Below, one piece after another: positions 1-64,000 of a stretch of 64,000 nt of DNA (position 1 is the stretch's first letter; every line of letters starts with the position of its first letter). The translations under genes were made by a program, and so were the position numbers. The DNA lies in contig JACVTC010000013.1 of the NCBI GenBank assembly GCA_016946835.1, forward strand, positions 1,659,501 to 1,723,500. Direction: 5' to 3'. This DNA is from Neocallimastix lanati (nom. inval.) (lineage: Eukaryota > Neocallimastigomycota > Neocallimastigomycetes > Neocallimastigales > Neocallimastigaceae). The notes below the pieces were generated by a model. That model was not told where the DNA came from. It made no database searches and saw only the letters and a program-made list of their open reading frames with translations.

Positions 1-589
1 TATTTTCAGAATTACTGAAAACTATTAATTAATACACTTGATATAGCTCATTTTCTTTTTCCTTCAACCCTCAATGGACCTGAAAAAAACAGTCTTATCT
101 GCTGATGATTATAAATAATGAAATTATTGAAAATCTAAATACAGTGATGGTTATATAATAAATAATTATATGAAATAAAAATCAAATCAATCATAATAAG
201 AATAATCAAAAATTTTAATAAGATTAACGTACTAATTTTTAATAAATTAACATTTTCATTATTACAATAATTTTTAACAAAAATGAACCAATAATACATT
301 AAAAAAGTTATATTTTTTTATTTTTTTTTTTTTTTTTTATAAATTTTTTTTTTTTTTTTTTTTTATTTTTTTTTTAATTAATTATTTAAAAATACATATT
401 CCACAAATATCTTTTCTATTCTTGATATATCTATTTTTAATTATTTCTATAATTCTATTTTGTACAATAATAATTTAATAAAAATTGAAATATTTTATTA
501 AATAAATAATAATTACAATTATTTTTAATAAATTTAAAATAATTTAAAAAGAATTAATCAAGTTTTTTTTTTAATTCTTTAAAAAAAAT
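1..589. other. AT-rich downstream flank of the esterase
   Basis: Almost pure A/T beyond the first 120 bases, with long T runs near 310-375. It forms the 3' side of the minus-strand esterase. Apart from the weak exon candidate at 47-118 I see no gene. The T run just left of the esterase stop is the likely 3' UTR/polyadenylation region on the minus strand, but no clear signal decides it. Confidence 0.5.
47..118 (+). CDS. Possible last exon of an upstream gene (partial)
   Basis: A short, relatively GC-rich stretch follows an ATATAG that could be a splice acceptor. Read from 47 it gives 23 codons ending in MDLKKTVLSADDYK and a TAA at 116-118, after which the sequence turns pure AT. This is the composition expected of a terminal exon whose gene begins outside the window. 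No family is recognisable and the call rests only on composition and an acceptor-like AG, so it may be chance. Confidence 0.2.
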   Translation, partial: LIFFFLQPSMDLKKTVLSADDYK

Positions 590-2029
590 CTAGTAACTAG
601 TTGGCTTAGTTTGTTGAGCTAACCATGCCCACATGTTACCTGGCTTAGAGCAGTTAGCATTGGTAACATAGTTGTTAGTAGAGGTAACAAGACCAGTTCC
701 ATCTTCAATAACAACATTACTAACATCAGCAAGAGCCTTAGAATTATCGAATTCTTTCTTGACATCATCATTGAAAGCATAGATCCAAGAGTAGTGACCC
801 ATGTAATGAGCTTCTGGATCATCTTCACCTCTAACCTTATCAGTTAAAGTGAAGTGAACATTTTGAGCACCAGCATTTAATAATCTGTAGAAGGTTGGAA
901 TAGTGGAAGCTAATGGGTTAACAGTAGTATCATCTTCAGATTGTAAGAACCAAATGTTATTGTTCTTAGCTTGTTCAATCATTTCATCAGAAATGTTCTT
1001 GCTCATATAAGCTTCACAGATTGGATAGTAAGCAGAGAAGTATTCACCATGTTCGAACATTAAGTTCATGGTCATGTATCCACCGTTAGAACAACCACCA
1101 AGGTAAATTCTGTTAGTATCAATATCAGAGTTACTACGAACATAATCTTGAATAGCAGCGATTAAAACTGAATCATAATAAGAAGTTTGTTTTTGACCAG
1201 CTTCAATACTGTCGTTGTAAGTACCATCACCCTTGTCCATCCACATAGTTGGAGTTTGAACAGCAAGAACGTAAGCACCTGCTTGTTGGGCATTCTTGAA
1301 GTACTTTTGAATACCTTCCTTAGCAAGAGCAATAACTTCATTACCTAATAAAGTGATATCAGTATCAGCACCACCTTCACCAGCACCATGTAACCAGATA
1401 ATTAATGGGTTCTTAACACCGTCAATTTCAGCACCCTTTGGAGTGAAAGAAGCACGATGTAAAGTAATAACTCCATCAGTAAAGGTATCCTTTTTCCAAT
1501 CAACAGTTTCTGGAACAATGTAGTTTTCCATTAAGTTTTTAGTGAAGGTAGTCCAAGCGTTTTCAGTACCATATTCAGTTTCACCAACCTTGAAAGACAT
1601 ACTTGGAGCTAAATCTAATTCTAATTGGAAATCATCAGCCCAGACATTTCTACCAGTTTCCATATTGTATGAGAATGGACAGGCATCACCCATAGAGGCA
1701 CCTAAGAAATCAAGGTAAATAGTATTTACTCTCATTTCAATAGCTAAAAAGTTAGTATTTTGTGGTTGTCTAACACCATTAGCATCAGTATTATATACAT
1801 CAAGAACTTGACGTTGTGAACCACCTGTTTTAACGACAAAAGTATCTTTATTAAATCCTGAAACAATGTCATCAAATTCAACTACAACCTTTGGAACAGC
1901 TGGACCCCATTCATAACCTTGAACAACCATACCAGCATTAATAGCTCCACTTGTGTATCCAATAGACTTACCCCAAGCAGAAACTAAAAGAACTGTAAAA
2001 GTATATAATATTAAGTTTAAAAATTTCAT
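590..2029 (-). CDS. Secreted CE1-like carbohydrate esterase (feruloyl/acetyl xylan esterase type)
   Basis: Predicted to hydrolyse ester side chains (feruloyl, acetyl or similar) on plant polysaccharide outside the cell. 479 aa. Residues 1-20 form a signal peptide (hydrophobic LILYTFTVLLVSAWG). Residues about 21-200 look like the Ig-like N-terminal domain found in EstA-type esterases. Residues about 200-425 are an alpha/beta hydrolase of the PHB-depolymerase/prolyl-oligopeptidase type: oxyanion loop HGAGEGG (214-220), nucleophile elbow GGCSNGGY with Ser314, likely acid in SEDDTTVNP (Asp366/367), and catalytic His412 in GHYSW. There is no fungal dockerin (CBM10) and no CBM, so it is probably a free enzyme rather than a cellulosome part. 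The ATG at 2027-2029 is chosen because it opens the signal peptide. The gene is intronless and much GC-richer than its surroundings; in anaerobic fungi such genes are commonly of bacterial origin, which is inference here. Exact substrate cannot be read from sequence. Confidence 0.88.
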   Translation of the reverse strand: MKFLNLILYTFTVLLVSAWGKSIGYTSGAINAGMVVQGYEWGPAVPKVVVEFDDIVSGFNKDTFVVKTGGSQRQVLDVYNTDANGVRQPQNTNFLAIEMRVNTIYLDFLGASMGDACPFSYNMETGRNVWADDFQLELDLAPSMSFKVGETEYGTENAWTTFTKNLMENYIVPETVDWKKDTFTDGVITLHRASFTPKGAEIDGVKNPLIIWLHGAGEGGADTDITLLGNEVIALAKEGIQKYFKNAQQAGAYVLAVQTPTMWMDKGDGTYNDSIEAGQKQTSYYDSVLIAAIQDYVRSNSDIDTNRIYLGGCSNGGYMTMNLMFEHGEYFSAYYPICEAYMSKNISDEMIEQAKNNNIWFLQSEDDTTVNPLASTIPTFYRLLNAGAQNVHFTLTDKVRGEDDPEAHYMGHYSWIYAFNDDVKKEFDNSKALADVSNVVIEDGTGLVTSTNNYVTNANCSKPGNMWAWLAQQTKPTSY

Positions 2030-2897
2030 TGTTTATATTTTTTTTTTAATTTATTTATTATTTTTTTTATATAAACTAATAAATATAAAAAAAGATAAAG
2101 ATGAATAAAAAAAAATTTTTTTTTGTGATAAATTTATTTCTTTATATATAAAATTTAAACAAGACTAAGCCGTTTTTATAATATTATTATTTTTTAATTA
2201 ATGACTCATTACAAACCGTTACTTTAAAAAATAAAAAAAATAATTTTTAATGTTACACTAAAAATATATTTTTTTTTTTACCGTAAACAATAAATTAATT
2301 TCCATAATCTATTATATAGAATTATTTAATATAAGAATACATATCATTAAACTCTTTACATGCGACAATTATTATAATTTATCTTTTTTTTTTTTTTTTT
2401 ATGAAAAAAGGAATAATTATGTGAATTGTTATATTAAAACTTATTTTAAATCTACCGTATAAAAAATTATTTTATATGTGAGATCTACAGAAAAAAAAAA
2501 AATTTTTTTAATTTTTTATAATAATTAATTATTATGAAAATATTATTATGTTAATAATAATTAATTATAAATTTAAATCATTATATATTACAATTATATA
2601 TATACAATCTTCTATTTATTTAAATTTATATATGGTTTTACTATAAATGTAAATTCAATTATTGATATGCATTAATAATAATGATTATATTTTCTAATAT
2701 GTAAATCTTTAATAAATTTCTTTTATTTATCTTTATTTCGTAATTATATATCTTTAAAAAACAATAATAAAAATGAAATGTACAAGTGTAACATTTCTAT
2801 AATACGAATATCATGTGAATTACATAAATATATGATAAATATAAATAATTTTAATATTAAAAATGTAGAAAATATATTTTTTTTAATAAAATTTTTA
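2030..2897. other. AT-rich spacer upstream of the esterase
   Basis: This holds the presumed promoter of the esterase next to 2029, with T runs and TATA-like stretches but no recognisable element. No open frame or RNA gene is visible before the fold-back element starts. Confidence 0.5.
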
Positions 2898-4538
2898 TAA
2901 AATGATTATTCATATCCTAATAATATAACTTTATTAATATATTTTATGACAAAGAGTTTCTAGTAATTAATTATTCTAAATTAAATTCTTTTATATTAAT
3001 GCATTGTGGCGTATATATCTATTATATAACATTACATTTTAATACATTAATTTTATATTCACATACTAAAACATCATACTTATATATTCTATCATTCCTC
3101 CATATACCTAGCTATTCTATAATGAATAAATAGGTATACTGGTGAATATGTTTATATAAATTATCCTATTTTATATTATTAACACCTGATATTATTAAAC
3201 TATTAGTTATTTCTATTCTAAACTAACTTCTAATTTTATATGAATAAAATATTTTCTTAAATATATTTGTATTCTAATAGTTTCCCCCTAAAACTAATTA
3301 TTTAATACCATTACATCATTAACATTGAATGTATCAAAGACATCCTTTATTATATATAATTTATATATATACCTTTTATATGATGGAAACCTTTCTCTTG
3401 AAGGGTGATATTATACCATCTGTGTGAATACCTCTTATATATTGGGTTTTACATTACTTTCAATAATAATTTTTTTTGAAGATTAACTTTAGCATTTTTT
3501 TAATAATATTTGCTTTGTAGTTTTAGATATTACTATTAAAATAAATTGCTAATTGTATATTGATATACTTGATAAATAGTAATCTTGAGGTATTAAATTG
3601 ATGTGAATTGTTTCATAATTTATTAAAATTCAATATTTCATTTAATTTCTTCTTGAAAGTAAATTTTATGCTAATTTTTTATTCAGACTACCTTTATTAA
3701 TTTCCAAACTTACAATTAAACTTCGTTCATTAATTTTTTAATTATGAGATAATTTACTAAATTAGTTTAAATGAGTAGAATAATATTATTAGTTATACGT
3801 GTAATCAATTAAATACCCCATGATTATGATTTGTCAAGAACACCGAAATATAATTAACAACTTATTTTAATAGTTTAACTAAAACTACAAAACAAATATT
3901 ATTAAAAAAATGTTAAAGTTAATCTTTAATGAAAATTATGATTGAAAGTTCACACAAATTATAATAGTATATTATCATCCTTCAAGAGAAAGGTTTCTAT
4001 CATATAAACGGTATATATTTAAATTATATATAATAAGGGATGTCTTTGATACATTTAATGTTAAGGATGTAATGGTATTAAATAATTAGTTTTAGGGGGA
4101 AACTATTAGAATACAAATATGTTAAAGAAAATATTTTAACTATATTTAAATCGAGATTAAAGAATTAATATAATGTAAAAATTAATTTATTCATATAAAA
4201 TTAGAAGTTAATTTAGAATAGAAATAACTAAGAGTTTAATAATATCAGGTATTAATAATATAAAATAGGATAATTTTATATACACATTATTCACCAGGAA
4301 ACTAATTTATTCATTATAGAATAACTAGGTATATGGAGGAATGATAGAATATGTGAATATGATGTTTTAGTATGTGAATATGAAATTAATGTATTAAAAT
4401 GTAATGCAATAAAATTGATATATAAGCCACAATGTATTAATATAAAAGAATTTAATTTAGAATAATTAAATACTAGAAACATAATATATATTAATAAAGT
4501 TGACATAACTATAAACCCTAAATTCTTGACTCTTAACA
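2898..4538. mobile_element. Fold-back element with about 0.65 kb inverted arms
   Basis: Left arm about 2898-3543 is an imperfect reverse complement of right arm about 3855-4538, around a loop of roughly 310 bases. Clear paired landmarks: TTTCCCCCTAAAACTAATTA (about 3281) against its complement near 4090; CAAAGACATCC (about 3335) against GGATGTCTTTG near 4040; GAAACCTTTCTCTTGAAG (about 3387) against its complement near 3980. The outer end reads CTCTTAACA at 4530-4538, and the same terminus occurs in copies at 32811 and 36771. A minus-strand frame of 82 codons in the right arm (4291-4539) is probably fortuitous, though part of it is conserved in the 36.6 kb copy. No transposase is seen, so this is a non-autonomous fold-back or long-TIR element of unknown superfamily. 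Confidence 0.75.
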
Positions 4539-6555
4539 TTAGTATAATTATTATAATTATTATTTTTATTATTGTTAGATATATTATTATTATTATTAAT
4601 ATTATATATTTATAATTACTATTGATATTAATTATTAATATAACTAAATACTATTTTTATAATTTTAATTCATTTTATTTTTTTTTTTTTTTTTTACTCT
4701 TTTAAATTATCTATTTATCATTAACCGTTTATTATTATAATATTATTATTCTTTTTTTCAACTTATTAAAATTATTCCATATTAAATATTAATAAAATTA
4801 ATTGCTTTGTTACACTAAACTATTTTTTTTTTTTTTTTTTTTAGACAAGGAAGAACACTAAACTAAACTATATTTACTACAAAAATTCTATAATATTATT
4901 AAATAAGGGAATTTATATTTAAAGTTTTTTTTTTTTTTTTTTTTTTATTTTTTTTTTCGATAATTCAAAATAATATTTTTAAAAAGTTTATTATATTAAA
5001 TTATATCTATTTTAATATATATTAATATAATAATTTTTTTTATTATATATCTATTTATTTTAAAGTATTTTTATTATAGTTAAATTAGATTATTAACAAA
5101 AAATTATCATTTTATCAAATGAAATATTTAATGGACCCAAAAAATGATATTAATGATTACAGCGATTATTAGGGTAGCACTTAAATATTAATAAATAATA
5201 ATATATTGATATTATGACTCATACAGTAATATAATAATATAATAATCATTGCAAGATAAGGATAATATATAATTAAAAATGAATAAAGAAATATTAAATA
5301 ATGATATACAACTCAAAAGTTCGATGTACTTTTGTTAGGATTTATTTATTAAATTTATTAGTTTATTATTTATTTATTTATTTAATTTTATTTTAAAACT
5401 ACATATATTTAAAAAGCTATTTAACAACCTTCTTATACTTTTTATTACAAACTAACTTAACATTACTAAACACGACATAATTTAACTTAACTTGACTTAA
5501 CTTCGTACTTCTCTTAATTCAGAGAAATGCTTTATTTTTATGTTATTTAGTTATAATTAACTATTTAATTAATTGTTCTTGTGATTAAAATAAACTATTA
5601 ATAATTATTATTTAAGGAAATATTTAATGACTATATAAATATAAATATAAAATAATAAGAATATAATTAAAACATTGATTTATGCTATAAAATTTATTAT
5701 TAATTATAAATATAATTAATATATAGAAATCAAGCCACATATTGAAATTGATGTAAAATCATTAGATTTAAATTTGATTTATGACATTAATTTATGTTTG
5801 AATAATAAAAACTAATTTTATATTAATTAAGGTTTGAATATTTCATTTTATATCAATAATAAAATTTATATTATGTGTAACTTGGGTAGCATGCTATAAA
5901 TTAGATATGAATAATGAAAAAATGATAAAAAACATATAAATCTCATAAGAGATTATATTAAAAATTCTTAAACAATAATATCTTTAAATTTTTTTTATTA
6001 AAAGTTGTGTAACAGAAGGAAAAAAAAAAAAAATACTTTATTTATAATATTTTTAATTAAAAAAAAAAAAAAATTAAAAAATTAAAAAAAAAAAAAAAAA
6101 AAAAAAGAATATAAATTACTTGGGATAACAAAATCTAATGTGGAAAATTTTTAATATAATATGTTTTATATATATATATATATATATAAATACTAAAATA
6201 AGAATGGACGATGTGCATTCATAAAAAAATTCACAGTAATAACAGAATAAATTTTTTTTTATAATCTTATAATATTTTTTTTTACAACATTTCTTAACCC
6301 TAAACTCTTTAATATTTAGAATACTATAAAATAATAAAATGTAGTCTTGTAAATACTAATGAAATAATGATAACTTTTCAGATCAATTAGTTATAAAAAT
6401 TTTCATTCCTATTGATAATTTTATATTAATTATATATATAATATAAAATATTTATAAATATTTCATTAATTAACTAAAAAATTATATATAATATTACCCT
6501 GAAGAAATGCATTAATTTTGTAAGCTTCAATATAATCAATATGTAGCAATACTAT
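4539..6555. other. AT-rich spacer with one LINE-tail-like scrap
   Basis: No gene is seen. At 4827-4856 a long T run is followed by AGACAAGGAAGA, the same 3'-end motif as in the LINE copies near 60.8 and 63.3 kb, so this is probably a tiny 5'-truncated LINE end on the minus strand. At 5440-5510 there is a short run of irregular ACTTAAC heptamers. T/A homopolymers lie at 4926-4960, 6018-6034 and 6060-6105, and a TA run at 6170-6188. Confidence 0.45.
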
Positions 6556-6905
6556 ATTTAACGATTTTGAATAATATTTTATTAACAGATTGTTGTCTTT
6601 AAATTAATTTAGCATCAAAACTAACTTTTGCTCCTAGATTATAAACCATTTTATCCTTTAAAGTCCATTCATAATTCTGACTTGGAATATTTTATTTTTT
6701 TAATGCCATTGGCTTTTAAGCCATTTATTACATTCAACGAATAATACATAAGTAAAATTTTGCATAATAGGATCTTGTGACCTTTATTTTTAAGTTTATG
6801 AAGAATTATTTCAATATAAGAGAACGTTACATGTGGTATTTAAAGTGCTACATTTATAAAAAATAGTTCTCTTTGAATTGTCACATTTTTTGAATGATAT
6901 ATAAA
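6556..6905 (-). pseudogene. Relic of the small basic protein family
   Basis: The minus strand keeps most of the family's nucleotide landmarks: the complement of TTTAGCATCAAAAC (6609), CATCCTTTAAAGTCC-like sequence at 6652-6668, TTCTGACTTGGAAT at 6676-6689, and CATTTATTACATTCAACGAA at 6722-6741. The N-terminal half, beyond about 6760, is much more decayed. No open frame survives: substitutions and small indels are spread over the whole length. It is the most diverged recognisable member of the cluster. Confidence 0.75.
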
Positions 6906-8295
6906 ACCTCTTCATAAATATAAAGCAAATTCATTAATATGTATTTTATATTGATATCCATTTTAAATAAATATATGCCTTTTAATATTATAATTCAAGG
7001 ATATATATATTGACAAAGACATTAATGAAAGCTATATTATTATCAAAAAGAAAATGAAATAATTTTATAACATTAATAAAATATTAATATTGTATTTTAT
7101 AATTTATTAGATAGTCCCTTTTAAATTAATTGAAATTGACATTATAGTAATGATTGAATTTGAATGTTTAAATCTTAAAAATTAAAATATATTATTGAAA
7201 TAGATATTTTATTTTAAGATGTGGTTTATATATAAATAAAAATAAAAACTAAAAATATATTATTTAATAAATCTTTATAAAATAGTTATTTATAATTAAC
7301 ATATTTCACTAATTTATAGTTACTATTTTATTTATTACTTTTATTTTAAATTAATTAGATTTTTTTTTTTATGTGGTTTAAAACATTTCTGTATTTTTAA
7401 TATATTAAAATATATACCAAAATATAAAATTTTTATATAATTTATTATTTTTAATTTATTTCAAAAAAATATTGTTTCTCATAGTTATTTTATTTTTTAA
7501 TTGAACAAAACTAATTTAAAATAACAATTATAATAAATATATATATATATCACAAATTAGTTTAAATACTTATCAAAAATTTTATTGAATTTAAATATAA
7601 TTTTTTGATATTATTTTAAATGTTTATATAAATATATGATATTTTTATAATAAAAAAAAAAAAAAAAAAAAAAAAGAAATAGATAATTTTAAAATCGGTA
7701 TATATAACAACAGAAATAAAATAAAATATTAAATGTTTTGAATAAATTTGATATTTTATGAAATTTTAATTTTTGTATCAAAGAAATAATTAAATTTTTT
7801 GTTAAAATGAAATGATTATTTACTTGCTTTGATTTTTAATAATAATAAGAAAATAAAATTAAAAAATATATATTAATGTAAATGCATATAAATAATTCAC
7901 TGTATACTATGGTTTGTATTTCAAAAAAATATTTTAAAATTACAAAATTTATATATTTAAATTATAAAATATTTACATTTCATGTTAACTATAATAAATA
8001 TTACTATATCTATTTTATTATTAAATAAATATTATAATAAATTATATAGATTTAGTAGTATTTTCTATTATATAGGTTGATTTTTATAAGGAATAAAAAG
8101 AAAAAAGGGAAAACAACTTTAAAAAAATTTATATATTCTCTCTACCCATAAAGGATTTTTTATATTTTAATTATTTATTATATTGTTTTTTTTTTTTTTT
8201 TATTTTTTTTTTATTTTTTTATTTTTTTATTTTTTTATTTTTATTTTTTAAATATAAAGAACTATATATTAATTTCAATATTACTATTCTCTTTC
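6906..8295. other. AT-rich spacer
   Basis: No gene or structured RNA is visible. It is A/T sequence with an A run at 7652-7675 and, toward the right end, T-rich tracts (8183-8250) with a regular TTTTTTATTTTTTTA pattern. It separates two relics of the small-protein family. Confidence 0.4.
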
Positions 8296-8684
8296 GTTTT
8301 ATATTTGAGCATAGTTATACTAATAATTTCAGTTAAAATTCGATTAATAGATTGTTCTCTTAAAAGAAATATAGTATCAAAACAAATTTTAGCTTTTTTT
8401 TTTTTTTTTTTTAGAAAAATAACTTTATCATTTAAGGTCCATCCAAGTTCTTGACTTGGAATATATTAATTAAATTCCAAATAGCTTTAATTATTTATTA
8501 TATTTCATGAATAAAGTAATGTCAAAATCTTTCGCATTTTTATTACCTTCACTTTTAATTTGTTGAAGGATCATATTAACAATTTAGGAATTAAATTCGT
8601 GATTTAAAGATATGCTTTAAAAGACTGTTTTTAATTGAGATACATCATAATTTAGATTGTATGATGATATTGACAAGTAATAAT
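8296..8684 (-). pseudogene. Second relic of the small basic protein family
   Basis: Aligned by eye over its whole length to the minus-strand family. It starts with the complement of TTATATTTGAGCA (as in the copies ending at 45578 and 50556) and keeps TTTCAG-TAAAATTCGAT, AGTATCAAAACAAA, GGTCCATCCAAG and TTGACTTGGAATA. An 18-base T run (8395-8412) sits inside the C-terminal half, and the frame is broken throughout. The 3' end resembles the 45.6/50.6 kb copies more than the 10-34 kb copies, which suggests it derives from that branch. Confidence 0.8.
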
Positions 8685-8994
8685 GGATTCAGGTAAGTTT
8701 AAATTACATTTACTATATTTCTATTTATTTCTATATAAATGTAGATATAATAAATATAATTTTCATTACTTTTGATGAAAATCCTTGTAATAATATTTTT
8801 TTAAAAAAATAATACTCATAGAAGAATTAAATTATGTATATAGATATATTTTTAATTTATATGTTTTAATGTTTAATAAGCTTTATTATTTAATAATTTT
8901 TTTAGCATTATTAAATTGTTAATATTAAAATATAATAAAATATTATTTATTTGTTTTAATATGAAATATGCTATATTTAATCCCAATTTTTAAT

Positions 8995-9027
<33 letters not shown>

Positions 9028-9940
9028 ATATATATATATTTTATTTTCATCATTGTCAATTTTTTAAAATATATAATTATATATAATTATATATAATGGA
9101 AAAAAAAGTTTTTTATGTTACCAGTAAAATATATATATATATATATATATATATAATAAAAAAGCTAAATGAAAAAAAAAATAAAAAAACTTCTATATAC
9201 ATTGGTTAATATATGAGTTATACTGTTAAAACAATGATAAAAATTTATTAATAATATCTAGGAGTAAAATTTATTTAATAATATTTATTAAAAAAAATAC
9301 ATGAAATTATTTACATTAATATTACTATGGTATTATAAAGAATATTTATTATATACAATATTATAAATGCAAACTATTAGTTGGTAATAATACACGATTT
9401 AATTTTACATTCCATAAAGAATATAAAAATTAAAAACTAATATATAATTATCTTTTATATATATAAAAGTTTTTAATTATTAAATCAATAAATTTTTATG
9501 TTATTTTAAAATTTGAAGGTAAATATATATATATATATTTAATACTTTCAAATTTCAAAATTTGTTATCATAAAATGTAATAATATATCTTTAATATCAT
9601 CTTTCAAAATAACTATTAATATAAATTATATACGTCAATAGTGTTAATTGCTAAATTAACATTACTAGAATATAGTCAATATAAAAGTCATATATTCAAT
9701 ATATTAATATGGTATATTATATTATAATTTCAATATAATAAATAAAAATGGTCCCTGGTATAAAAAAAGATATTAAGTACAATTTTATTTTTAATTTTAT
9801 CAAATATTTTTACATATTTTGATTTAATATAATTCTGACCCCATTATTCATTAGATCCTTTTACATCTTCTGCATTTTTCAGAGTTGCTAATTATATTTG
9901 TAAATATAAAAACATTTTTATTTAAAATTATTAATTCATT
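8685..9940. other. AT-rich 3' flank of the first intact family gene
   Basis: Mostly A/T with an A run at 8996-9025 and a TA run near 9130-9156. A slightly GC-richer patch at 9838-9885 lies directly downstream of the gene ending at 9941 and may be its 3' UTR. No other coding or RNA gene is seen. Confidence 0.4.
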
Positions 9941-10330
9941 TTAAATTTTAACATTATCATGTTGAATAGTATCTAATAAAAATTTATGAGCTGAGTGTTT
10001 TCTTATAATAGATTTAGCATCAAAACAAACTTTAGCTCCTGGACGAGAAAGAATTCCATCCTTTAAAGTCCATCCAAGATTCTGACTTGGAACAAATTCT
10101 TTAAATCCATTCGCTTTTAACCATTTATTACATTCAAGGAATAAGGCTTTCGCAAGATCATTGGTACTTGGATTTTTATTGCCTTCACTTTTAATTTTTT
10201 TAAGGACCATATCAGCATTAGGAAATGGAGATTTTGGTTTAAATTCCATATTTTTACAAGATGGTTCTCTTTTGAGACGCATCATCATTGGAATAACATG
10301 ACGATAGTGATGAGTATTGTTAGTATCCAT
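9941..10330 (-). CDS. Small basic protein, cluster family, copy 1
   Basis: 129 aa; I do not recognise the family. Variable N-terminus (1-8), then a conserved core at about 9-109 running from YRHVIP, the basic MMRLKREPSCKN (16-27), SPFPNA (34-39) and NPS..DLAKALFLECNKWLKANG (53-75), to PSQNLGWTLKDG (81-92) and SRPGAKVCFDAKS (95-107). The C-terminal tail of about 20 residues varies. No signal peptide, membrane segment or zinc motif is present. The core reads as a helix (57-74) followed by short strands, so a small nucleic-acid- or protein-binding fold is possible but unproven. Selection is suggested because the frame is GC-richer than its surroundings and seven copies keep it open. The ATG is shared by all copies and is preceded by pure A/T. 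About 1.6 kb upstream (higher coordinates) is duplicated at copies 2 and 3. Confidence 0.75.
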   Translation of the reverse strand: MDTNNTHHYRHVIPMMMRLKREPSCKNMEFKPKSPFPNADMVLKKIKSEGNKNPSTNDLAKALFLECNKWLKANGFKEFVPSQNLGWTLKDGILSRPGAKVCFDAKSIIRKHSAHKFLLDTIQHDNVKI

Positions 10331-11990
10331 TGTTTTAAATTTTCAGCTTAAATTATTTTAAAAAATTTTTAATTATATCTATTATTAATAGTATTTAAAG
10401 GAAATATTTATCAAATATTAAAAAAAAAAGAATATTATAATAATAAAAAAAGTTTTTATTTAAAGAAAAAAATCTTCATTTTTATATTTTTTTTTCATTA
10501 ATCAAAGGATAAAATGCATTTTTATATATTTTTTTTTTTTCATTAATCAAAGTTAAACATATTAATATGATTAAAGTTTATAGAAATATTATATTTTAAT
10601 AAATTAAAATTTAAATTAATTTTTGTCAAATAGAAATTAAAATAATTTGTCAATTTTAAATGATTCGAAATTTTATTAACAAAAATAAAGTTTTTAAAAA
10701 TTATTATTTTTAGTCTCATACATTTTTGAAAATTTAGACAATATAAAAAATTTAAAATTATTTTAAATATAAAAATTACTTTTATATTTTAATTAATTAA
10801 AAAATTGATCTTAATATTAACAGAATAATATATTATATAGATATTTTAATTATAATTAAAAATTATTAAATTGGTATAGATCAAATTATTATCATTATAT
10901 ATTGAGATATTTGATCTTAAAAAAAAAAATCATTCTAAAATAAAATTTAATGTATTAATATAAAAAATTATTATATAATAAAAATTATTGTATTACTAAT
11001 AAAAGTTAAATTTTAATATAGATATAGATGGTTAGAATTAAAAATATAATAGTATTATATATATACAATTAATTTTTATCTATTTAAGTAAAAAATATTT
11101 TAGATAATTGATATATTTTAATGTAATTAAATAAAATTAAATAAAAGAAAATACTAAATAATAATATTATTATATAGAAAATGTTTAACCTTTATTAAAT
11201 ATAACATATATAATATTTATATACTATTAATTATTTTAATGTTTCTTAAAGAAAATTAAAATAATACTAAAGGTATTTTACTACTAAAATAAACGTTTAT
11301 GTAAAAATAAAAATAAATTAACAGTCATAAATAATTTAATTTTATAAATTTATTTAAAATTTATATTAAACTTAGCATTTCTAAAAATAAATTTAATTTT
11401 ACATAAAAATTTAAAATTTAAATATTTATACATATACATATAAAAAAACAAGTAAATATTAAGTATTAAATTTAAATTACCAAAATATAATAAATTATTT
11501 ATATTTTGAGTTAATTACCATTAATGTTAATTTATATTTATAACATCAATAATCATCATGATCATATTTATTTAATGAATTAATATTTATTTTTAGTTAT
11601 TATATACTTTAATTAAAAAAAATAAAGAAATTTAATTTGAAATAAATAAAGAAAAAAATTATATAAAATTAAATATATAATATGTAATAAAATAATTAAT
11701 TACTATTATTCAATCAATAAACATGTTAATCCATTTAAGGAATAAATAGGATTTGAACTTTAAATTGATTGACTGAAAAAAAAATTTTATAATTAATATT
11801 TCCTCAAAAATAATACTCAAATTGATTCAATGTCCATTTACAAAAGAAATTTCTAATTTGTTAGAGAATTCTATTATTTACCAACAAATTATTTATATAA
11901 CTTTCATTATTTCAGACAATAATTATTTTAATTTATTTTAATTATTTTTAAAATGTAATGGAACACTGAAAAAAAATATTAATATTAAAT
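10331..11990. repeat. Upstream segmental-duplication block, copy A
   Basis: The flank above copy 1 recurs above copy 2 (18167-19860) and, shortened, above copy 3 (28458-29600). Landmarks shared in order are: ATTTTTGTCAAATAGAAATT (about 10620), AATGATTCGAAATTTTATTAAC (about 10660), TTAGTCTCATACATTTTTGA (about 10712), and in copies 1 and 2 GGAATAAATAGGATTTGAAC (about 11739) and TTAGAGAATTCTATTATTTA. No other gene lies inside. It shows that the genes were amplified together with their promoters. Confidence 0.7.
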
Positions 11991-12309
11991 ATTATGACAA
12001 TAAAAATTTTTTGATATTATATTTATTATTATTATTATTATTATTTATTAATGCAATTCATTACACAATTCAATACAAAAAGTTCATAAAATTATTTCTA
12101 TAAACTTTTCTTTTCACTTTCTTAATAATCAATTGTTATATTTTTTTGTTTAATTACTATATAATATATAATTGTAAATAAAGTCAATAAAAAATAGGTA
12201 TAATTGAAAATTTTTGATTTAATCAATAATATAAAATAATGGAATATATAAAAGAAAATGAAATTTTTTTAAAAATTATTATATTACTAAGTTTAAATTC
12301 CTTTTAATT
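11991..12309. other. AT-rich spacer within the first duplicated unit
   Basis: Continues as weaker similarity to 19740-19990 (TTATTAATGCAATTCATTACACAATTC and ACTTTTCTTTTCACTTTCTTAAT-type landmarks in both). A short ATT run sits near 12026-12046. No gene. Confidence 0.4.
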
Positions 12310-12850
12310 AATTAATTAATTTAATAATTAATTGATTTAATAATAAAATAAGAATAAAATAATTTATTAAATAAATAATTTAATAATAAAATAATTTTAA
12401 AATAAAACAATTTAATAATAAAATAAGAATAATATAAAATAATAAAATAAGATTAAAATAAAATAATTTAAAATAAAATAATAAAATAAGATTAAAATAA
12501 AATAATTTAATAATAAAATAATAAAATAAGATTAAAATAAAATAATTTAATAATAAAATAAGATTAAAATAAAATGATTTAATAATAAAATAATTTAATA
12601 AAATAAGAATAAAATAAAATAATTTTATAATTAAATAATTTAGTAATAAAATAATTTTAAAATAAAATAATTTAATAATAAAATAAGATTAAAATAAAAT
12701 AATAAAATAAGATTAAAATAAAATAATAAAATAAGATTAAAATAAAATAATTTAATAATAAAATAATTTAATAATAAAATAATTTAATAATAAAATAATT
12801 TAATAATAAAATAATTTTAAAATAAAATGATTTTAAAATAAATGATTTTA
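12310..12850. repeat. AATAA-type irregular tandem array
   Basis: About 540 bases built almost only from the words AATAATAAAATAAGATTAAAA and AATTTAATAATAAAATAATTT in variable order. A short remnant with the same words is at 20345-20420 in the second unit, so the array expanded or shrank after duplication. Confidence 0.7.
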
Positions 12851-12863
12851 GATCTTAATACTA

Positions 12864-12896
<33 letters not shown>

Positions 12897-13399
12897 TGAC
12901 TAAAATTATATTTTTATAAAAAATATATTAAAATAATTAAATTTTTTAAAAAAAATTTTAATTCTAATTTTAAATTTTATTAATATTAATAAAATTTAAA
13001 AAAATTAGAAAAAATAATTAAATATATTTATTTATAATGTAGTTGAAATAGCTAAATAATTTTTTATAGTCATTTTCACTTTTTAATTTTTTTTAAAAAA
13101 ATTACAATCCAAATTTATTAGATTTTTAATTAAAAATAAATAAAGAATTATATTAAATATTAATTGTCCCTAAAAGAAATATTAAAAAAAAAAATAAATA
13201 AAAAATTATGAAAGGGATATATAATTATATTTTTTTTATATTATAAATATTAAAATTTATAATTTTAATATATTAACAAAAACAAAAATATAAAGAATTT
13301 ATTTATAATAATTAAAATAATATTTTATTAAAGTAAAATTGATTGAAATTATATTAAAAAAATATAAAAATTAAAAGATTTCATTTTATATTTCATTAA

Positions 13400-13433
<34 letters not shown>

Positions 13434-14408
13434 AAAACTTTTATAACTTATAAAAATTTGAATTAATTATTTGAAAATATCATATAGTTAGAAGTAGTAG
13501 TAACGATTTACTCAAAGATATTATGGTATTTTTATTTATTATTAAATTGTAATATTTATAAAATTTGTTACATAAATCAAATATTGACAAATTTTTTAAT
13601 TTGTCAATGGATTAATTATAAAATATAATGTTTATTTGTTTTAATGTAATAATATAATTGTTTTTATATAACATTATTAAAATTCATTTTATGATAAATA
13701 TTTATATTATATTTATATAACTTAAAAATATTCATATAAAATATATATTAGATTATTAAGTTTTTTTATTAATAAAAAAAAATTGTTTAAAAAATTAGAA
13801 ATTCTATTTCAAATTAAATTTTTAATAATATAGGTGAAATTTGAAAAAATTACAATTAAATAAAAAATAAATTAATCTATTTATTTATTAGTTAGGTTTG
13901 TCTTAAATCTCATAATTCTTTAATTATTTTCACATCTTATTTTTAAATAACAGTTTAAATTTACTAAAATTTTTATAAAAATATATATATTTATTTTTTT
14001 TATTTTTGATTTTATTTATGTTTTTCTATTAAAAATAATAAAAAAATTACTTATGAATTTCTTCTTTTTACATTTTAATTAATTGATGAATACCATAAAA
14101 ATAATTAATTTTAATAAAAAATTAAAATAATATTAATTACCTTACCTTATTAATATTATAAATTATATATTTAATATAATACAGTATTTTCTTAAAAAGA
14201 TTATAAATAATAGTTAGTAATATTTTATTTACTATTACAAATTTTTTTTTTTTTACTATTAGTTTTATAAATTTTTATAAATTTAAGACTTATATATATA
14301 CAGTATATTTATATACTTAAATATAAGTTTTTTTCTTAAAAAAAAACTTTTTTTAAAGAAATAGAAATTTAGTTTTAATTTTAAATTTTATTAATAATTG
14401 AATTTAAA

Positions 14409-14439
<31 letters not shown>

Positions 14440-15790
14440 TCATTTCATATTTTTTAATAACTAGTAATTTAAATTTATAAAAATTTAAATTAAAAATATT
14501 AAAAAAAATAAAATATATATATATAAAAGAAAAATGAACTTATATATTATTTATTTTTTATTATTGTAAATAAAAGAAAAAAATTATATTTAGTTCATTT
14601 ATATAATTAAAGTTCGTAGTATTACATTAATATATTAAAATTTAAATTAATGTTCATTAATCAAAAAAAAAAAAAAATTTCACCAATCTTGTTAATATGA
14701 TTAATCGGATTCAAAATCAAATCAAAAAAAAAAAAAAATTATATTTAAATCATTATTAGTCTTTGAAAATTTAGACAATATAAATTTTTAAAGATAATTT
14801 TTATAATTCATTAATTATAAAAATGTACTTTGTTTTATCAATAATAAAATAAAATTATCGACCATATATTTAAAGATTATTAATAAGTTATTCAAAAGTA
14901 ATTATCATCATTGTAGATAATTACAAAAATTATTATTAATAAAAAATCATCTAGTAAAAAAATTATTGCATTATTAATAATTTAAATTGTTATAAAAAAA
15001 AAATACAAAATAATATTATAATATGTAAAATATATTGTATTTAAATATAATATAATATATATTTTATTAATAATTATTAATTTAATAATGTTTCATATTG
15101 AGAAATTTCAATTTTGTAAATAATATTTTTATACCAAATTTTATTAATAAAATAGGTAAATGATAAAAAATTAGTTTTAATTTTTTTTAAGTTTTTTTAT
15201 AATTAGTTCAAATTTATTTAAACATAAAATATAAATATTGATTAATTATTATTTATGTTAATTTATTAATATAAAAATAATAATCATTGTTACTACATTT
15301 ATATAAAGAATATATATTTATATATGGTTATTTTAATAAAACTCAACATAAAAAATGAAAAAAAGTTTATGAACATAATTAATTTCAGTTATATTTATAG
15401 TAATATTATTTAATATTATTATTTAATAATAAAATCATATAAAAATAGGATAATGATTTTTTTAATAAGAAAAATAGTTAAGATAACAAAATATTTTATC
15501 TTGTTTTAAGAACTGAATACAATAATAAAAATTAACAATTCTAAAAATAATATATAAACCACTTTATCTTTTAATTAATATAATTATTTAATAAGTAGTA
15601 ATATAATATAAATTAATTATTAGATATTTATTTAATATATATCAAATTTAAAAAAATAATCAACTTTTTTTTTCATTTATAATTAGTAAACTGTATATTT
15701 TTTATATTTTTATTATATATATCTATTCGTAATATAGTAATAAAAACATGTCAATGTTTATTTAAATTTATATTAAAATTCATTTAAATA
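12851..15790. repeat. Duplicated spacer block B
   Basis: Low-complexity A/T sequence whose parts recur at 20440-21760 and 29600-30620. The best landmark is the stretch from TTTCACCAATCTTGTTAATATG (14676) through the TATTATTAATAAAAAATCAT patch (14930), found again near 21155-21420 and 30025-30290. It contains hairpin-repeat copies near 12935-13010 and 14360-14420. No coding frame of note. Confidence 0.55.
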
Positions 15791-15814
15791 ATTAAATTTA
15801 AATTAAATAAAATA

Positions 15815-15960
15815 CAGATGAATATGCAAATACAACTGGATATGTAAATATAACTTGAATATGTAAATACAACAAGATATGTAAACGCAACTGGATATGT
15901 TAACACAACTGGATATGATAACACAAATGGATATGTTAACACAACTGGATAAGCATATAT
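15815..15960. repeat. ACTGGATATG minisatellite
   Basis: Seven or so degenerate units of AACTGGATATGTAAATAC, about 18-20 bases each. The same array, with fewer units, stands at the same place in the other duplicated units (23215-23275, 26500-26590, 31995-32115) and as one or two units at 41040-41080. It is always followed by the conserved AATAGATAGAATATTAATGA. Confidence 0.8.
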
Positions 15961-16204
15961 AAATAGATAGAATATTAATGATAAATTCTGTAAGAAAAAG
16001 ACAATTTATGACTTTATAAATATGAAAAATTTTATATTTAAATTAAGAACCAATAAAAGTGAATTAATTAACTATAATTTAAGAAAAGATAATTAAAAAA
16101 AGAAAAAAAAGAACGAATTTCTTTTTTTGAAAATATAATATTATACTATTAATATTTTTGATTGAATTTATATAATTTTTTATTTATTTCTTTTAATTTC
16201 TTTT

Positions 16205-16530
16205 TTTAATTTATACTATTCCCTTTTTTATAATATATAATTCCCTTTTTTATAATATATAATTCCCTTTTTTATAATATTAGTCCTTTTTAATAATATT
16301 AGTCCTTTTTTATAATATTAGTCCTTTTTAATAATATTAGTCCTTTTTTATAATATTAGTCCTTTTTAATAATATTAGTCCTTTTTTATAATATATTATT
16401 CCCTTTTTTATAATATTAGTCCTTTTTTATAATATATTATTCCCTTTTTTATAATATTAGTCCTTTTTTATAATATATTATTCCCTTTTTTATAATATTA
16501 GTCCTTTTTTATAATACTATTCCTTTTTTC
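16205..16530. repeat. CCTTTTTTATAATATTAGT minisatellite
   Basis: About 17 units of an 18-19 base word, CCTTTTTTATAATATTAGT, with variants ending in ATTATTCCC. Alternating long and short units suggest expansion by blocks. Counterparts are 23525-23690, 26830-26950 and 32430-32520, each with a different unit number. Confidence 0.8.
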
Positions 16531-16581
16531 TTTTAAAAAAAAAAAATAATAATAAATTTGAAAATTATTTAATAGAAAAAT

Positions 16582-16626
<45 letters not shown>

Positions 16627-16799
16627 GTATTTAATGTCAAAAAATAAATAATTTAAATAATATTAAAATAATATAAATTCCTTTTAAACATTAACATAAA
16701 ATAATATGCTTTTTTAGATTATAAATAATGAGTGAATTATATTTACATTAACATATTTATTTTTATTATTATCAATTTATTCATATATTTATATATTTT

Positions 16800-17095
16800 A
16801 TTTAACATTCAATATTTTATTTAACATTTAATATTTTATTTAACATTCAATATTTTATTTTACATTTAATATTTTATTTAATATTTAATATTTTATTTAA
16901 CATTTAATATTTTATTTAACATTTAATATTTTATTTAATATTTAATATTTTATTTAACATTTAATATTTTATTTAACATTTAATATTTTATTTAATATTT
17001 AATATTTTATATAACATTTAATATTTTATTTAACATTTAATATTTTATTTAATATTTAATATTTTATTTAACATTTAATATTTTACATTATGTAT
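16800..17095. repeat. ATTTAACATTTAATATTTT minisatellite
   Basis: About 15 head-to-tail units of the 19-base word ATTTAACATTTAATATTTT, with C/T variation at one position. The third duplicated unit keeps only traces near 27230-27250, so this array expanded after duplication or was lost there. Confidence 0.8.
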
Positions 17096-17522
17096 TTATA
17101 TACATATTTTTTATTTTAATAAGTAAAAGTAATGAGTAAAATTAAATAATAAATTTAGTGAGTAAAATTAAAGAGTAAAATTAAAGAGTAAAATTAATGA
17201 ATAAAATTCTATTTGCAGTAATATTTATTTTTATTATTATTAATATTATATATATATAGCATTCATTTTAATGTATTTTATATATGTGCATTTATTTTAA
17301 TGAATAAAATTAATGAGTATAATTATATTACAGTAATATTTATTTTTATTATCAATTTATACATATATTTACATATTTTATATAACATTATTTATTTCAC
17401 ATTATTATATATTTATAATATATATATATATATATTATTATTATATTTTCTAGATTCATTATATATTTATATACATGGTATATTGAAACTTCTTTTTTTT
17501 TTTAAAAAAAAAAATAAAAAAA
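17096..17522. other. AT-rich spacer below copy 2
   Basis: Contains degenerate AGTAAAATTAAAG repeats (17150-17210) like the larger array at 27300-27620, and TATA runs. An open frame of 76 codons here is low-complexity I/Y/L only and is not credible as a gene. Confidence 0.5.
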
Positions 17523-17776
17523 CTGTTTAAGAGAAAAAAGGAGATTTAATTCTAATTTATTTCAATTTTAAATTTCATTAATATTTATGAAATTTAAAAA
17601 GAAATTGAAAAGATTAAAAAAAGCATTTTAATTTTATTTATTTATTATATAGTTCACATGGCCCTAAATATAAATTAATTTATTGCAGTTATATTACACA
17701 TTTTTTTTGAATTTTATTTCTCACAGAAACTAAAATCATAATATTTAAAAATAAAAATTATTACTTATTCATCCTT
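17523..17776. repeat. Conserved 3' flank with hairpin repeat, below copy 2
   Basis: The segment holds a near-palindrome around TTTCATTAATATTTATGAAA (about 17573) and then the conserved ATGGCCCTAAATATAAATTA (17659) and TTTCTCACAGAAACTAAAAT (17718). The same order stands below copies 3 (27800-28073) and 4 (33370-33670), at gene-less sites 36010-36200 and 39655-39930, and inverted below copy 5 (43288-43600). It probably contains the 3' UTR and polyadenylation region. Confidence 0.7.
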
Positions 17777-18166
17777 TTATATTTGTCTTTCATTACATTG
17801 AATAGTATTTAATATAGCTTGAGGAACTGAGTGTTTTCTTGTAACAGATTTAGCATCAAAGCAAACTTTAGCTCCTGGACGAGAAAGAATTCCATCCTTT
17901 AAAGTCCATCCAAGATTCTGACTTGGAACAAATTCTTTAAATCCATTCGCTTTTAACCATTTATTACATTCAAGGAATAAAGCTTTCGCAAGATCATGAA
18001 TACTTGGATTTTTATTACCTTCACTTTTAATTTTTTTAAGGACCATATCTGCATTAGGAAATGGAGATTTTGGTTTAAATTCCATATTTTTACAAGATGG
18101 TTCTCTTTTGAGACGCATCATCATTGGAATAACATGACGATAGTGATGAGTATTGTTAGTATCCAT
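17777..18166 (-). CDS. Small basic protein, cluster family, copy 2
   Basis: 129 aa. It matches copy 1 through residue 54 and keeps the whole core, including PSQNLGWTLKDG and SRPGAKVCFDAKS. Differences are IH for TN in the NPS..DLA motif (55-56) and a different tail from residue 108 (VTRKHSVPQAILNTIQCNERQI, in two parts: VTRKHSVPQAI then LNTIQCNERQI). The sharp switch from conserved core to variable tail is seen in every copy. No recognised domain. Both flanks are shared with copies 1 and 3, so this is a segmental duplicate rather than a retroposed copy. The plus-strand frame lying across it at 17996-18226 is a shadow. Confidence 0.75.
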   Translation of the reverse strand: MDTNNTHHYRHVIPMMMRLKREPSCKNMEFKPKSPFPNADMVLKKIKSEGNKNPSIHDLAKALFLECNKWLKANGFKEFVPSQNLGWTLKDGILSRPGAKVCFDAKSVTRKHSVPQAILNTIQCNERQI

Positions 18167-19860
18167 TGTTTTAAAATTTTCAGCTTAAATTATTTTAAAA
18201 AAATTTTTAATTATATCTATTATTAATATTATTTAAAGGAAATATTTATCAAATATTAAAAAAAAAAAGAATATTATAATAATAAAAAAAATTTTTTTCA
18301 AAGAAAAAAATCTTCATTTTTATATTTTTTTTTTCATTAATATAAATCAAAGATAAAATAGTTTATAACATATTAATATGATTAAAGTTTATAGAAATAT
18401 TATATTTTAATAAATTAAAATTTAAATTAATTTTTGTCAAATAGAAATTAAAATAATTTGTCAATTTTAAATGATTCGAAATTTTATTAACAAAAATAAA
18501 GTTTTTAAAAATTATTATTTTTAGTCTCATACATTTTTGAAAATTTAGACAATATAAAAATTTTAAAATTATTTTAAATATAAAAATTACTTTCATATTT
18601 TAATTAATTAAAAATTGATCCTAATATTAACAGAATAATTTATTATATAGATATTTCAATTATAATTAAAATTTATTAAATTGGTATAGATCAAATTCAA
18701 ATTATTATCATTATTGAGATTTGATCTTAATAGCATTATATATATAATTAATTTTTATCTATTTATGAAGAAAATATTTTAGAGAATTTATATATTTTTA
18801 TTAATGTAATTAAAAAAATCAAATAAAAGAAAATACTAAATAATAATATTATTATATAGAAAATATTTTACCTTTATTAAATATAACATATATAATATTT
18901 ATATACTATTAATTATTTTAATGTGTCTTAAAGAAAATTTAAATAATACTAAAGGTATTTTACTACTGAAATGAACGTTCATGTAAAAATAAACATTATA
19001 TACTATAAAAGTAAATAAACAATCATAAATAATTTAATTTTTTAAATTTATTTAAATTTATATTAAACTTAGCATTTCTAAAAATAAATTTAATTTTACA
19101 TAAAAATTTAAAATTTAAATATTTATATATATATATTAAAAAACATGTAAATATTAAGTATTAAATTAAATTATCAAAATATAATAATTTATATTTTGGT
19201 AATTTCAATTATCATTAATGTTAATTTATTTTTATAAATCCATAATCATCATGATCATGATCATATTTATTTAATGAATTTATATTTATTTTTAGTTATT
19301 ATATACTTTAATTAAAAAATAAAGAAATTTAATTTGAAATAAATAAGGAAAAAAATTATATAAAATAAAATATATATTGTAATATGTAATAAAATAATAA
19401 AATAATTAATTACTATTATTCAATCAATAAGCATTTTAATCCATTTAAGGAATAAATAGGATTTGAACTTTAAATTGATTGACTGAAAAAAAAATTTTAT
19501 AATTAATATTTCCTCAAAAATAATACTCAAATTGATTCAATGTCCATTTAAAAAAGAAATTTCTAATTTGTTAGAGAATTCTATTATTTACCAACAAATT
19601 ATTTATATAATTTTCATTATTTCAGACAATAATTATTTTAATTTATTTTAATTATTTTTAAAATGTAATGGATCACTGAAAAAAAATATTAATATAAAAT
19701 ATTATGTCATAAAATTTTTTGATATTATATTTATTATATTTATTATTATTATTATTAATATTTATTAATGCAATTCATTACACAATTCAATACAAAAAGT
19801 TTATAAAATTATTTCTATTAACTTTTCTTTTCACTTTCTTAATGAAATCTTTTATTATAT
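18167..19860. repeat. Upstream segmental-duplication block, copy B
   Basis: Counterpart of 10331-11990, collinear and very similar, with small indels in A/T runs and a deletion around 18728-18735 relative to copy A (10920-11050). No gene inside; an open minus frame of 77 codons (18363-18596) is low-complexity I/K/N/F. Confidence 0.7.
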
Positions 19861-21870
19861 AGTTATAATCACTATATAGTATATAATTGTATATATAGTC
19901 AATAAAAAAATGGGTATATTGAAAATTTATGATATAATAAATAATATAAAAGAATTGAATAAATAAAATAAAATAAACTTTATTTAAAGATATTATATTA
20001 CTAAGTTAAATTAATATATTTTTAAAATCTTTTTTCTTTTTTTTTTTTTTTTTTCTCAATACTAAATTTTCTTTCTTGTTAATAATATAATTTTATTATA
20101 AATAAATGAAAAAAATTTTTAATATGAAATTCCTTTTAATTAATTAATTTATTAAAATTTTATATAAATAAAATTTTAATATACTATTACTAAAATTTAT
20201 TATAAATATTATGACTACATAATTACAAAATTAAAATAACATTTTATCAATGAAAAGACTACAAATAATAGACTACAAATAATAATATTAGATATTTATT
20301 TACAATTATTAATTAAATTTTAAATAATTATTCAATTTTTTGTTTTTTGATATAATAAAACAATTTAAGAATAAAATAATTTAATAATAAAACAATTTAA
20401 TTATAAAATAATTTTAAAATAAATGATTTTAGATCTTAAACTAATTATATAATTCCTTTTTTTTTTCTAAAAATATCTTTTTTATAAAAGATATATTAAA
20501 AAATTTAATTCTAATTTTAAATTTTATTAATATTAATAAAATTTAAAAAAAATTAGAAAAAAAAATTAAATATATTATTTATAATGCAGTTGATATAATC
20601 AAATAATTCTTTATAGTCATTTTTATGTCTTTATTTTTAATTAAAAATTTAATAAATATAGATTGTAATTTTTTTTTTAAAAAAAAAAAAACTAAGAATT
20701 TTATTATGCAATAATAGTCTCTAAATGAAATATTAAAAATAATTAATATTTAAAAAAATAGATTTATGAAAGTGTTATATAATTATATTTTTTTATATTA
20801 TAGAAATATATATATAATTTTAATATATTAACAAAAACAAAAATATAAAGTATTTCATTTTTAATAATTAAAATAATATTTTATTAAATAAAAAATAATA
20901 GTTTTTTCCAATCTTAGTGAAATTGATTGAAATTATATTAAAAAAAAATTAGTATATAAATTTTTTTTAGTCTCAGACTCATTTGAAAATTTAGATAATA
21001 TAAGAAGTAATTTTTTTTTATTATTGTAAAAATTTTTTTATTATTATAAAAAAAAGAAAAAATTATATTTATATTTAGTAAATTTAAATAATTAAAGATC
21101 ATAATATTTCATAAATATATTAAAATTTAAATTAATGTTCATCAAATAAAAAAAATTTCACCAATCTTGCTAATATGAAAAATTAATATGATTCAAAATC
21201 TAAATAAGTATTTAAATCATTATTAATCTTTGTAAATTTAGACAATATAAATTTTAAAAGATAATTTTTATATTTCATTAATTAAAAAAATGAACCTTGT
21301 CTTAACAATAATAAAATAAAATTAGCGACCTTATAATTAAAGATTATTAATACAGATATTCAAAAGTAAATTATCATCATTGTAGATAATTACAAAAATT
21401 ATTATTAATAAAAAATCATCCAGTAAAAAAATTATTGCGTTATTAATAATTTAAATTATTATGAAAAAAAATATATATACTAAATAATATTATAATATAT
21501 TAAATATGTTGTATTTTAATATAATATATATTTTATTAATAATTATTAGTTTAATAATGTTTCATATTGAGAAATTTCAATTATGTACATAATATTTTAA
21601 TACTAAATTTTATTAATAAAATATAGATAAATGATAAAAAATTATTTTTAATTTTTTTAAGTTTTTTTTATAATTATTTCAAATTTATTTAAACATAAAA
21701 TATAAATATTTAATTATTATTCATGTTAATTTATTAATATAAAAATCAGTGTTTAGGATTTTTGTTTAGTAATTAATTTATATAGAAAGAATTTAATAAT
21801 TTTATATTTATTTTTAAATTAAACAATGTATCTATTTCTTAAAATAAAGCTAATAACTATTAATTTCTTC
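19861..21870. other. Duplicated AT-rich spacer, second unit
   Basis: Weakly to clearly collinear with 12000-15300 but shorter: the AATAA array is reduced to 20345-20420. Hairpin-repeat copy at 20500-20565. The TTTCACCAATCTTG landmark is at 21155. No gene seen. Confidence 0.5.
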
Positions 21871-23690
21871 TTTTGATTTTTTCTCAAAATATAAAGACAA
21901 CAAGTATTTTCTAATATATTATTTCACAATTTATTTATATAGTAATTACTTCTAAGCCAAATAATTTTTTATAATATGAAACATACAACTATTTATTATA
22001 TTATAAAAAGAATTTTATAATTATAAGTAGTAATAACGATTTTCCCATAAAAAATAATCAAATGTATTCAATTCCAATTTAATTTTGTTATATAATCTAT
22101 ACAACAAATTATATATATAATTTTTAATGAATATAAATAAATACATAATATTGCATATTATGTAATTAAAAAAATAATGCTTTTGAAAGATTTTTATAAT
22201 TTGTCAATAACATGAATTATAAAATTTAATATTCATTTGCTATTAACTAATAGTATAATTCATTTTTTTAAACTTTTAATTTTTATATTTAAAATATGAA
22301 AAATGATTAATCTTTTCTTATTGAACAAATATTAATACATTTATTTTTAATAATGGTTTGAATAGTTTAAAAATTAATAGATATTTATATAAATTATATA
22401 CAAAAATTATTTTTATTCAATAACCTCTATAATATATTCACTTTTTTAATTAGAATTTCATATCTATATATTAATTATAATTTAATTTATTCAATAAGAT
22501 TTTTTATAAACAGACATAGTACTATATTAATTAGAGATATTATTAAGTATATATATTTAAGTAATTCATATTAATATTTATTTTAATATATTTATGAATT
22601 TATTAATATAATATCTATTTTATAACTACCACAGATTGGATTATTATTCATATTTTTAATTTCATTCATATGTATAATATTATTATTTAATAATAAAATC
22701 ATATAAAAATAGGATAGTGATTTTTTTAATAAGAAAAATGGTAAAGATAATTTTAAATTTATATTTTGTTATAAGAATTGAATAAAATAATAAAAGATAA
22801 TTAACAAGTCTAAAAATAATATATAAACCCCTTTATCTTTCAATTAATAATTAATATAATGACTTAATATGTAGTTTAAATAATAAAAATAGAGTTTTAT
22901 TTATAACAATAATATTTAATTTTAATAAAATTTTACTTAAAAAAATTTTTTTAAAAAATATTTTTATTCTCATTAAAAAAACAAATAAATATATATGAAA
23001 AGATATTTATATTAAAAATATAAAAATATAAAACTAAAATTTAATATTATAACTATAAATAATTTTGTTAATATTATTTTCATAAATATATTTTAATCAA
23101 TATTTATTAATACAATTTATAGTTAAAAAAATATTAATATATATAAATATATAAATATTTGATAATTTTAATTTGTTGACAATTATTCAAAATTATTTAA
23201 TACATCTCATAAGATATGTAAATTAAACTGGATATGAAAATACAACTGGATATGCAAATATAACTGGATATGTATATATAAATAGATAGAATATTAATGA
23301 TAAATTTTGTTAGAAAAAGACAATTTATGACTTAATAAATATGAAAATTTTTATATTTAAATTAAGAACCAATAAAAGTGAACTAATTAACTATAATTCA
23401 AGAAAAGAATATTAAAAAAAAGAGAAAGAATTGCTTTTATGAAAATATAATATTATACTACTAATATTTTTAATTGAATTTATATAATTTTTTATTTATT
23501 TCTTTAAATTTCTTTTTTTTAATTTATACTATTCCTTTTTTTATAATATATTATTCCCTTTTTTTTAATATTAATCCCTTTTTTATAATATTAATCCCTT
23601 TTTTATAATATTAATCCCTTTTTTATAATATTAATACCTTTTTTATAAAATTAATCCTTTTTTTATAATATTATTCCTTTTTTTTTTTAA
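21870..23690. repeat. Inner duplicated segment, left copy
   Basis: This segment recurs at about 24670-26950 (offset roughly 3 kb) and in the third unit at about 30730-32520. Shared landmarks are AAAATATAAAGACAACAAGTA (21887 and 24696), TAATAACGATTTTCCCATAAA (22030 and 24998), TAACTACCACAGATTGGATT-like (22621, 25589 and 31386), the ACTGGATATG minisatellite and the CCTTTTTTATAATATT array. It ends where the retrotransposon relic begins. Confidence 0.65.
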
Positions 23691-23789
23691 TATATATATA
23701 TATTCATTAATTTTATTTGTATGAAAATTATTTCTTTTAAAATTATTATTTTTTATTTTTATTTTTTTTTTTTTTTTTTTTTTGAATTT

Positions 23790-24530
23790 GTTAATATTTT
23801 TATTTTTATTATTTCTATTTTTATTAAGAAGGTCATAAAAATAAACGTCGAGTAGATTTCCATCTTTGTGGTAAAATACACTGTATTTTGTTTTAGTAGT
23901 TTTATTATTACTATTTGAACTGTTTTGTGTACTGTGAAAATTGTTTCTGTGATCATTACGTTTGTTATTATTAGAAATATAATTAATTTTATTGTTTTTC
24001 AAAGTTGGTTTGAACAGTATTATTATTTTTGGGGGTTTAAATAATAATTAATTCTTTCTTCATGATCCTACATTTCTTGTAGGTCTTGTTGAAGATCATT
24101 AAAGGTTTTTTTTTTAATCTTTCAAACGTTTGATAAGCAATTCTACAATCTTTTAAATATATTTTTTTTTAGATTCTGTATTTAAACTTCCAATGATTAT
24201 AGTTTGAATTGCATTATCATATTTAGTCTGTCTTCTAGTCATTTTCATCGTATACGAAAACCTTATCAATATATTCGTAAATAATCTTGAGCGATTAAAT
24301 GACGTTTTAACTCAATGTACCAATCCTCAAAATTTTCTATAGTTATTTTTAAAGTCTTTATAATTAAATAGAGATTTAATTAATAAATCTTTATAATTAA
24401 AATTGGATAATAAAATTTCCTTCTTTGGAACCTTTTCATTATCCTTAAGCAATTCATTTTGATTATTTTTAATTGGAGTAGAAGAAGAAGAAGAAGTAGA
24501 GCTTACTTCGGACATTTCATGACGCTTAAC
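23790..24530 (-). mobile_element. Broken LTR-retrotransposon gag relic (Ty1/copia-like)
   Basis: A GC-richer island between the two copies of the inner duplication. The minus strand carries protein-like pieces that resemble a copia-type gag: an S/T-rich start (24515 leftwards), a central WYIELKRHLIAQD-like piece (about 24310-24270), and a zinc-knuckle-like HKDG region followed by YDLLNKN and an N/K-rich tail (about 23890-23800). No LTRs, protease, integrase or reverse transcriptase are visible nearby. It is a fossil fragment with several breaks; age is unknown but it is clearly not recent. Family assignment rests on weak residue patterns. Confidence 0.5.
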
Positions 24531-24669
24531 CTGTTAAAATATGAAGCTCAGAATGAACTCTTTACAATTAAGAATTTATTTTTTAATAGTAACGTTTTTA
24601 TTTAATCAAGAATATTGACTTTTTAAAATAATAATTATTACATGTATTTATATAAACTTTATATTTATT

Positions 24670-26960
24670 TCTTCCCTTAATTTTTCTCAAAATATAAAGA
24701 CAGCAAGTATTTTCTAATATATTATTTCACAATTTATTTTTATACTAATTATTACTAAGACAAATAATTTTTTTTGTAATATGAAACATGCAACTATTTA
24801 TTATTTACTTTTAATTTTATTACATTATCTTCCAATACACTTAACTAAATATATTAAAGATAACATTAATATTATAGATAAATATATATATATTTGTATA
24901 TAATATTAAGAATAAATTTACTAATACATGTATACGTCAAGTCATGCATTTACTCAATATTAATTTGATTTGATTATTTAAAAGAATTTTAAAGATAATA
25001 ACGATTTTCCCATAAAAAAAATAATCAAATGAATTCAATTCCAATTTAATTTTGTTATATAATCTATACAACAAATTATATATATAATTTTTAATGAATA
25101 TAAATAAATACATAATATTGCATATTATGTAATTAAAAAAATAATGCTTTTGAAAGATTTTTATAATTTGTCAATAACATGAATTATAAAATTTAATATT
25201 CATTTGCTATTAACTAATAGTATAATTCATTTTTTTAAACTTTTAACTTTGATATTTAAAATATGAAAAATGATTAGCCTTTTCTTATTGAACAAATATT
25301 AATACATTTATTTTTAATAATGGTCTAAATAATTAAAAATTAATAGATATTTATATAAATTATATACAAAAATTATTTTTATTCAATAACCTCTATAATA
25401 TATTCACTTTTTTAATTAAAATTTCAAATCTATATATTAATTATAATTTAATATATTCAATAAGATATTTTATAAACAAAACTTGATAGACATAGTACTA
25501 TATTAATTAAGGATATTATTAAGTACATATCTTTAAGTAATTCTTTTTAATTTTTATATATGAATTTATTAATATAATGTCTATTTTATAACTACCACAA
25601 ATTAGATTATTAGTCATATTTTTAATTTCAGTAATATTTATAATATTATTATTTAATAATAAAATCATATAAAAATATGATGATTTTTTTAATAAGAAAA
25701 ATAGTTTTGATAACTAAATATTTTATTTTGTTTTAAGAACTGAATACAATAATAAAAGTTAATGAACAAGTCTAAAAATAATATATAAACCCTTTTATCT
25801 TTCAATTAATATAATGATTTAATAAGTAGTAATATAATATATTTTTAATGATATTATTATAAATAATAAAAATAGAGTTTTATTTATAATAATAATATTT
25901 AATTATTATTATAATAAAGTTTACTTAGTTTAAAAAATTTATTTTTTTTAAAAATATTTTTATTCTCATTAAAAAAACAAATAAATATGTATAAAAAGAT
26001 ATTTATATTAAAAATACAAAAATATAAAATTAAAATCTTGTTGATTAAAAATTGTTTTAAAAAAAGTTTACTTATTTCCATTAACTAATTTGATTTAATA
26101 TTTTTATTAAATTATTATAATTTAATTAATTCACTAAAAAAGATCTTTGTGTTTAAATTCTTTTTTATTATATCCACTTTAATTATTTTTAAATTTTTAA
26201 TTTATACTAAAAAAAAAAAAAAAATTAAATATTAAAACTATAAATAATTAGTTTATGCAATATTTATTAATAAAATATTTATGGTTAAAAAAGATGATAT
26301 ATGTCTGTGTACAAATATTTTATAATTTAATTATTAGATATTTATTTAATACATTTCAAAGTTAAAATAATAGATATAAATTATTTTTTTATTTTCATTT
26401 ATAATTATTAAACTACATATTTTTTATATTTTTATTATTTATATAAATTTGTAGTAATAATAATTTTATTAAAATTTATTTGAATAGTTAAATTTAAATA
26501 AATACAACTGGATATATAAATATAATTAGATATGTAAATATGACTGGATATGTAAATATAATTGGATGTGTAAATATGACTGGCTAAGTATATATAAATA
26601 GATAGAATATAATGATAAATTTTGTAAGAAAAAGACAATTTATGACTTTATAAATATGAAAAATTTTATATTTAAATTAAGAACCAATAAAAGTAACTAT
26701 AATTTAAGAAAAGAAAATTAAAAAAAAAAAAGGACGAATTGCTTTTTTGACAATATAATAATATACTACTAATATTTTTGATTGAATTAATATAATTTTT
26801 TATTTATTTCTTTTAATTTCTTTTTTTTTAATTTATATTATTCCCTATTTTTATAATATTATTCCCTTTTATATAATATTAGTCCCTTTTTTATAATATA
26901 TTATTCCCTTTTTTTTAATATAGTCCCTTTTTTATAATATTATTCCTTTTTTTTTTTAAA
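24670..26960. repeat. Inner duplicated segment, right copy
   Basis: Second copy of 21870-23690, longer at its right end, with the ACTGGATATG array at 26500-26590 and the CCTTTTTTATAATATT array at 26830-26950. Minus frames inside (25899-26081, 26435-26638) are low-complexity and differ from the other copies, so they are not genes. Confidence 0.65.
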
Positions 26961-27299
26961 AAAAAAAAAATAATAATAATAAATTTGAAAATTATTTAAT
27001 TGAAAATTTTTTTTTTTAATTTAGTATTTAATGTCAAAAAATAAATAATTTAATGTTTAAAAGGAATTTATATTATTTTAATTTTATTTAAATTATTTAT
27101 TTTAATAATATAAATTCCTTTTAAACATTAACATAAAATAATATGCTTTTTAAGATTATAAATAATTAGTAAAATTTTATTTACATTAATATTTATTTTT
27201 ATTATTATTAATATTATACAAATATTTTTATATTTTATTTAAAAATTAATATTTTGTATTATTATATATTTATATATATTTTTTTTATTTTAATATGTA
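26961..27299. other. AT-rich spacer
   Basis: Collinear with 16535-16760 and 32520-32750 through TTTAGTATTTAATGTCAAAA and CCTTTTAAACATTAACATAA. An inverted duplicate of the latter word at 27050-27075 (AATGTTTAAAAGGAATTTAT) faces it across about 50 bases. No gene. Confidence 0.5.
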
Positions 27300-27620
27300 A
27301 AGTTAATGAGTAAAATTAGAGTAAAATTAAAGAATTAGTTAAAGAATAAAGTTAATGAGTAAAATTCAAGAGTAGTAAAATTCAAGAGTAAAATTCAAAA
27401 GTAAAATTTAAGAAAATAAAAGAGTAAAATTAATGAGTATAATTAATAAAACTAATGAATAAAAAAACTAATGAGAAAAATTAATGAACAAAATTAATGA
27501 ACAAAATTAATGATCAAAATTAAGGAGTAAAATTAAAGAGTAAAATTAAATAGTAAAATTTAAGAAAATAAAAGAGTAAAATTAATGAGTATAATTAATA
27601 AAGTAAAATTAATGAGTAAA
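27300..27620. repeat. AGTAAAATTAATG tandem array
   Basis: About 22 degenerate units of 12-14 bases (AGTAAAATTAATG, AGTAAAATTCAAG, AACAAAATTAATG). Shorter versions lie at 17150-17210 and 32990-33150 in the neighbouring units. Confidence 0.75.
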
Positions 27621-27779
27621 ATTCTATTTACAATAATATTTATTTTTATTATTATCAATATATACATATATATACATATTTTATATAACATTATTTATAT
27701 TACATTATTTTTATATATATATTTTTATTTTTAACTTATATAATATATTTGTGTACATGGTATATTAAATTAAAACTTC

Positions 27780-28073
27780 ATTATTAAAAAAAATTGTTTA
27801 AGAGAAAAAAGTAAATTTAATTCTAATTTATTTCAATTTTAAATTTCATTAATATTAATGAAATTTAAAAATATATTTAATAATTTAAAAAAAAAAAAAG
27901 CATTTCAATTTTATAATTGATTATATAGTTTGTATGGCCCTAAATATAAATTAATTTATTGCAGTTATATTACACATTTTTTTTTCGAATTTCATTTCTC
28001 ACAGAAACTAAAATCATTATATTTAAAAATAAAAATTGTTATTATCGCTAATAAGTTATTCATCCTTTTATAT
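27780..28073. repeat. Conserved 3' flank with hairpin repeat, below copy 3
   Basis: Contains the perfect palindrome TTTCATTAATATTAATGAAA at about 27843, then ATGGCCCTAAATATAAATTA and TTTCTCACAGAAACTAAAAT, in the same order and spacing as below copies 2 and 4. Confidence 0.7.
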
Positions 28074-28457
28074 TTAGCTTTCATTACATTGAACAGTATT
28101 TAATATAGCATGAGGAACTGAGTGTTTTCTTGTAATAGATTTAGCATCAAAACAAACTTTAGCTCCTGGACGAGAAAGAATTCCATCCTTTAAAGTCCAT
28201 CCAAGATTCTGACTTGGAACAAATTCTTTAAATCCATTCGCTTTTAACCATTTATTACATTCAAGGAATAAAGCTTTCGCAAGATCATGAATACTTGGAT
28301 TTTTATTGCCTTCACTTTTAATTTTTTTAAGGACCATATCAGCATTTGGAAATGGAGATTTTGGTTTAAATTCCATATTTTTACAAGATGGTTCTCTTTT
28401 GAGACGCATCATCATTGGAATAACATGACGATAGTGATGAGTATTGTTAGAATCCAT
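28074..28457 (-). CDS. Small basic protein, cluster family, copy 3
   Basis: 127 aa. Differs from copy 2 by Ser3 for Thr3 and by only a few tail residues (SITRKHSVPHAILNTVQCNES), ending two codons earlier. The conserved core is unchanged. It is thus the closest relative of copy 2, consistent with the shared upstream and downstream flanks. No known domain; a cytosolic or nuclear basic protein is the only guess the sequence allows (no signal peptide or hydrophobic segment). The plus-strand frame at 28287-28568 is a shadow of the complementary strand. Confidence 0.75.
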   Translation of the reverse strand: MDSNNTHHYRHVIPMMMRLKREPSCKNMEFKPKSPFPNADMVLKKIKSEGNKNPSIHDLAKALFLECNKWLKANGFKEFVPSQNLGWTLKDGILSRPGAKVCFDAKSITRKHSVPHAILNTVQCNES

Positions 28458-30308
28458 TATTTCAAAATTATAAATTTAAATTTTTTTGAAAAAAAAATTA
28501 ATTATTTAATTATTTTCTTAATAATAGTATTTAAAAGGAAATCTTTATTAAAAATTAAAAATAAATAATATAAAATAAAAGAAAAAAAATTTTTTATTTA
28601 AAGAAAAAAATCTTCATTTTTATATTTTTTTTTCATTAATCAAAGGATAAAATACATTTTTATATATTTTTTTTTTTTTTCATTAATCAAAGTTAAACAT
28701 ATTAATATGATTAAAGTTTATAGAAATATTATATTTTAATAAATTAAAATTTAAATTAATTTTTGTCAAATAGAAATTAAAATAATTTGTCAATTTTAAA
28801 TGATTCGAAATTTTATTAACAAAAATAAAGTTTTTAAAAATTATTATTTTTAGTCTCATACATTTTTGAAAATTTAGACAATAAAAAATTTAAAATTATT
28901 TTAAATATAAAAATTACTTTTATATTTTAATTAATTAAAAAATGGACCCTAATATTATCCGAATAATATAATTTATAGATTTTTTAATTATAATTAAAAA
29001 TTATTAAATTGGTATAGATCAAATTATTATCATTATATATTGAGATTGATCTTTAAGAAAAAAAATCATTCTAAAATAAAATTTATTATATTATTAGTAA
29101 AGTCAAATTTTTATATAGATATAGATGATATTGAATTAAATGAAATAGTATTACGTATATACAATTAATTCTTATCTATTTATGTAGATAATATTTTAGA
29201 GAATTGATATATTTTAATGTAATAAAAAAAATATTAAATAAAAGAAAATACAAAATAATAATATTATGATATAGAAAATGTTTAACCCTTATTCAATATA
29301 ACATATATTATATATATTCACCATTAATTTTATTATTATAATGTTTCTTAAAGAAAATTAAAATAATACCAAAAGTATTTTTATAGTTACAATATTGACA
29401 TTTAAATATTTATTCATATATATACATATATTAAATTGATTCAATGTTCATTTAAAAAAGAAAATTATAAATTGTTATATAATTCAATTATTTACTAACG
29501 AATTATTATTTATATAAATTTTATTATTTCAGACAATTATTTTAATTTATTTTAATTATTTTTAAAAATGTAATAGATCACTAATAAAATATATATATAT
29601 ATATATATACACTATATTTGTATATTAATATTTATGCTTATATATTTATAATTGTATATTAATATTTATATTTTTAAATAAAAAAAAACCTTTTCTAAAG
29701 AAATAGAAATTTAGTTATAATTTTAAATTTTATTAATAATTGAATTTAAAAAACTAAAAATAAAAATAAAAATAAAAATAAATATAAAAATAAAAATTCA
29801 TTTCATATTTTTTAATAACAACCAATTTAAATTTAATAAAATTTAAATTAAAAATATTTTAAAAATTATATTTCGTATTAATAGTCTTTATAAATATACA
29901 ATTAAAGAACAATAAAAAAAATATATATATATATTTATATGTAAAAGAAAAATGAACTTATATAAAGTTCATATTATTATATTAATATATTAAAATTTAA
30001 ATTAATGTTTATCAAATAATAAAAATTTCACCAATCTTGTTAATATGATTAATAGGATTTCAAAATCAAATCAAGTTTTGTATATTTAAATCATTATCTT
30101 TAAAAATTTAAATTATCTAAATTTTCAAAGACTAATAAGTTTTATATTTCATTAATTATAAAAAATGAACCTTGTCTTAACAAGAATAAAATAAAATTAG
30201 CGACCTTATAATTAAAGATTATTAATATAGATATTCAAAAGTAATTATCATAGTAGATAATTACAAAAATTATTATTAATAAAAAATCTTCTAGCATTAT
30301 TAATAATT

Positions 30309-30341
<33 letters not shown>

Positions 30342-30720
30342 CTTAATAATATTATATGAAAAATATGTTGTATTTAAATAATATATATTATATTAATAAT
30401 TATTAATTTAATAATGTTTCATATTAAAAAATTTCAATGATAATACTTTATAATAAATTTTATTAATAAATAGGTTAAATAGGTAAATGATAAAAAATTT
30501 TAATTCTTTTCAAAGTTTCTTATATTTTATTTCAAATTTATTTAAATATATAATATAAATATTTGATTAATTATTATTCATGTTAATTTATTAATATAAA
30601 AATCATAATCATCGTTAGTGTTTAGAATTTTGTTAAATAATTAATTTATATAGAAAGAATTATATAATTTATATTTATTTTTTAGTAAAACAATGTATAT
30701 ATTTCTTAAAATAAAGCTAA
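28458..30720. repeat. Upstream duplication block, copy C (shortened)
   Basis: Collinear with 10331 onward to about 29400, then jumps to the block containing hairpin copy 29705-29765 and the TTTCACCAATCTTG landmark (30025). Relative to the first unit, deletions account for the shorter gene-to-gene spacing. Contains an AAAAAT tandem at 29750-29795 and an A run at 30315-30340. No gene. Confidence 0.6.
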
Positions 30721-32281
30721 TAACTATTTATTTCCTTTCTTAATTTTTTTCAAAATATAAAAGACAACAAGAATTTTCTAATATATTATTTCACAATTTA
30801 TTTTTATACTAATTATTACTAAAACAAATATTTTTTTATAATATGTAACATACAACTATTTATTATTTACTTTTAATTTTATTACATTATCTATCAATAT
30901 ACTTAACACTAAATATATTAAATTATATATTATTTTTATAGATAAATATATTATAAATTTAATTTTAAGAATAAAATTAGTAATACAAAAATATGTCAAG
31001 TCATGCATTTATTCTATATTAATTTGATTTGATTATTTAAAAGAAATTTATAATTATTAAGTAGTAATAACAATTTTCTCATAAAAAATAATCAAATGAA
31101 TTCAATTCCGATTTAAGTGATTAGCCTTTTCTTATTGAACAAATATTAATACATTTATTTTTAATAATGGTTTAAATAATTAAAAATTAATAGATATTTA
31201 TATAAACTATATAAAAATTATTTTTATTCATTAACTTCTATAACATATTCACTTTTTTAATTAGAATTTCAATTCTATTTATTAATTATAATTTAATTTA
31301 TTCAATTATTAATTACATATCTTTAATTCTTATTAATATTTATTTTTATATATTTATGAATTTATTAATATAATGTCTATTTTATAACTACCAAAGATTA
31401 GATTATTAGTCATATTATTATTTAATAATAAAATCATGTAATAATAAGATAATGATTCTTTTAATAATAAAAATGGTTAAGATAATTTAAAATTTTATTT
31501 TTGTTATAAGAACTGAATACATTAATTATTATAATTTAATTAATTCAACTAAAAAACTTGTTCGTGATAAAAATCTTTTTTAATATATCCACATTAATTA
31601 TTTTTAAATTTTTAATTTTTACTAAAAAAAAATTTTTTACTAAAAAAAAAATTTAATATTTAACTATAAATAATTTTAATAATATTATTTATAAATAATA
31701 TTTTAAGCAATATTTATTAATAAAATATTTATAGTTAAAAAAAGATGATATATGTCAATATACAAATATTTTATAATTTAATTATTAGATATTGATTCAA
31801 AATTATTTATATATCTCAAAGTTAAAAAAATAATAGATATATAAACTATTTTTTTTTCAGTTGTAATTATTAAACCGTATATTTTTTATATATTTATTAA
31901 GCATTAACTATTTGTAAAATAGTAAATAGAAAAATATATCAATGTATATTCAAATTTATATTAAAATTCGTTTAAATGGTTAAATTTAAATTAAATACTG
32001 GATATGTATATGTAAATGCATATACATACAGGATATGCAAATACAACTGAATACTGAATATGTAAATATAACTGGATATGTAAATACAACTAGATATGTA
32101 AATATGACTGGCTAAGTATATATAAATAGATAGAATATTAATAATAAATTCTATAAGAAAAAGGCATATGAATATGAAAATTTTTATTTTTCAATCAAGA
32201 ACCAATGAAAGTAACTATAATTTAAGAAAAGAAAATTAAAAAAAAACAAAAAAACAAAAAAACAAAACAAAACCAAAAAAA

Positions 32282-32314
<33 letters not shown>

Positions 32315-32386
32315 ACCAATTGCTTTTTTGATAATATAATATTATATAACTAATATTTTTGATTGAATATATATAATTTATTTGTT

Positions 32387-32432
<46 letters not shown>

Positions 32433-32600
32433 TTATTCCCTTTTTATATTATTCCCTTTTTTATAATATTATTCCCTTTTTATAATATTAGTCTTTTTTT
32501 ATAATATATTATATTCCTTTGTTTTTTATAAAAAAAAAAAATAATAATAAATTTGAATATTAATTGATAAAAATTTCCTTTTTTTTTTTTTTTTTTTAAT
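30721..32600. repeat. Third copy of the inner duplicated segment
   Basis: Collinear with 21870-23690 and 24670-26960. It carries the ACTGGATATG minisatellite at 31995-32115 and the CCTTTTTATAATATT array at 32430-32520, interrupted by long A and T runs (32286-32312, 32391-32429). Confidence 0.6.
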
Positions 32601-32810
32601 TTAGTATTAAATGTCAAAAAATAATTAAAATAAAAAATATGTATTCCTTTTAAACATTAACATAAAATAATATGCTTTTTAAGATTATAAATAATGATTA
32701 AAATTTTATTCATGTTAATATTTATTTTTATTATTATCAATATTATACATGTATATATATATATTATATAGCATTCATTTTAATGTATTATATATATATA
32801 TATTTATTTT

Positions 32811-32990
32811 TGTTAAGAGTTATGAATTTATAATTATGTCAATTTTATTAATATATTTTATGATAATGTGGCTTATATATTATTTATATTACAACATGTT
32901 TCAATACATTTGATGTATAAGTCACATTGTATTTATGTTTCAATACATTTGAAGTTAATTTTTCATACATTTCACATATTCTAATAATTT
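32811..32990. mobile_element. Truncated copy of the fold-back element end
   Basis: Starts with the element terminus TGTTAAGAGTTATGAATTTA and runs into TTTATTAATATATTTTATGA and ATGTGGCTTATATA, the same order as the outer arm of the 2.9-4.5 kb element. It then shows a local duplication of TGTTTCAATACATTTGA (32901 and 32937). The inner arm and the second arm are absent. Confidence 0.6.
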
Positions 32991-33366
32991 TAATGAGTAG
33001 AATTAATGAGTAAAATTAAAGTATAAGATTAATGAATATAATTAAAAAGTAGTAAAATTAACAAGTACAATTAAAGAGTAGAATTAAAGAGTAGAATTAA
33101 ATAGTAAAATTAAATAGTAAAATTAATGAGTAAAATTAATGAGTGAAATTCTATTTACAGTAATATTTATTTTTAAATTATTATCAATTTATACATTTAT
33201 TTACATTTATTTTTATTATCAATTTATACATTTATTTACATAATTTATATATCATTATTTATTTTACATTATTATATATTTATATATATATTATTATATA
33301 ATATATTTATATTTTTTATATATTTTCTAGACTTATAGTATATATTTATATACAGGGTATATTAAA

Positions 33367-33670
33367 ACTTCATTAATTCTAATTTATTTCAATTTTAAAT
33401 TTCATTAATATTAATGAAATTTAAAAAAGAAATTGAAAATTTTAAAAAAAAAAAAAAAAAAAAAAGCAATTTAATATTATTTATTTATTATACAGTTTGC
33501 ATGGCCCTAAATGTAAATTTATTCATTGCAGTTATATTATACATTTTTTTATTTTTATTTTATTTTTTTTTTTTTTTTGAATTTTTTCTCACAGAAACTG
33601 AAATAATTATATTTAAAAACATAAATTGTTATTTTAGTTATTCATTATTTTATATTTAGTCCTCATCACG
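33367..33670. repeat. Conserved 3' flank with hairpin repeat, below copy 4
   Basis: Has the palindrome TTTCATTAATATTAATGAAA (33400), an A run, ATGGCCCTAAATGTAAATTT (33499), and TTTCTCACAGAAACTGAAAT (33583) directly below the gene. The plus frame at 33414-33659 runs over this and is low-complexity K/F. Confidence 0.7.
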
Positions 33671-34042
33671 TTAAGGAGTACTTAATAAAGCTTTAGAAAT
33701 TGATTGTTTTCTTGTAATAGATTTAGCATCAAAACAAACTTTAGCTCCTGGACGAGAAAGAATACCATCTTTTAAAGTCCATCCAAGATTCTGACTTGGA
33801 ACAAATTCTTTAAATCCATTGGTTTTTAACCATTTATTACATTCAAGGAATAAGGCTTTTGCAAGATCATGAATACTTGGATTATTATTACCTTTACTTT
33901 TAATTTTTTTAAGGACCATATCAGCATTTGGAAATGGAGTTTCTGGTTTAAATTCCATATTTTTACAAGATGGATCTCTTTTAAAACGCATCATAGTTGG
34001 AATAACATGACGATATTTGCGATTTGTAATAGTAGTAGCCAT
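33671..34042 (-). CDS. Small basic protein, cluster family, copy 4
   Basis: 123 aa, the shortest open copy. The N-terminus (MATTITNRK) resembles the 42.9 kb copy rather than copies 1-3. The core is YRHVIPTMMRFKRDPSCKN, then TPFPNA, NPSIHDLAKALFLECNKW, PSQNLGWTLKDG and SRPGAKVCFDAKS. It ends early with KALLSTP. Conservative changes (R/K, E/D, S/T) are scattered in the core, so it is older than the 1-3 split. Its downstream flank matches copies 2 and 3, while its upstream flank does not, marking the edge of the segmental duplication. Function unknown. Confidence 0.75.
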   Translation of the reverse strand: MATTITNRKYRHVIPTMMRFKRDPSCKNMEFKPETPFPNADMVLKKIKSKGNNNPSIHDLAKALFLECNKWLKTNGFKEFVPSQNLGWTLKDGILSRPGAKVCFDAKSITRKQSISKALLSTP

Positions 34043-35039
34043 TTTTATTTGGTTATTAATTTAAATAAATATAAATAGAATAATCTTTGTAATATTTTTT
34101 TTTTTTTTTACTGAATAATTAAATTTTAGATTTAACAAAATACACTTTTGAAAGAAAATTCGATCATATTTATATTTTTTTATATATATTTTAAAAAATA
34201 ATAAATATAAAAAAAATTTAAAGCATATAAAAGAAAAAAAAACTTTATTTATTATCAAAAGTATTTTAAGACCTAACTATCTTATTGGATTAAGATTAAT
34301 AAATAATAGTTGATTATTAGTTAAAAGTTCTTTATGTTATATGTTAAATGTTAAATATTTTAATATATTTTAAATTTTTTTTTTCTTAAGAATAATGAAA
34401 AATAAATATATTAAAATTTTTTTTTAATTTAAATTAAAGAAAAAAAAAAAAAAAAAAAGTATTTAGTTTTAATTAAGAAAAATTGATTATAATTATTTAT
34501 TCATAATTTATTATTATTAATGGTTTTAATTATTGAAAGAACAGTTTTCCAATTATTTTATATTTATTTTTAGATATTTTGTTAATATAATAAATAATAT
34601 AGAAAAAAATTCTAAAAAGAAAATAAATTACGAAAAAGTTTAATATTAAAAAAAAAAAATGTTAATTTTATAAAGTATTTAATAAATGTTGAAGAAATAT
34701 AAAAATTTTATTGATTAAATATTTAAATGAACAATAATAATAAAAATGAAGAATTTTTTTATTCATAAATAAAATAAAAAATTAAAATTCATATTATATG
34801 AATTTGATTTGATTATCCCAAATAAATATTCATATTATTAGAGTTTGAATTGATTATTCAGATATATATAAGTTAAACAGCCAAAAGCAACAGTAAGCTA
34901 TTTCATTATATATATATATAAAAAGTTCAGATTGATCCATTGTCAATCCAAAAACAAATAGAGTATTTTACATCCAAGTAAAATCCACATTTTTACTTTG
35001 AAGTCAATATTCCGTTTATTCATTATGATTTAATTAATT

Positions 35040-35101
<62 letters not shown>

Positions 35102-36009
35102 ACTTTTTTTTTTATTTTTATTTTTATGATAAAATTTCTTTACTTTTCTTAACAAATATTTAATCAAATTTGTTTATTTTTAAATTTTACAAAAATACAC
35201 AAAAAAAAAAATATATATATATATATATATATTTATTTATTTATTTATATTACATTATATATTATATATTGGATCTATATATAATTTTTTTTATAATTTT
35301 ATTATATTCATTAATATATAATTAATGGTTGTTTTTTTTAATTATTATTAATATATTAAATCTAAAAGTTTAAAAAAAATTATAGATATATATTATTATT
35401 ATTTTTTTCTTACTACTCTAATAATTATACTATATATTTCAAAAGATTAAGATATATTAAAATAGTAATAAATTTGTTATTATTTTTACACAAATTTATA
35501 TTAAAATGAATTATATTTGAATATATTAATATAGTTGTATAATATAAAATAAATGAAGCCTATTCGAAAAAGATAAATGGAAAATATAGTTTTTGTATTT
35601 CAATTACCAACAAAAAAAAATTAATTAATTAATTAATTAATAATATAAAGAAAAAAAAAACTTTTTTAAAGATATTATATTACACTAATATAATTTACTT
35701 TTTTTTTTTTTTTTATAATATTATTCCTTTTATATATATATATAAATATATATTATTCCTTTTTTACAAAATAAAGATTGTGTAAAGTTTTTTTAATCTA
35801 AAATTTATTTTTCATTCATTAAAAAAAAGAGTTCCTAATAACTTTTTAAATATTACTAAAATAATGATAATAGCATAATTATTATTATAATTCTTAATTA
35901 TCATAAAATAATATTTTTTATGATAAGATTACATAAGTATCATACTTATATTTATATATATATATATTTATTTTTATAATTATTTTATCCTATAATATAT
36001 ATAATATAT
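34043..36009. other. AT-rich spacer with a diverged duplication remnant
   Basis: No gene. The patch at 34800-35035 (GATTGATCCATTGTCAATCC and neighbours) is a distant relative of 11800-11900 in the upstream block. A 48-base A run lies at 35041-35088 and a TTAA run at 35620-35642. The minus frame at 34061-34258 is low-complexity F/K/I. Confidence 0.45.
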
Positions 36010-36200
36010 TTATGTACATGGTATATTATAGCTTCTTCATTGAAAAAAAAACAGTAATTAATTCAAATTTGTTATGATTTTGAATCTATTGATATTAATA
36101 AAATTCAATAAGAAATTGAAAAAAAAAAATTATTTTATTTATATATTTAAGAAATTAATATGATCTTAAATCTCATAATTCATTACAGATATTTTCACTT
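36010..36200. repeat. Gene-less copy of the conserved 3' flank
   Basis: Degenerate but collinear with 17450-17700: TGTACATGGTATATT (36013), the A-rich hairpin region (about 36060-36125), CCTAAAT-like sequence near 36165, and TTCATTACAGATATTTT. Where a small-protein gene would follow to the right, there is instead the TTC/TTA microsatellite, so a gene copy was lost here. Confidence 0.5.
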
Positions 36201-36779
<579 letters not shown>

Positions 36780-37155
36780 ATTATTATTATTATAAATTTA
36801 ACTTTATTAAAAATTTAATTAAAAATATTAAATTTATGGCTCTAAAAGAAATATAAGTGATAAATAATTTATGGATACATATATACAAATAGTTTATATA
36901 TATAGAAACTATTTATATATATTTTAATGTATTATGTAAATTAAAATTTTAATTAATTTTTATCAAATAAAAAATATATATTTAGACATAAATAACATAT
37001 CATTAGATTTAAATTTTCTTTAAAAAAAAAAAAATACACCTTATATAAATTATTGTATTAATAATTAATTATTTTAATAAAATCATATAGGGTTATATGT
37101 ATTCAACTAATTGTTCAATTTCATCTATTTATATAAAAAAAATTAATACTAATAA
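36780..37155. other. AT-rich spacer
   Basis: No gene or clear repeat beyond A/T runs; a weak similarity to the flank block around TTAAATTTATGGCTCTAAAAGA (36832) hints at another decayed family flank. Confidence 0.35.
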
Positions 37156-37750
37156 ATTTATATACTATAAGAAAAGAGAAAGAAAAAGAAAAAAAAAAAA
37201 GAAAATTCTAAATAATATCATAACGGATAAAAGGAAGTTATTTATATATTATATGTAATATATACTATTAATAATTAAAAATTATAATATTTTTAGGAAT
37301 TTCAATATTTTTTAGATTATTAATACTATAATACATTAGTAAATTAAAATAAATAACATCCTTTTTTTTTTTATTAACTATAAGAAAAGAGAAAGAAGAA
37401 GAGAAAAAAAAAGAAGAAAAAAAATACTAAATAATATCATAACGGATAAAAGCAAGTTATTTTAATATATTATATGTAATATATAGTAATATATACTATT
37501 AATAATTAAAAATTATAATATTTTCAGGAATTTCAATATTTTTTAGATTAATAATACTATAATACATTAATAAGTTAAAATAAGTAACATATTTTTTTTA
37601 TACTATAAGAAAAGAGAAAGAAGAGGAGAAAAAAAAATAATAATATCATAACAGATAAATACTAGTTATGTATATATTATATGTAATATGTAATATATAC
37701 TAATTATAAATTAAAGTATTTTTAGATTTAAGATTATTAATACTATAATA
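37156..37750. repeat. Three tandem copies of a roughly 220-base unit
   Basis: Each unit starts with ACTATAAGAAAAGAGAAAGA (about 37160, 37377 and 37602), continues with an A/G-rich run, ATATCATAACGGATAAA, TTATATGTAATATATA, GGAATTTCAATATTTTTTAG and TAATACTATAATACATTA. The third unit is shortened. Copies are very similar, so the tandem duplication is fairly recent. Confidence 0.8.
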
Positions 37751-37781
37751 AAATAAATAATATCAAATTATTGGATTAATT

Positions 37782-37812
<31 letters not shown>

Positions 37813-38156
37813 ATTTGTTTAATTATAAATTAACTTTTTATTTCTAAAAATAAATTTAAAGTTTTTGAATAAAAATTTAAAGTTTTATTTTTTTTAATAT
37901 AGATATAAACTAAAAATGTTAATAAAAAATTTTAAAATTTACCTATAAGATTATGAATTTATTTAAAATTTATTTTGATTTATTTTTAATTGTTTTTTTT
38001 ATTAAACTCTTTAGTAAATAATAAAAAAAATATGAATTTAATATTATAGTAAAATAAGAAATTGTTTAATAAGTAAACCATTTAGGAATGATTAGAATTT
38101 GTAATATAAAAATTTGAATAAATTATCTAAAAGAGTATCCATAGTTGAAAGTTAAC

Positions 38157-38362
38157 AGTAATGATTTCATCATAGAAAATATTCATTTAATACCAACTTA
38201 AAAAAATTACAAAAAGCAAAATATCAAAATTCTTTAGCAAATTAAAAAATTTTTTTTTAAGTTGGTATTAAATGAATATTTTCAATGATGAAATCATTAC
38301 TGTTGTTATTTTTTTTTTAATAATTTAAATATTAAAGAATTTTGATATTTTGCTTTTTGTAA
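38157..38362. repeat. Interlocked inverted repeats (A B A' B')
   Basis: Segment A (about 38157-38200, with TTCATTTAATACCAACTTA) pairs with A' (about 38257-38303). Segment B (about 38210-38237, ACAAAAAGCAAAATATCAAA) pairs with B' (about 38334-38362). The order A-B-A'-B' is that of a pseudoknot or of a partial duplication with inversion. All four segments are near-perfect matches. Confidence 0.8.
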
Positions 38363-38659
38363 TAATTTAAATATAATTTTTATTAAATATTAATAAATAT
38401 CATGGATAATTTTTAATTTTATTTTCATTTTAATTTTTATTTTTTAATTTAATTTTTATTTTTATTTTTATTTTTAATTTAATAAATTGAATGTTTATTA
38501 TCTAAAATGTACTACGTATAACTTTTAACTTTAATATCTTTAAAAATGAAAAATAACTAAATATGATTTCTTTAATATAGTGATTTTAAAAAATTAGAAA
38601 TTAAAGAATCATTTACATTAGGAGTTATTTAAATCAGAAGATTTTACAATGTTAATATG

Positions 38660-39090
38660 ATTTAAAAAACTTTTTTTTTTTTTTTTTTTAAGACTGAGAT
38701 TAACGCAATACAGCCACCATATCTCTTATTTAAACGAATCTGATTCTCATTGAATTCTTTACTTATACTGTTTCGGCGTCATCATGGACTTCTCTCTAAG
38801 CAAGGCTAATATGAAAGATATTCCCTTTTTCACCGTTTTATAGGTCGTAACTACTTTTTAATGATCTCTTGAACCATTATCAAGAGATGAGCTCTCTCTA
38901 TACTAACAATTATAATCAAGAAAATAGGAATAATTATCATGGCGAATGAATAAACTTCGTTTATAGGGAAAAACCCTATAGGATAAAATTATATTAATTC
39001 AGGTCCCGAGGCCGATCCAAAAAACCTTATATATATTAGACCCGAAGTAATAGCCACTAAGATAAAAACTAGAAAAACATCATTGAAAAT
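38660..39090 (-). mobile_element. Poly-A-tailed structured island, SINE-like or retroposed RNA
   Basis: A GC-richer island of about 390 bases. Read on the minus strand it ends in ...AATCTCAGTCTT followed by about 20 A (T run 38668-38689), the mark of a retroposed RNA. It has clear hairpins: ATCTCTTGA paired with TCAAGAGAT (38869-38898), CCTATAG... with ...CTATAGG around a run of A/T (38962-38984), and GGTCCCGAGGCC (39002-39013). No open frame is convincing in either strand, and no good A/B-box pair was found, so it is not clearly tRNA-derived. It could be a LINE 3' end of another family or a retroposed small RNA. Confidence 0.45.
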
Positions 39091-39654
39091 AATTATAATA
39101 TTTAATTTTTTTTTAGTAAGAATTAAAGTTTATTAATTAATTGAATTATTAATTAAGCAATTATATTTGATACTATTAAAGTTCTTTTCATTATTTGGTT
39201 AAATTTGTGAATATGTAATAAACTTTATATTTTTTCATTTCATTATATATATTATTTCATTATTTATATTGCAAAAGAAAAAACATTATATCTCCAATAT
39301 AATTGACTGATTTCCATAAAAAAAATTTTTTTTTTATTCTATATATTTCTTTTTTTAATATTATTCTTTTTTTAAAAAAATAAAAAATGATTATTAATTG
39401 GAAATTTCATATTTTTGTTATTCTTATTAATTGAGGAGTTTCATAAAGTTAATTAACTTTATTAGTATATATAAACATATAATTGTTTATGAAAAGATTT
39501 TTAAGAGTAAGTTTTTTTTTTTTTTTACATTAATAAAATATTAATTTTTTTAATGTGTGATCCGATCAATTATTTTTTTATCATAAATATTTTTATTTTT
39601 ATAATTTTCCCTATTTTATAATAAATTTTATACTCAAAATATATTAAATTACAA
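39091..39654. other. AT-rich spacer
   Basis: No gene. At 39548-39570 the word TTTTTAATGTGTGATCCGAT begins one half of an inverted pair whose mate is at 42060-42083. Confidence 0.45.
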
Positions 39655-39930
39655 CTATTCTATTAAAAAATATATATATGTATTTCTATTAAAAATTAGA
39701 AATTTAATTTTAATTTATTCCAATTTTAAATTTCATTAATTTAATGAAATTTAAAGAAACTAAAAAGTTAAAATTTTATTTTATTTATTATTAAATATGC
39801 GTAGCCCTAAATATCATAATTCCTTATAATCATTTATATATCTTCTAAACTTTTTCTCATAGTAATTGAAACAATTATATTTAAAATATATATATATATA
39901 TATTTTTCATTTTTAGTTCATAAATTTGGA
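39655..39930. repeat. Conserved 3' flank of a mostly deleted family gene
   Basis: Keeps the family order: hairpin TTTCATTAATTTAATGAAA (39730), TGCGTAGCCCTAAATATCAT (39798), and TTTTTCTCATAGTAATTGAA (39852), then the gene remnant. Confidence 0.65.
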
Positions 39931-39985
39931 TTTAGTCATCATCAAAGTTGAATAACATCTAATAAATATTGGTGAGCTGATACTA
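39931..39985 (-). pseudogene. 3'-terminal remnant of a small-protein gene
   Basis: Only the last 15-18 codons survive: TCATCATCAAAGTTGAATAA then CATCTAATAAATATTGGTGAG correspond to the ends of copies 1 and 5 (TIQ, LLD, SAH residues on the minus strand). After GAGCTGATAC the sequence turns into unrelated A/T repeats, so the rest of the gene was lost or replaced. Confidence 0.7.
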
Positions 39986-40009
39986 AATTAAAATTAAAGT
40001 TTTTAAAAT

Positions 40010-40041
40010 AAATTAAAAAAAAAATAAATAAAAATAAAATA

Positions 40042-40077
<36 letters not shown>

Positions 40078-40141
40078 CCTTATTTTTAAATTATTAAAAA
40101 TTATTATTAATTATATTCGGTGAATAAATAAAAATAAAATA

Positions 40142-40188
<47 letters not shown>

Positions 40189-40260
40189 TAATAAAAAACC
40201 TTATTTTTAAATTATTAAAAATTATTATAAATAATATAATTATATTCGGTGAATAAGTAT
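40010..40260. repeat. Tandem duplication with AAT microsatellites
   Basis: Two copies of about 115 bases, each made of (AAT)n, AAAAACCTTATTTTTAAATT, and ending in ATATTCGGTGAATAA (40114-40128 and 40244-40257). They differ mainly in AAT unit number. Confidence 0.8.
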
Positions 40261-41272
40261 ATTTTAAGATCAAAATACTTTAGTGGATAAAGAGTAATAA
40301 ATGATATTAAATAATTAATTTTATTTTCTCATTTTATTGTTATATATAATAAAAATTATCTTTACTAAGTCTTTTAATTTTTTTATTTAATATAATTTTT
40401 TTTTTTTAAACGTATTAAAAAGTTTAAATATATTAAAAATTAATATTTATATTTAATATGTTTATATTATTTTATAATATAAAATATATATAAATATAAT
40501 TAGTTTAATTATTTATTTGAGATAATTTTTTTTTTTTTTTTTTTTTTTTATGACAGCTTTAATTATTGCAAATACATTTATCCAATTAATTTATATTTAT
40601 TTTAAGTAACTTTATAATATAACAAAAACTTTAAATAAATAAATAATGAAACTTAAAATATTTAGTAAATAGACATTCTATATTGTTGAGGTTTTATATG
40701 TTCCTTTACTATCCTTATCATCAGCTATTATATAATATAATGATTAAATAAACAGCAAGTATTTAAAAAAAGATAAGTCTTATAATTCATATAAAAACCA
40801 TAAATTCATTACATATACAATAATTTTTATCATTTAGAAATGAATAAATATGAAATGAAAATCAGCAATTACAATTTTCAATACCATCGATTATTAAATC
40901 AACATTATTTGTTATTATATAATAATTCATTTGGTTTTATAAATTTTACTACATTATTAAAGAAAATATATAAAAATATTAAAATGTAAGACGTAATAAA
41001 ATCTTAAAGAGATTAATTATTTAATATGTATATATTAAATACAACTGGATATTACTAAAATGCAATTGGATATGTTAATAATAGAAATACAATAGTTAAA
41101 AATTTAATTATTCATTAATATTTAATTATAAAGATTTAAAATAAAAAAATTAAATAATTAAAAAATTAAAAAGGTTTATATATTTTAAAAAAATATAATT
41201 ATATCATATAAATATATATTTTTTAAATATTCATAAAAGTATAAAAAAATATTCTTTAAAATTTATCAAAGA

Positions 41273-41315
<43 letters not shown>

Positions 41316-41500
41316 CTCTTAAAAAAATATATTTTTTAATAAAAAACTTTAAAAAAAAATATTCTTTAAAATGTCCTTAAAAATAAAATATTCTTTTTTA
41401 AAAAAAAATATTCTTTATAAACATTTAAAAATTAAAATTGAAAGCTTTGTATATCTTTTAAAATAAATTTATTAATTATATTTTCTTTATAAATAAAATC
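40261..41500. other. AT-rich spacer
   Basis: No gene. Contains one or two ACTGGATATG units (41040-41075), a small GC-richer patch (40680-40735) without an open frame, and a TA run (41292-41315). Confidence 0.4.
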
Positions 41501-41680
41501 AATATTATCTATTATTAATATTATCTGTTTTTATTAATATCTGTTATTATTATCTGTTATTATAATTATTATAATTATTATTATTATTTGTTATGATCTG
41601 TTTTTATTATCTGTTTTTATTATCTGCTATTATTATTATCTTTTATTAATATCTGAAATTATTATCTGCTATTTTAATAA
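41501..41680. repeat. TTATCTGTT degenerate array
   Basis: About ten irregular units of TTATTATCTGTT, with ATCTGCTATT variants, mixed with ATT runs. Confidence 0.65.
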
Positions 41681-42326
41681 TAACAAATATATATAGAATT
41701 ATAAAATATTTCATTTATTTTTATTTATTTATTTATATTTATTTATAAAATTATTTTTTTTTTATGGTGTTAAATAAATCATCCGAAAGCCACATTGTGA
41801 AATGCGACATATTCACTATTATAATATAAATTTATAATAATATTCAATTATTAATGGTTAAATTTTGTTAAAAATAAAGTTTAATATTTTAATTAAGTCT
41901 TGTATAATTAAGATTTACTTATTTATTAAATTAAATATGTTTTTCATTATTTTGTATAATGTAAAATATTATGAGGCGTATTTAATCCTATAATCAAACA
42001 TTACTAAAAATATATAGTTATTAAAATAATAATAAAAATTATAATAAATAAAATAAAGTGATCGGATCACACATTAAAAAACTAAAACAAAAATAACATA
42101 TATTTAAAAAATTTTAATTTATCCAAAAAAAAATAAACTTAAAATATACTAAATTTAAAATAAATTTTATTTCTTATTTTTTTTTTTTTTTTTTAATTAA
42201 TTTCTGAGAATATTAAATTTTCAAATGATTTTTGAGATTGATAATAATTTATTATCATTATTAAATAATTTAATATATTTAGAGTTTTAATAAATTATTA
42301 TTATAAAAAAAATAAAAATAAATAAA

Positions 42327-42373
<47 letters not shown>

Positions 42374-42894
42374 CAAATTACTTTGCAGAAAAAAATAGAA
42401 AAAATTAAATTATTTAATTTTTAACTTTCATTCATTTTTATCCACTAAAAATCTTTATAAAAATAAAGTCTTAAAATTGTTAACTTTTGTTTATTTTTAT
42501 TCATTACAATTACAATAATTAATAATTAACAATTTTATTTATATCATTATTAATAATTTTTAAATTATAATGTTAACTTTTAATTTTTTTTTTTTTTATT
42601 TTTAAAAACTTTATATTTAATAAATTATTATTATTATTTTTATTATTATTATTATTTAAAAAAAAAATATAAATATTACCTTAATTTTCTTACAAAAAAA
42701 TTTTAAACTTAATCATTCATAAAAAAATTTTTTTTTCTTGTTTCAAGAAACTATTCATAAGAAATAAGAAGAAATAAAAAAAAAAAAATAAAAAACAAAA
42801 AAAACTTTATATTTAATATTTAATAAATTATTATTATTTTTATTATTAATATATATATATTAAAAATTTAAATATCTTTAAAATAATAATAAAA
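41681..42894. other. AT-rich spacer upstream of the plus-strand family copy
   Basis: Contains the mate GATCGGATCACACATTAAA (42061) of the inverted pair at 39548, and A/T homopolymers (42330-42365). The last 100 bases before 42895 are the presumed promoter/5' UTR of copy 5: pure A/T with AATAATAATAAAA directly before the ATG. Confidence 0.45.
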
Positions 42895-43287
42895 ATGACT
42901 ACTGATATTACTACTCGCAAATATCGTCATGTTATTCCAATAATGATGCGTCTCAAGAGAGAACCATCTTGTAAAGATATGGCTTTTAAACCAGAATCTC
43001 CATTTCCAAATGCAGAAACAGTTCTTCAAAAAAAAAAAAGTGAAGGTAAAAAAAATCCAAGTGTTCAAGATCTTGCAAGTGCCCTTTTTATTGAATCTAA
43101 TAAATGGTTAAAAGCTAATGGATTTAAAGAATTTATTCCAAGTCAAAATCTAGGATGGACTTTAAAGGATGGCATTCTTTCTCGTCCAGGAGCTAAAGTT
43201 CGTTTTGATGCTAAATCTATTTCAAGAAAACAATCAGCTCATCGAATTTTATTAGATACTATTCAACGTAATGATACCCATATTTAA
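42895..43287 (+). CDS. Small basic protein, cluster family, copy 5 (only plus-strand copy)
   Basis: 130 aa. Core preserved (YRHVIP, MMRLKREPSCKD, SPFPNA, NPSVQDLASALF, PSQNLGWTLKDG, SRPGAKV). Three departures: KKK in place of KIK after the VLQ helix, ESNKW for ECNKW, and VRFDAKS for VCFDAKS, so both otherwise shared cysteines of the C-terminal half are gone. That argues against a cysteine-dependent function in at least this copy. The downstream flank (43288-43620) is the inverted form of the conserved 3' flank, with AGGGCTACGCAAA at 43433. With the remnant at 39931 it forms an outward-facing pair, suggesting an inversion or head-to-head duplication. No recognised domain. Confidence 0.75.
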   Translation: MTTDITTRKYRHVIPIMMRLKREPSCKDMAFKPESPFPNAETVLQKKKSEGKKNPSVQDLASALFIESNKWLKANGFKEFIPSQNLGWTLKDGILSRPGAKVRFDAKSISRKQSAHRILLDTIQRNDTHI

Positions 43288-43620
43288 ATTTATGAATAGC
43301 TTATAAAAAAAAAAATAAAATAAAATAAATAAGAAAATTTTTATAATTTCATTTAAATATAATGGTTTCAGCTACTGTCGTGAGAAAAAGTTCAGAAGAT
43401 GTATACATGATTATTACAGATTAGGATATATATAGGGCTACGCAAATTTTTATAACGAATAAACATATTCGAATGTTTTTTTTTTTTTTTTTTTTTTTTT
43501 GTTCTTTTTTTTTTAGTTTATATAAATTTCATTATTATTAATGAAATTTAAAATTGAAATAAATTAGAAATAAATTTCTAATTTTTTAAGAAAAGATTTT
43601 TAAAGAAGTTATAATTGGAA
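43288..43620. repeat. Conserved 3' flank with hairpin repeat, inverted
   Basis: Reverse complement of the flank below copies 2-4: GTGAGAAAAAGTTCAGAAGA (43379), TATAGGGCTACGCAAAT (43430), T run, then the hairpin TTTCATTATTATTAATGAAA (43527). Confidence 0.65.
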
Positions 43621-43745
43621 CTCTGTACATAAAATAAATTCAAAAATAGTAAAATTGAATTCTGTATATAAAATAAATTTAAAAATAGTATAATTGAATT
43701 CTGTATATAAAATAAATTTAAAAATACAAGAAATATAATAAAATA
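43610..43745. repeat. Three tandem units of about 40 bases
   Basis: The unit TTGAATTCTGTATATAAAAT followed by AAATTTAAAAATAGTATAA is repeated three times; the first unit differs slightly (GGAACTCTGTACATAAAAT). Confidence 0.75.
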
Positions 43746-44939
43746 TATTATGTATGAAAATAATAATAATTAATAAATAATCATTTAAAACGATAATGTT
43801 ATAATATATGAAAAAAAAATTATACTCTTTCTAATATTTTCAATAAAAATATAAAGAAGCTTACAAAATATAATAAATAAAAAAAATAAAAAAAATAAAA
43901 AAAAAAAAGTAATCAAATTGCGTATTTAATATATAAAATGAATAATAAAGTTATTGATATAATGATTGAATCAACAATGAATATAAATAATAAAAAATAA
44001 CAAAATAAAATTTTTTAAAAATAATTAGAATTAATATTATTCGTTAATTTTTTTTTCTTTATACTGAGAAATAGTAATGAGTAATAAGGGCAATAAGGCC
44101 TCTCTATTCTTCCTTTATACGTATTATAACAGATAATGCAAAAAGACGTTAAAGTGGGCATCTATAGGTAAGTGATCTTCCTGTACCATCTTTAGGAATG
44201 ACAAACGATACAATGTTTAAATGAACAAACCAAATTTTTTAGTCAAAAATAATGATAATAATGTATATCATAAAAATTATTTATCGAATACCACTTTATT
44301 AATATATATATATTTTTTGAATAATATTCTATATCTATTATATTGTTATATTTTTTTATAGAATATATTACTATATTATAATTCCAATATTTTTTAATCT
44401 ATTATTGATTTTAATTATTTTCTTCATAGTTATTTCCATAATATTATTACTTTTAATATATTTAATACTCTCCAAAGCATATATCTATTATATATCATTT
44501 ATATTAAATCCAAAGAATGGTGCAAAATAAAGAATTGTAACTGGGTACAAAAAGGATTAAGATATTAGTTGGAAATGTAATTATACTATTACGACCAAAA
44601 TATTTTTCATCTTAATTTATTTGTGAGACTGATTTTTAAATTATATAATCATTTTTAATATATATATATTATATTATATATGAAGTTTAAAAAGTATATA
44701 AACTTTATAATTTAAATACATTGCATATGTAATTACTCAATAAGATAGGCCTAAAATAACATAAATAAGTAATTAATAAATTAACAAATTTGTTAATACA
44801 AAACAAATTGAAAATTTAAATTAATAATACAAATAAAAAAAAAATAATAAAATAATAAAATAATAAAATAATAAAATAATAAAATAAAAAGTAAAAAATA
44901 AAAATAATAATAAAAATAAAAATAATAATAAAAATAAAC

Positions 44940-45001
<62 letters not shown>

Positions 45002-45577
45002 GAAATGTAATATCATATGTGATATTCCAACATTAAATAAATTTATATTTTCATATTTTATCATTAAAACTTCATTAATTTAAATTATCATATTATCATT
45101 CGTAAAATATATATATATATATATTTATAATAATAAATATATTATTTTTATTTTTACATAAAAATAAATCATCTCATAATAAATGTTTGATTATTTTTTT
45201 TTATATTTTCTATTTTAATAATTCTATTATTATTTCTTATTAAATACAAAATCTATAATATATTTTTCAAGAGTCAGAATGTGATTACTGAATCCTTCTT
45301 ATACAGAAAACATAAAAATACTGTATCATTAAATCATTTCTGTACTTTGACGGAAATTAAATATATATATAAATTATATAGCCCAACCTATATAAATTAT
45401 TATTTAATGAATATAATTTCTATATAATTTATCATCCTCTGAGTCGTCCCTTCTAATTGTTTCTACATTGCATATTTTATTTCAAATATAAATAAAAAAA
45501 AACTGCATAATCCAATATTTTAAAAATTAAAAAAGAATAAGAATAAATAACCTTTTTTTTTTTAATGATTAATGAAT
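43746..45577. other. Spacer with one unexplained GC-richer island
   Basis: Mostly A/T with AAT arrays (44840-45000). The island at about 44050-44230 (TAAGGGCAATAAGGCCTCTC and onward) stands out in composition but has no open frame, no poly-A/T tail and no clear tRNA boxes. A second milder patch (45260-45480) lies just below copy 6 and contains GAGTCGTCCC, echoed by ATCGTCCC below copy 7. Confidence 0.4.
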
Positions 45578-45970
45578 TTATATTTGAGCACCATCATGTT
45601 TAATAGTTTCAGATAAAATTCGATGAGCCGATTGCTGTCTTGAAATAGACTTTGCAAAAAAACAAACTTTAGCTCCTGGTCGAGAAATAACTCCATCCTT
45701 TAAAGTCCATCCAAGATTTTGACTTGGAATAAATTCTTTAAATCCATTCGCTTTCAACCATTTATTACATTCCACAAATAAAGCATTGGCAAGATCTTGT
45801 GCACTTGGATTATTATTACCTTCACTTTTAATTTTATGAAGAACCATTTCAGCATTTGGAAATGGTGATTGTGGTTTAAAAGCCATATTTTTACATGATG
45901 GTTCTCTCTTGAGACGCATCATAGTTGGAATAGGATGACGATATTGACGAGTAGCAGTTGTAGTTGACAT
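45578..45970 (-). CDS. Small basic protein, cluster family, copy 6
   Basis: 130 aa, starting MSTTTATRQYRHPIP. Core keeps MMRLKREPSCKNMAF, SPFPNAEMVL, NPSAQDLANALFVECNKW and PSQNLGWTLKDG. It differs from its near-twin at 50.6 kb at three residues: Thr4/Ala4, Pro13/Ala13, and Phe in CFFAKS where every other copy has Asp (CFDAKS). The loss of this otherwise invariant Asp may mean the copy is starting to decay or has a changed role. Nine nucleotide differences to copy 7 by eye, yet the flanks are unrelated on both sides. No known domain. Confidence 0.75.
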   Translation of the reverse strand: MSTTTATRQYRHPIPTMMRLKREPSCKNMAFKPQSPFPNAEMVLHKIKSEGNNNPSAQDLANALFVECNKWLKANGFKEFIPSQNLGWTLKDGVISRPGAKVCFFAKSISRQQSAHRILSETIKHDGAQI

Positions 45971-46733
45971 TTTTTTTATTATTAGTAATATTGTTTTTAA
46001 ATTATTAATTTTAAAACTATTAATTACTTTCTATAATTTAGAAATTCTTATTTTTTATTTTTTTTTTCTAATCTTTTTAAATTAAACTTATTTTAAAGAA
46101 TTATTTAATATTATAATTTTTAATTAATCAGCAATGATTAATATTTTTTTAAAAGAAGAATTACCCTGTTTTTATATTTTTTTTTTTTTTAAAAAGATTC
46201 CTTCTATAATGATAAATATGATTAATAAAAAATATAATAAATTTTTAATATTTTTTCTATATAGATAATGTAAACAATTATATTTTGATAATATATTAAA
46301 ATATATTGTTATCAATATCATTTTAATATAATTTAAACAAATTATAATTAGCTATTTAAATTATACCCTTATCAAAAATTTTATATATATGTTATCAGTT
46401 ATTTATATTTTAATTATATTATAATTATATAAAAAAAAATGTATTATTTATAGATATAGTAATCAATTGAAATTTAGGGATTAATCTAAAATTTGAGAAA
46501 AATCTTCATCAATATGTAAAACAATCCTTAAAAATAAAATATATATATATAGTCAAAACTCAAAACTAATCAGTAGATTAAGCTATTTAATATATAAAGT
46601 AATAATAAATATAGTCTATATAATTAATATTATGTATATATCATGAATGTTATAATGATAAGTATTAAATACTAAATATTTAAATTAATAATTATATATC
46701 AAAATTATGAATTTTATATTATAATAAATAATA

Positions 46734-46766
<33 letters not shown>

Positions 46767-47390
46767 AATTAAATATTTAAGTTAACATTAAATATAAATA
46801 TAATATTAAGTTAAATTTGTTATTATTTATAAGTATAGAATAATCATTATCTTCTATATAATATTTTTTTTTATTTGTTTGTTTGTTTTTTAAATTATCT
46901 TCACTCTATTTGTATAACTAATAAAATATAATGAAAAACAAAGTTTTATAATTCTTCTTTTCAATAATTATAATTTGCAATTAAAAAGTTTATAGTAGTT
47001 GAATTTTTATTAATTAAAAATATCTATTATAGATAATTTTTTTAAATAGCTTTAACTAATATATAAAATTAAAAAAGTATAAATTATTTCTAATTAATAA
47101 AATAGTAAAGTAAAATTAATATAGGTATAAATCAAAGATTTATTTAATTATTAAAATATATAATATAATAAAAAAAAATATAAATATAATTATAAATATA
47201 AATATAAATATAAATATAAATAAAAATAAAAAAAATAATTTTTCTTCTAATGTTATAAATTAATAATAAAAATAATATATATATATACACTTTATTTATA
47301 ATAATAAATAAATATTTATATATATATTTAAATATGACAATTTTTAATATAATTTATATTACTATAAAATATTCATAAATAAATTGTTAT
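45971..47390. other. AT-rich spacer
   Basis: Presumed upstream region of copy 6, then featureless A/T with a TA run at 46740-46763 and an ATAAAT run at 47180-47225. No gene. Confidence 0.4.
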
Positions 47391-47590
47391 CCTCTATTCG
47401 ATTTAGTATCAAAATAGGTTTTAGCTCCTGAACAAAATCATTTGAAGTTCATTTAATTCATTAAATATAAAATAAATTGTTTTAAAACTTAAAAAGATAA
47501 AAAAAAAATAAAATAATTTATTACTCGCTTAAAATATTTAGTCTTCAACTTGGAGCAATAAATTTTTTAAATTTAATATATAAAAAAATT
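47385..47590 (-). pseudogene. Fragment of a small-protein gene
   Basis: Two pieces in the right order on the minus strand: CTATTCGATTTAGTATCAAAATAGGTTTTAGCTCCTG-like sequence (47394-47430, equal to the AKS...PGAKV region) with TTTGAAGTTCAT (47442), and TCTTCAACTTGGAGCAATAAATTTTTTAAAT-like sequence (47541-47572, the PSQNLG region), separated by about 90 bases of A/T insertion. The remaining coding region is gone. Confidence 0.6.
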
Positions 47591-48691
47591 ATAGTAATTA
47601 ATTATTTTAAAAATAGAATTTAAATTTATATTTATTTAAATATCTATAATTATATATGATAAAATATTGTTATTTATTTACGATTATCTAATTTATTCTT
47701 TTTTTTTTTTAATTAATTCTTATTTTAGAGTTGTAGAAAGTTATTAATTTTTTTAATTTAAATATTATTTAATAAAAAAAAATATTTTATTGCTTTTTCT
47801 TCTTAATTATTAAAATTATTCATAATTATAAAAAAATAAAACAATCACTATTAAATGAAACTTTTATATTATTATTTAAAAGTAAAAATTTTTACTGCTA
47901 ATTATAAAAAATTAAATATATAAGATAGAACCCTCAAAAGTTTAAAATGAAACACTTATTTATTATCAACAATAATAAGTATTGTAACGATATAATCATT
48001 AATAATATTAATATATATATTAATTAATTGCAAAAGCATTAATCAAAAATTATTTTCATATAAAACACAGTATGGTTTTTTTTAAGTATTCTTTATTTGT
48101 TAAAAAAATATCATTATAATAATATTTCTTTATATAAATAAATATATAATGTCTATTTAATAAAATGAGTAGAATAAAAATAAATAAAAATAAAGTAATG
48201 AATTAAATAAAAGGACAATATTTAAAATTCTAAAATTTTATTTTATTATTTTTTTATTATTATATTTAAATAATATTTATAAATATGTTTATCAATAGTA
48301 TATATAAATTATAATTTTTAATAAAAAAATTCATAAAGAATATTTATAATTACATATATATATAGTGATGATATAAATATTACATTTATAAAAATATAAT
48401 ACTATGTATCATACATGTAGAAATTAATAATATAAATATTATATATAATATTACCATTAACAATAAATTTTAATATTTTATTTATTTATATACTAATAAA
48501 TTAATTTTAAAAAATATATATATATAATATATAATATTTTTTTAATATCAATAGTCTTAATAGTCTTATTTAATATTAATATTACTGATAACACCATTCT
48601 TTTCCTTTAAAATAATCAAAAAAAAAATTTTTTTTTTAAAAAATATTCCTGATATACAGAATTAAATTCCATTTAAATTAAATTTATTTAA
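47591..48691. other. AT-rich spacer
   Basis: No gene, RNA or organised repeat is visible; A/T sequence with minor TA runs. Confidence 0.45.
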
Positions 48692-48701
48692 TTTTTTTTT
48701 T

Positions 48702-49158
48702 GCCATGTTGGTCCAGTCGGTTAGGACGATACAGGTCACTGTAGAGGGCGGGGTTCGAATCCTCGGCATGGCACCAAATAATCGGATGAGGTTTCTATCC
48801 TGGGATATCATGAGACCACACGTGATGTCCATAAGGCTTTCCCTCAGATGATTATTTCACCCAACCCTGATACTACGCTTTGAATTGAAGCATAGACCTT
48901 GATGATTGTAAAATTTCCAATCGCCAATGATTACACCCACTAGGGAGGAGTTAATGGTTCCGTTCTGATGCTCGTGGTCATTAGAGATATATGTAGGAAC
49001 GTTAGGAATGCATCTCCGGGCAGTGTGTAACGACGATTGAGAGCGGCGAAGCTGATACAGTATGCCAATAACTCATCACCTTACAGTTAATTAATAACTG
49101 TATGGCCATATGGGAGATGGGTACCCATATGTGCAAGTCTATGTTTTTTTTTTTTTTT
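48702..49158 (+). mobile_element. SINE-like element with tRNA-derived head
   Basis: The first 75 bases (48702-48776) fold as a tRNA: 7-bp acceptor stem GCCATGT/GCATGGC, D stem GTCC/GGAC, T arm CGGGG-TTCGAAT-CCTCG, then A and an encoded CCA. The anticodon stem TACAG/CTGTA closes a loop of only four bases (GTCA), so it is unlikely to be a decoding tRNA. A body of about 365 bases without an open frame follows; its last part contains the hairpin CATATGGG/CCCATATG (49107-49131). It ends in a T15 run (49144-49158), which could be a Pol III terminator or part of the target. The last 150 bases of the body recur at 53.87 kb. This is the GC-richest non-coding island in the window. A tRNA-class SINE is the best reading; a tRNA gene beside an unrelated RNA gene is the alternative. 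Confidence 0.75.
48709..48762 (+). promoter_or_regulatory. Internal Pol III promoter (A and B boxes) of the SINE-like element
   Basis: A box TGGTCCAGTCGG at 48709-48720 and B box GGTTCGAATCC at 48752-48762 match the consensus (TRGYNNARNNGG; GGTTCRANNCC) at tRNA spacing. Both look intact, so the element may still be transcribable. Confidence 0.8.
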
Positions 49159-50555
49159 AATTTTTTTTTTAATATAAAAAAATACCAAAAGATTAAAAAA
49201 AAATTTTAATTAATAATGAATAAATGAAAAATGAAGGATCAAAGTATTAAAAAAAAAGTAATAAATTAAATTTCCATATAAGGTAATAATTAATTTGAAA
49301 AAAGTTATTAAAAAAAAAAAAAAAAAAAAAGTTTTTTAATAATAATAATAGTAATTATTTATACTTTTTTTGTCAAAAACTTAAAAAATAAAAAAAATAT
49401 ATAAAAAAAGATAAAATTTTTTTTAAAATTTATAAAAAAAAAAAAAAAAAAAAAAGAATTATAAGATGTAAAAAATGAAAATTTAAATTATCTTACCTTA
49501 CTCTATATTATATATAAACTTTACATTTTTTTTTTAGATAAATTATAACCTATCACCTTTGTAATTTTATAATATAAAAATATAAATAATATAATAATTA
49601 AAATAACATGATAGTAATTATAAAAATAATTCAATATAAATTTAAATAGATAATAATAGATTATAATATATTTATTTATTTATACTTGATTATATAATCT
49701 ATTTATTAAAATTATTTATAACTATATATTCTATACCACAATAAAATATATATATATATATATATACGTTAGATAAGAAATATTAATAATATATATTAGG
49801 AAAGAATTATATAAATATATTATTAGAAATTATATAGTATATTATACATACATTACAGAAATTATATATTCATCGTTTTTTAAAATAATTATACTATTTC
49901 AAATAATAATATTACTCTATAACTAAATAAAACTATTATGATTCTATATGTTATCACATTTCTTATAAATACATATAATAAAAGATTATAATTATAATAA
50001 TTTTATTTACTAATATTTATATATTTTTATGAATATAATAAATTTTATAAATTTAATTTCAATGGAATACTTAAATACTAAATATTACAATATCCATAAA
50101 ACATCATACTTTAAAAAAACACACACACACACACACACAATTAGTGCAAATTTTATACTATTTAATTTTAATTCTATATTACTACATTTTTTATTTCTAC
50201 TTTTAAAAAATATAATATATACATAAATATATATAGAAAGAAAGAAAGAAAGAAAGAAAATATTAAATACATATTTACAAAATATAAAATATATTAATAA
50301 AAATTATAAATTTACAAAATAAAAAAGTACATTTAAAAATTTTCGATCATTTATAAATCGAATATATATATCAAATATATATATGAAAAAAAAAAATAGT
50401 GTTTTCATATTTCATTATTATCCATTGATAAAGTTTCCTCATATCAATCGTCCCCCAATGAATCTCATTGAGATATAACACTTCATATCAAATCCTTCAA
50501 ATGAATATAAATATAAAAATAATAATAATATATTTATACATTTTTCATTCATAAT
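49159..50555. other. AT-rich spacer
   Basis: No gene. Holds A runs (49310-49330, 49435-49455), a TA run (49744-49766), a CA/AC dinucleotide run (50119-50139) and a GAAA run (50235-50259). The plus frame at 50029-50226 crosses the dinucleotide run and is not credible. A GC-richer patch at 50440-50500 (CCCCCAATGAATCTCATTGAG) lies directly below copy 7, probably its 3' UTR. Confidence 0.45.
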
Positions 50556-50948
50556 CTATATCTGAGCACCATCATGTTTAATAGTTTCAGATAAAATTCG
50601 ATGAGCCGATTGCTGTCTTGAAATAGACTTTGCATCAAAACAAACTTTAGCTCCTGGTCGAGAAATAACTCCATCCTTTAAAGTCCATCCAAGATTTTGA
50701 CTTGGAATAAATTCTTTAAATCCATTCGCTTTCAACCATTTATTACATTCCACAAATAAAGCATTGGCAAGATCTTGTGCACTTGGATTATTATTACCTT
50801 CACTTTTAATTTTATGAAGAACCATTTCAGCATTTGGAAATGGTGATTGTGGTTTAAAAGCCATATTTTTACATGACGGTTCTCTCTTGAGACGCATCAT
50901 AGTTGGAATAGCATGACGATATTGACGAGTAGCAGTAGCAGTAGACAT
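50556..50948 (-). CDS. Small basic protein, cluster family, copy 7
   Basis: 130 aa, starting MSTATATRQYRHAIP, with the complete consensus core including VCFDAKS. Nearly identical to the 45.6 kb copy inside the frame (three residue changes, TAG instead of TAA stop) while the 5' flank, a long T run, and the 3' flank do not align. The abrupt loss of similarity at both ends of the reading frame points to gene conversion limited to the frame, or to insertion of a copied transcript; no poly-A tail supports the second. It is the last family copy found in the window. Function unknown; no signal peptide, membrane segment or known motif. Confidence 0.75.
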   Translation of the reverse strand: MSTATATRQYRHAIPTMMRLKREPSCKNMAFKPQSPFPNAEMVLHKIKSEGNNNPSAQDLANALFVECNKWLKANGFKEFIPSQNLGWTLKDGVISRPGAKVCFDAKSISRQQSAHRILSETIKHDGAQI

Positions 50949-53699
50949 CTTTTTTTTTTTTTTTTTTTTGTTTTGATTTGTTTTTTTACTAAATTAATCA
51001 AAATAATAGCTTATAATAAATTACTGATTTATATTATAAAAAAAAATTTTAAAAGTATATATCTTATTGAATATAGTTTTGTTATAATTGATACAAATTT
51101 ATTTTTGTTATAATTTATTTTTTTAAAGAAAAAAATTAATGGTTTATATATGTTTTTTTTTAATATCAATAAAATAAATAATATATTGAAATATATTATA
51201 ATATATAATATAATTAAATTGATTTTTATCAAAAATGTTTAACAAAAAAATTTTTGTAATTAATTTAGATTATAATATATTAAGCAATTGATTAAAATAT
51301 ATTAAATTTACAATATTTATCAAAAAAAAAAAAAAAAAAATTAAAATTTATAATATTTAAATATTCAAATTTTTGATTATCAAAATTTTATTAATAATTA
51401 TCATGAATAATAAAATAAATCAAAAATAATAAAAAAAAATTATTTCATTAAAGTAATGAATATATATTTATTTATAACTAATTTTTATAAATAATATTTT
51501 AATACTATTCATATAAATTAATTTATGAAATATTCATTCATTTATTCATAATTAATATTATTTATTTGTGAAATAAAGAAATCCAGAAAAAAAAATAAAG
51601 TTATAAAATAATGAAATGAATACTCTTAAAAGGTATGAAAGAAAATATATTAAATTAAATATAAAAAAAATAAAAAATAAAAAATAAAAAAATAAAGGAA
51701 AGTTAAAAAAAATTTTAAAAGCATTCAATATAAGATTATATTTACCATTTATGTTATTATATTAATATGATTAAAAAATATTAACATTAATATGAATATA
51801 TAATTATTAATAAGATATTTTTATAATTGAAAAATTTCACCTTTCTAAATTTAATAATTGTAAAGTATAAAATTAATAATTAGATAATTGCTATTTTTAA
51901 ATTTTGGAGTTTATATTAAATAAGAAAATATATACTTATATTTTTATTTCTTTATATAATAGCTTATATATATATATAATAAAACCTATTAATATATTTG
52001 TAATAATAATAAATTTAAATATATTACATTTGATAGAAACAACAAAATTAAAAATTTAATTCAAAATAATTAATTACAACATAATTATTAAAATAAAATA
52101 AATATTATATATTTAATAATATAAAGTTATATATAAGTATTTATCAATTCTATATGTCTTATCGCTGAATGTAAGATATAATATATACTTGTATTTATAA
52201 CATAAATTTTAAATACAATAAAATTAATATATAATATTCAGAAGAATAATAATTTTATTATGAACAGGTTTATTATTTTTATATATATATAAAACAATAT
52301 AAAGGTTAAGTAAATAAAGTTATTGTTCAAACGTATGATAGTTTGTTGATGAAAAAAAAATATATTTAAAATTTTTAATTTAAAATTTCCTTTTATGGTA
52401 ATAATTAATATTTTTATTTAAAATTTTAAAAACTAATTTTTTTTAATATTATTAATTCTTAATAAAAAAAAATTAACCACCAACATATTAAGAAGATAGA
52501 ATGTTATTAAATATATTTATTCAATTTAATTATTAAATAAAAATTTATATAAATAAATCATTAAAAAACACATCTCAATCATATATATGAAATATATATG
52601 AAATAATTATCAATTGAGAAAAAATATTTAAAAAAAAAAAAAATTATTTTAAAATTATATTTTATTTATTAAAAATAAGATATTAAAACATTTTTTCTTA
52701 TTATATATTTTTATTTAAAGTTAATAAGTATATAATACATATATCAAAAATTGATAATTAACATATATAATATTTATAATTGTCTTTTCATTATTATATC
52801 AAAATTATTATTTCATAATTATCAATAAAAACATTAATAATAAAAATAAAATAATAAATTATTATTACTTTATATCATAAATTTTTAATGATATTATACT
52901 TTGTCAAATGGCATTCATTATTTAATTGATAAAAGTAGTAAAATATAGATATATATAATAATATTAGAAATAAAATGCATTAACAAATCTATTTATATAT
53001 AATAAATAACAGATTTATATAAATATTTAATTATATTTTCTTCACCTAAATATAAAAATTATAAATGATAAAAAACGTTATCAAAAAAAATTTATTGGTC
53101 AATTTTTTTTCTTATCATTAAAAATTTACAGAAATCTTTTTTTTTTTTTTTTTTTTGAAATTTAATATCTATATTATATTATATATGAATTAGAGTATAG
53201 AACTTCTTATTTACTTAAATCATTATTAAATAAATATAATAATTATTATTTATTATTTTTTCTTTTAATTATATAAATTTATATGTAATTTATTTCTCTT
53301 TATTCAAATAATCTAAATAATTCTATAAAATAAAGTTTAATTTATTTACTTTTTATAATACAAAACATAAAATAAAATCATTTGAGTATTTGAATATTTG
53401 AATAGCAATTTTAATTATTAGGTCTGAAACTGAGTATTTGAATTAATTGTGATTTTAATCATTTGAAATTGAAACTTAGTATTTGAATGAAAAGCAATTT
53501 TAATCATTTAGTTCTTTTTTAAAAAATATTAAATATACTTAACTTAACTATACAAAATTTATTAAGGTATTAAAATTTTCTTTGTTCATTACATTTAAAG
53601 AGTTATATATATTATCAATTCATACATTTATGTAATGAATATTCGTTATTAACTAATAATAATTTAGATAAATTTTTAATAGAAATAAGTAATAAGAGT
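50949..53699. other. AT-rich spacer
   Basis: Upstream region of copy 7, then about 2.7 kb of A/T sequence. Short imperfect repeats of TATTTGAAT...TTTTAAT occur at 53380-53510. Frames at 50913-51113 and 51029-51232 are low-complexity F/I/K and are not genes. Confidence 0.45.
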
Positions 53700-53704
53700 T
53701 ATTT

Positions 53705-53835
53705 AAATTACTAATCAATTGGTAATAAATATTATATAATAAATTACTAATTAATTGGTAAAATTATTATATAATAAAATACTAATTAATTGGTAAAAAA
53801 TATTATATAATAAATTACTAATTAATTGATAATAA
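53705..53835. repeat. TTACTAATTAATTGGTAA minisatellite
   Basis: Four units of about 36-38 bases built on ACTAATTAATTGGTAATAAA followed by TATTATATAATAAAT. Confidence 0.8.
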
Positions 53836-53867
53836 ATATTAATAGAATTAAAACTAAAAAAAATAAG

Positions 53868-54030
53868 CCGTTTTTCGTGGTCAATGGAGACCTATGTAAG
53901 AAATGTATAGGAGAATTCAGCTCCGGAAAGACGTGTTAACAATGTATTGTGAGCGGCGACTCTATACTGTTTACTGGTAATTCCATATATCCTCACACAT
54001 CACACCGACAGTAATAACTGTTGGAGTAGT
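53868..54030 (+). mobile_element. Body fragment of the SINE-like element
   Basis: Aligns by eye with 48971-49110: CGTGGTCA, then TATGTA, then CTCCGG, the GAGCGGCGA core (53966 against 49038), then TAATAACTGT. It lacks the tRNA head, so it is 5'-truncated or a different subfamily. It is followed by TAACTATATAAAAATA and no tail is obvious. Confidence 0.65.
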
Positions 54031-54564
54031 AACTATATAAAAATATAATATTAATATAATTTTTATATAAAAATAAAGTTTTTTTGGAATTTTTATTATT
54101 TTTTTTTTCTTTATCTATTTTTATTTTTTTAATCAAATTAATAATAATATTATAAAATACTAACAGTACTACTATTATTACTGCTATTACTACTATTACT
54201 ACTACTATTATTATTATTTATACTACTATTATTAATAATAACAACAATAATAATAATAATAATTAATTATAATATAAATATAAATGTGTATGAATGATTT
54301 TGAAGAAAACCTAAATTGTTAAGAGATAGATAAATGTGAATCTTTAGTTGGTACATATAATTCGTTTTGAATATGAATATATCAAAATTAATGATTTATA
54401 TCCTGATTCATAAATATATTTAACCAATTCTTGAAGTGATAAAATTGTTTAAGAAATTACAAAAAGGAATATTTAAATATTAATAATTTTAATTAATAAT
54501 TTTTTATATTATTAATTAAAATTATTTATTTAAAAACTATTTATTTTTTTTATATATTAGTTTA

Positions 54565-54600
<36 letters not shown>
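54031..54600. other. AT-rich spacer with ACT/ATT microsatellite
   Basis: TACTACTATTATTACTGCTA-type trinucleotide run at 54165-54265 passing into AAC/AAT. A TA run at 54568-54600 directly precedes the relic frame. No gene. Confidence 0.5.
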
Positions 54601-54602
<2 letters not shown>

Positions 54603-55000
54603 GAACTACTATAGATTTGATTTAAATGAAGATGATGATTACGGCCAATATGAAAAGGCAATTATGGGAAATAAAAATTTAGCAGTGGTTAAAAACAACC
54701 CTTATTAGTTGTTTTATGATGTTTGTCAACATGGAATAATTTATAAAATATTAACTAAATCAATTGGATTTATTTCTCTTGAATGAAAATAAATAAAAAA
54801 TAATATTAATGCTTACACAGATCAAGATAAAAAGTAATGCTTTCCAAAGTTAAAAGAACTTAAAAATTAATTATAAAAATTGTTTCATATTTATGATATT
54901 CCGTTTATTCTTTCAAGTTTTTCAATTAAAAGTTTGTATTAATGTAATATATTAAAATTTCAATTATAAAAACGATAGAATTTTATTGATATAGTTCAAG
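54601..55000 (+). pseudogene. Relic of an unidentified protein gene
   Basis: An ATG at 54601 opens MNYYRFDLNEDDDYGQYEK and 35 codons before a TAG at 54706-54708. The same frame then continues to give protein-like text for another 90-100 codons (LFYDVCQHGIIYKILTKS; FHIYDIPFILSSFSIKSLY) interrupted by in-frame stops of all three kinds but without frame loss. Composition is less AT than the flanks. All three stop codons are used, so a recoded genetic code is unlikely; a decayed gene is the simple reading. I recognise no family, though the acidic start followed by a repeat-like body recalls large lineage-specific families in such genomes. Confidence 0.45.
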
Positions 55001-56563
55001 GCTTGAAGAAAATATTTTATTAAACTATTGAATAATTAATAAAATTTTTGTATTTAAACATTTTTATAATACGTAATACTTTTTTTCTTTTCGATTTAAA
55101 ATGAATATTTTGAGTTCTATATTTTAAAATTTTATTACAATTTTGCTTCATTAATAATTATAAAAATTATCTTAATTTTTAATACAAATATAAATAAATA
55201 TAAATCATTTTATATACATATATTTATGTATATACTTTATTATATTTCATTAAATTTTTTATAGTATGTGGAGTGGTATATAGAATATTAAAAATATATG
55301 AACTAATTTTCAAAAAAAAAAAAAAAATTTAAAATAATTGTCAAATTCATTTTTTTTTTTTTTTTTCATAAAATTTCCAAAAAAAAAAAAAAAAAAAAAA
55401 AAGTCATTTATATCAGACATATAATAATTCAAATTATTCATATGATTAATAGGATTTCAATACAAATATTTTTTATAATTTAGATTATAGTTATAAATCA
55501 TGAAAATGAAGACCTTTTATAATTGAAAAAAAAAAAGATAAGAATTCATGATAATCTTAAAATATCAATAGATTTCTTATCTCAATATTTTCTTTTTTTT
55601 TTTTTTTTTTTTTTTTTTTTCACAAATTTAGGAGTTCAATATAAATATATAAAAAATGTATACATTTGTTACTAATTTTATTTGTAAAAGTAAAATAAAG
55701 ATAACTATTGATAACTCTATTACAGGGTAAAAATCAAAATTTCTAATTATTCAAATATCAATAAATATAATAAATAATCATACATAGGGAATAAATTTAT
55801 TAATTATTATCAACAAAATTTTAAGAAAGTTTCATTAAAATTTTGTTAAAAAGAATAAAAAATAAAATAAAATAAAAGAAGAAATTTTTTCTAAAAAAGT
55901 ATTGAAATAAATGTTTTTTTTTCTTTAAATATTTAGTTTATTTCATAGAAAAAAAAAAATATATTTATATATGTATATAGGAAGCAAATTTAATTAAATA
56001 ATACTAGGTATAATAATAAACTAATTTTTAAAATATACATTTATAAAAACAACTATCATCATTTGTATTTAATTTTTTTTAATAGTATTACTTTTATTTA
56101 ATTTTTTTTTTTTTTTTTTTTTTTTGGTATAAAATTATTAAAACAAAAAAATTAAAATACAATATATTTAAATATTGAAATGGTGAACGTTTTGGGTTTA
56201 AATTATGTATTATAATATATTAAATATATATATATTATATATTTATGAAATATATATAATGTTAATTGATGTCTACATTAGGATATATAAAAAATGATGT
56301 GCAAAATAATTTTATATTATGATATATATTGTTTTAAGTGAATTTTTTTTTTTTATTATTACTTTTTTTTTTATACTAATTATAATGTAATTTATTGTAA
56401 TATTAACGAATATTTTGTTTAGTGATGAATAACATTATATATCAAAATTAAGTACTACTGTATATATAATTTTTTAATAGTTTTATTTTTTTTTTTTTTT
56501 TTGAATTGTTATAATGAAATAATAATATATCATATTACTATATTGTCATTATTGTCAAAATAA
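55001..56563. other. AT-rich spacer
   Basis: Homopolymer-rich (55312-55327, 55380-55402, 55591-55620, 56101-56126). No coding or RNA gene seen. It ends at the stop of the MYCBP-like gene. Confidence 0.45.
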
Positions 56564-57339
56564 CTATTCTTCTCCATGTACTTCATTTTCTTCTGTTTCA
56601 TTCTTTTTATATAATTTTTTTTTTACAATTATAGAAATAATAAAAATAGATTTTTATTTAATTAAATATTATAATTATAATATATATTTATAATATATAA
56701 CACATTAGTAATTGAAATTCTCTCTTTAATTGGCATAAGCCTTTCTAATTATTTATAATAAAAAATATTATTTATATTTACTTGTTTATATTGCGCTAAC
56801 TCTGCTTCTAATTCTTCTACTTTCCTTCTTAATTCATCATTTTCTGCTTTTAAAGCTTCAATATCAATTTCTGATGGTCCTCCTAAAAACTGCTTTATAA
56901 AACTTTTTTTTATTATTATTATTTTTATTATAATTAATATTATTTATTAATTAGTTATTTCAATTATAAAAAAAAATAAATATTTATAAATTCTTTTCTC
57001 TAATAGTTAATATAATATTTTTTTATTCATAAAAAAAAAAAAAAAAAAAAATTAAATACTAACTCTAAAGGATTTTCTGGTTTTTCAGATTCTTCATATA
57101 AACCGACAAGAACTAATTTCAGTTAAATATTAAATAATGATTTATAATAAAATTAGCTTTTTAATTAATGGTATTAAATATATTTAAAAGAAAAATTATT
57201 ACACTATTTAAACGTTAAAAGATTTAAAAAAAAAAATTTTTTTTTTTTCATCCATTTAATGAATAATACCTTTCGTTAAAGCATCTATAATACCATTGTT
57301 TTCTAAATACTTTCTGAAAGCTTCTTTTGTTTGATCCAT
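56564..57339 (-). CDS. MYCBP: MYCBP (AMY-1)/FAP174-like protein, four exons
   Basis: Spliced gene of 92 aa. Exons on the minus strand: 57339-57270, 57112-57064, 56902-56782 and 56602-56564 (70, 49, 121 and 39 nt); introns are GT-AG (donors GTATTA, GTTAGT, GTAAAT) of 157, 161 and 179 nt. The protein starts MDQTKEAFRKYLENNGIIDA, then LTKVLVGLYEESEKPENP, LDFIKQFLGG, and a leucine-spaced coiled coil (about residues 56-76, LKAENDELRRKVEELEAEL), ending AQYKQNETEENEVHGEE. This follows human MYCBP block by block (RRYLEKSGVLDTLTKVLVALYEEPEKP; LDFLKHHLG; coiled coil), where the first half is a dimerisation/docking-like helix pair that binds AKAP-type partners. In Chlamydomonas the orthologue FAP174 belongs to the flagellar central pair. 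A role in the zoospore flagellum is therefore inferred. Exon junctions were set by hand from frame and homology. Confidence 0.88.
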
Positions 57340-58436
57340 TTTTATTACTTTATTTTTTTATATTTATTTTTTTTATAATAAATTTAAATGATTTAATAAT
57401 TACTTCTATTCCTTTATTAATATATATAATTTTCTTATTAAAATACAATTTCTATTAAAAAAAAATTTATAAATTTTTAATAATAAAAAATCTTAAAAAA
57501 AAAAAAAAAAATAAAATTAATTTAAGAAAAAATAAATTTAACAAAATAAACAATTTTTATTTATTTAATATATATAATATAAAAGAAATAAAAATTATAA
57601 ATTTTTTTCATTTCGAAAACTATAAAAAATAAAGTTTAACTATTTTAAAAATTTTGAAATTGTTTTTTTTTTATAAAATATAAAATATATATATTTATAT
57701 TTATATTTTATAATTTATTATTATTATAGATAATATAATACTATTTAATTATATAACTAAATAATAAATTTATTGCTTTATTTTTCTATGGTAAACTCTA
57801 TTAATCATAAAGAATTATATGATTTATATTATATAATAAATAAATAATTTTTTTTTTAAAAAAAAAAAAATAATTATATTATTAATATATATATATTTAA
57901 TTTTTTATAATCAACTTTACTTTAACTAATTAATAGTAAATTAAATGAAATAAAAAAAAAAAAAAGAAGATTAAGAAAAACAAAAAAAAAAAAAAAAAAA
58001 AAAAAATTAAAATTAAACTAATTAATTATTATATTGATATCGGAGTTTTAAAAAAAAAATATATATATATATTTATATATATAAATTATATTGTAATATA
58101 TTAAATATAAAAAATATTTAATTTTTTTTTTTTTTTTTATTTTTATTTTTAGTGTAGTATTTGATGATATATTTAATAAATGTACAAATAAATAAATAAT
58201 CTATAATTTCAGTAAAAATTTTTGTAACCATTATTCAATAATTTTGATTTGTTTTATTCCTATTAGAATTAATAATAGTAATATTTAATATTTATTATTA
58301 TTTGATATTCATATATTTTATTATTAATAGTATTAATCATAATAACTATAGTATTATGTTTTTAAGATTGGTTACACAATTTTTATACATCGAAACTTAA
58401 TATAACAAAACAAAATAAAAAATAAAAAATATAAAT

Positions 58437-58473
<37 letters not shown>

Positions 58474-58500
58474 AAAAAAAGTAAATGTTGATATTTAAAT
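57340..58500. other. AT-rich spacer upstream of the MYCBP-like gene
   Basis: Presumed promoter next to 57340, then A/T homopolymers (57497-57512, 57951-58006). A tandem AAAAATAAAAAAT run lies at 58425-58480. No gene. Confidence 0.45.
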
Positions 58501-60015
58501 GATGGTGCCCATTATTATACCCTTTTGAACCTTGATATTGAAAAAAATTGATTTTAAATAAAAGAAATGAAATTTATTTTAGAAAAAATAAAGTATCAGA
58601 TGATTATTTAAACAGAAAACTAAAACAAAATATTGTTTAAAAGTAATGATTATTATTTCGATTCAGAATTTAAAGAATATATTTCCTTAATATTCATGGC
58701 ATCTTCTTTTATTTTTTAATAATATAATATTAAACAATAGAATTATTAAAAAAAAAATAAACAAGCAAAAAAACTCCTTCATATTATTTAAAGCATCGTG
58801 ACGAGAATAGAAGATAAAAAGATGATGATATATATATATATTACATGGGTTATTTAATTTGAATAGAAAATATATTTAAGAATTCCTTAAAAAACAATAT
58901 TTTAAACTTTGAAAAAAAAAAATTATATTGAAGTTGCTACTATCATAGATACCTTAAATAAAACGAGTAATATAGAAAAGATTGATTTTATTAGTATCTC
59001 TTTTTTATTTTTTTTTTTATAAGTTTAATAAAACTAAGATTTGTAGATTTAATATAATATAAATTAATTATAACAAATCAATATACTACTTTAATAAAAT
59101 TATTATGTGTATATAGAATATTTATTATGAGTAAAAATTGTCATTTATTTGAAAATTCAAAATTTCATAGTATGAGTTTATGAACGTAGCTATTTCAAAT
59201 CATTTTTATATTTTTGAAGTTTTATTTCAACCTACTCTTTGAGTTACTGAAAGTAAATAGTTTAAGTAAAGAATATATAATCTATTTAAATATTTTAAAA
59301 ATATTATACTTTAATAAATATTATAAAAAATTGAATAATTATTTATATGATGATATGATGATATTTTAAATACAAATTTTAAAGAAGTGATAAATTTAAA
59401 AGAATATGTTCGTAATGAAAAAAAAAAAAAATTGCGCATTAACAAATAATATTTTAAATATTGTTAATGAAAAATTAAAAAGAAATAAATCATTCATCAT
59501 TAGATTTATATAGCTTAAAACCTTAGGGTAACCGGAAATTGTGAAATAATATTCAACAACTCCTCTGACATATACTTTTTTGTTTGTTTGTTTGTTTGTT
59601 TGTTTGTTCAATTGCATAAGTAAAAAATAAGTTATATGAAATAATAGATAAAGTTAAAACTGAAAATGTAGAAATTTTGTTATCTCTTTCTATATAAATA
59701 TGATTAAATAATGAAATCAATTATTTATTTTAAATTTTATTGAAAAAAAAAATTTATCATAACCAACTATCTATTATCATTAACAATATCTATAATTTAT
59801 TCAAAAGAATAGATGATAGTGAAATATCTTATTAAATTAGTGTAGAAATAATTAATACTTATATTGTATATTATTCATTATGTTATTATAAAATAAATTT
59901 ATATTTTTTTTATAATTGAAGATATTATAAATAATAAATATGAAGGTAGCTGAAATCATTTAAATATAGAAAAGTTTTTCATAATAAAATCTTTTCTTCG
60001 TTTCAAAATATAATC

Positions 60016-60050
<35 letters not shown>

Positions 60051-60140
60051 AAGATGTTGATAGATAAATTATTTTGTATTCCATACAGTTATGATAAAAG
60101 ATTTCTTCGTTTTTATGCTTTTAGAAATCGTTTACAAGAT
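58501..60140. other. Weakly coding-like, decayed region
   Basis: Composition rises slightly and scattered protein-like pieces appear on the plus strand, for example YIEVATIIDTLNKTSNIEK (about 58925-58980) and IDKLFCIPYSYDKRFLRFYA (about 60058-60117), but no frame stays open and no family is recognised. A TTTG tetranucleotide run of eight units is at 59578-59609, and a T run of about 30 at 60018-60049. The minus frame of 73 codons at 59396-59617 starts in the tetranucleotide run and is doubtful. It may be an old gene relic or chance. Confidence 0.3.
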
Positions 60141-60189
60141 TTGAAATTAAAAATAAAAATAAAAGTTAATAAAAAAAAAAAAAATAAAA

Positions 60190-60810
60190 TAAATAAAAAA
60201 ACTCAATAATACTATGTATTTCGGCAAGTTGTACTATGTGGAAATTTTTCCCTTCCTAACAAATAAAAAAAAAATAATAAAACCTAGAAGTAACATCTTT
60301 AAAATAGATAATGTGGTGTCCACTAAACTCTCCCCGGATTCATCATTTATTGAACTACTAGGGCAAGATTCACCCTTCGTAGAAATAGATGAAGATCCTG
60401 TATTATCATTATACCTTATCAGTACAACGTCGACGCTCTTGGTTATGTTTGGTATTTTGGAATACCTATCAAATAATAGTTCAAACAAACTACTTAATGA
60501 TAGGTATTGCCCTTGTTAAGAATTCCGCCAAGCCCACAATTTTTGGAACAGGTGACTCAGATGAACCTTTGAAAAGTAGTTCATTTAATTGTCTCTGTTC
60601 CCCACTATCGAAATGTAGTTCATTTAAAACTAAAGTCCCACCAAGAAGGAACAAGTATATATAATGATTGATATAATCTTCAAAATTAGAAATAGAGTCA
60701 TAGGAAGAAAGAGGAAGAATAATGTCTAATATAGTCGCTGTTTTCTGAATTTGTTTTACCATTTTTAGAGAAGGAACCGATACACCACAATAGACCAATA
60801 TTAATGTTTG

Positions 60811-60814
<4 letters not shown>
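60190..60814 (-). mobile_element. Older, internally deleted LINE copy, left (3') part
   Basis: Minus-strand non-LTR retrotransposon fragment. It aligns from 60210 to about 60712 with the 3' end of the neighbouring LINE (60975-61474), then jumps to sequence equal to 62068-62160, so about 600 bases of the reverse transcriptase C-terminal half are missing. The junction lies near a shared AGA. Two open minus frames (60234-60488, 60490-60798) are pieces of the LINE C-terminus in different frames and are not genes. The copy is cut at 60814 by the insertion of the next LINE and resumes at 63221. Confidence 0.85.
60798..60814. repeat. Target-site duplication, left
   Basis: ATATTAATGTTTGAATT, identical to 63221-63237. 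It lies immediately against the poly-A tail (T run) of the inserted LINE and is part of the older copy, as expected of target-primed reverse transcription. Confidence 0.88.
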
Positions 60815-60846
<32 letters not shown>

Positions 60847-63220
60847 CAGGGAAGAGAATACACTTCCAAAACTTTATTAAATTTTATTTTAAAAAATACA
60901 TGTAGGTGAAAAGTACATTTGAAATTAAAAATAAAAAAATAAAAAATAAAAAAATAAAAAAGCTCGAAAATACTATGTATTTCGGCAAGTTGTACTATGC
61001 GGGAATTTTTCCCTTCCTATCAAATAAAAAAGAAATAAAACCTAGAAGTAACATCTTTAAAATAGATAGTGTGGTGTCCACTAAACTCTCCCCGGACTCA
61101 TCATTTATTGAACTACTAGGGAGAGATTCATCCTTCGTAGCAATAGATGACGATCCTGTATTATCATTATGCCTTATCAGTACGACGTCGACGCTCTTGG
61201 ATAAGTTTGGTATTTTGCAATACCTATCAAATAATAGCTCAAACGAACTACTAATGATAGGTATTGCACTTGTTAAGAATTCCGCCAAGCCCACAATTTT
61301 TGGAACAGGTGACTCAGATGAACCTTTGAAAAGTAGTTCATTTAATTGTCTCTGTTCCCCACTATCGAAATGTAGCTCATTTAAAACTAAAGTCCCACCA
61401 AGAAGGAACAAGTATATATAATGATTGATATAATCTTCAAAATTAGAAATAGAGTCATAGGAAGAAAGAGGATTAAACGCTCTAATCTTCCTAAGGAATA
61501 AAACATAGAGATCATCGATGAAATTTAAAGAATTCCATCTAAAAGATGCAAGAGCATCGCATTTAAAAATCCAATGTTCAAAAGATTGTTTATCTTCGCC
61601 ACAACAGGGGCAATACTTGGGACAATCTTCTGAAACTCTACCCATTCTAATAGCAATAGTAGTATTGTATTTATAACCACAGCGTAAACGTATAATCCAC
61701 GAAAACCCTAAGTTGAATTGGGGATATTTTAAACTAAGCATAATTATAGCTTTATTGTTTGAGAACTTATTACGATCGTAATTTTGACCTTTAATACCTT
61801 GAAATTTGGCAACTGATTTCCAGTAACGTTCTAAAATATCGTCATATTTTTCACATTTATATTTTTTGATTTTTTTATACAGTGTTCTAGATTCTTTAGT
61901 CCAGGAATAATGATGCATTTTGGGAATAGATTTAATAAGATCCTTTATAATACAGTTTGATTTACTCCATTTTGCAAATGATTTAATCTGTAAGGCTGCG
62001 CAGACACCAGCAATAGGAGGAATGCTTAGATCTCGAGATAAAGCATAAGTACTCATAGTAGAATTATGTCTAATATAGTCATTGTCTTCTGAACTTGTTT
62101 TACCATTTTTAGAGAAGGAGCCGATACACCAAAATAGACCAGTATTAATTAATGTTTGAATTCTGGCCGTTCTGGATTTGTTTGAACCAAGTAAAGGAGA
62201 ATAATAAATTACTTTACTAATAACAAAGGATTGAAGAACTTTTTTCTTGTATGCAATAGGGATAAGTTTATTTGAGAAGAAATGTGTAAATGAAAGAAGG
62301 GATTTTCTAACTTTAAAATGCATGTGAGATATAATGTGTTCTAGTAAGAGATCATCAGAAAAAGGAATACCAAGATAAATATAACTAGAAACTTTAGGAA
62401 TAGCATTCATTCCTAAATAGAAGGTTGGGTCACTATAGTTTGGAGGAGATTGGAAGTTCATTGGTTTTATAACCATAGTTGCACATTTTTCAATACCAAA
62501 AGTCATTTCATTTAAATTAGCCCATCTATGTATCTTTTTTAGTAATTTTTCTAAATTTTTTGCACTTGGAGCAATTAGAACAACATCATCAGCAAAGAGT
62601 CCACCACAACACTTTTTTCTTCCAATATTAACACCAAACTTTTCACAGTCATTTAATATATCATTGATGAATAAATTGAATAAGATCGGAGATAATGGAC
62701 AACCTTGACGAACACCTCTTTTAATAGGAAATTCATTTGATAACATTGAAGCAAATCGAGCACGAGCTTTAGATGAAGTATATAAATTACAAAGAAAATC
62801 AAAACATTTACCACGTACGCCATAATGATATAATTTAGTAAGAATGTTAAAAATAGGAACTGAATCATAAGCTTTTTTAAGATCTAAAAAGGCTAAATAT
62901 GTGAATTTTCCTTGAAATTTTCTTCTTTGGCATATTTCTCTAACGGAAATGAATAAACTAATGCATTCTTCACGGTTGCGAAAGCCAAATTGTTCAGGTC
63001 TAATGAAATTGTGTGAGAGTGCGTAAGAAGATATTCTATCTGTTATAATTTTTGAAATGATTTTCAGTCCAACATTAATGAGAGAAATACCTCGATAATT
63101 ACTACAATCTGATAGGTCACCTTTCTTAGGGATTGATACAATAGAAGCTGAGTTCCATTTTTTAGGAAAAGACCCATTCCATATTTTATTAAAAATCAAT
63201 TTAAGACACTTTCCAGCAGC
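60815..63220 (-). mobile_element. 5'-truncated LINE (non-LTR retrotransposon)
   Basis: Minus-strand element. Its poly-A tail is the T run 60815-60843, preceded (minus-strand sense) by CCTGTCT and a polyadenylation signal AATAAA (complement at 60874-60879). The 3' UTR of about 150 bases holds AAAAAATA-type repeats. The 5' end is cut inside the reverse transcriptase domain at 63220. It is flanked by a perfect 17-bp target-site duplication and sits in an older copy of itself. The intact duplication suggests a young insertion. Confidence 0.9.
60995..63220 (-). CDS. LINE reverse transcriptase (5'-truncated, frame open)
   Basis: RNA-dependent DNA polymerase of a non-LTR retrotransposon. The frame is open from the truncation point (63220) for about 741 codons and has no ATG at its start; residue numbers here count from the TTG at 63199. 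Seen in order: fingers IPKKGDLSDCSNYRGISL (23-40), RPEQFGFRNREE, motif A FLDLKKAYDS (Asp106), motif B RQGCPLSPILFN (164-175), motif C FADD (202-205), motif D/E region YLGIPFSDD (275-283), and a C-terminal zinc-finger-like C-X2-C-X8-H-X4-C (530-547) of the type found after the thumb in many LINEs. The catalytic aspartates are all present. The endonuclease and any first frame are missing because of 5' truncation, so this copy cannot be autonomous. Clade (for example Tad-like) cannot be settled by eye. Confidence 0.92.
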   Translation of the reverse strand, partial: AAGKCLKLIFNKIWNGSFPKKWNSASIVSIPKKGDLSDCSNYRGISLINVGLKIISKIITDRISSYALSHNFIRPEQFGFRNREECISLFISVREICQRRKFQGKFTYLAFLDLKKAYDSVPIFNILTKLYHYGVRGKCFDFLCNLYTSSKARARFASMLSNEFPIKRGVRQGCPLSPILFNLFINDILNDCEKFGVNIGRKKCCGGLFADDVVLIAPSAKNLEKLLKKIHRWANLNEMTFGIEKCATMVIKPMNFQSPPNYSDPTFYLGMNAIPKVSSYIYLGIPFSDDLLLEHIISHMHFKVRKSLLSFTHFFSNKLIPIAYKKKVLQSFVISKVIYYSPLLGSNKSRTARIQTLINTGLFWCIGSFSKNGKTSSEDNDYIRHNSTMSTYALSRDLSIPPIAGVCAALQIKSFAKWSKSNCIIKDLIKSIPKMHHYSWTKESRTLYKKIKKYKCEKYDDILERYWKSVAKFQGIKGQNYDRNKFSNNKAIIMLSLKYPQFNLGFSWIIRLRCGYKYNTTIAIRMGRVSEDCPKYCPCCGEDKQSFEHWIFKCDALASFRWNSLNFIDDLYVLFLRKIRAFNPLSSYDSISNFEDYINHYIYLFLLGGTLVLNELHFDSGEQRQLNELLFKGSSESPVPKIVGLAEFLTSAIPIISSSFELLFDRYCKIPNLSKSVDVVLIRHNDNTGSSSIATKDESLPSSSINDESGESLVDTTLSILKMLLLGFISFLFDRKGKIPA

Positions 63221-63237
63221 ATATTAATGTTTGAATT
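63221..63237. repeat. Target-site duplication, right
   Basis: Second copy of ATATTAATGTTTGAATT, joined directly to the truncated 5' end (CCAGCAGC) of the inserted LINE. Confidence 0.88.
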
Positions 63238-63287
63238 CTAACCGTTCTAGATTTTTTTGAACCAAGTAAAGACGAATAATAAATAAT

Positions 63288-63293
<6 letters not shown>
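63221..63293 (-). mobile_element. Older LINE copy, right (5') part
   Basis: Continues the copy interrupted at 60814: TTCTAACCGTTCTAGATTT, then TTGAACCAAGTAAAG, then GAATAATAAAT match 62160-62212 with scattered substitutions. It ends (5' truncated) at about 63293 where a T run begins. Confidence 0.8.
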
Positions 63294-63326
<33 letters not shown>

Positions 63327-63340
63327 CAAGGAAGAGAATA
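63294..63340 (-). mobile_element. LINE 3'-end scrap (poly-A plus terminal 18 bases)
   Basis: T run 63294-63323 followed by AGACAAGGAAGAGAATAC, the terminal sequence of this LINE family, then immediately another T run. Only the last 18 bases of a copy are seen before the next one starts. Confidence 0.75.
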
Positions 63341-63480
63341 CTTTTTTTTTTTTTTTTTTTTTTTTTTTAGACAGGGAAGAGAATACACTTCCATAACTTT
63401 ATTTATTTTATTATAAAAAATACATGTAGGGGAAAAGTTGTACTATGCGACTTTACTAATAACAAAAGATCGATTATATA
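63341..63480 (-). mobile_element. Second internally deleted LINE copy
   Basis: T run 63341-63368, AGACAGGGAAGAGAATACAC, 3' UTR to GTTGTACTATGCG (as at 60991-61003), then a direct jump to ACTTTACTAATAACAAAAGA (as at 62209-62230). About 1.2 kb is missing relative to the LINE. It ends near 63475. Confidence 0.75.
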
Positions 63481-64000
63481 AACTTAAAAATAAAAGTATT
63501 AATTAAATATTAATTCCCAATAATTACATAATTACATAAATCACACAAAACAATAAAAACAAAAACAAACTTTTATAAAAATAACATATATTATTTAAAG
63601 TACAATAATGAAAAAAAATGTTTTTTATTGTTTATTTTTATTTGATTGTATTTTATTTCGCAATTTAATTTAATTATTTGTTACTAAAGTGATTTTTTTA
63701 TACAATTTCTTTTTTTTTTTTTTTTTTTTTACAATTTATATATATAAAAATCACATTGGATATTTTCTTTTTTTTTCTTTTCAGAAATTTTTCTCTTGTT
63801 ATTCATTCTTTTTTTGTTATTATCATTATTATTACTTTTGCTTCTTCTTTATCGAATAGATTTTATAATTTATTATTATATGATTTATTATTTATATTTA
63901 TATATATTCTTCCTTTTTAAAAAGATTATTCTTTCTTTTAAAAAATAGTATTAACATAATTCATTTCCTTTATTTTTCTTTCATAAAAAAATTTTTTTTA
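63481..64000. other. AT-rich right edge
   Basis: No gene or repeat family recognised. T runs at 63710-63731; pyrimidine-rich TTTCTTTT stretches at 63768-63850. Confidence 0.45.

What the first reader, a model, noticed from the sequence alone, without database searches (positions are those of the whole stretch)
9941..50948. Unrecognised small basic protein family amplified as seven open copies and four or more relics
Seven frames of 123-130 codons share a core (YRHVIP, LKREPSCK, SPFPNA, PSQNLGWTLKDG, SRPGAKV, DAKS) with variable first 8 and last 20 residues. I know no domain with this pattern. Relics at 6.6, 8.3, 39.9 and 47.4 kb show birth and death in place. This is the strongest candidate for an undescribed system: a lineage-specific cluster under protein-level constraint in otherwise unconstrained DNA.
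Basis: partly seen in the sequence, partly recalled or inferred. Interest (0 to 1): 0.82.

Follow-up and report, generated by a model that had tools for sequence, protein, structure and literature searches.

The report
Orphan protein family of anaerobic fungi
Seven similar small genes in a gene-poor, very AT-rich stretch of a gut-fungus genome belong to a protein family found so far only in anaerobic gut fungi; selection keeps the protein intact and neighbouring copies seem to overwrite one another, but what it does is not known.

Summary
The seven frames exist as described (9941-50948, 123-130 codons). Two of the four named relics are clear (6.5-6.9 and 8.3-8.7 kb), one is probable (47.4 kb), and one (39.9 kb) is not above control. 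The genome (199 Mb, very probably Neocallimastix lanati) holds a second cluster of seven intact copies on another contig, so 14 were found. Named relatives are 'hypothetical proteins' of Anaeromyces, Piromyces and Neocallimastix. No convincing match was found in Pfam, NCBIfam, PHROGs, PDB, or the viral, phage and prokaryotic collections searched. They behave as protein genes: codon-model omega is 0.116 over 14 copies, 0.070 for residues 9-108, with a looser C-terminal tail. Units of several kb have been duplicated. Two neighbouring pairs are 97.5% and 98.2% identical inside the frame with flanks that barely align or do not, which points to gene conversion. Function is not shown; my committed guess is a small basic nucleic-acid-binding protein. 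This is an undescribed clade-restricted orphan family with a familiar mode of evolution, not a demonstrated new system.

The parts
9941..10330 (-). copy A1, 129 aa
17777..18166 (-). copy A2, 129 aa
28074..28457 (-). copy A3, 127 aa
33671..34042 (-). copy A4, 123 aa
42895..43287 (+). copy A5, 130 aa, the only one on the plus strand
45578..45970 (-). copy A6, 130 aa; 97.5% identical to A7 from 45575 to 45977 only
50556..50948 (-). copy A7, 130 aa
6539..6895 (-). relic, 70.3% DNA identity to A7, stops inside
8300..8679 (-). relic, 70.6% DNA identity to A7, many stops
47328..47485 (-). probable relic of the 3' half of a copy
   Evidence: 49.7 bits against a highest control value of 42.5 in 12
9962..15292 (.). 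duplicated segment with A1 (pieces match 17798-21746 and 28089-30617 at 80-96%)
17297..21999 (.). duplicated segment with A2
27518..30866 (.). duplicated segment with A3

Best explanation
SHOWN: a family of 14.0-15.3 kDa basic proteins (calculated pI 9.6-10.2) encoded by uninterrupted frames in two clusters of seven. In the collections searched it was found only in anaerobic gut fungi. It is kept by strong purifying selection, strongest on residues about 9-108. Segments carrying copies have been duplicated and some copies have decayed. STRONGLY INFERRED: neighbouring copies overwrite one another by gene conversion that runs to about the edge of the coding frame, and the C-terminal tail escapes most of the constraint. 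INFERRED: the protein works inside the cell as a nucleic-acid-binding protein, most likely a small DNA-binding or chromatin-type regulator suited to an extremely AT-rich genome. A positively charged N-terminal arm and a helix-helix-beta core would contact nucleic acid, and the variable tail would differ between copies in partner or timing. The 0.4 is for the whole statement including nucleic-acid binding; the family and selection part alone I hold at about 0.95 and conversion at about 0.85.
For: GY+F3X4 codon model: omega 0.116 for 14 of 14 copies (lnL -2206.9; -2357.6 with omega fixed at 1), 0.070 for residues 9-108, 0.253 for 109-130. 14 intact copies in two clusters. Named relatives in Anaeromyces robustus, Piromyces finnis, Piromyces sp. 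E2 and Neocallimastix lanati (22 proteins; 23). A6/A7 dS 0.049 and B3/B4 dS 0.045 although their 150-base flanks align at or near shuffled level, whereas A1/A2 at dS 0.092 keep 94% identity over 150 bases upstream; edges. Net charge +8 to +14 and highest 19-residue mean hydropathy 0.53 over 14 copies; pI. Model with helices 40-49 and 57-74 and three short strands, pLDDT 66, pTM 0.61. Its Foldseek list contains several DNA-binding proteins (Cre, Rex, TTHA1657, a TetR-type), but none is significant (all E >= 2).
Against: No significant fold or family match. The model is of middling confidence: blocks of residues 81-110 average 48-60, and the stretch after helix 2 that could be a recognition helix is drawn as coil, so a helix-turn-helix is not shown. 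A basic charge does not make a DNA-binding protein. Codon use is middling: 0.50 of codons are those preferred in a neighbouring gene that I take for AHCY, against 0.85 in that gene and 0.73 in the esterase, which speaks against a bulk chromatin protein. No expression data.
Confidence: 0.4

Rival explanations
1. A small adaptor or accessory protein that binds another protein or enters the hydrogenosome; the basic Ser/Thr/Arg-rich start is a docking or targeting peptide and nucleic acid is not involved.
For: The N-terminus is basic and rich in S, T, A and R in most copies; fold unassigned; middling codon use.
Against: Residues 11-30 are conserved at 0.82-0.85 mean column identity, more than I would expect of a cleaved targeting peptide (general knowledge). 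No targeting predictor was available.
Confidence: 0.33
2. The frame is a mobile cassette: copies spread by insertion of the coding frame, which explains identity that stops at the frame edges.
For: Sharp edges at or near the frame in A6/A7 and B3/B4; unrelated flanks.
Against: No shared termini or target duplications seen by eye in the printed flanks. B3/B4 identity begins inside the frame, 16 and 7 bases from the two start codons. All 14 copies sit in two clusters, and A1-A3 are parts of long duplicated segments. No recombinase is encoded in the frame.
Confidence: 0.07
3. A selfish family, such as a spore-killing or drive element, kept in arrays that convert one another.
For: Clade-restricted, clustered, converting, with diverging tails.
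Against: Core omega 0.070, copies in three genera and two Piromyces ortholog-like pairs speak for stable service; no hydrophobic segment.
Confidence: 0.07
4. Chance open frames or decaying DNA without function.
For: Relics exist beside the copies; no expression evidence was available.
Against: omega 0.116, about 151 log-likelihood units better than omega 1; 14 open frames in DNA where relics carry stops; homologues in other genera.
Confidence: 0.01

Closest known systems
Hypothetical proteins of anaerobic gut fungi: H8356DRAFT_1418312, _545945 and _1026595 (Neocallimastix lanati), BCR36DRAFT_582481 and _582482 (Piromyces finnis), PIROE2DRAFT_15719 and _64117 (Piromyces sp. E2), BCR32DRAFT_325674 (Anaeromyces robustus)
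   Same: Homologues 71-75% identical to copy A3 over 93-97% of it. The three N. lanati models equal copies B3, B7 and B1 of the second cluster letter for letter (B3).
   Different: No function is given for them. Copies A1-A4 and A5 fall in clades apart from the one that holds these eight (for the six rows in the tree; the N. lanati three enter there as B1, B3, B7).
HMG-box proteins (PF00505)
   Same: By eye, KPxTPFPNAxM...NPS..dLa..Lf....W recalls the first half of an HMG box.
   Different: Profile-profile score 8.1, reached by 182 of 200 column-shuffled controls; reversed profile 13.8. Not a relative on this evidence.
Winged-helix DNA-binding proteins
   Same: Basic, helix-helix-strand-strand order in a middling model.
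   Different: No significant structural match; likeness only, recalled.

Membership tests
The orphan family itself (anaerobic gut fungi) | homology over nearly the whole of about 127-135 residues | tested here: met
   7 window copies align end to end with the family, 7 more in the second cluster. Of 22 database proteins 20 cover 91-100% of the query; P0021 covers 76% and P0022 67%. P0001 lacks five internal residues, P0005 has a longer start.
HMG box (PF00505) | significant match to the family profile | tested here: not met
   no Pfam match to HMG box at E <= 10 for 7 single copies or 28 members; hhalign against 20 HMG boxes of this genome below most shuffled controls
HMG box (PF00505) | three-helix L-shaped fold | tested here: inconclusive
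Winged-helix DNA-binding domain | helix-turn-helix followed by a beta wing | tested here: inconclusive
   two helices and a hairpin, but no recognition helix in the model and weak confidence there; no significant match
Winged-helix DNA-binding domain | binds DNA | not testable with these tools
   needs a binding assay
Any Pfam, NCBIfam or PHROGs family | match above curated cut-off or E <= 0.001 | tested here: not met
   best: Pfam E 0.037 (Trim66 B-box, 10 of 28 members), PHROGs E 0.032 (1 of 29) and 0.064 (phrog_22737, 19 of 29), NCBIfam none of 28

The most novel reading that the evidence does not exclude
An undescribed small DNA-binding fold that arose on or before the stem of the anaerobic gut fungi and serves their extremely AT-rich genomes, for instance as an AT-tract chromatin or stage-specific regulator. 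Its copies are held in gene-poor arrays where conversion, limited to coding islands, keeps the binding core uniform while tails diversify.
Probability: 0.18. Interest if true: 0.7.

Novelty: new member of a known kind. Interest (0 to 1): 0.4.

Why it matters
It is an orphan gene family shared by at least three genera of a clade: strongly constrained, multi-copy, and without a detected relative elsewhere. It also offers a clean natural case of what looks like gene conversion confined to small coding islands in DNA of roughly 10% GC. If the protein proves to bind DNA, it is a lead on how these fungi manage such AT-rich genomes.
Full report
Observation. All seven frames exist at the stated places and lengths. 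A pattern for part of the core hits exactly these seven and occurs in none of 100 shuffles. Between 2 and 60 kb the GC content is 7.7-19.0% in 2-kb steps. The only other ATG frames of 90 codons or more there are three low-complexity frames over a simple-repeat tract at 36.2-36.8 kb and one 93-codon frame partly antisense to A3. Of the four relics named, 6539-6895 and 8300-8679 are clear, 47.33-47.49 kb is probable, and 39.9 kb is not above control (6 of 14 copies as queries, 12 simulated sequences).

Host and extent. The window is C35:1659501-1723500 of a genome of 199,045,447 bases in 762 contigs. Neocallimastix lanati is reported as 200.97 Mb in 970 contigs (PMC8561657, passages seen). Three N. 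lanati gene models equal copies of the second cluster, so the host is very probably N. lanati. Searches with two family members each gave 21 matches: seven intact copies and two relics on C35, seven intact copies on C665 (2208384-2237787, all plus strand; frames), and five matches on the short contig C420. C420 repeats part of C665 at 99.2% identity. Around copies B1-B4 the two differ in 16 alignment columns, 14 of them length differences; the C420 version of B4 is read in two frames. I count C420 as redundant, so 14 intact loci. The tool warns that such counts are lower bounds.

Relatives. A search of 5.8 billion proteins gave 22 and a profile search 23, of which only the 7,990 candidates sharing most words were scored. 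Nine carry names, from Anaeromyces robustus, Piromyces finnis, Piromyces sp. E2 and N. lanati, all 'hypothetical protein'. The other thirteen of the 22 have no name, three of them being proteins the window itself encodes. Pfam, NCBIfam and PHROGs give nothing convincing (best E 0.032), PDB sequences nothing below E 0.07, and viral, prokaryotic and phage collections no confirmed relative. The crown of the anaerobic gut fungi is put at 66 +/- 10 million years (PMC6712302, passages seen). A family shared by three genera is probably about as old; that step is inference.

Selection. Uncorrected Nei-Gojobori dN/dS runs from 0.13 to 1.24 over the 42 within-cluster pairs; the one pair above 1 is A1/A3 (dS 0.055). 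A codon model that allows for base composition gives omega 0.116 for 14 copies, 0.184 for cluster A, 0.093 for cluster B, 0.070 for residues 9-108 and 0.253 for 109-130. Fixing omega at 1 costs about 151 log-likelihood units. In A1-A4 the tail has omega 3.3, not distinguishable from 1 (-168.97 against -170.50, kappa held at 2.7 in the latter), while their residues 9-108 have omega 0.083. Third-position GC is 0.10-0.21. Codon choice agrees at 0.50 with that preferred in a neighbouring gene that I take, from its sequence and from memory, for AHCY (0.85 itself; esterase 0.73), which suggests modest expression.

How the cluster evolves. A1, A2 and A3 sit in duplicated segments of several kilobases, 80-96% identical piece by piece. 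The A1 match to A2 and A3 stops about 21 bases before the end of the A1 frame, and A1's tail and downstream DNA differ from theirs (downstream identity to A2 0.61, score 32 against 19 +/- 5 shuffled). A6 and A7 are 97.5% identical from 7 bases before the start to 3 bases past the stop. B3 and B4 are 98.2% identical from 16 (B3) or 7 (B4) bases inside the frame to 5 bases past the stop. The other plus-strand matches among the 15 best listed in the surrounding 4-5 kb are 22-92 bases long. Flanks of 150 bases score at or below shuffled level for three of four sides; downstream of A6/A7 there is a slight excess (22 against 13 +/- 5). At a somewhat higher dS (0.092) the A1/A2 upstream flank is still 94% identical, so plain decay of flanks does not explain the sharp edges. 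Gene conversion running to the end of homology does. B3 and B4 are also found on C420. In the protein tree (28 rows, midpoint root for drawing) the four Piromyces copies form one clade (97/92) holding two E2/finnis pairs (86/63 and 96/87). A1-A4 with P0002 (100/97) and A5 with P0004 (93/83) stand apart from the clade with A6, A7 and all B copies (99/96). P0002 has the body of A4 and the tail of A3, a natural recombinant or a chimeric assembly.

Comparison of the two clusters. Of 415 matches of 150 bases or more between 104 kb around the window and 70 kb around the second cluster, those between 2 and 60 kb of the window are of four kinds: the seven frames (each against all seven B copies), the 6.6-kb relic, one 74% match at 4265-4557 to a place outside cluster B, and low-complexity tracts. 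From 61 kb on there are pieces of a reverse-transcriptase element (one search showed only the first 80 rows of this comparison).

Mechanism. The proteins are 14.0-15.3 kDa with net charge +8 to +14. In 11 of 14 copies (not A1-A3) most of the charge lies in residues 1-30 and 91-120, and no stretch could span a membrane. The better model (pLDDT 66, pTM 0.61) has helices 40-49 and 57-74, three short strands at 89-103 and a C-terminal helix; the first had pLDDT 61. The HMG-box likeness that I saw by eye is rejected by the profile test. The commitment to a nucleic-acid-binding protein rests on charge, size, compact make-up and absence of membrane segments; it is inference, at about 0.4.

Verdict. 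The finding is real: an undescribed, strongly constrained, clade-restricted orphan family. Its mode of evolution is a known kind and its function is open, so moderate interest.

Noticed in passing
window 590-2029 (-): 479-aa protein with an esterase Ig-like N-terminal domain (PF18435) and a prolyl-oligopeptidase-type hydrolase match (PF00326), probably an esterase.
   Followed up: partly
window 60168-62746: Reverse-transcriptase frame (PF00078, 60995-62746 minus) and a 94.7% direct duplicate pair 60168-60715 / 60930-61472; pieces of it also match the region of the second cluster.
   Followed up: no
window 15822-17208, 23213-23825, 26499-27623, 32008-33150: Similar minisatellite types (18-base ATATGTAAA..., about 20-base CCTTTTTTATAATATT..., 13-base TTAATGAGTAAAA) recur on the 3' side of A2, A3 and A4, as parts of the duplicated segments.
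   Followed up: partly
window 36160-36760: Simple-repeat tract that creates poly-Asn, poly-Ile and poly-Leu frames on both strands.
   Followed up: no
window 4265-4557: A 304-column, 74% identical match to a place on C665 outside the second cluster, GC 0.19: perhaps a dispersed repeat.
   Followed up: no
C665:2234299-2234691 (copy B6) and protein P0022: Public model H8356DRAFT_1349400 looks like B6 with internal stretches missing, as if introns had been called inside an open frame.
   Followed up: no
C665:2215138-2220848: Frames of what looks, by eye, like a copia-type retroelement lie between copies B2 and B3 (no family search run).
   Followed up: no
proteins P0001 and P0002: P0001 equals A3 without five residues (LKANG); P0002 has the body of A4 and the tail of A3: natural variants or assembly chimeras.
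   Followed up: no
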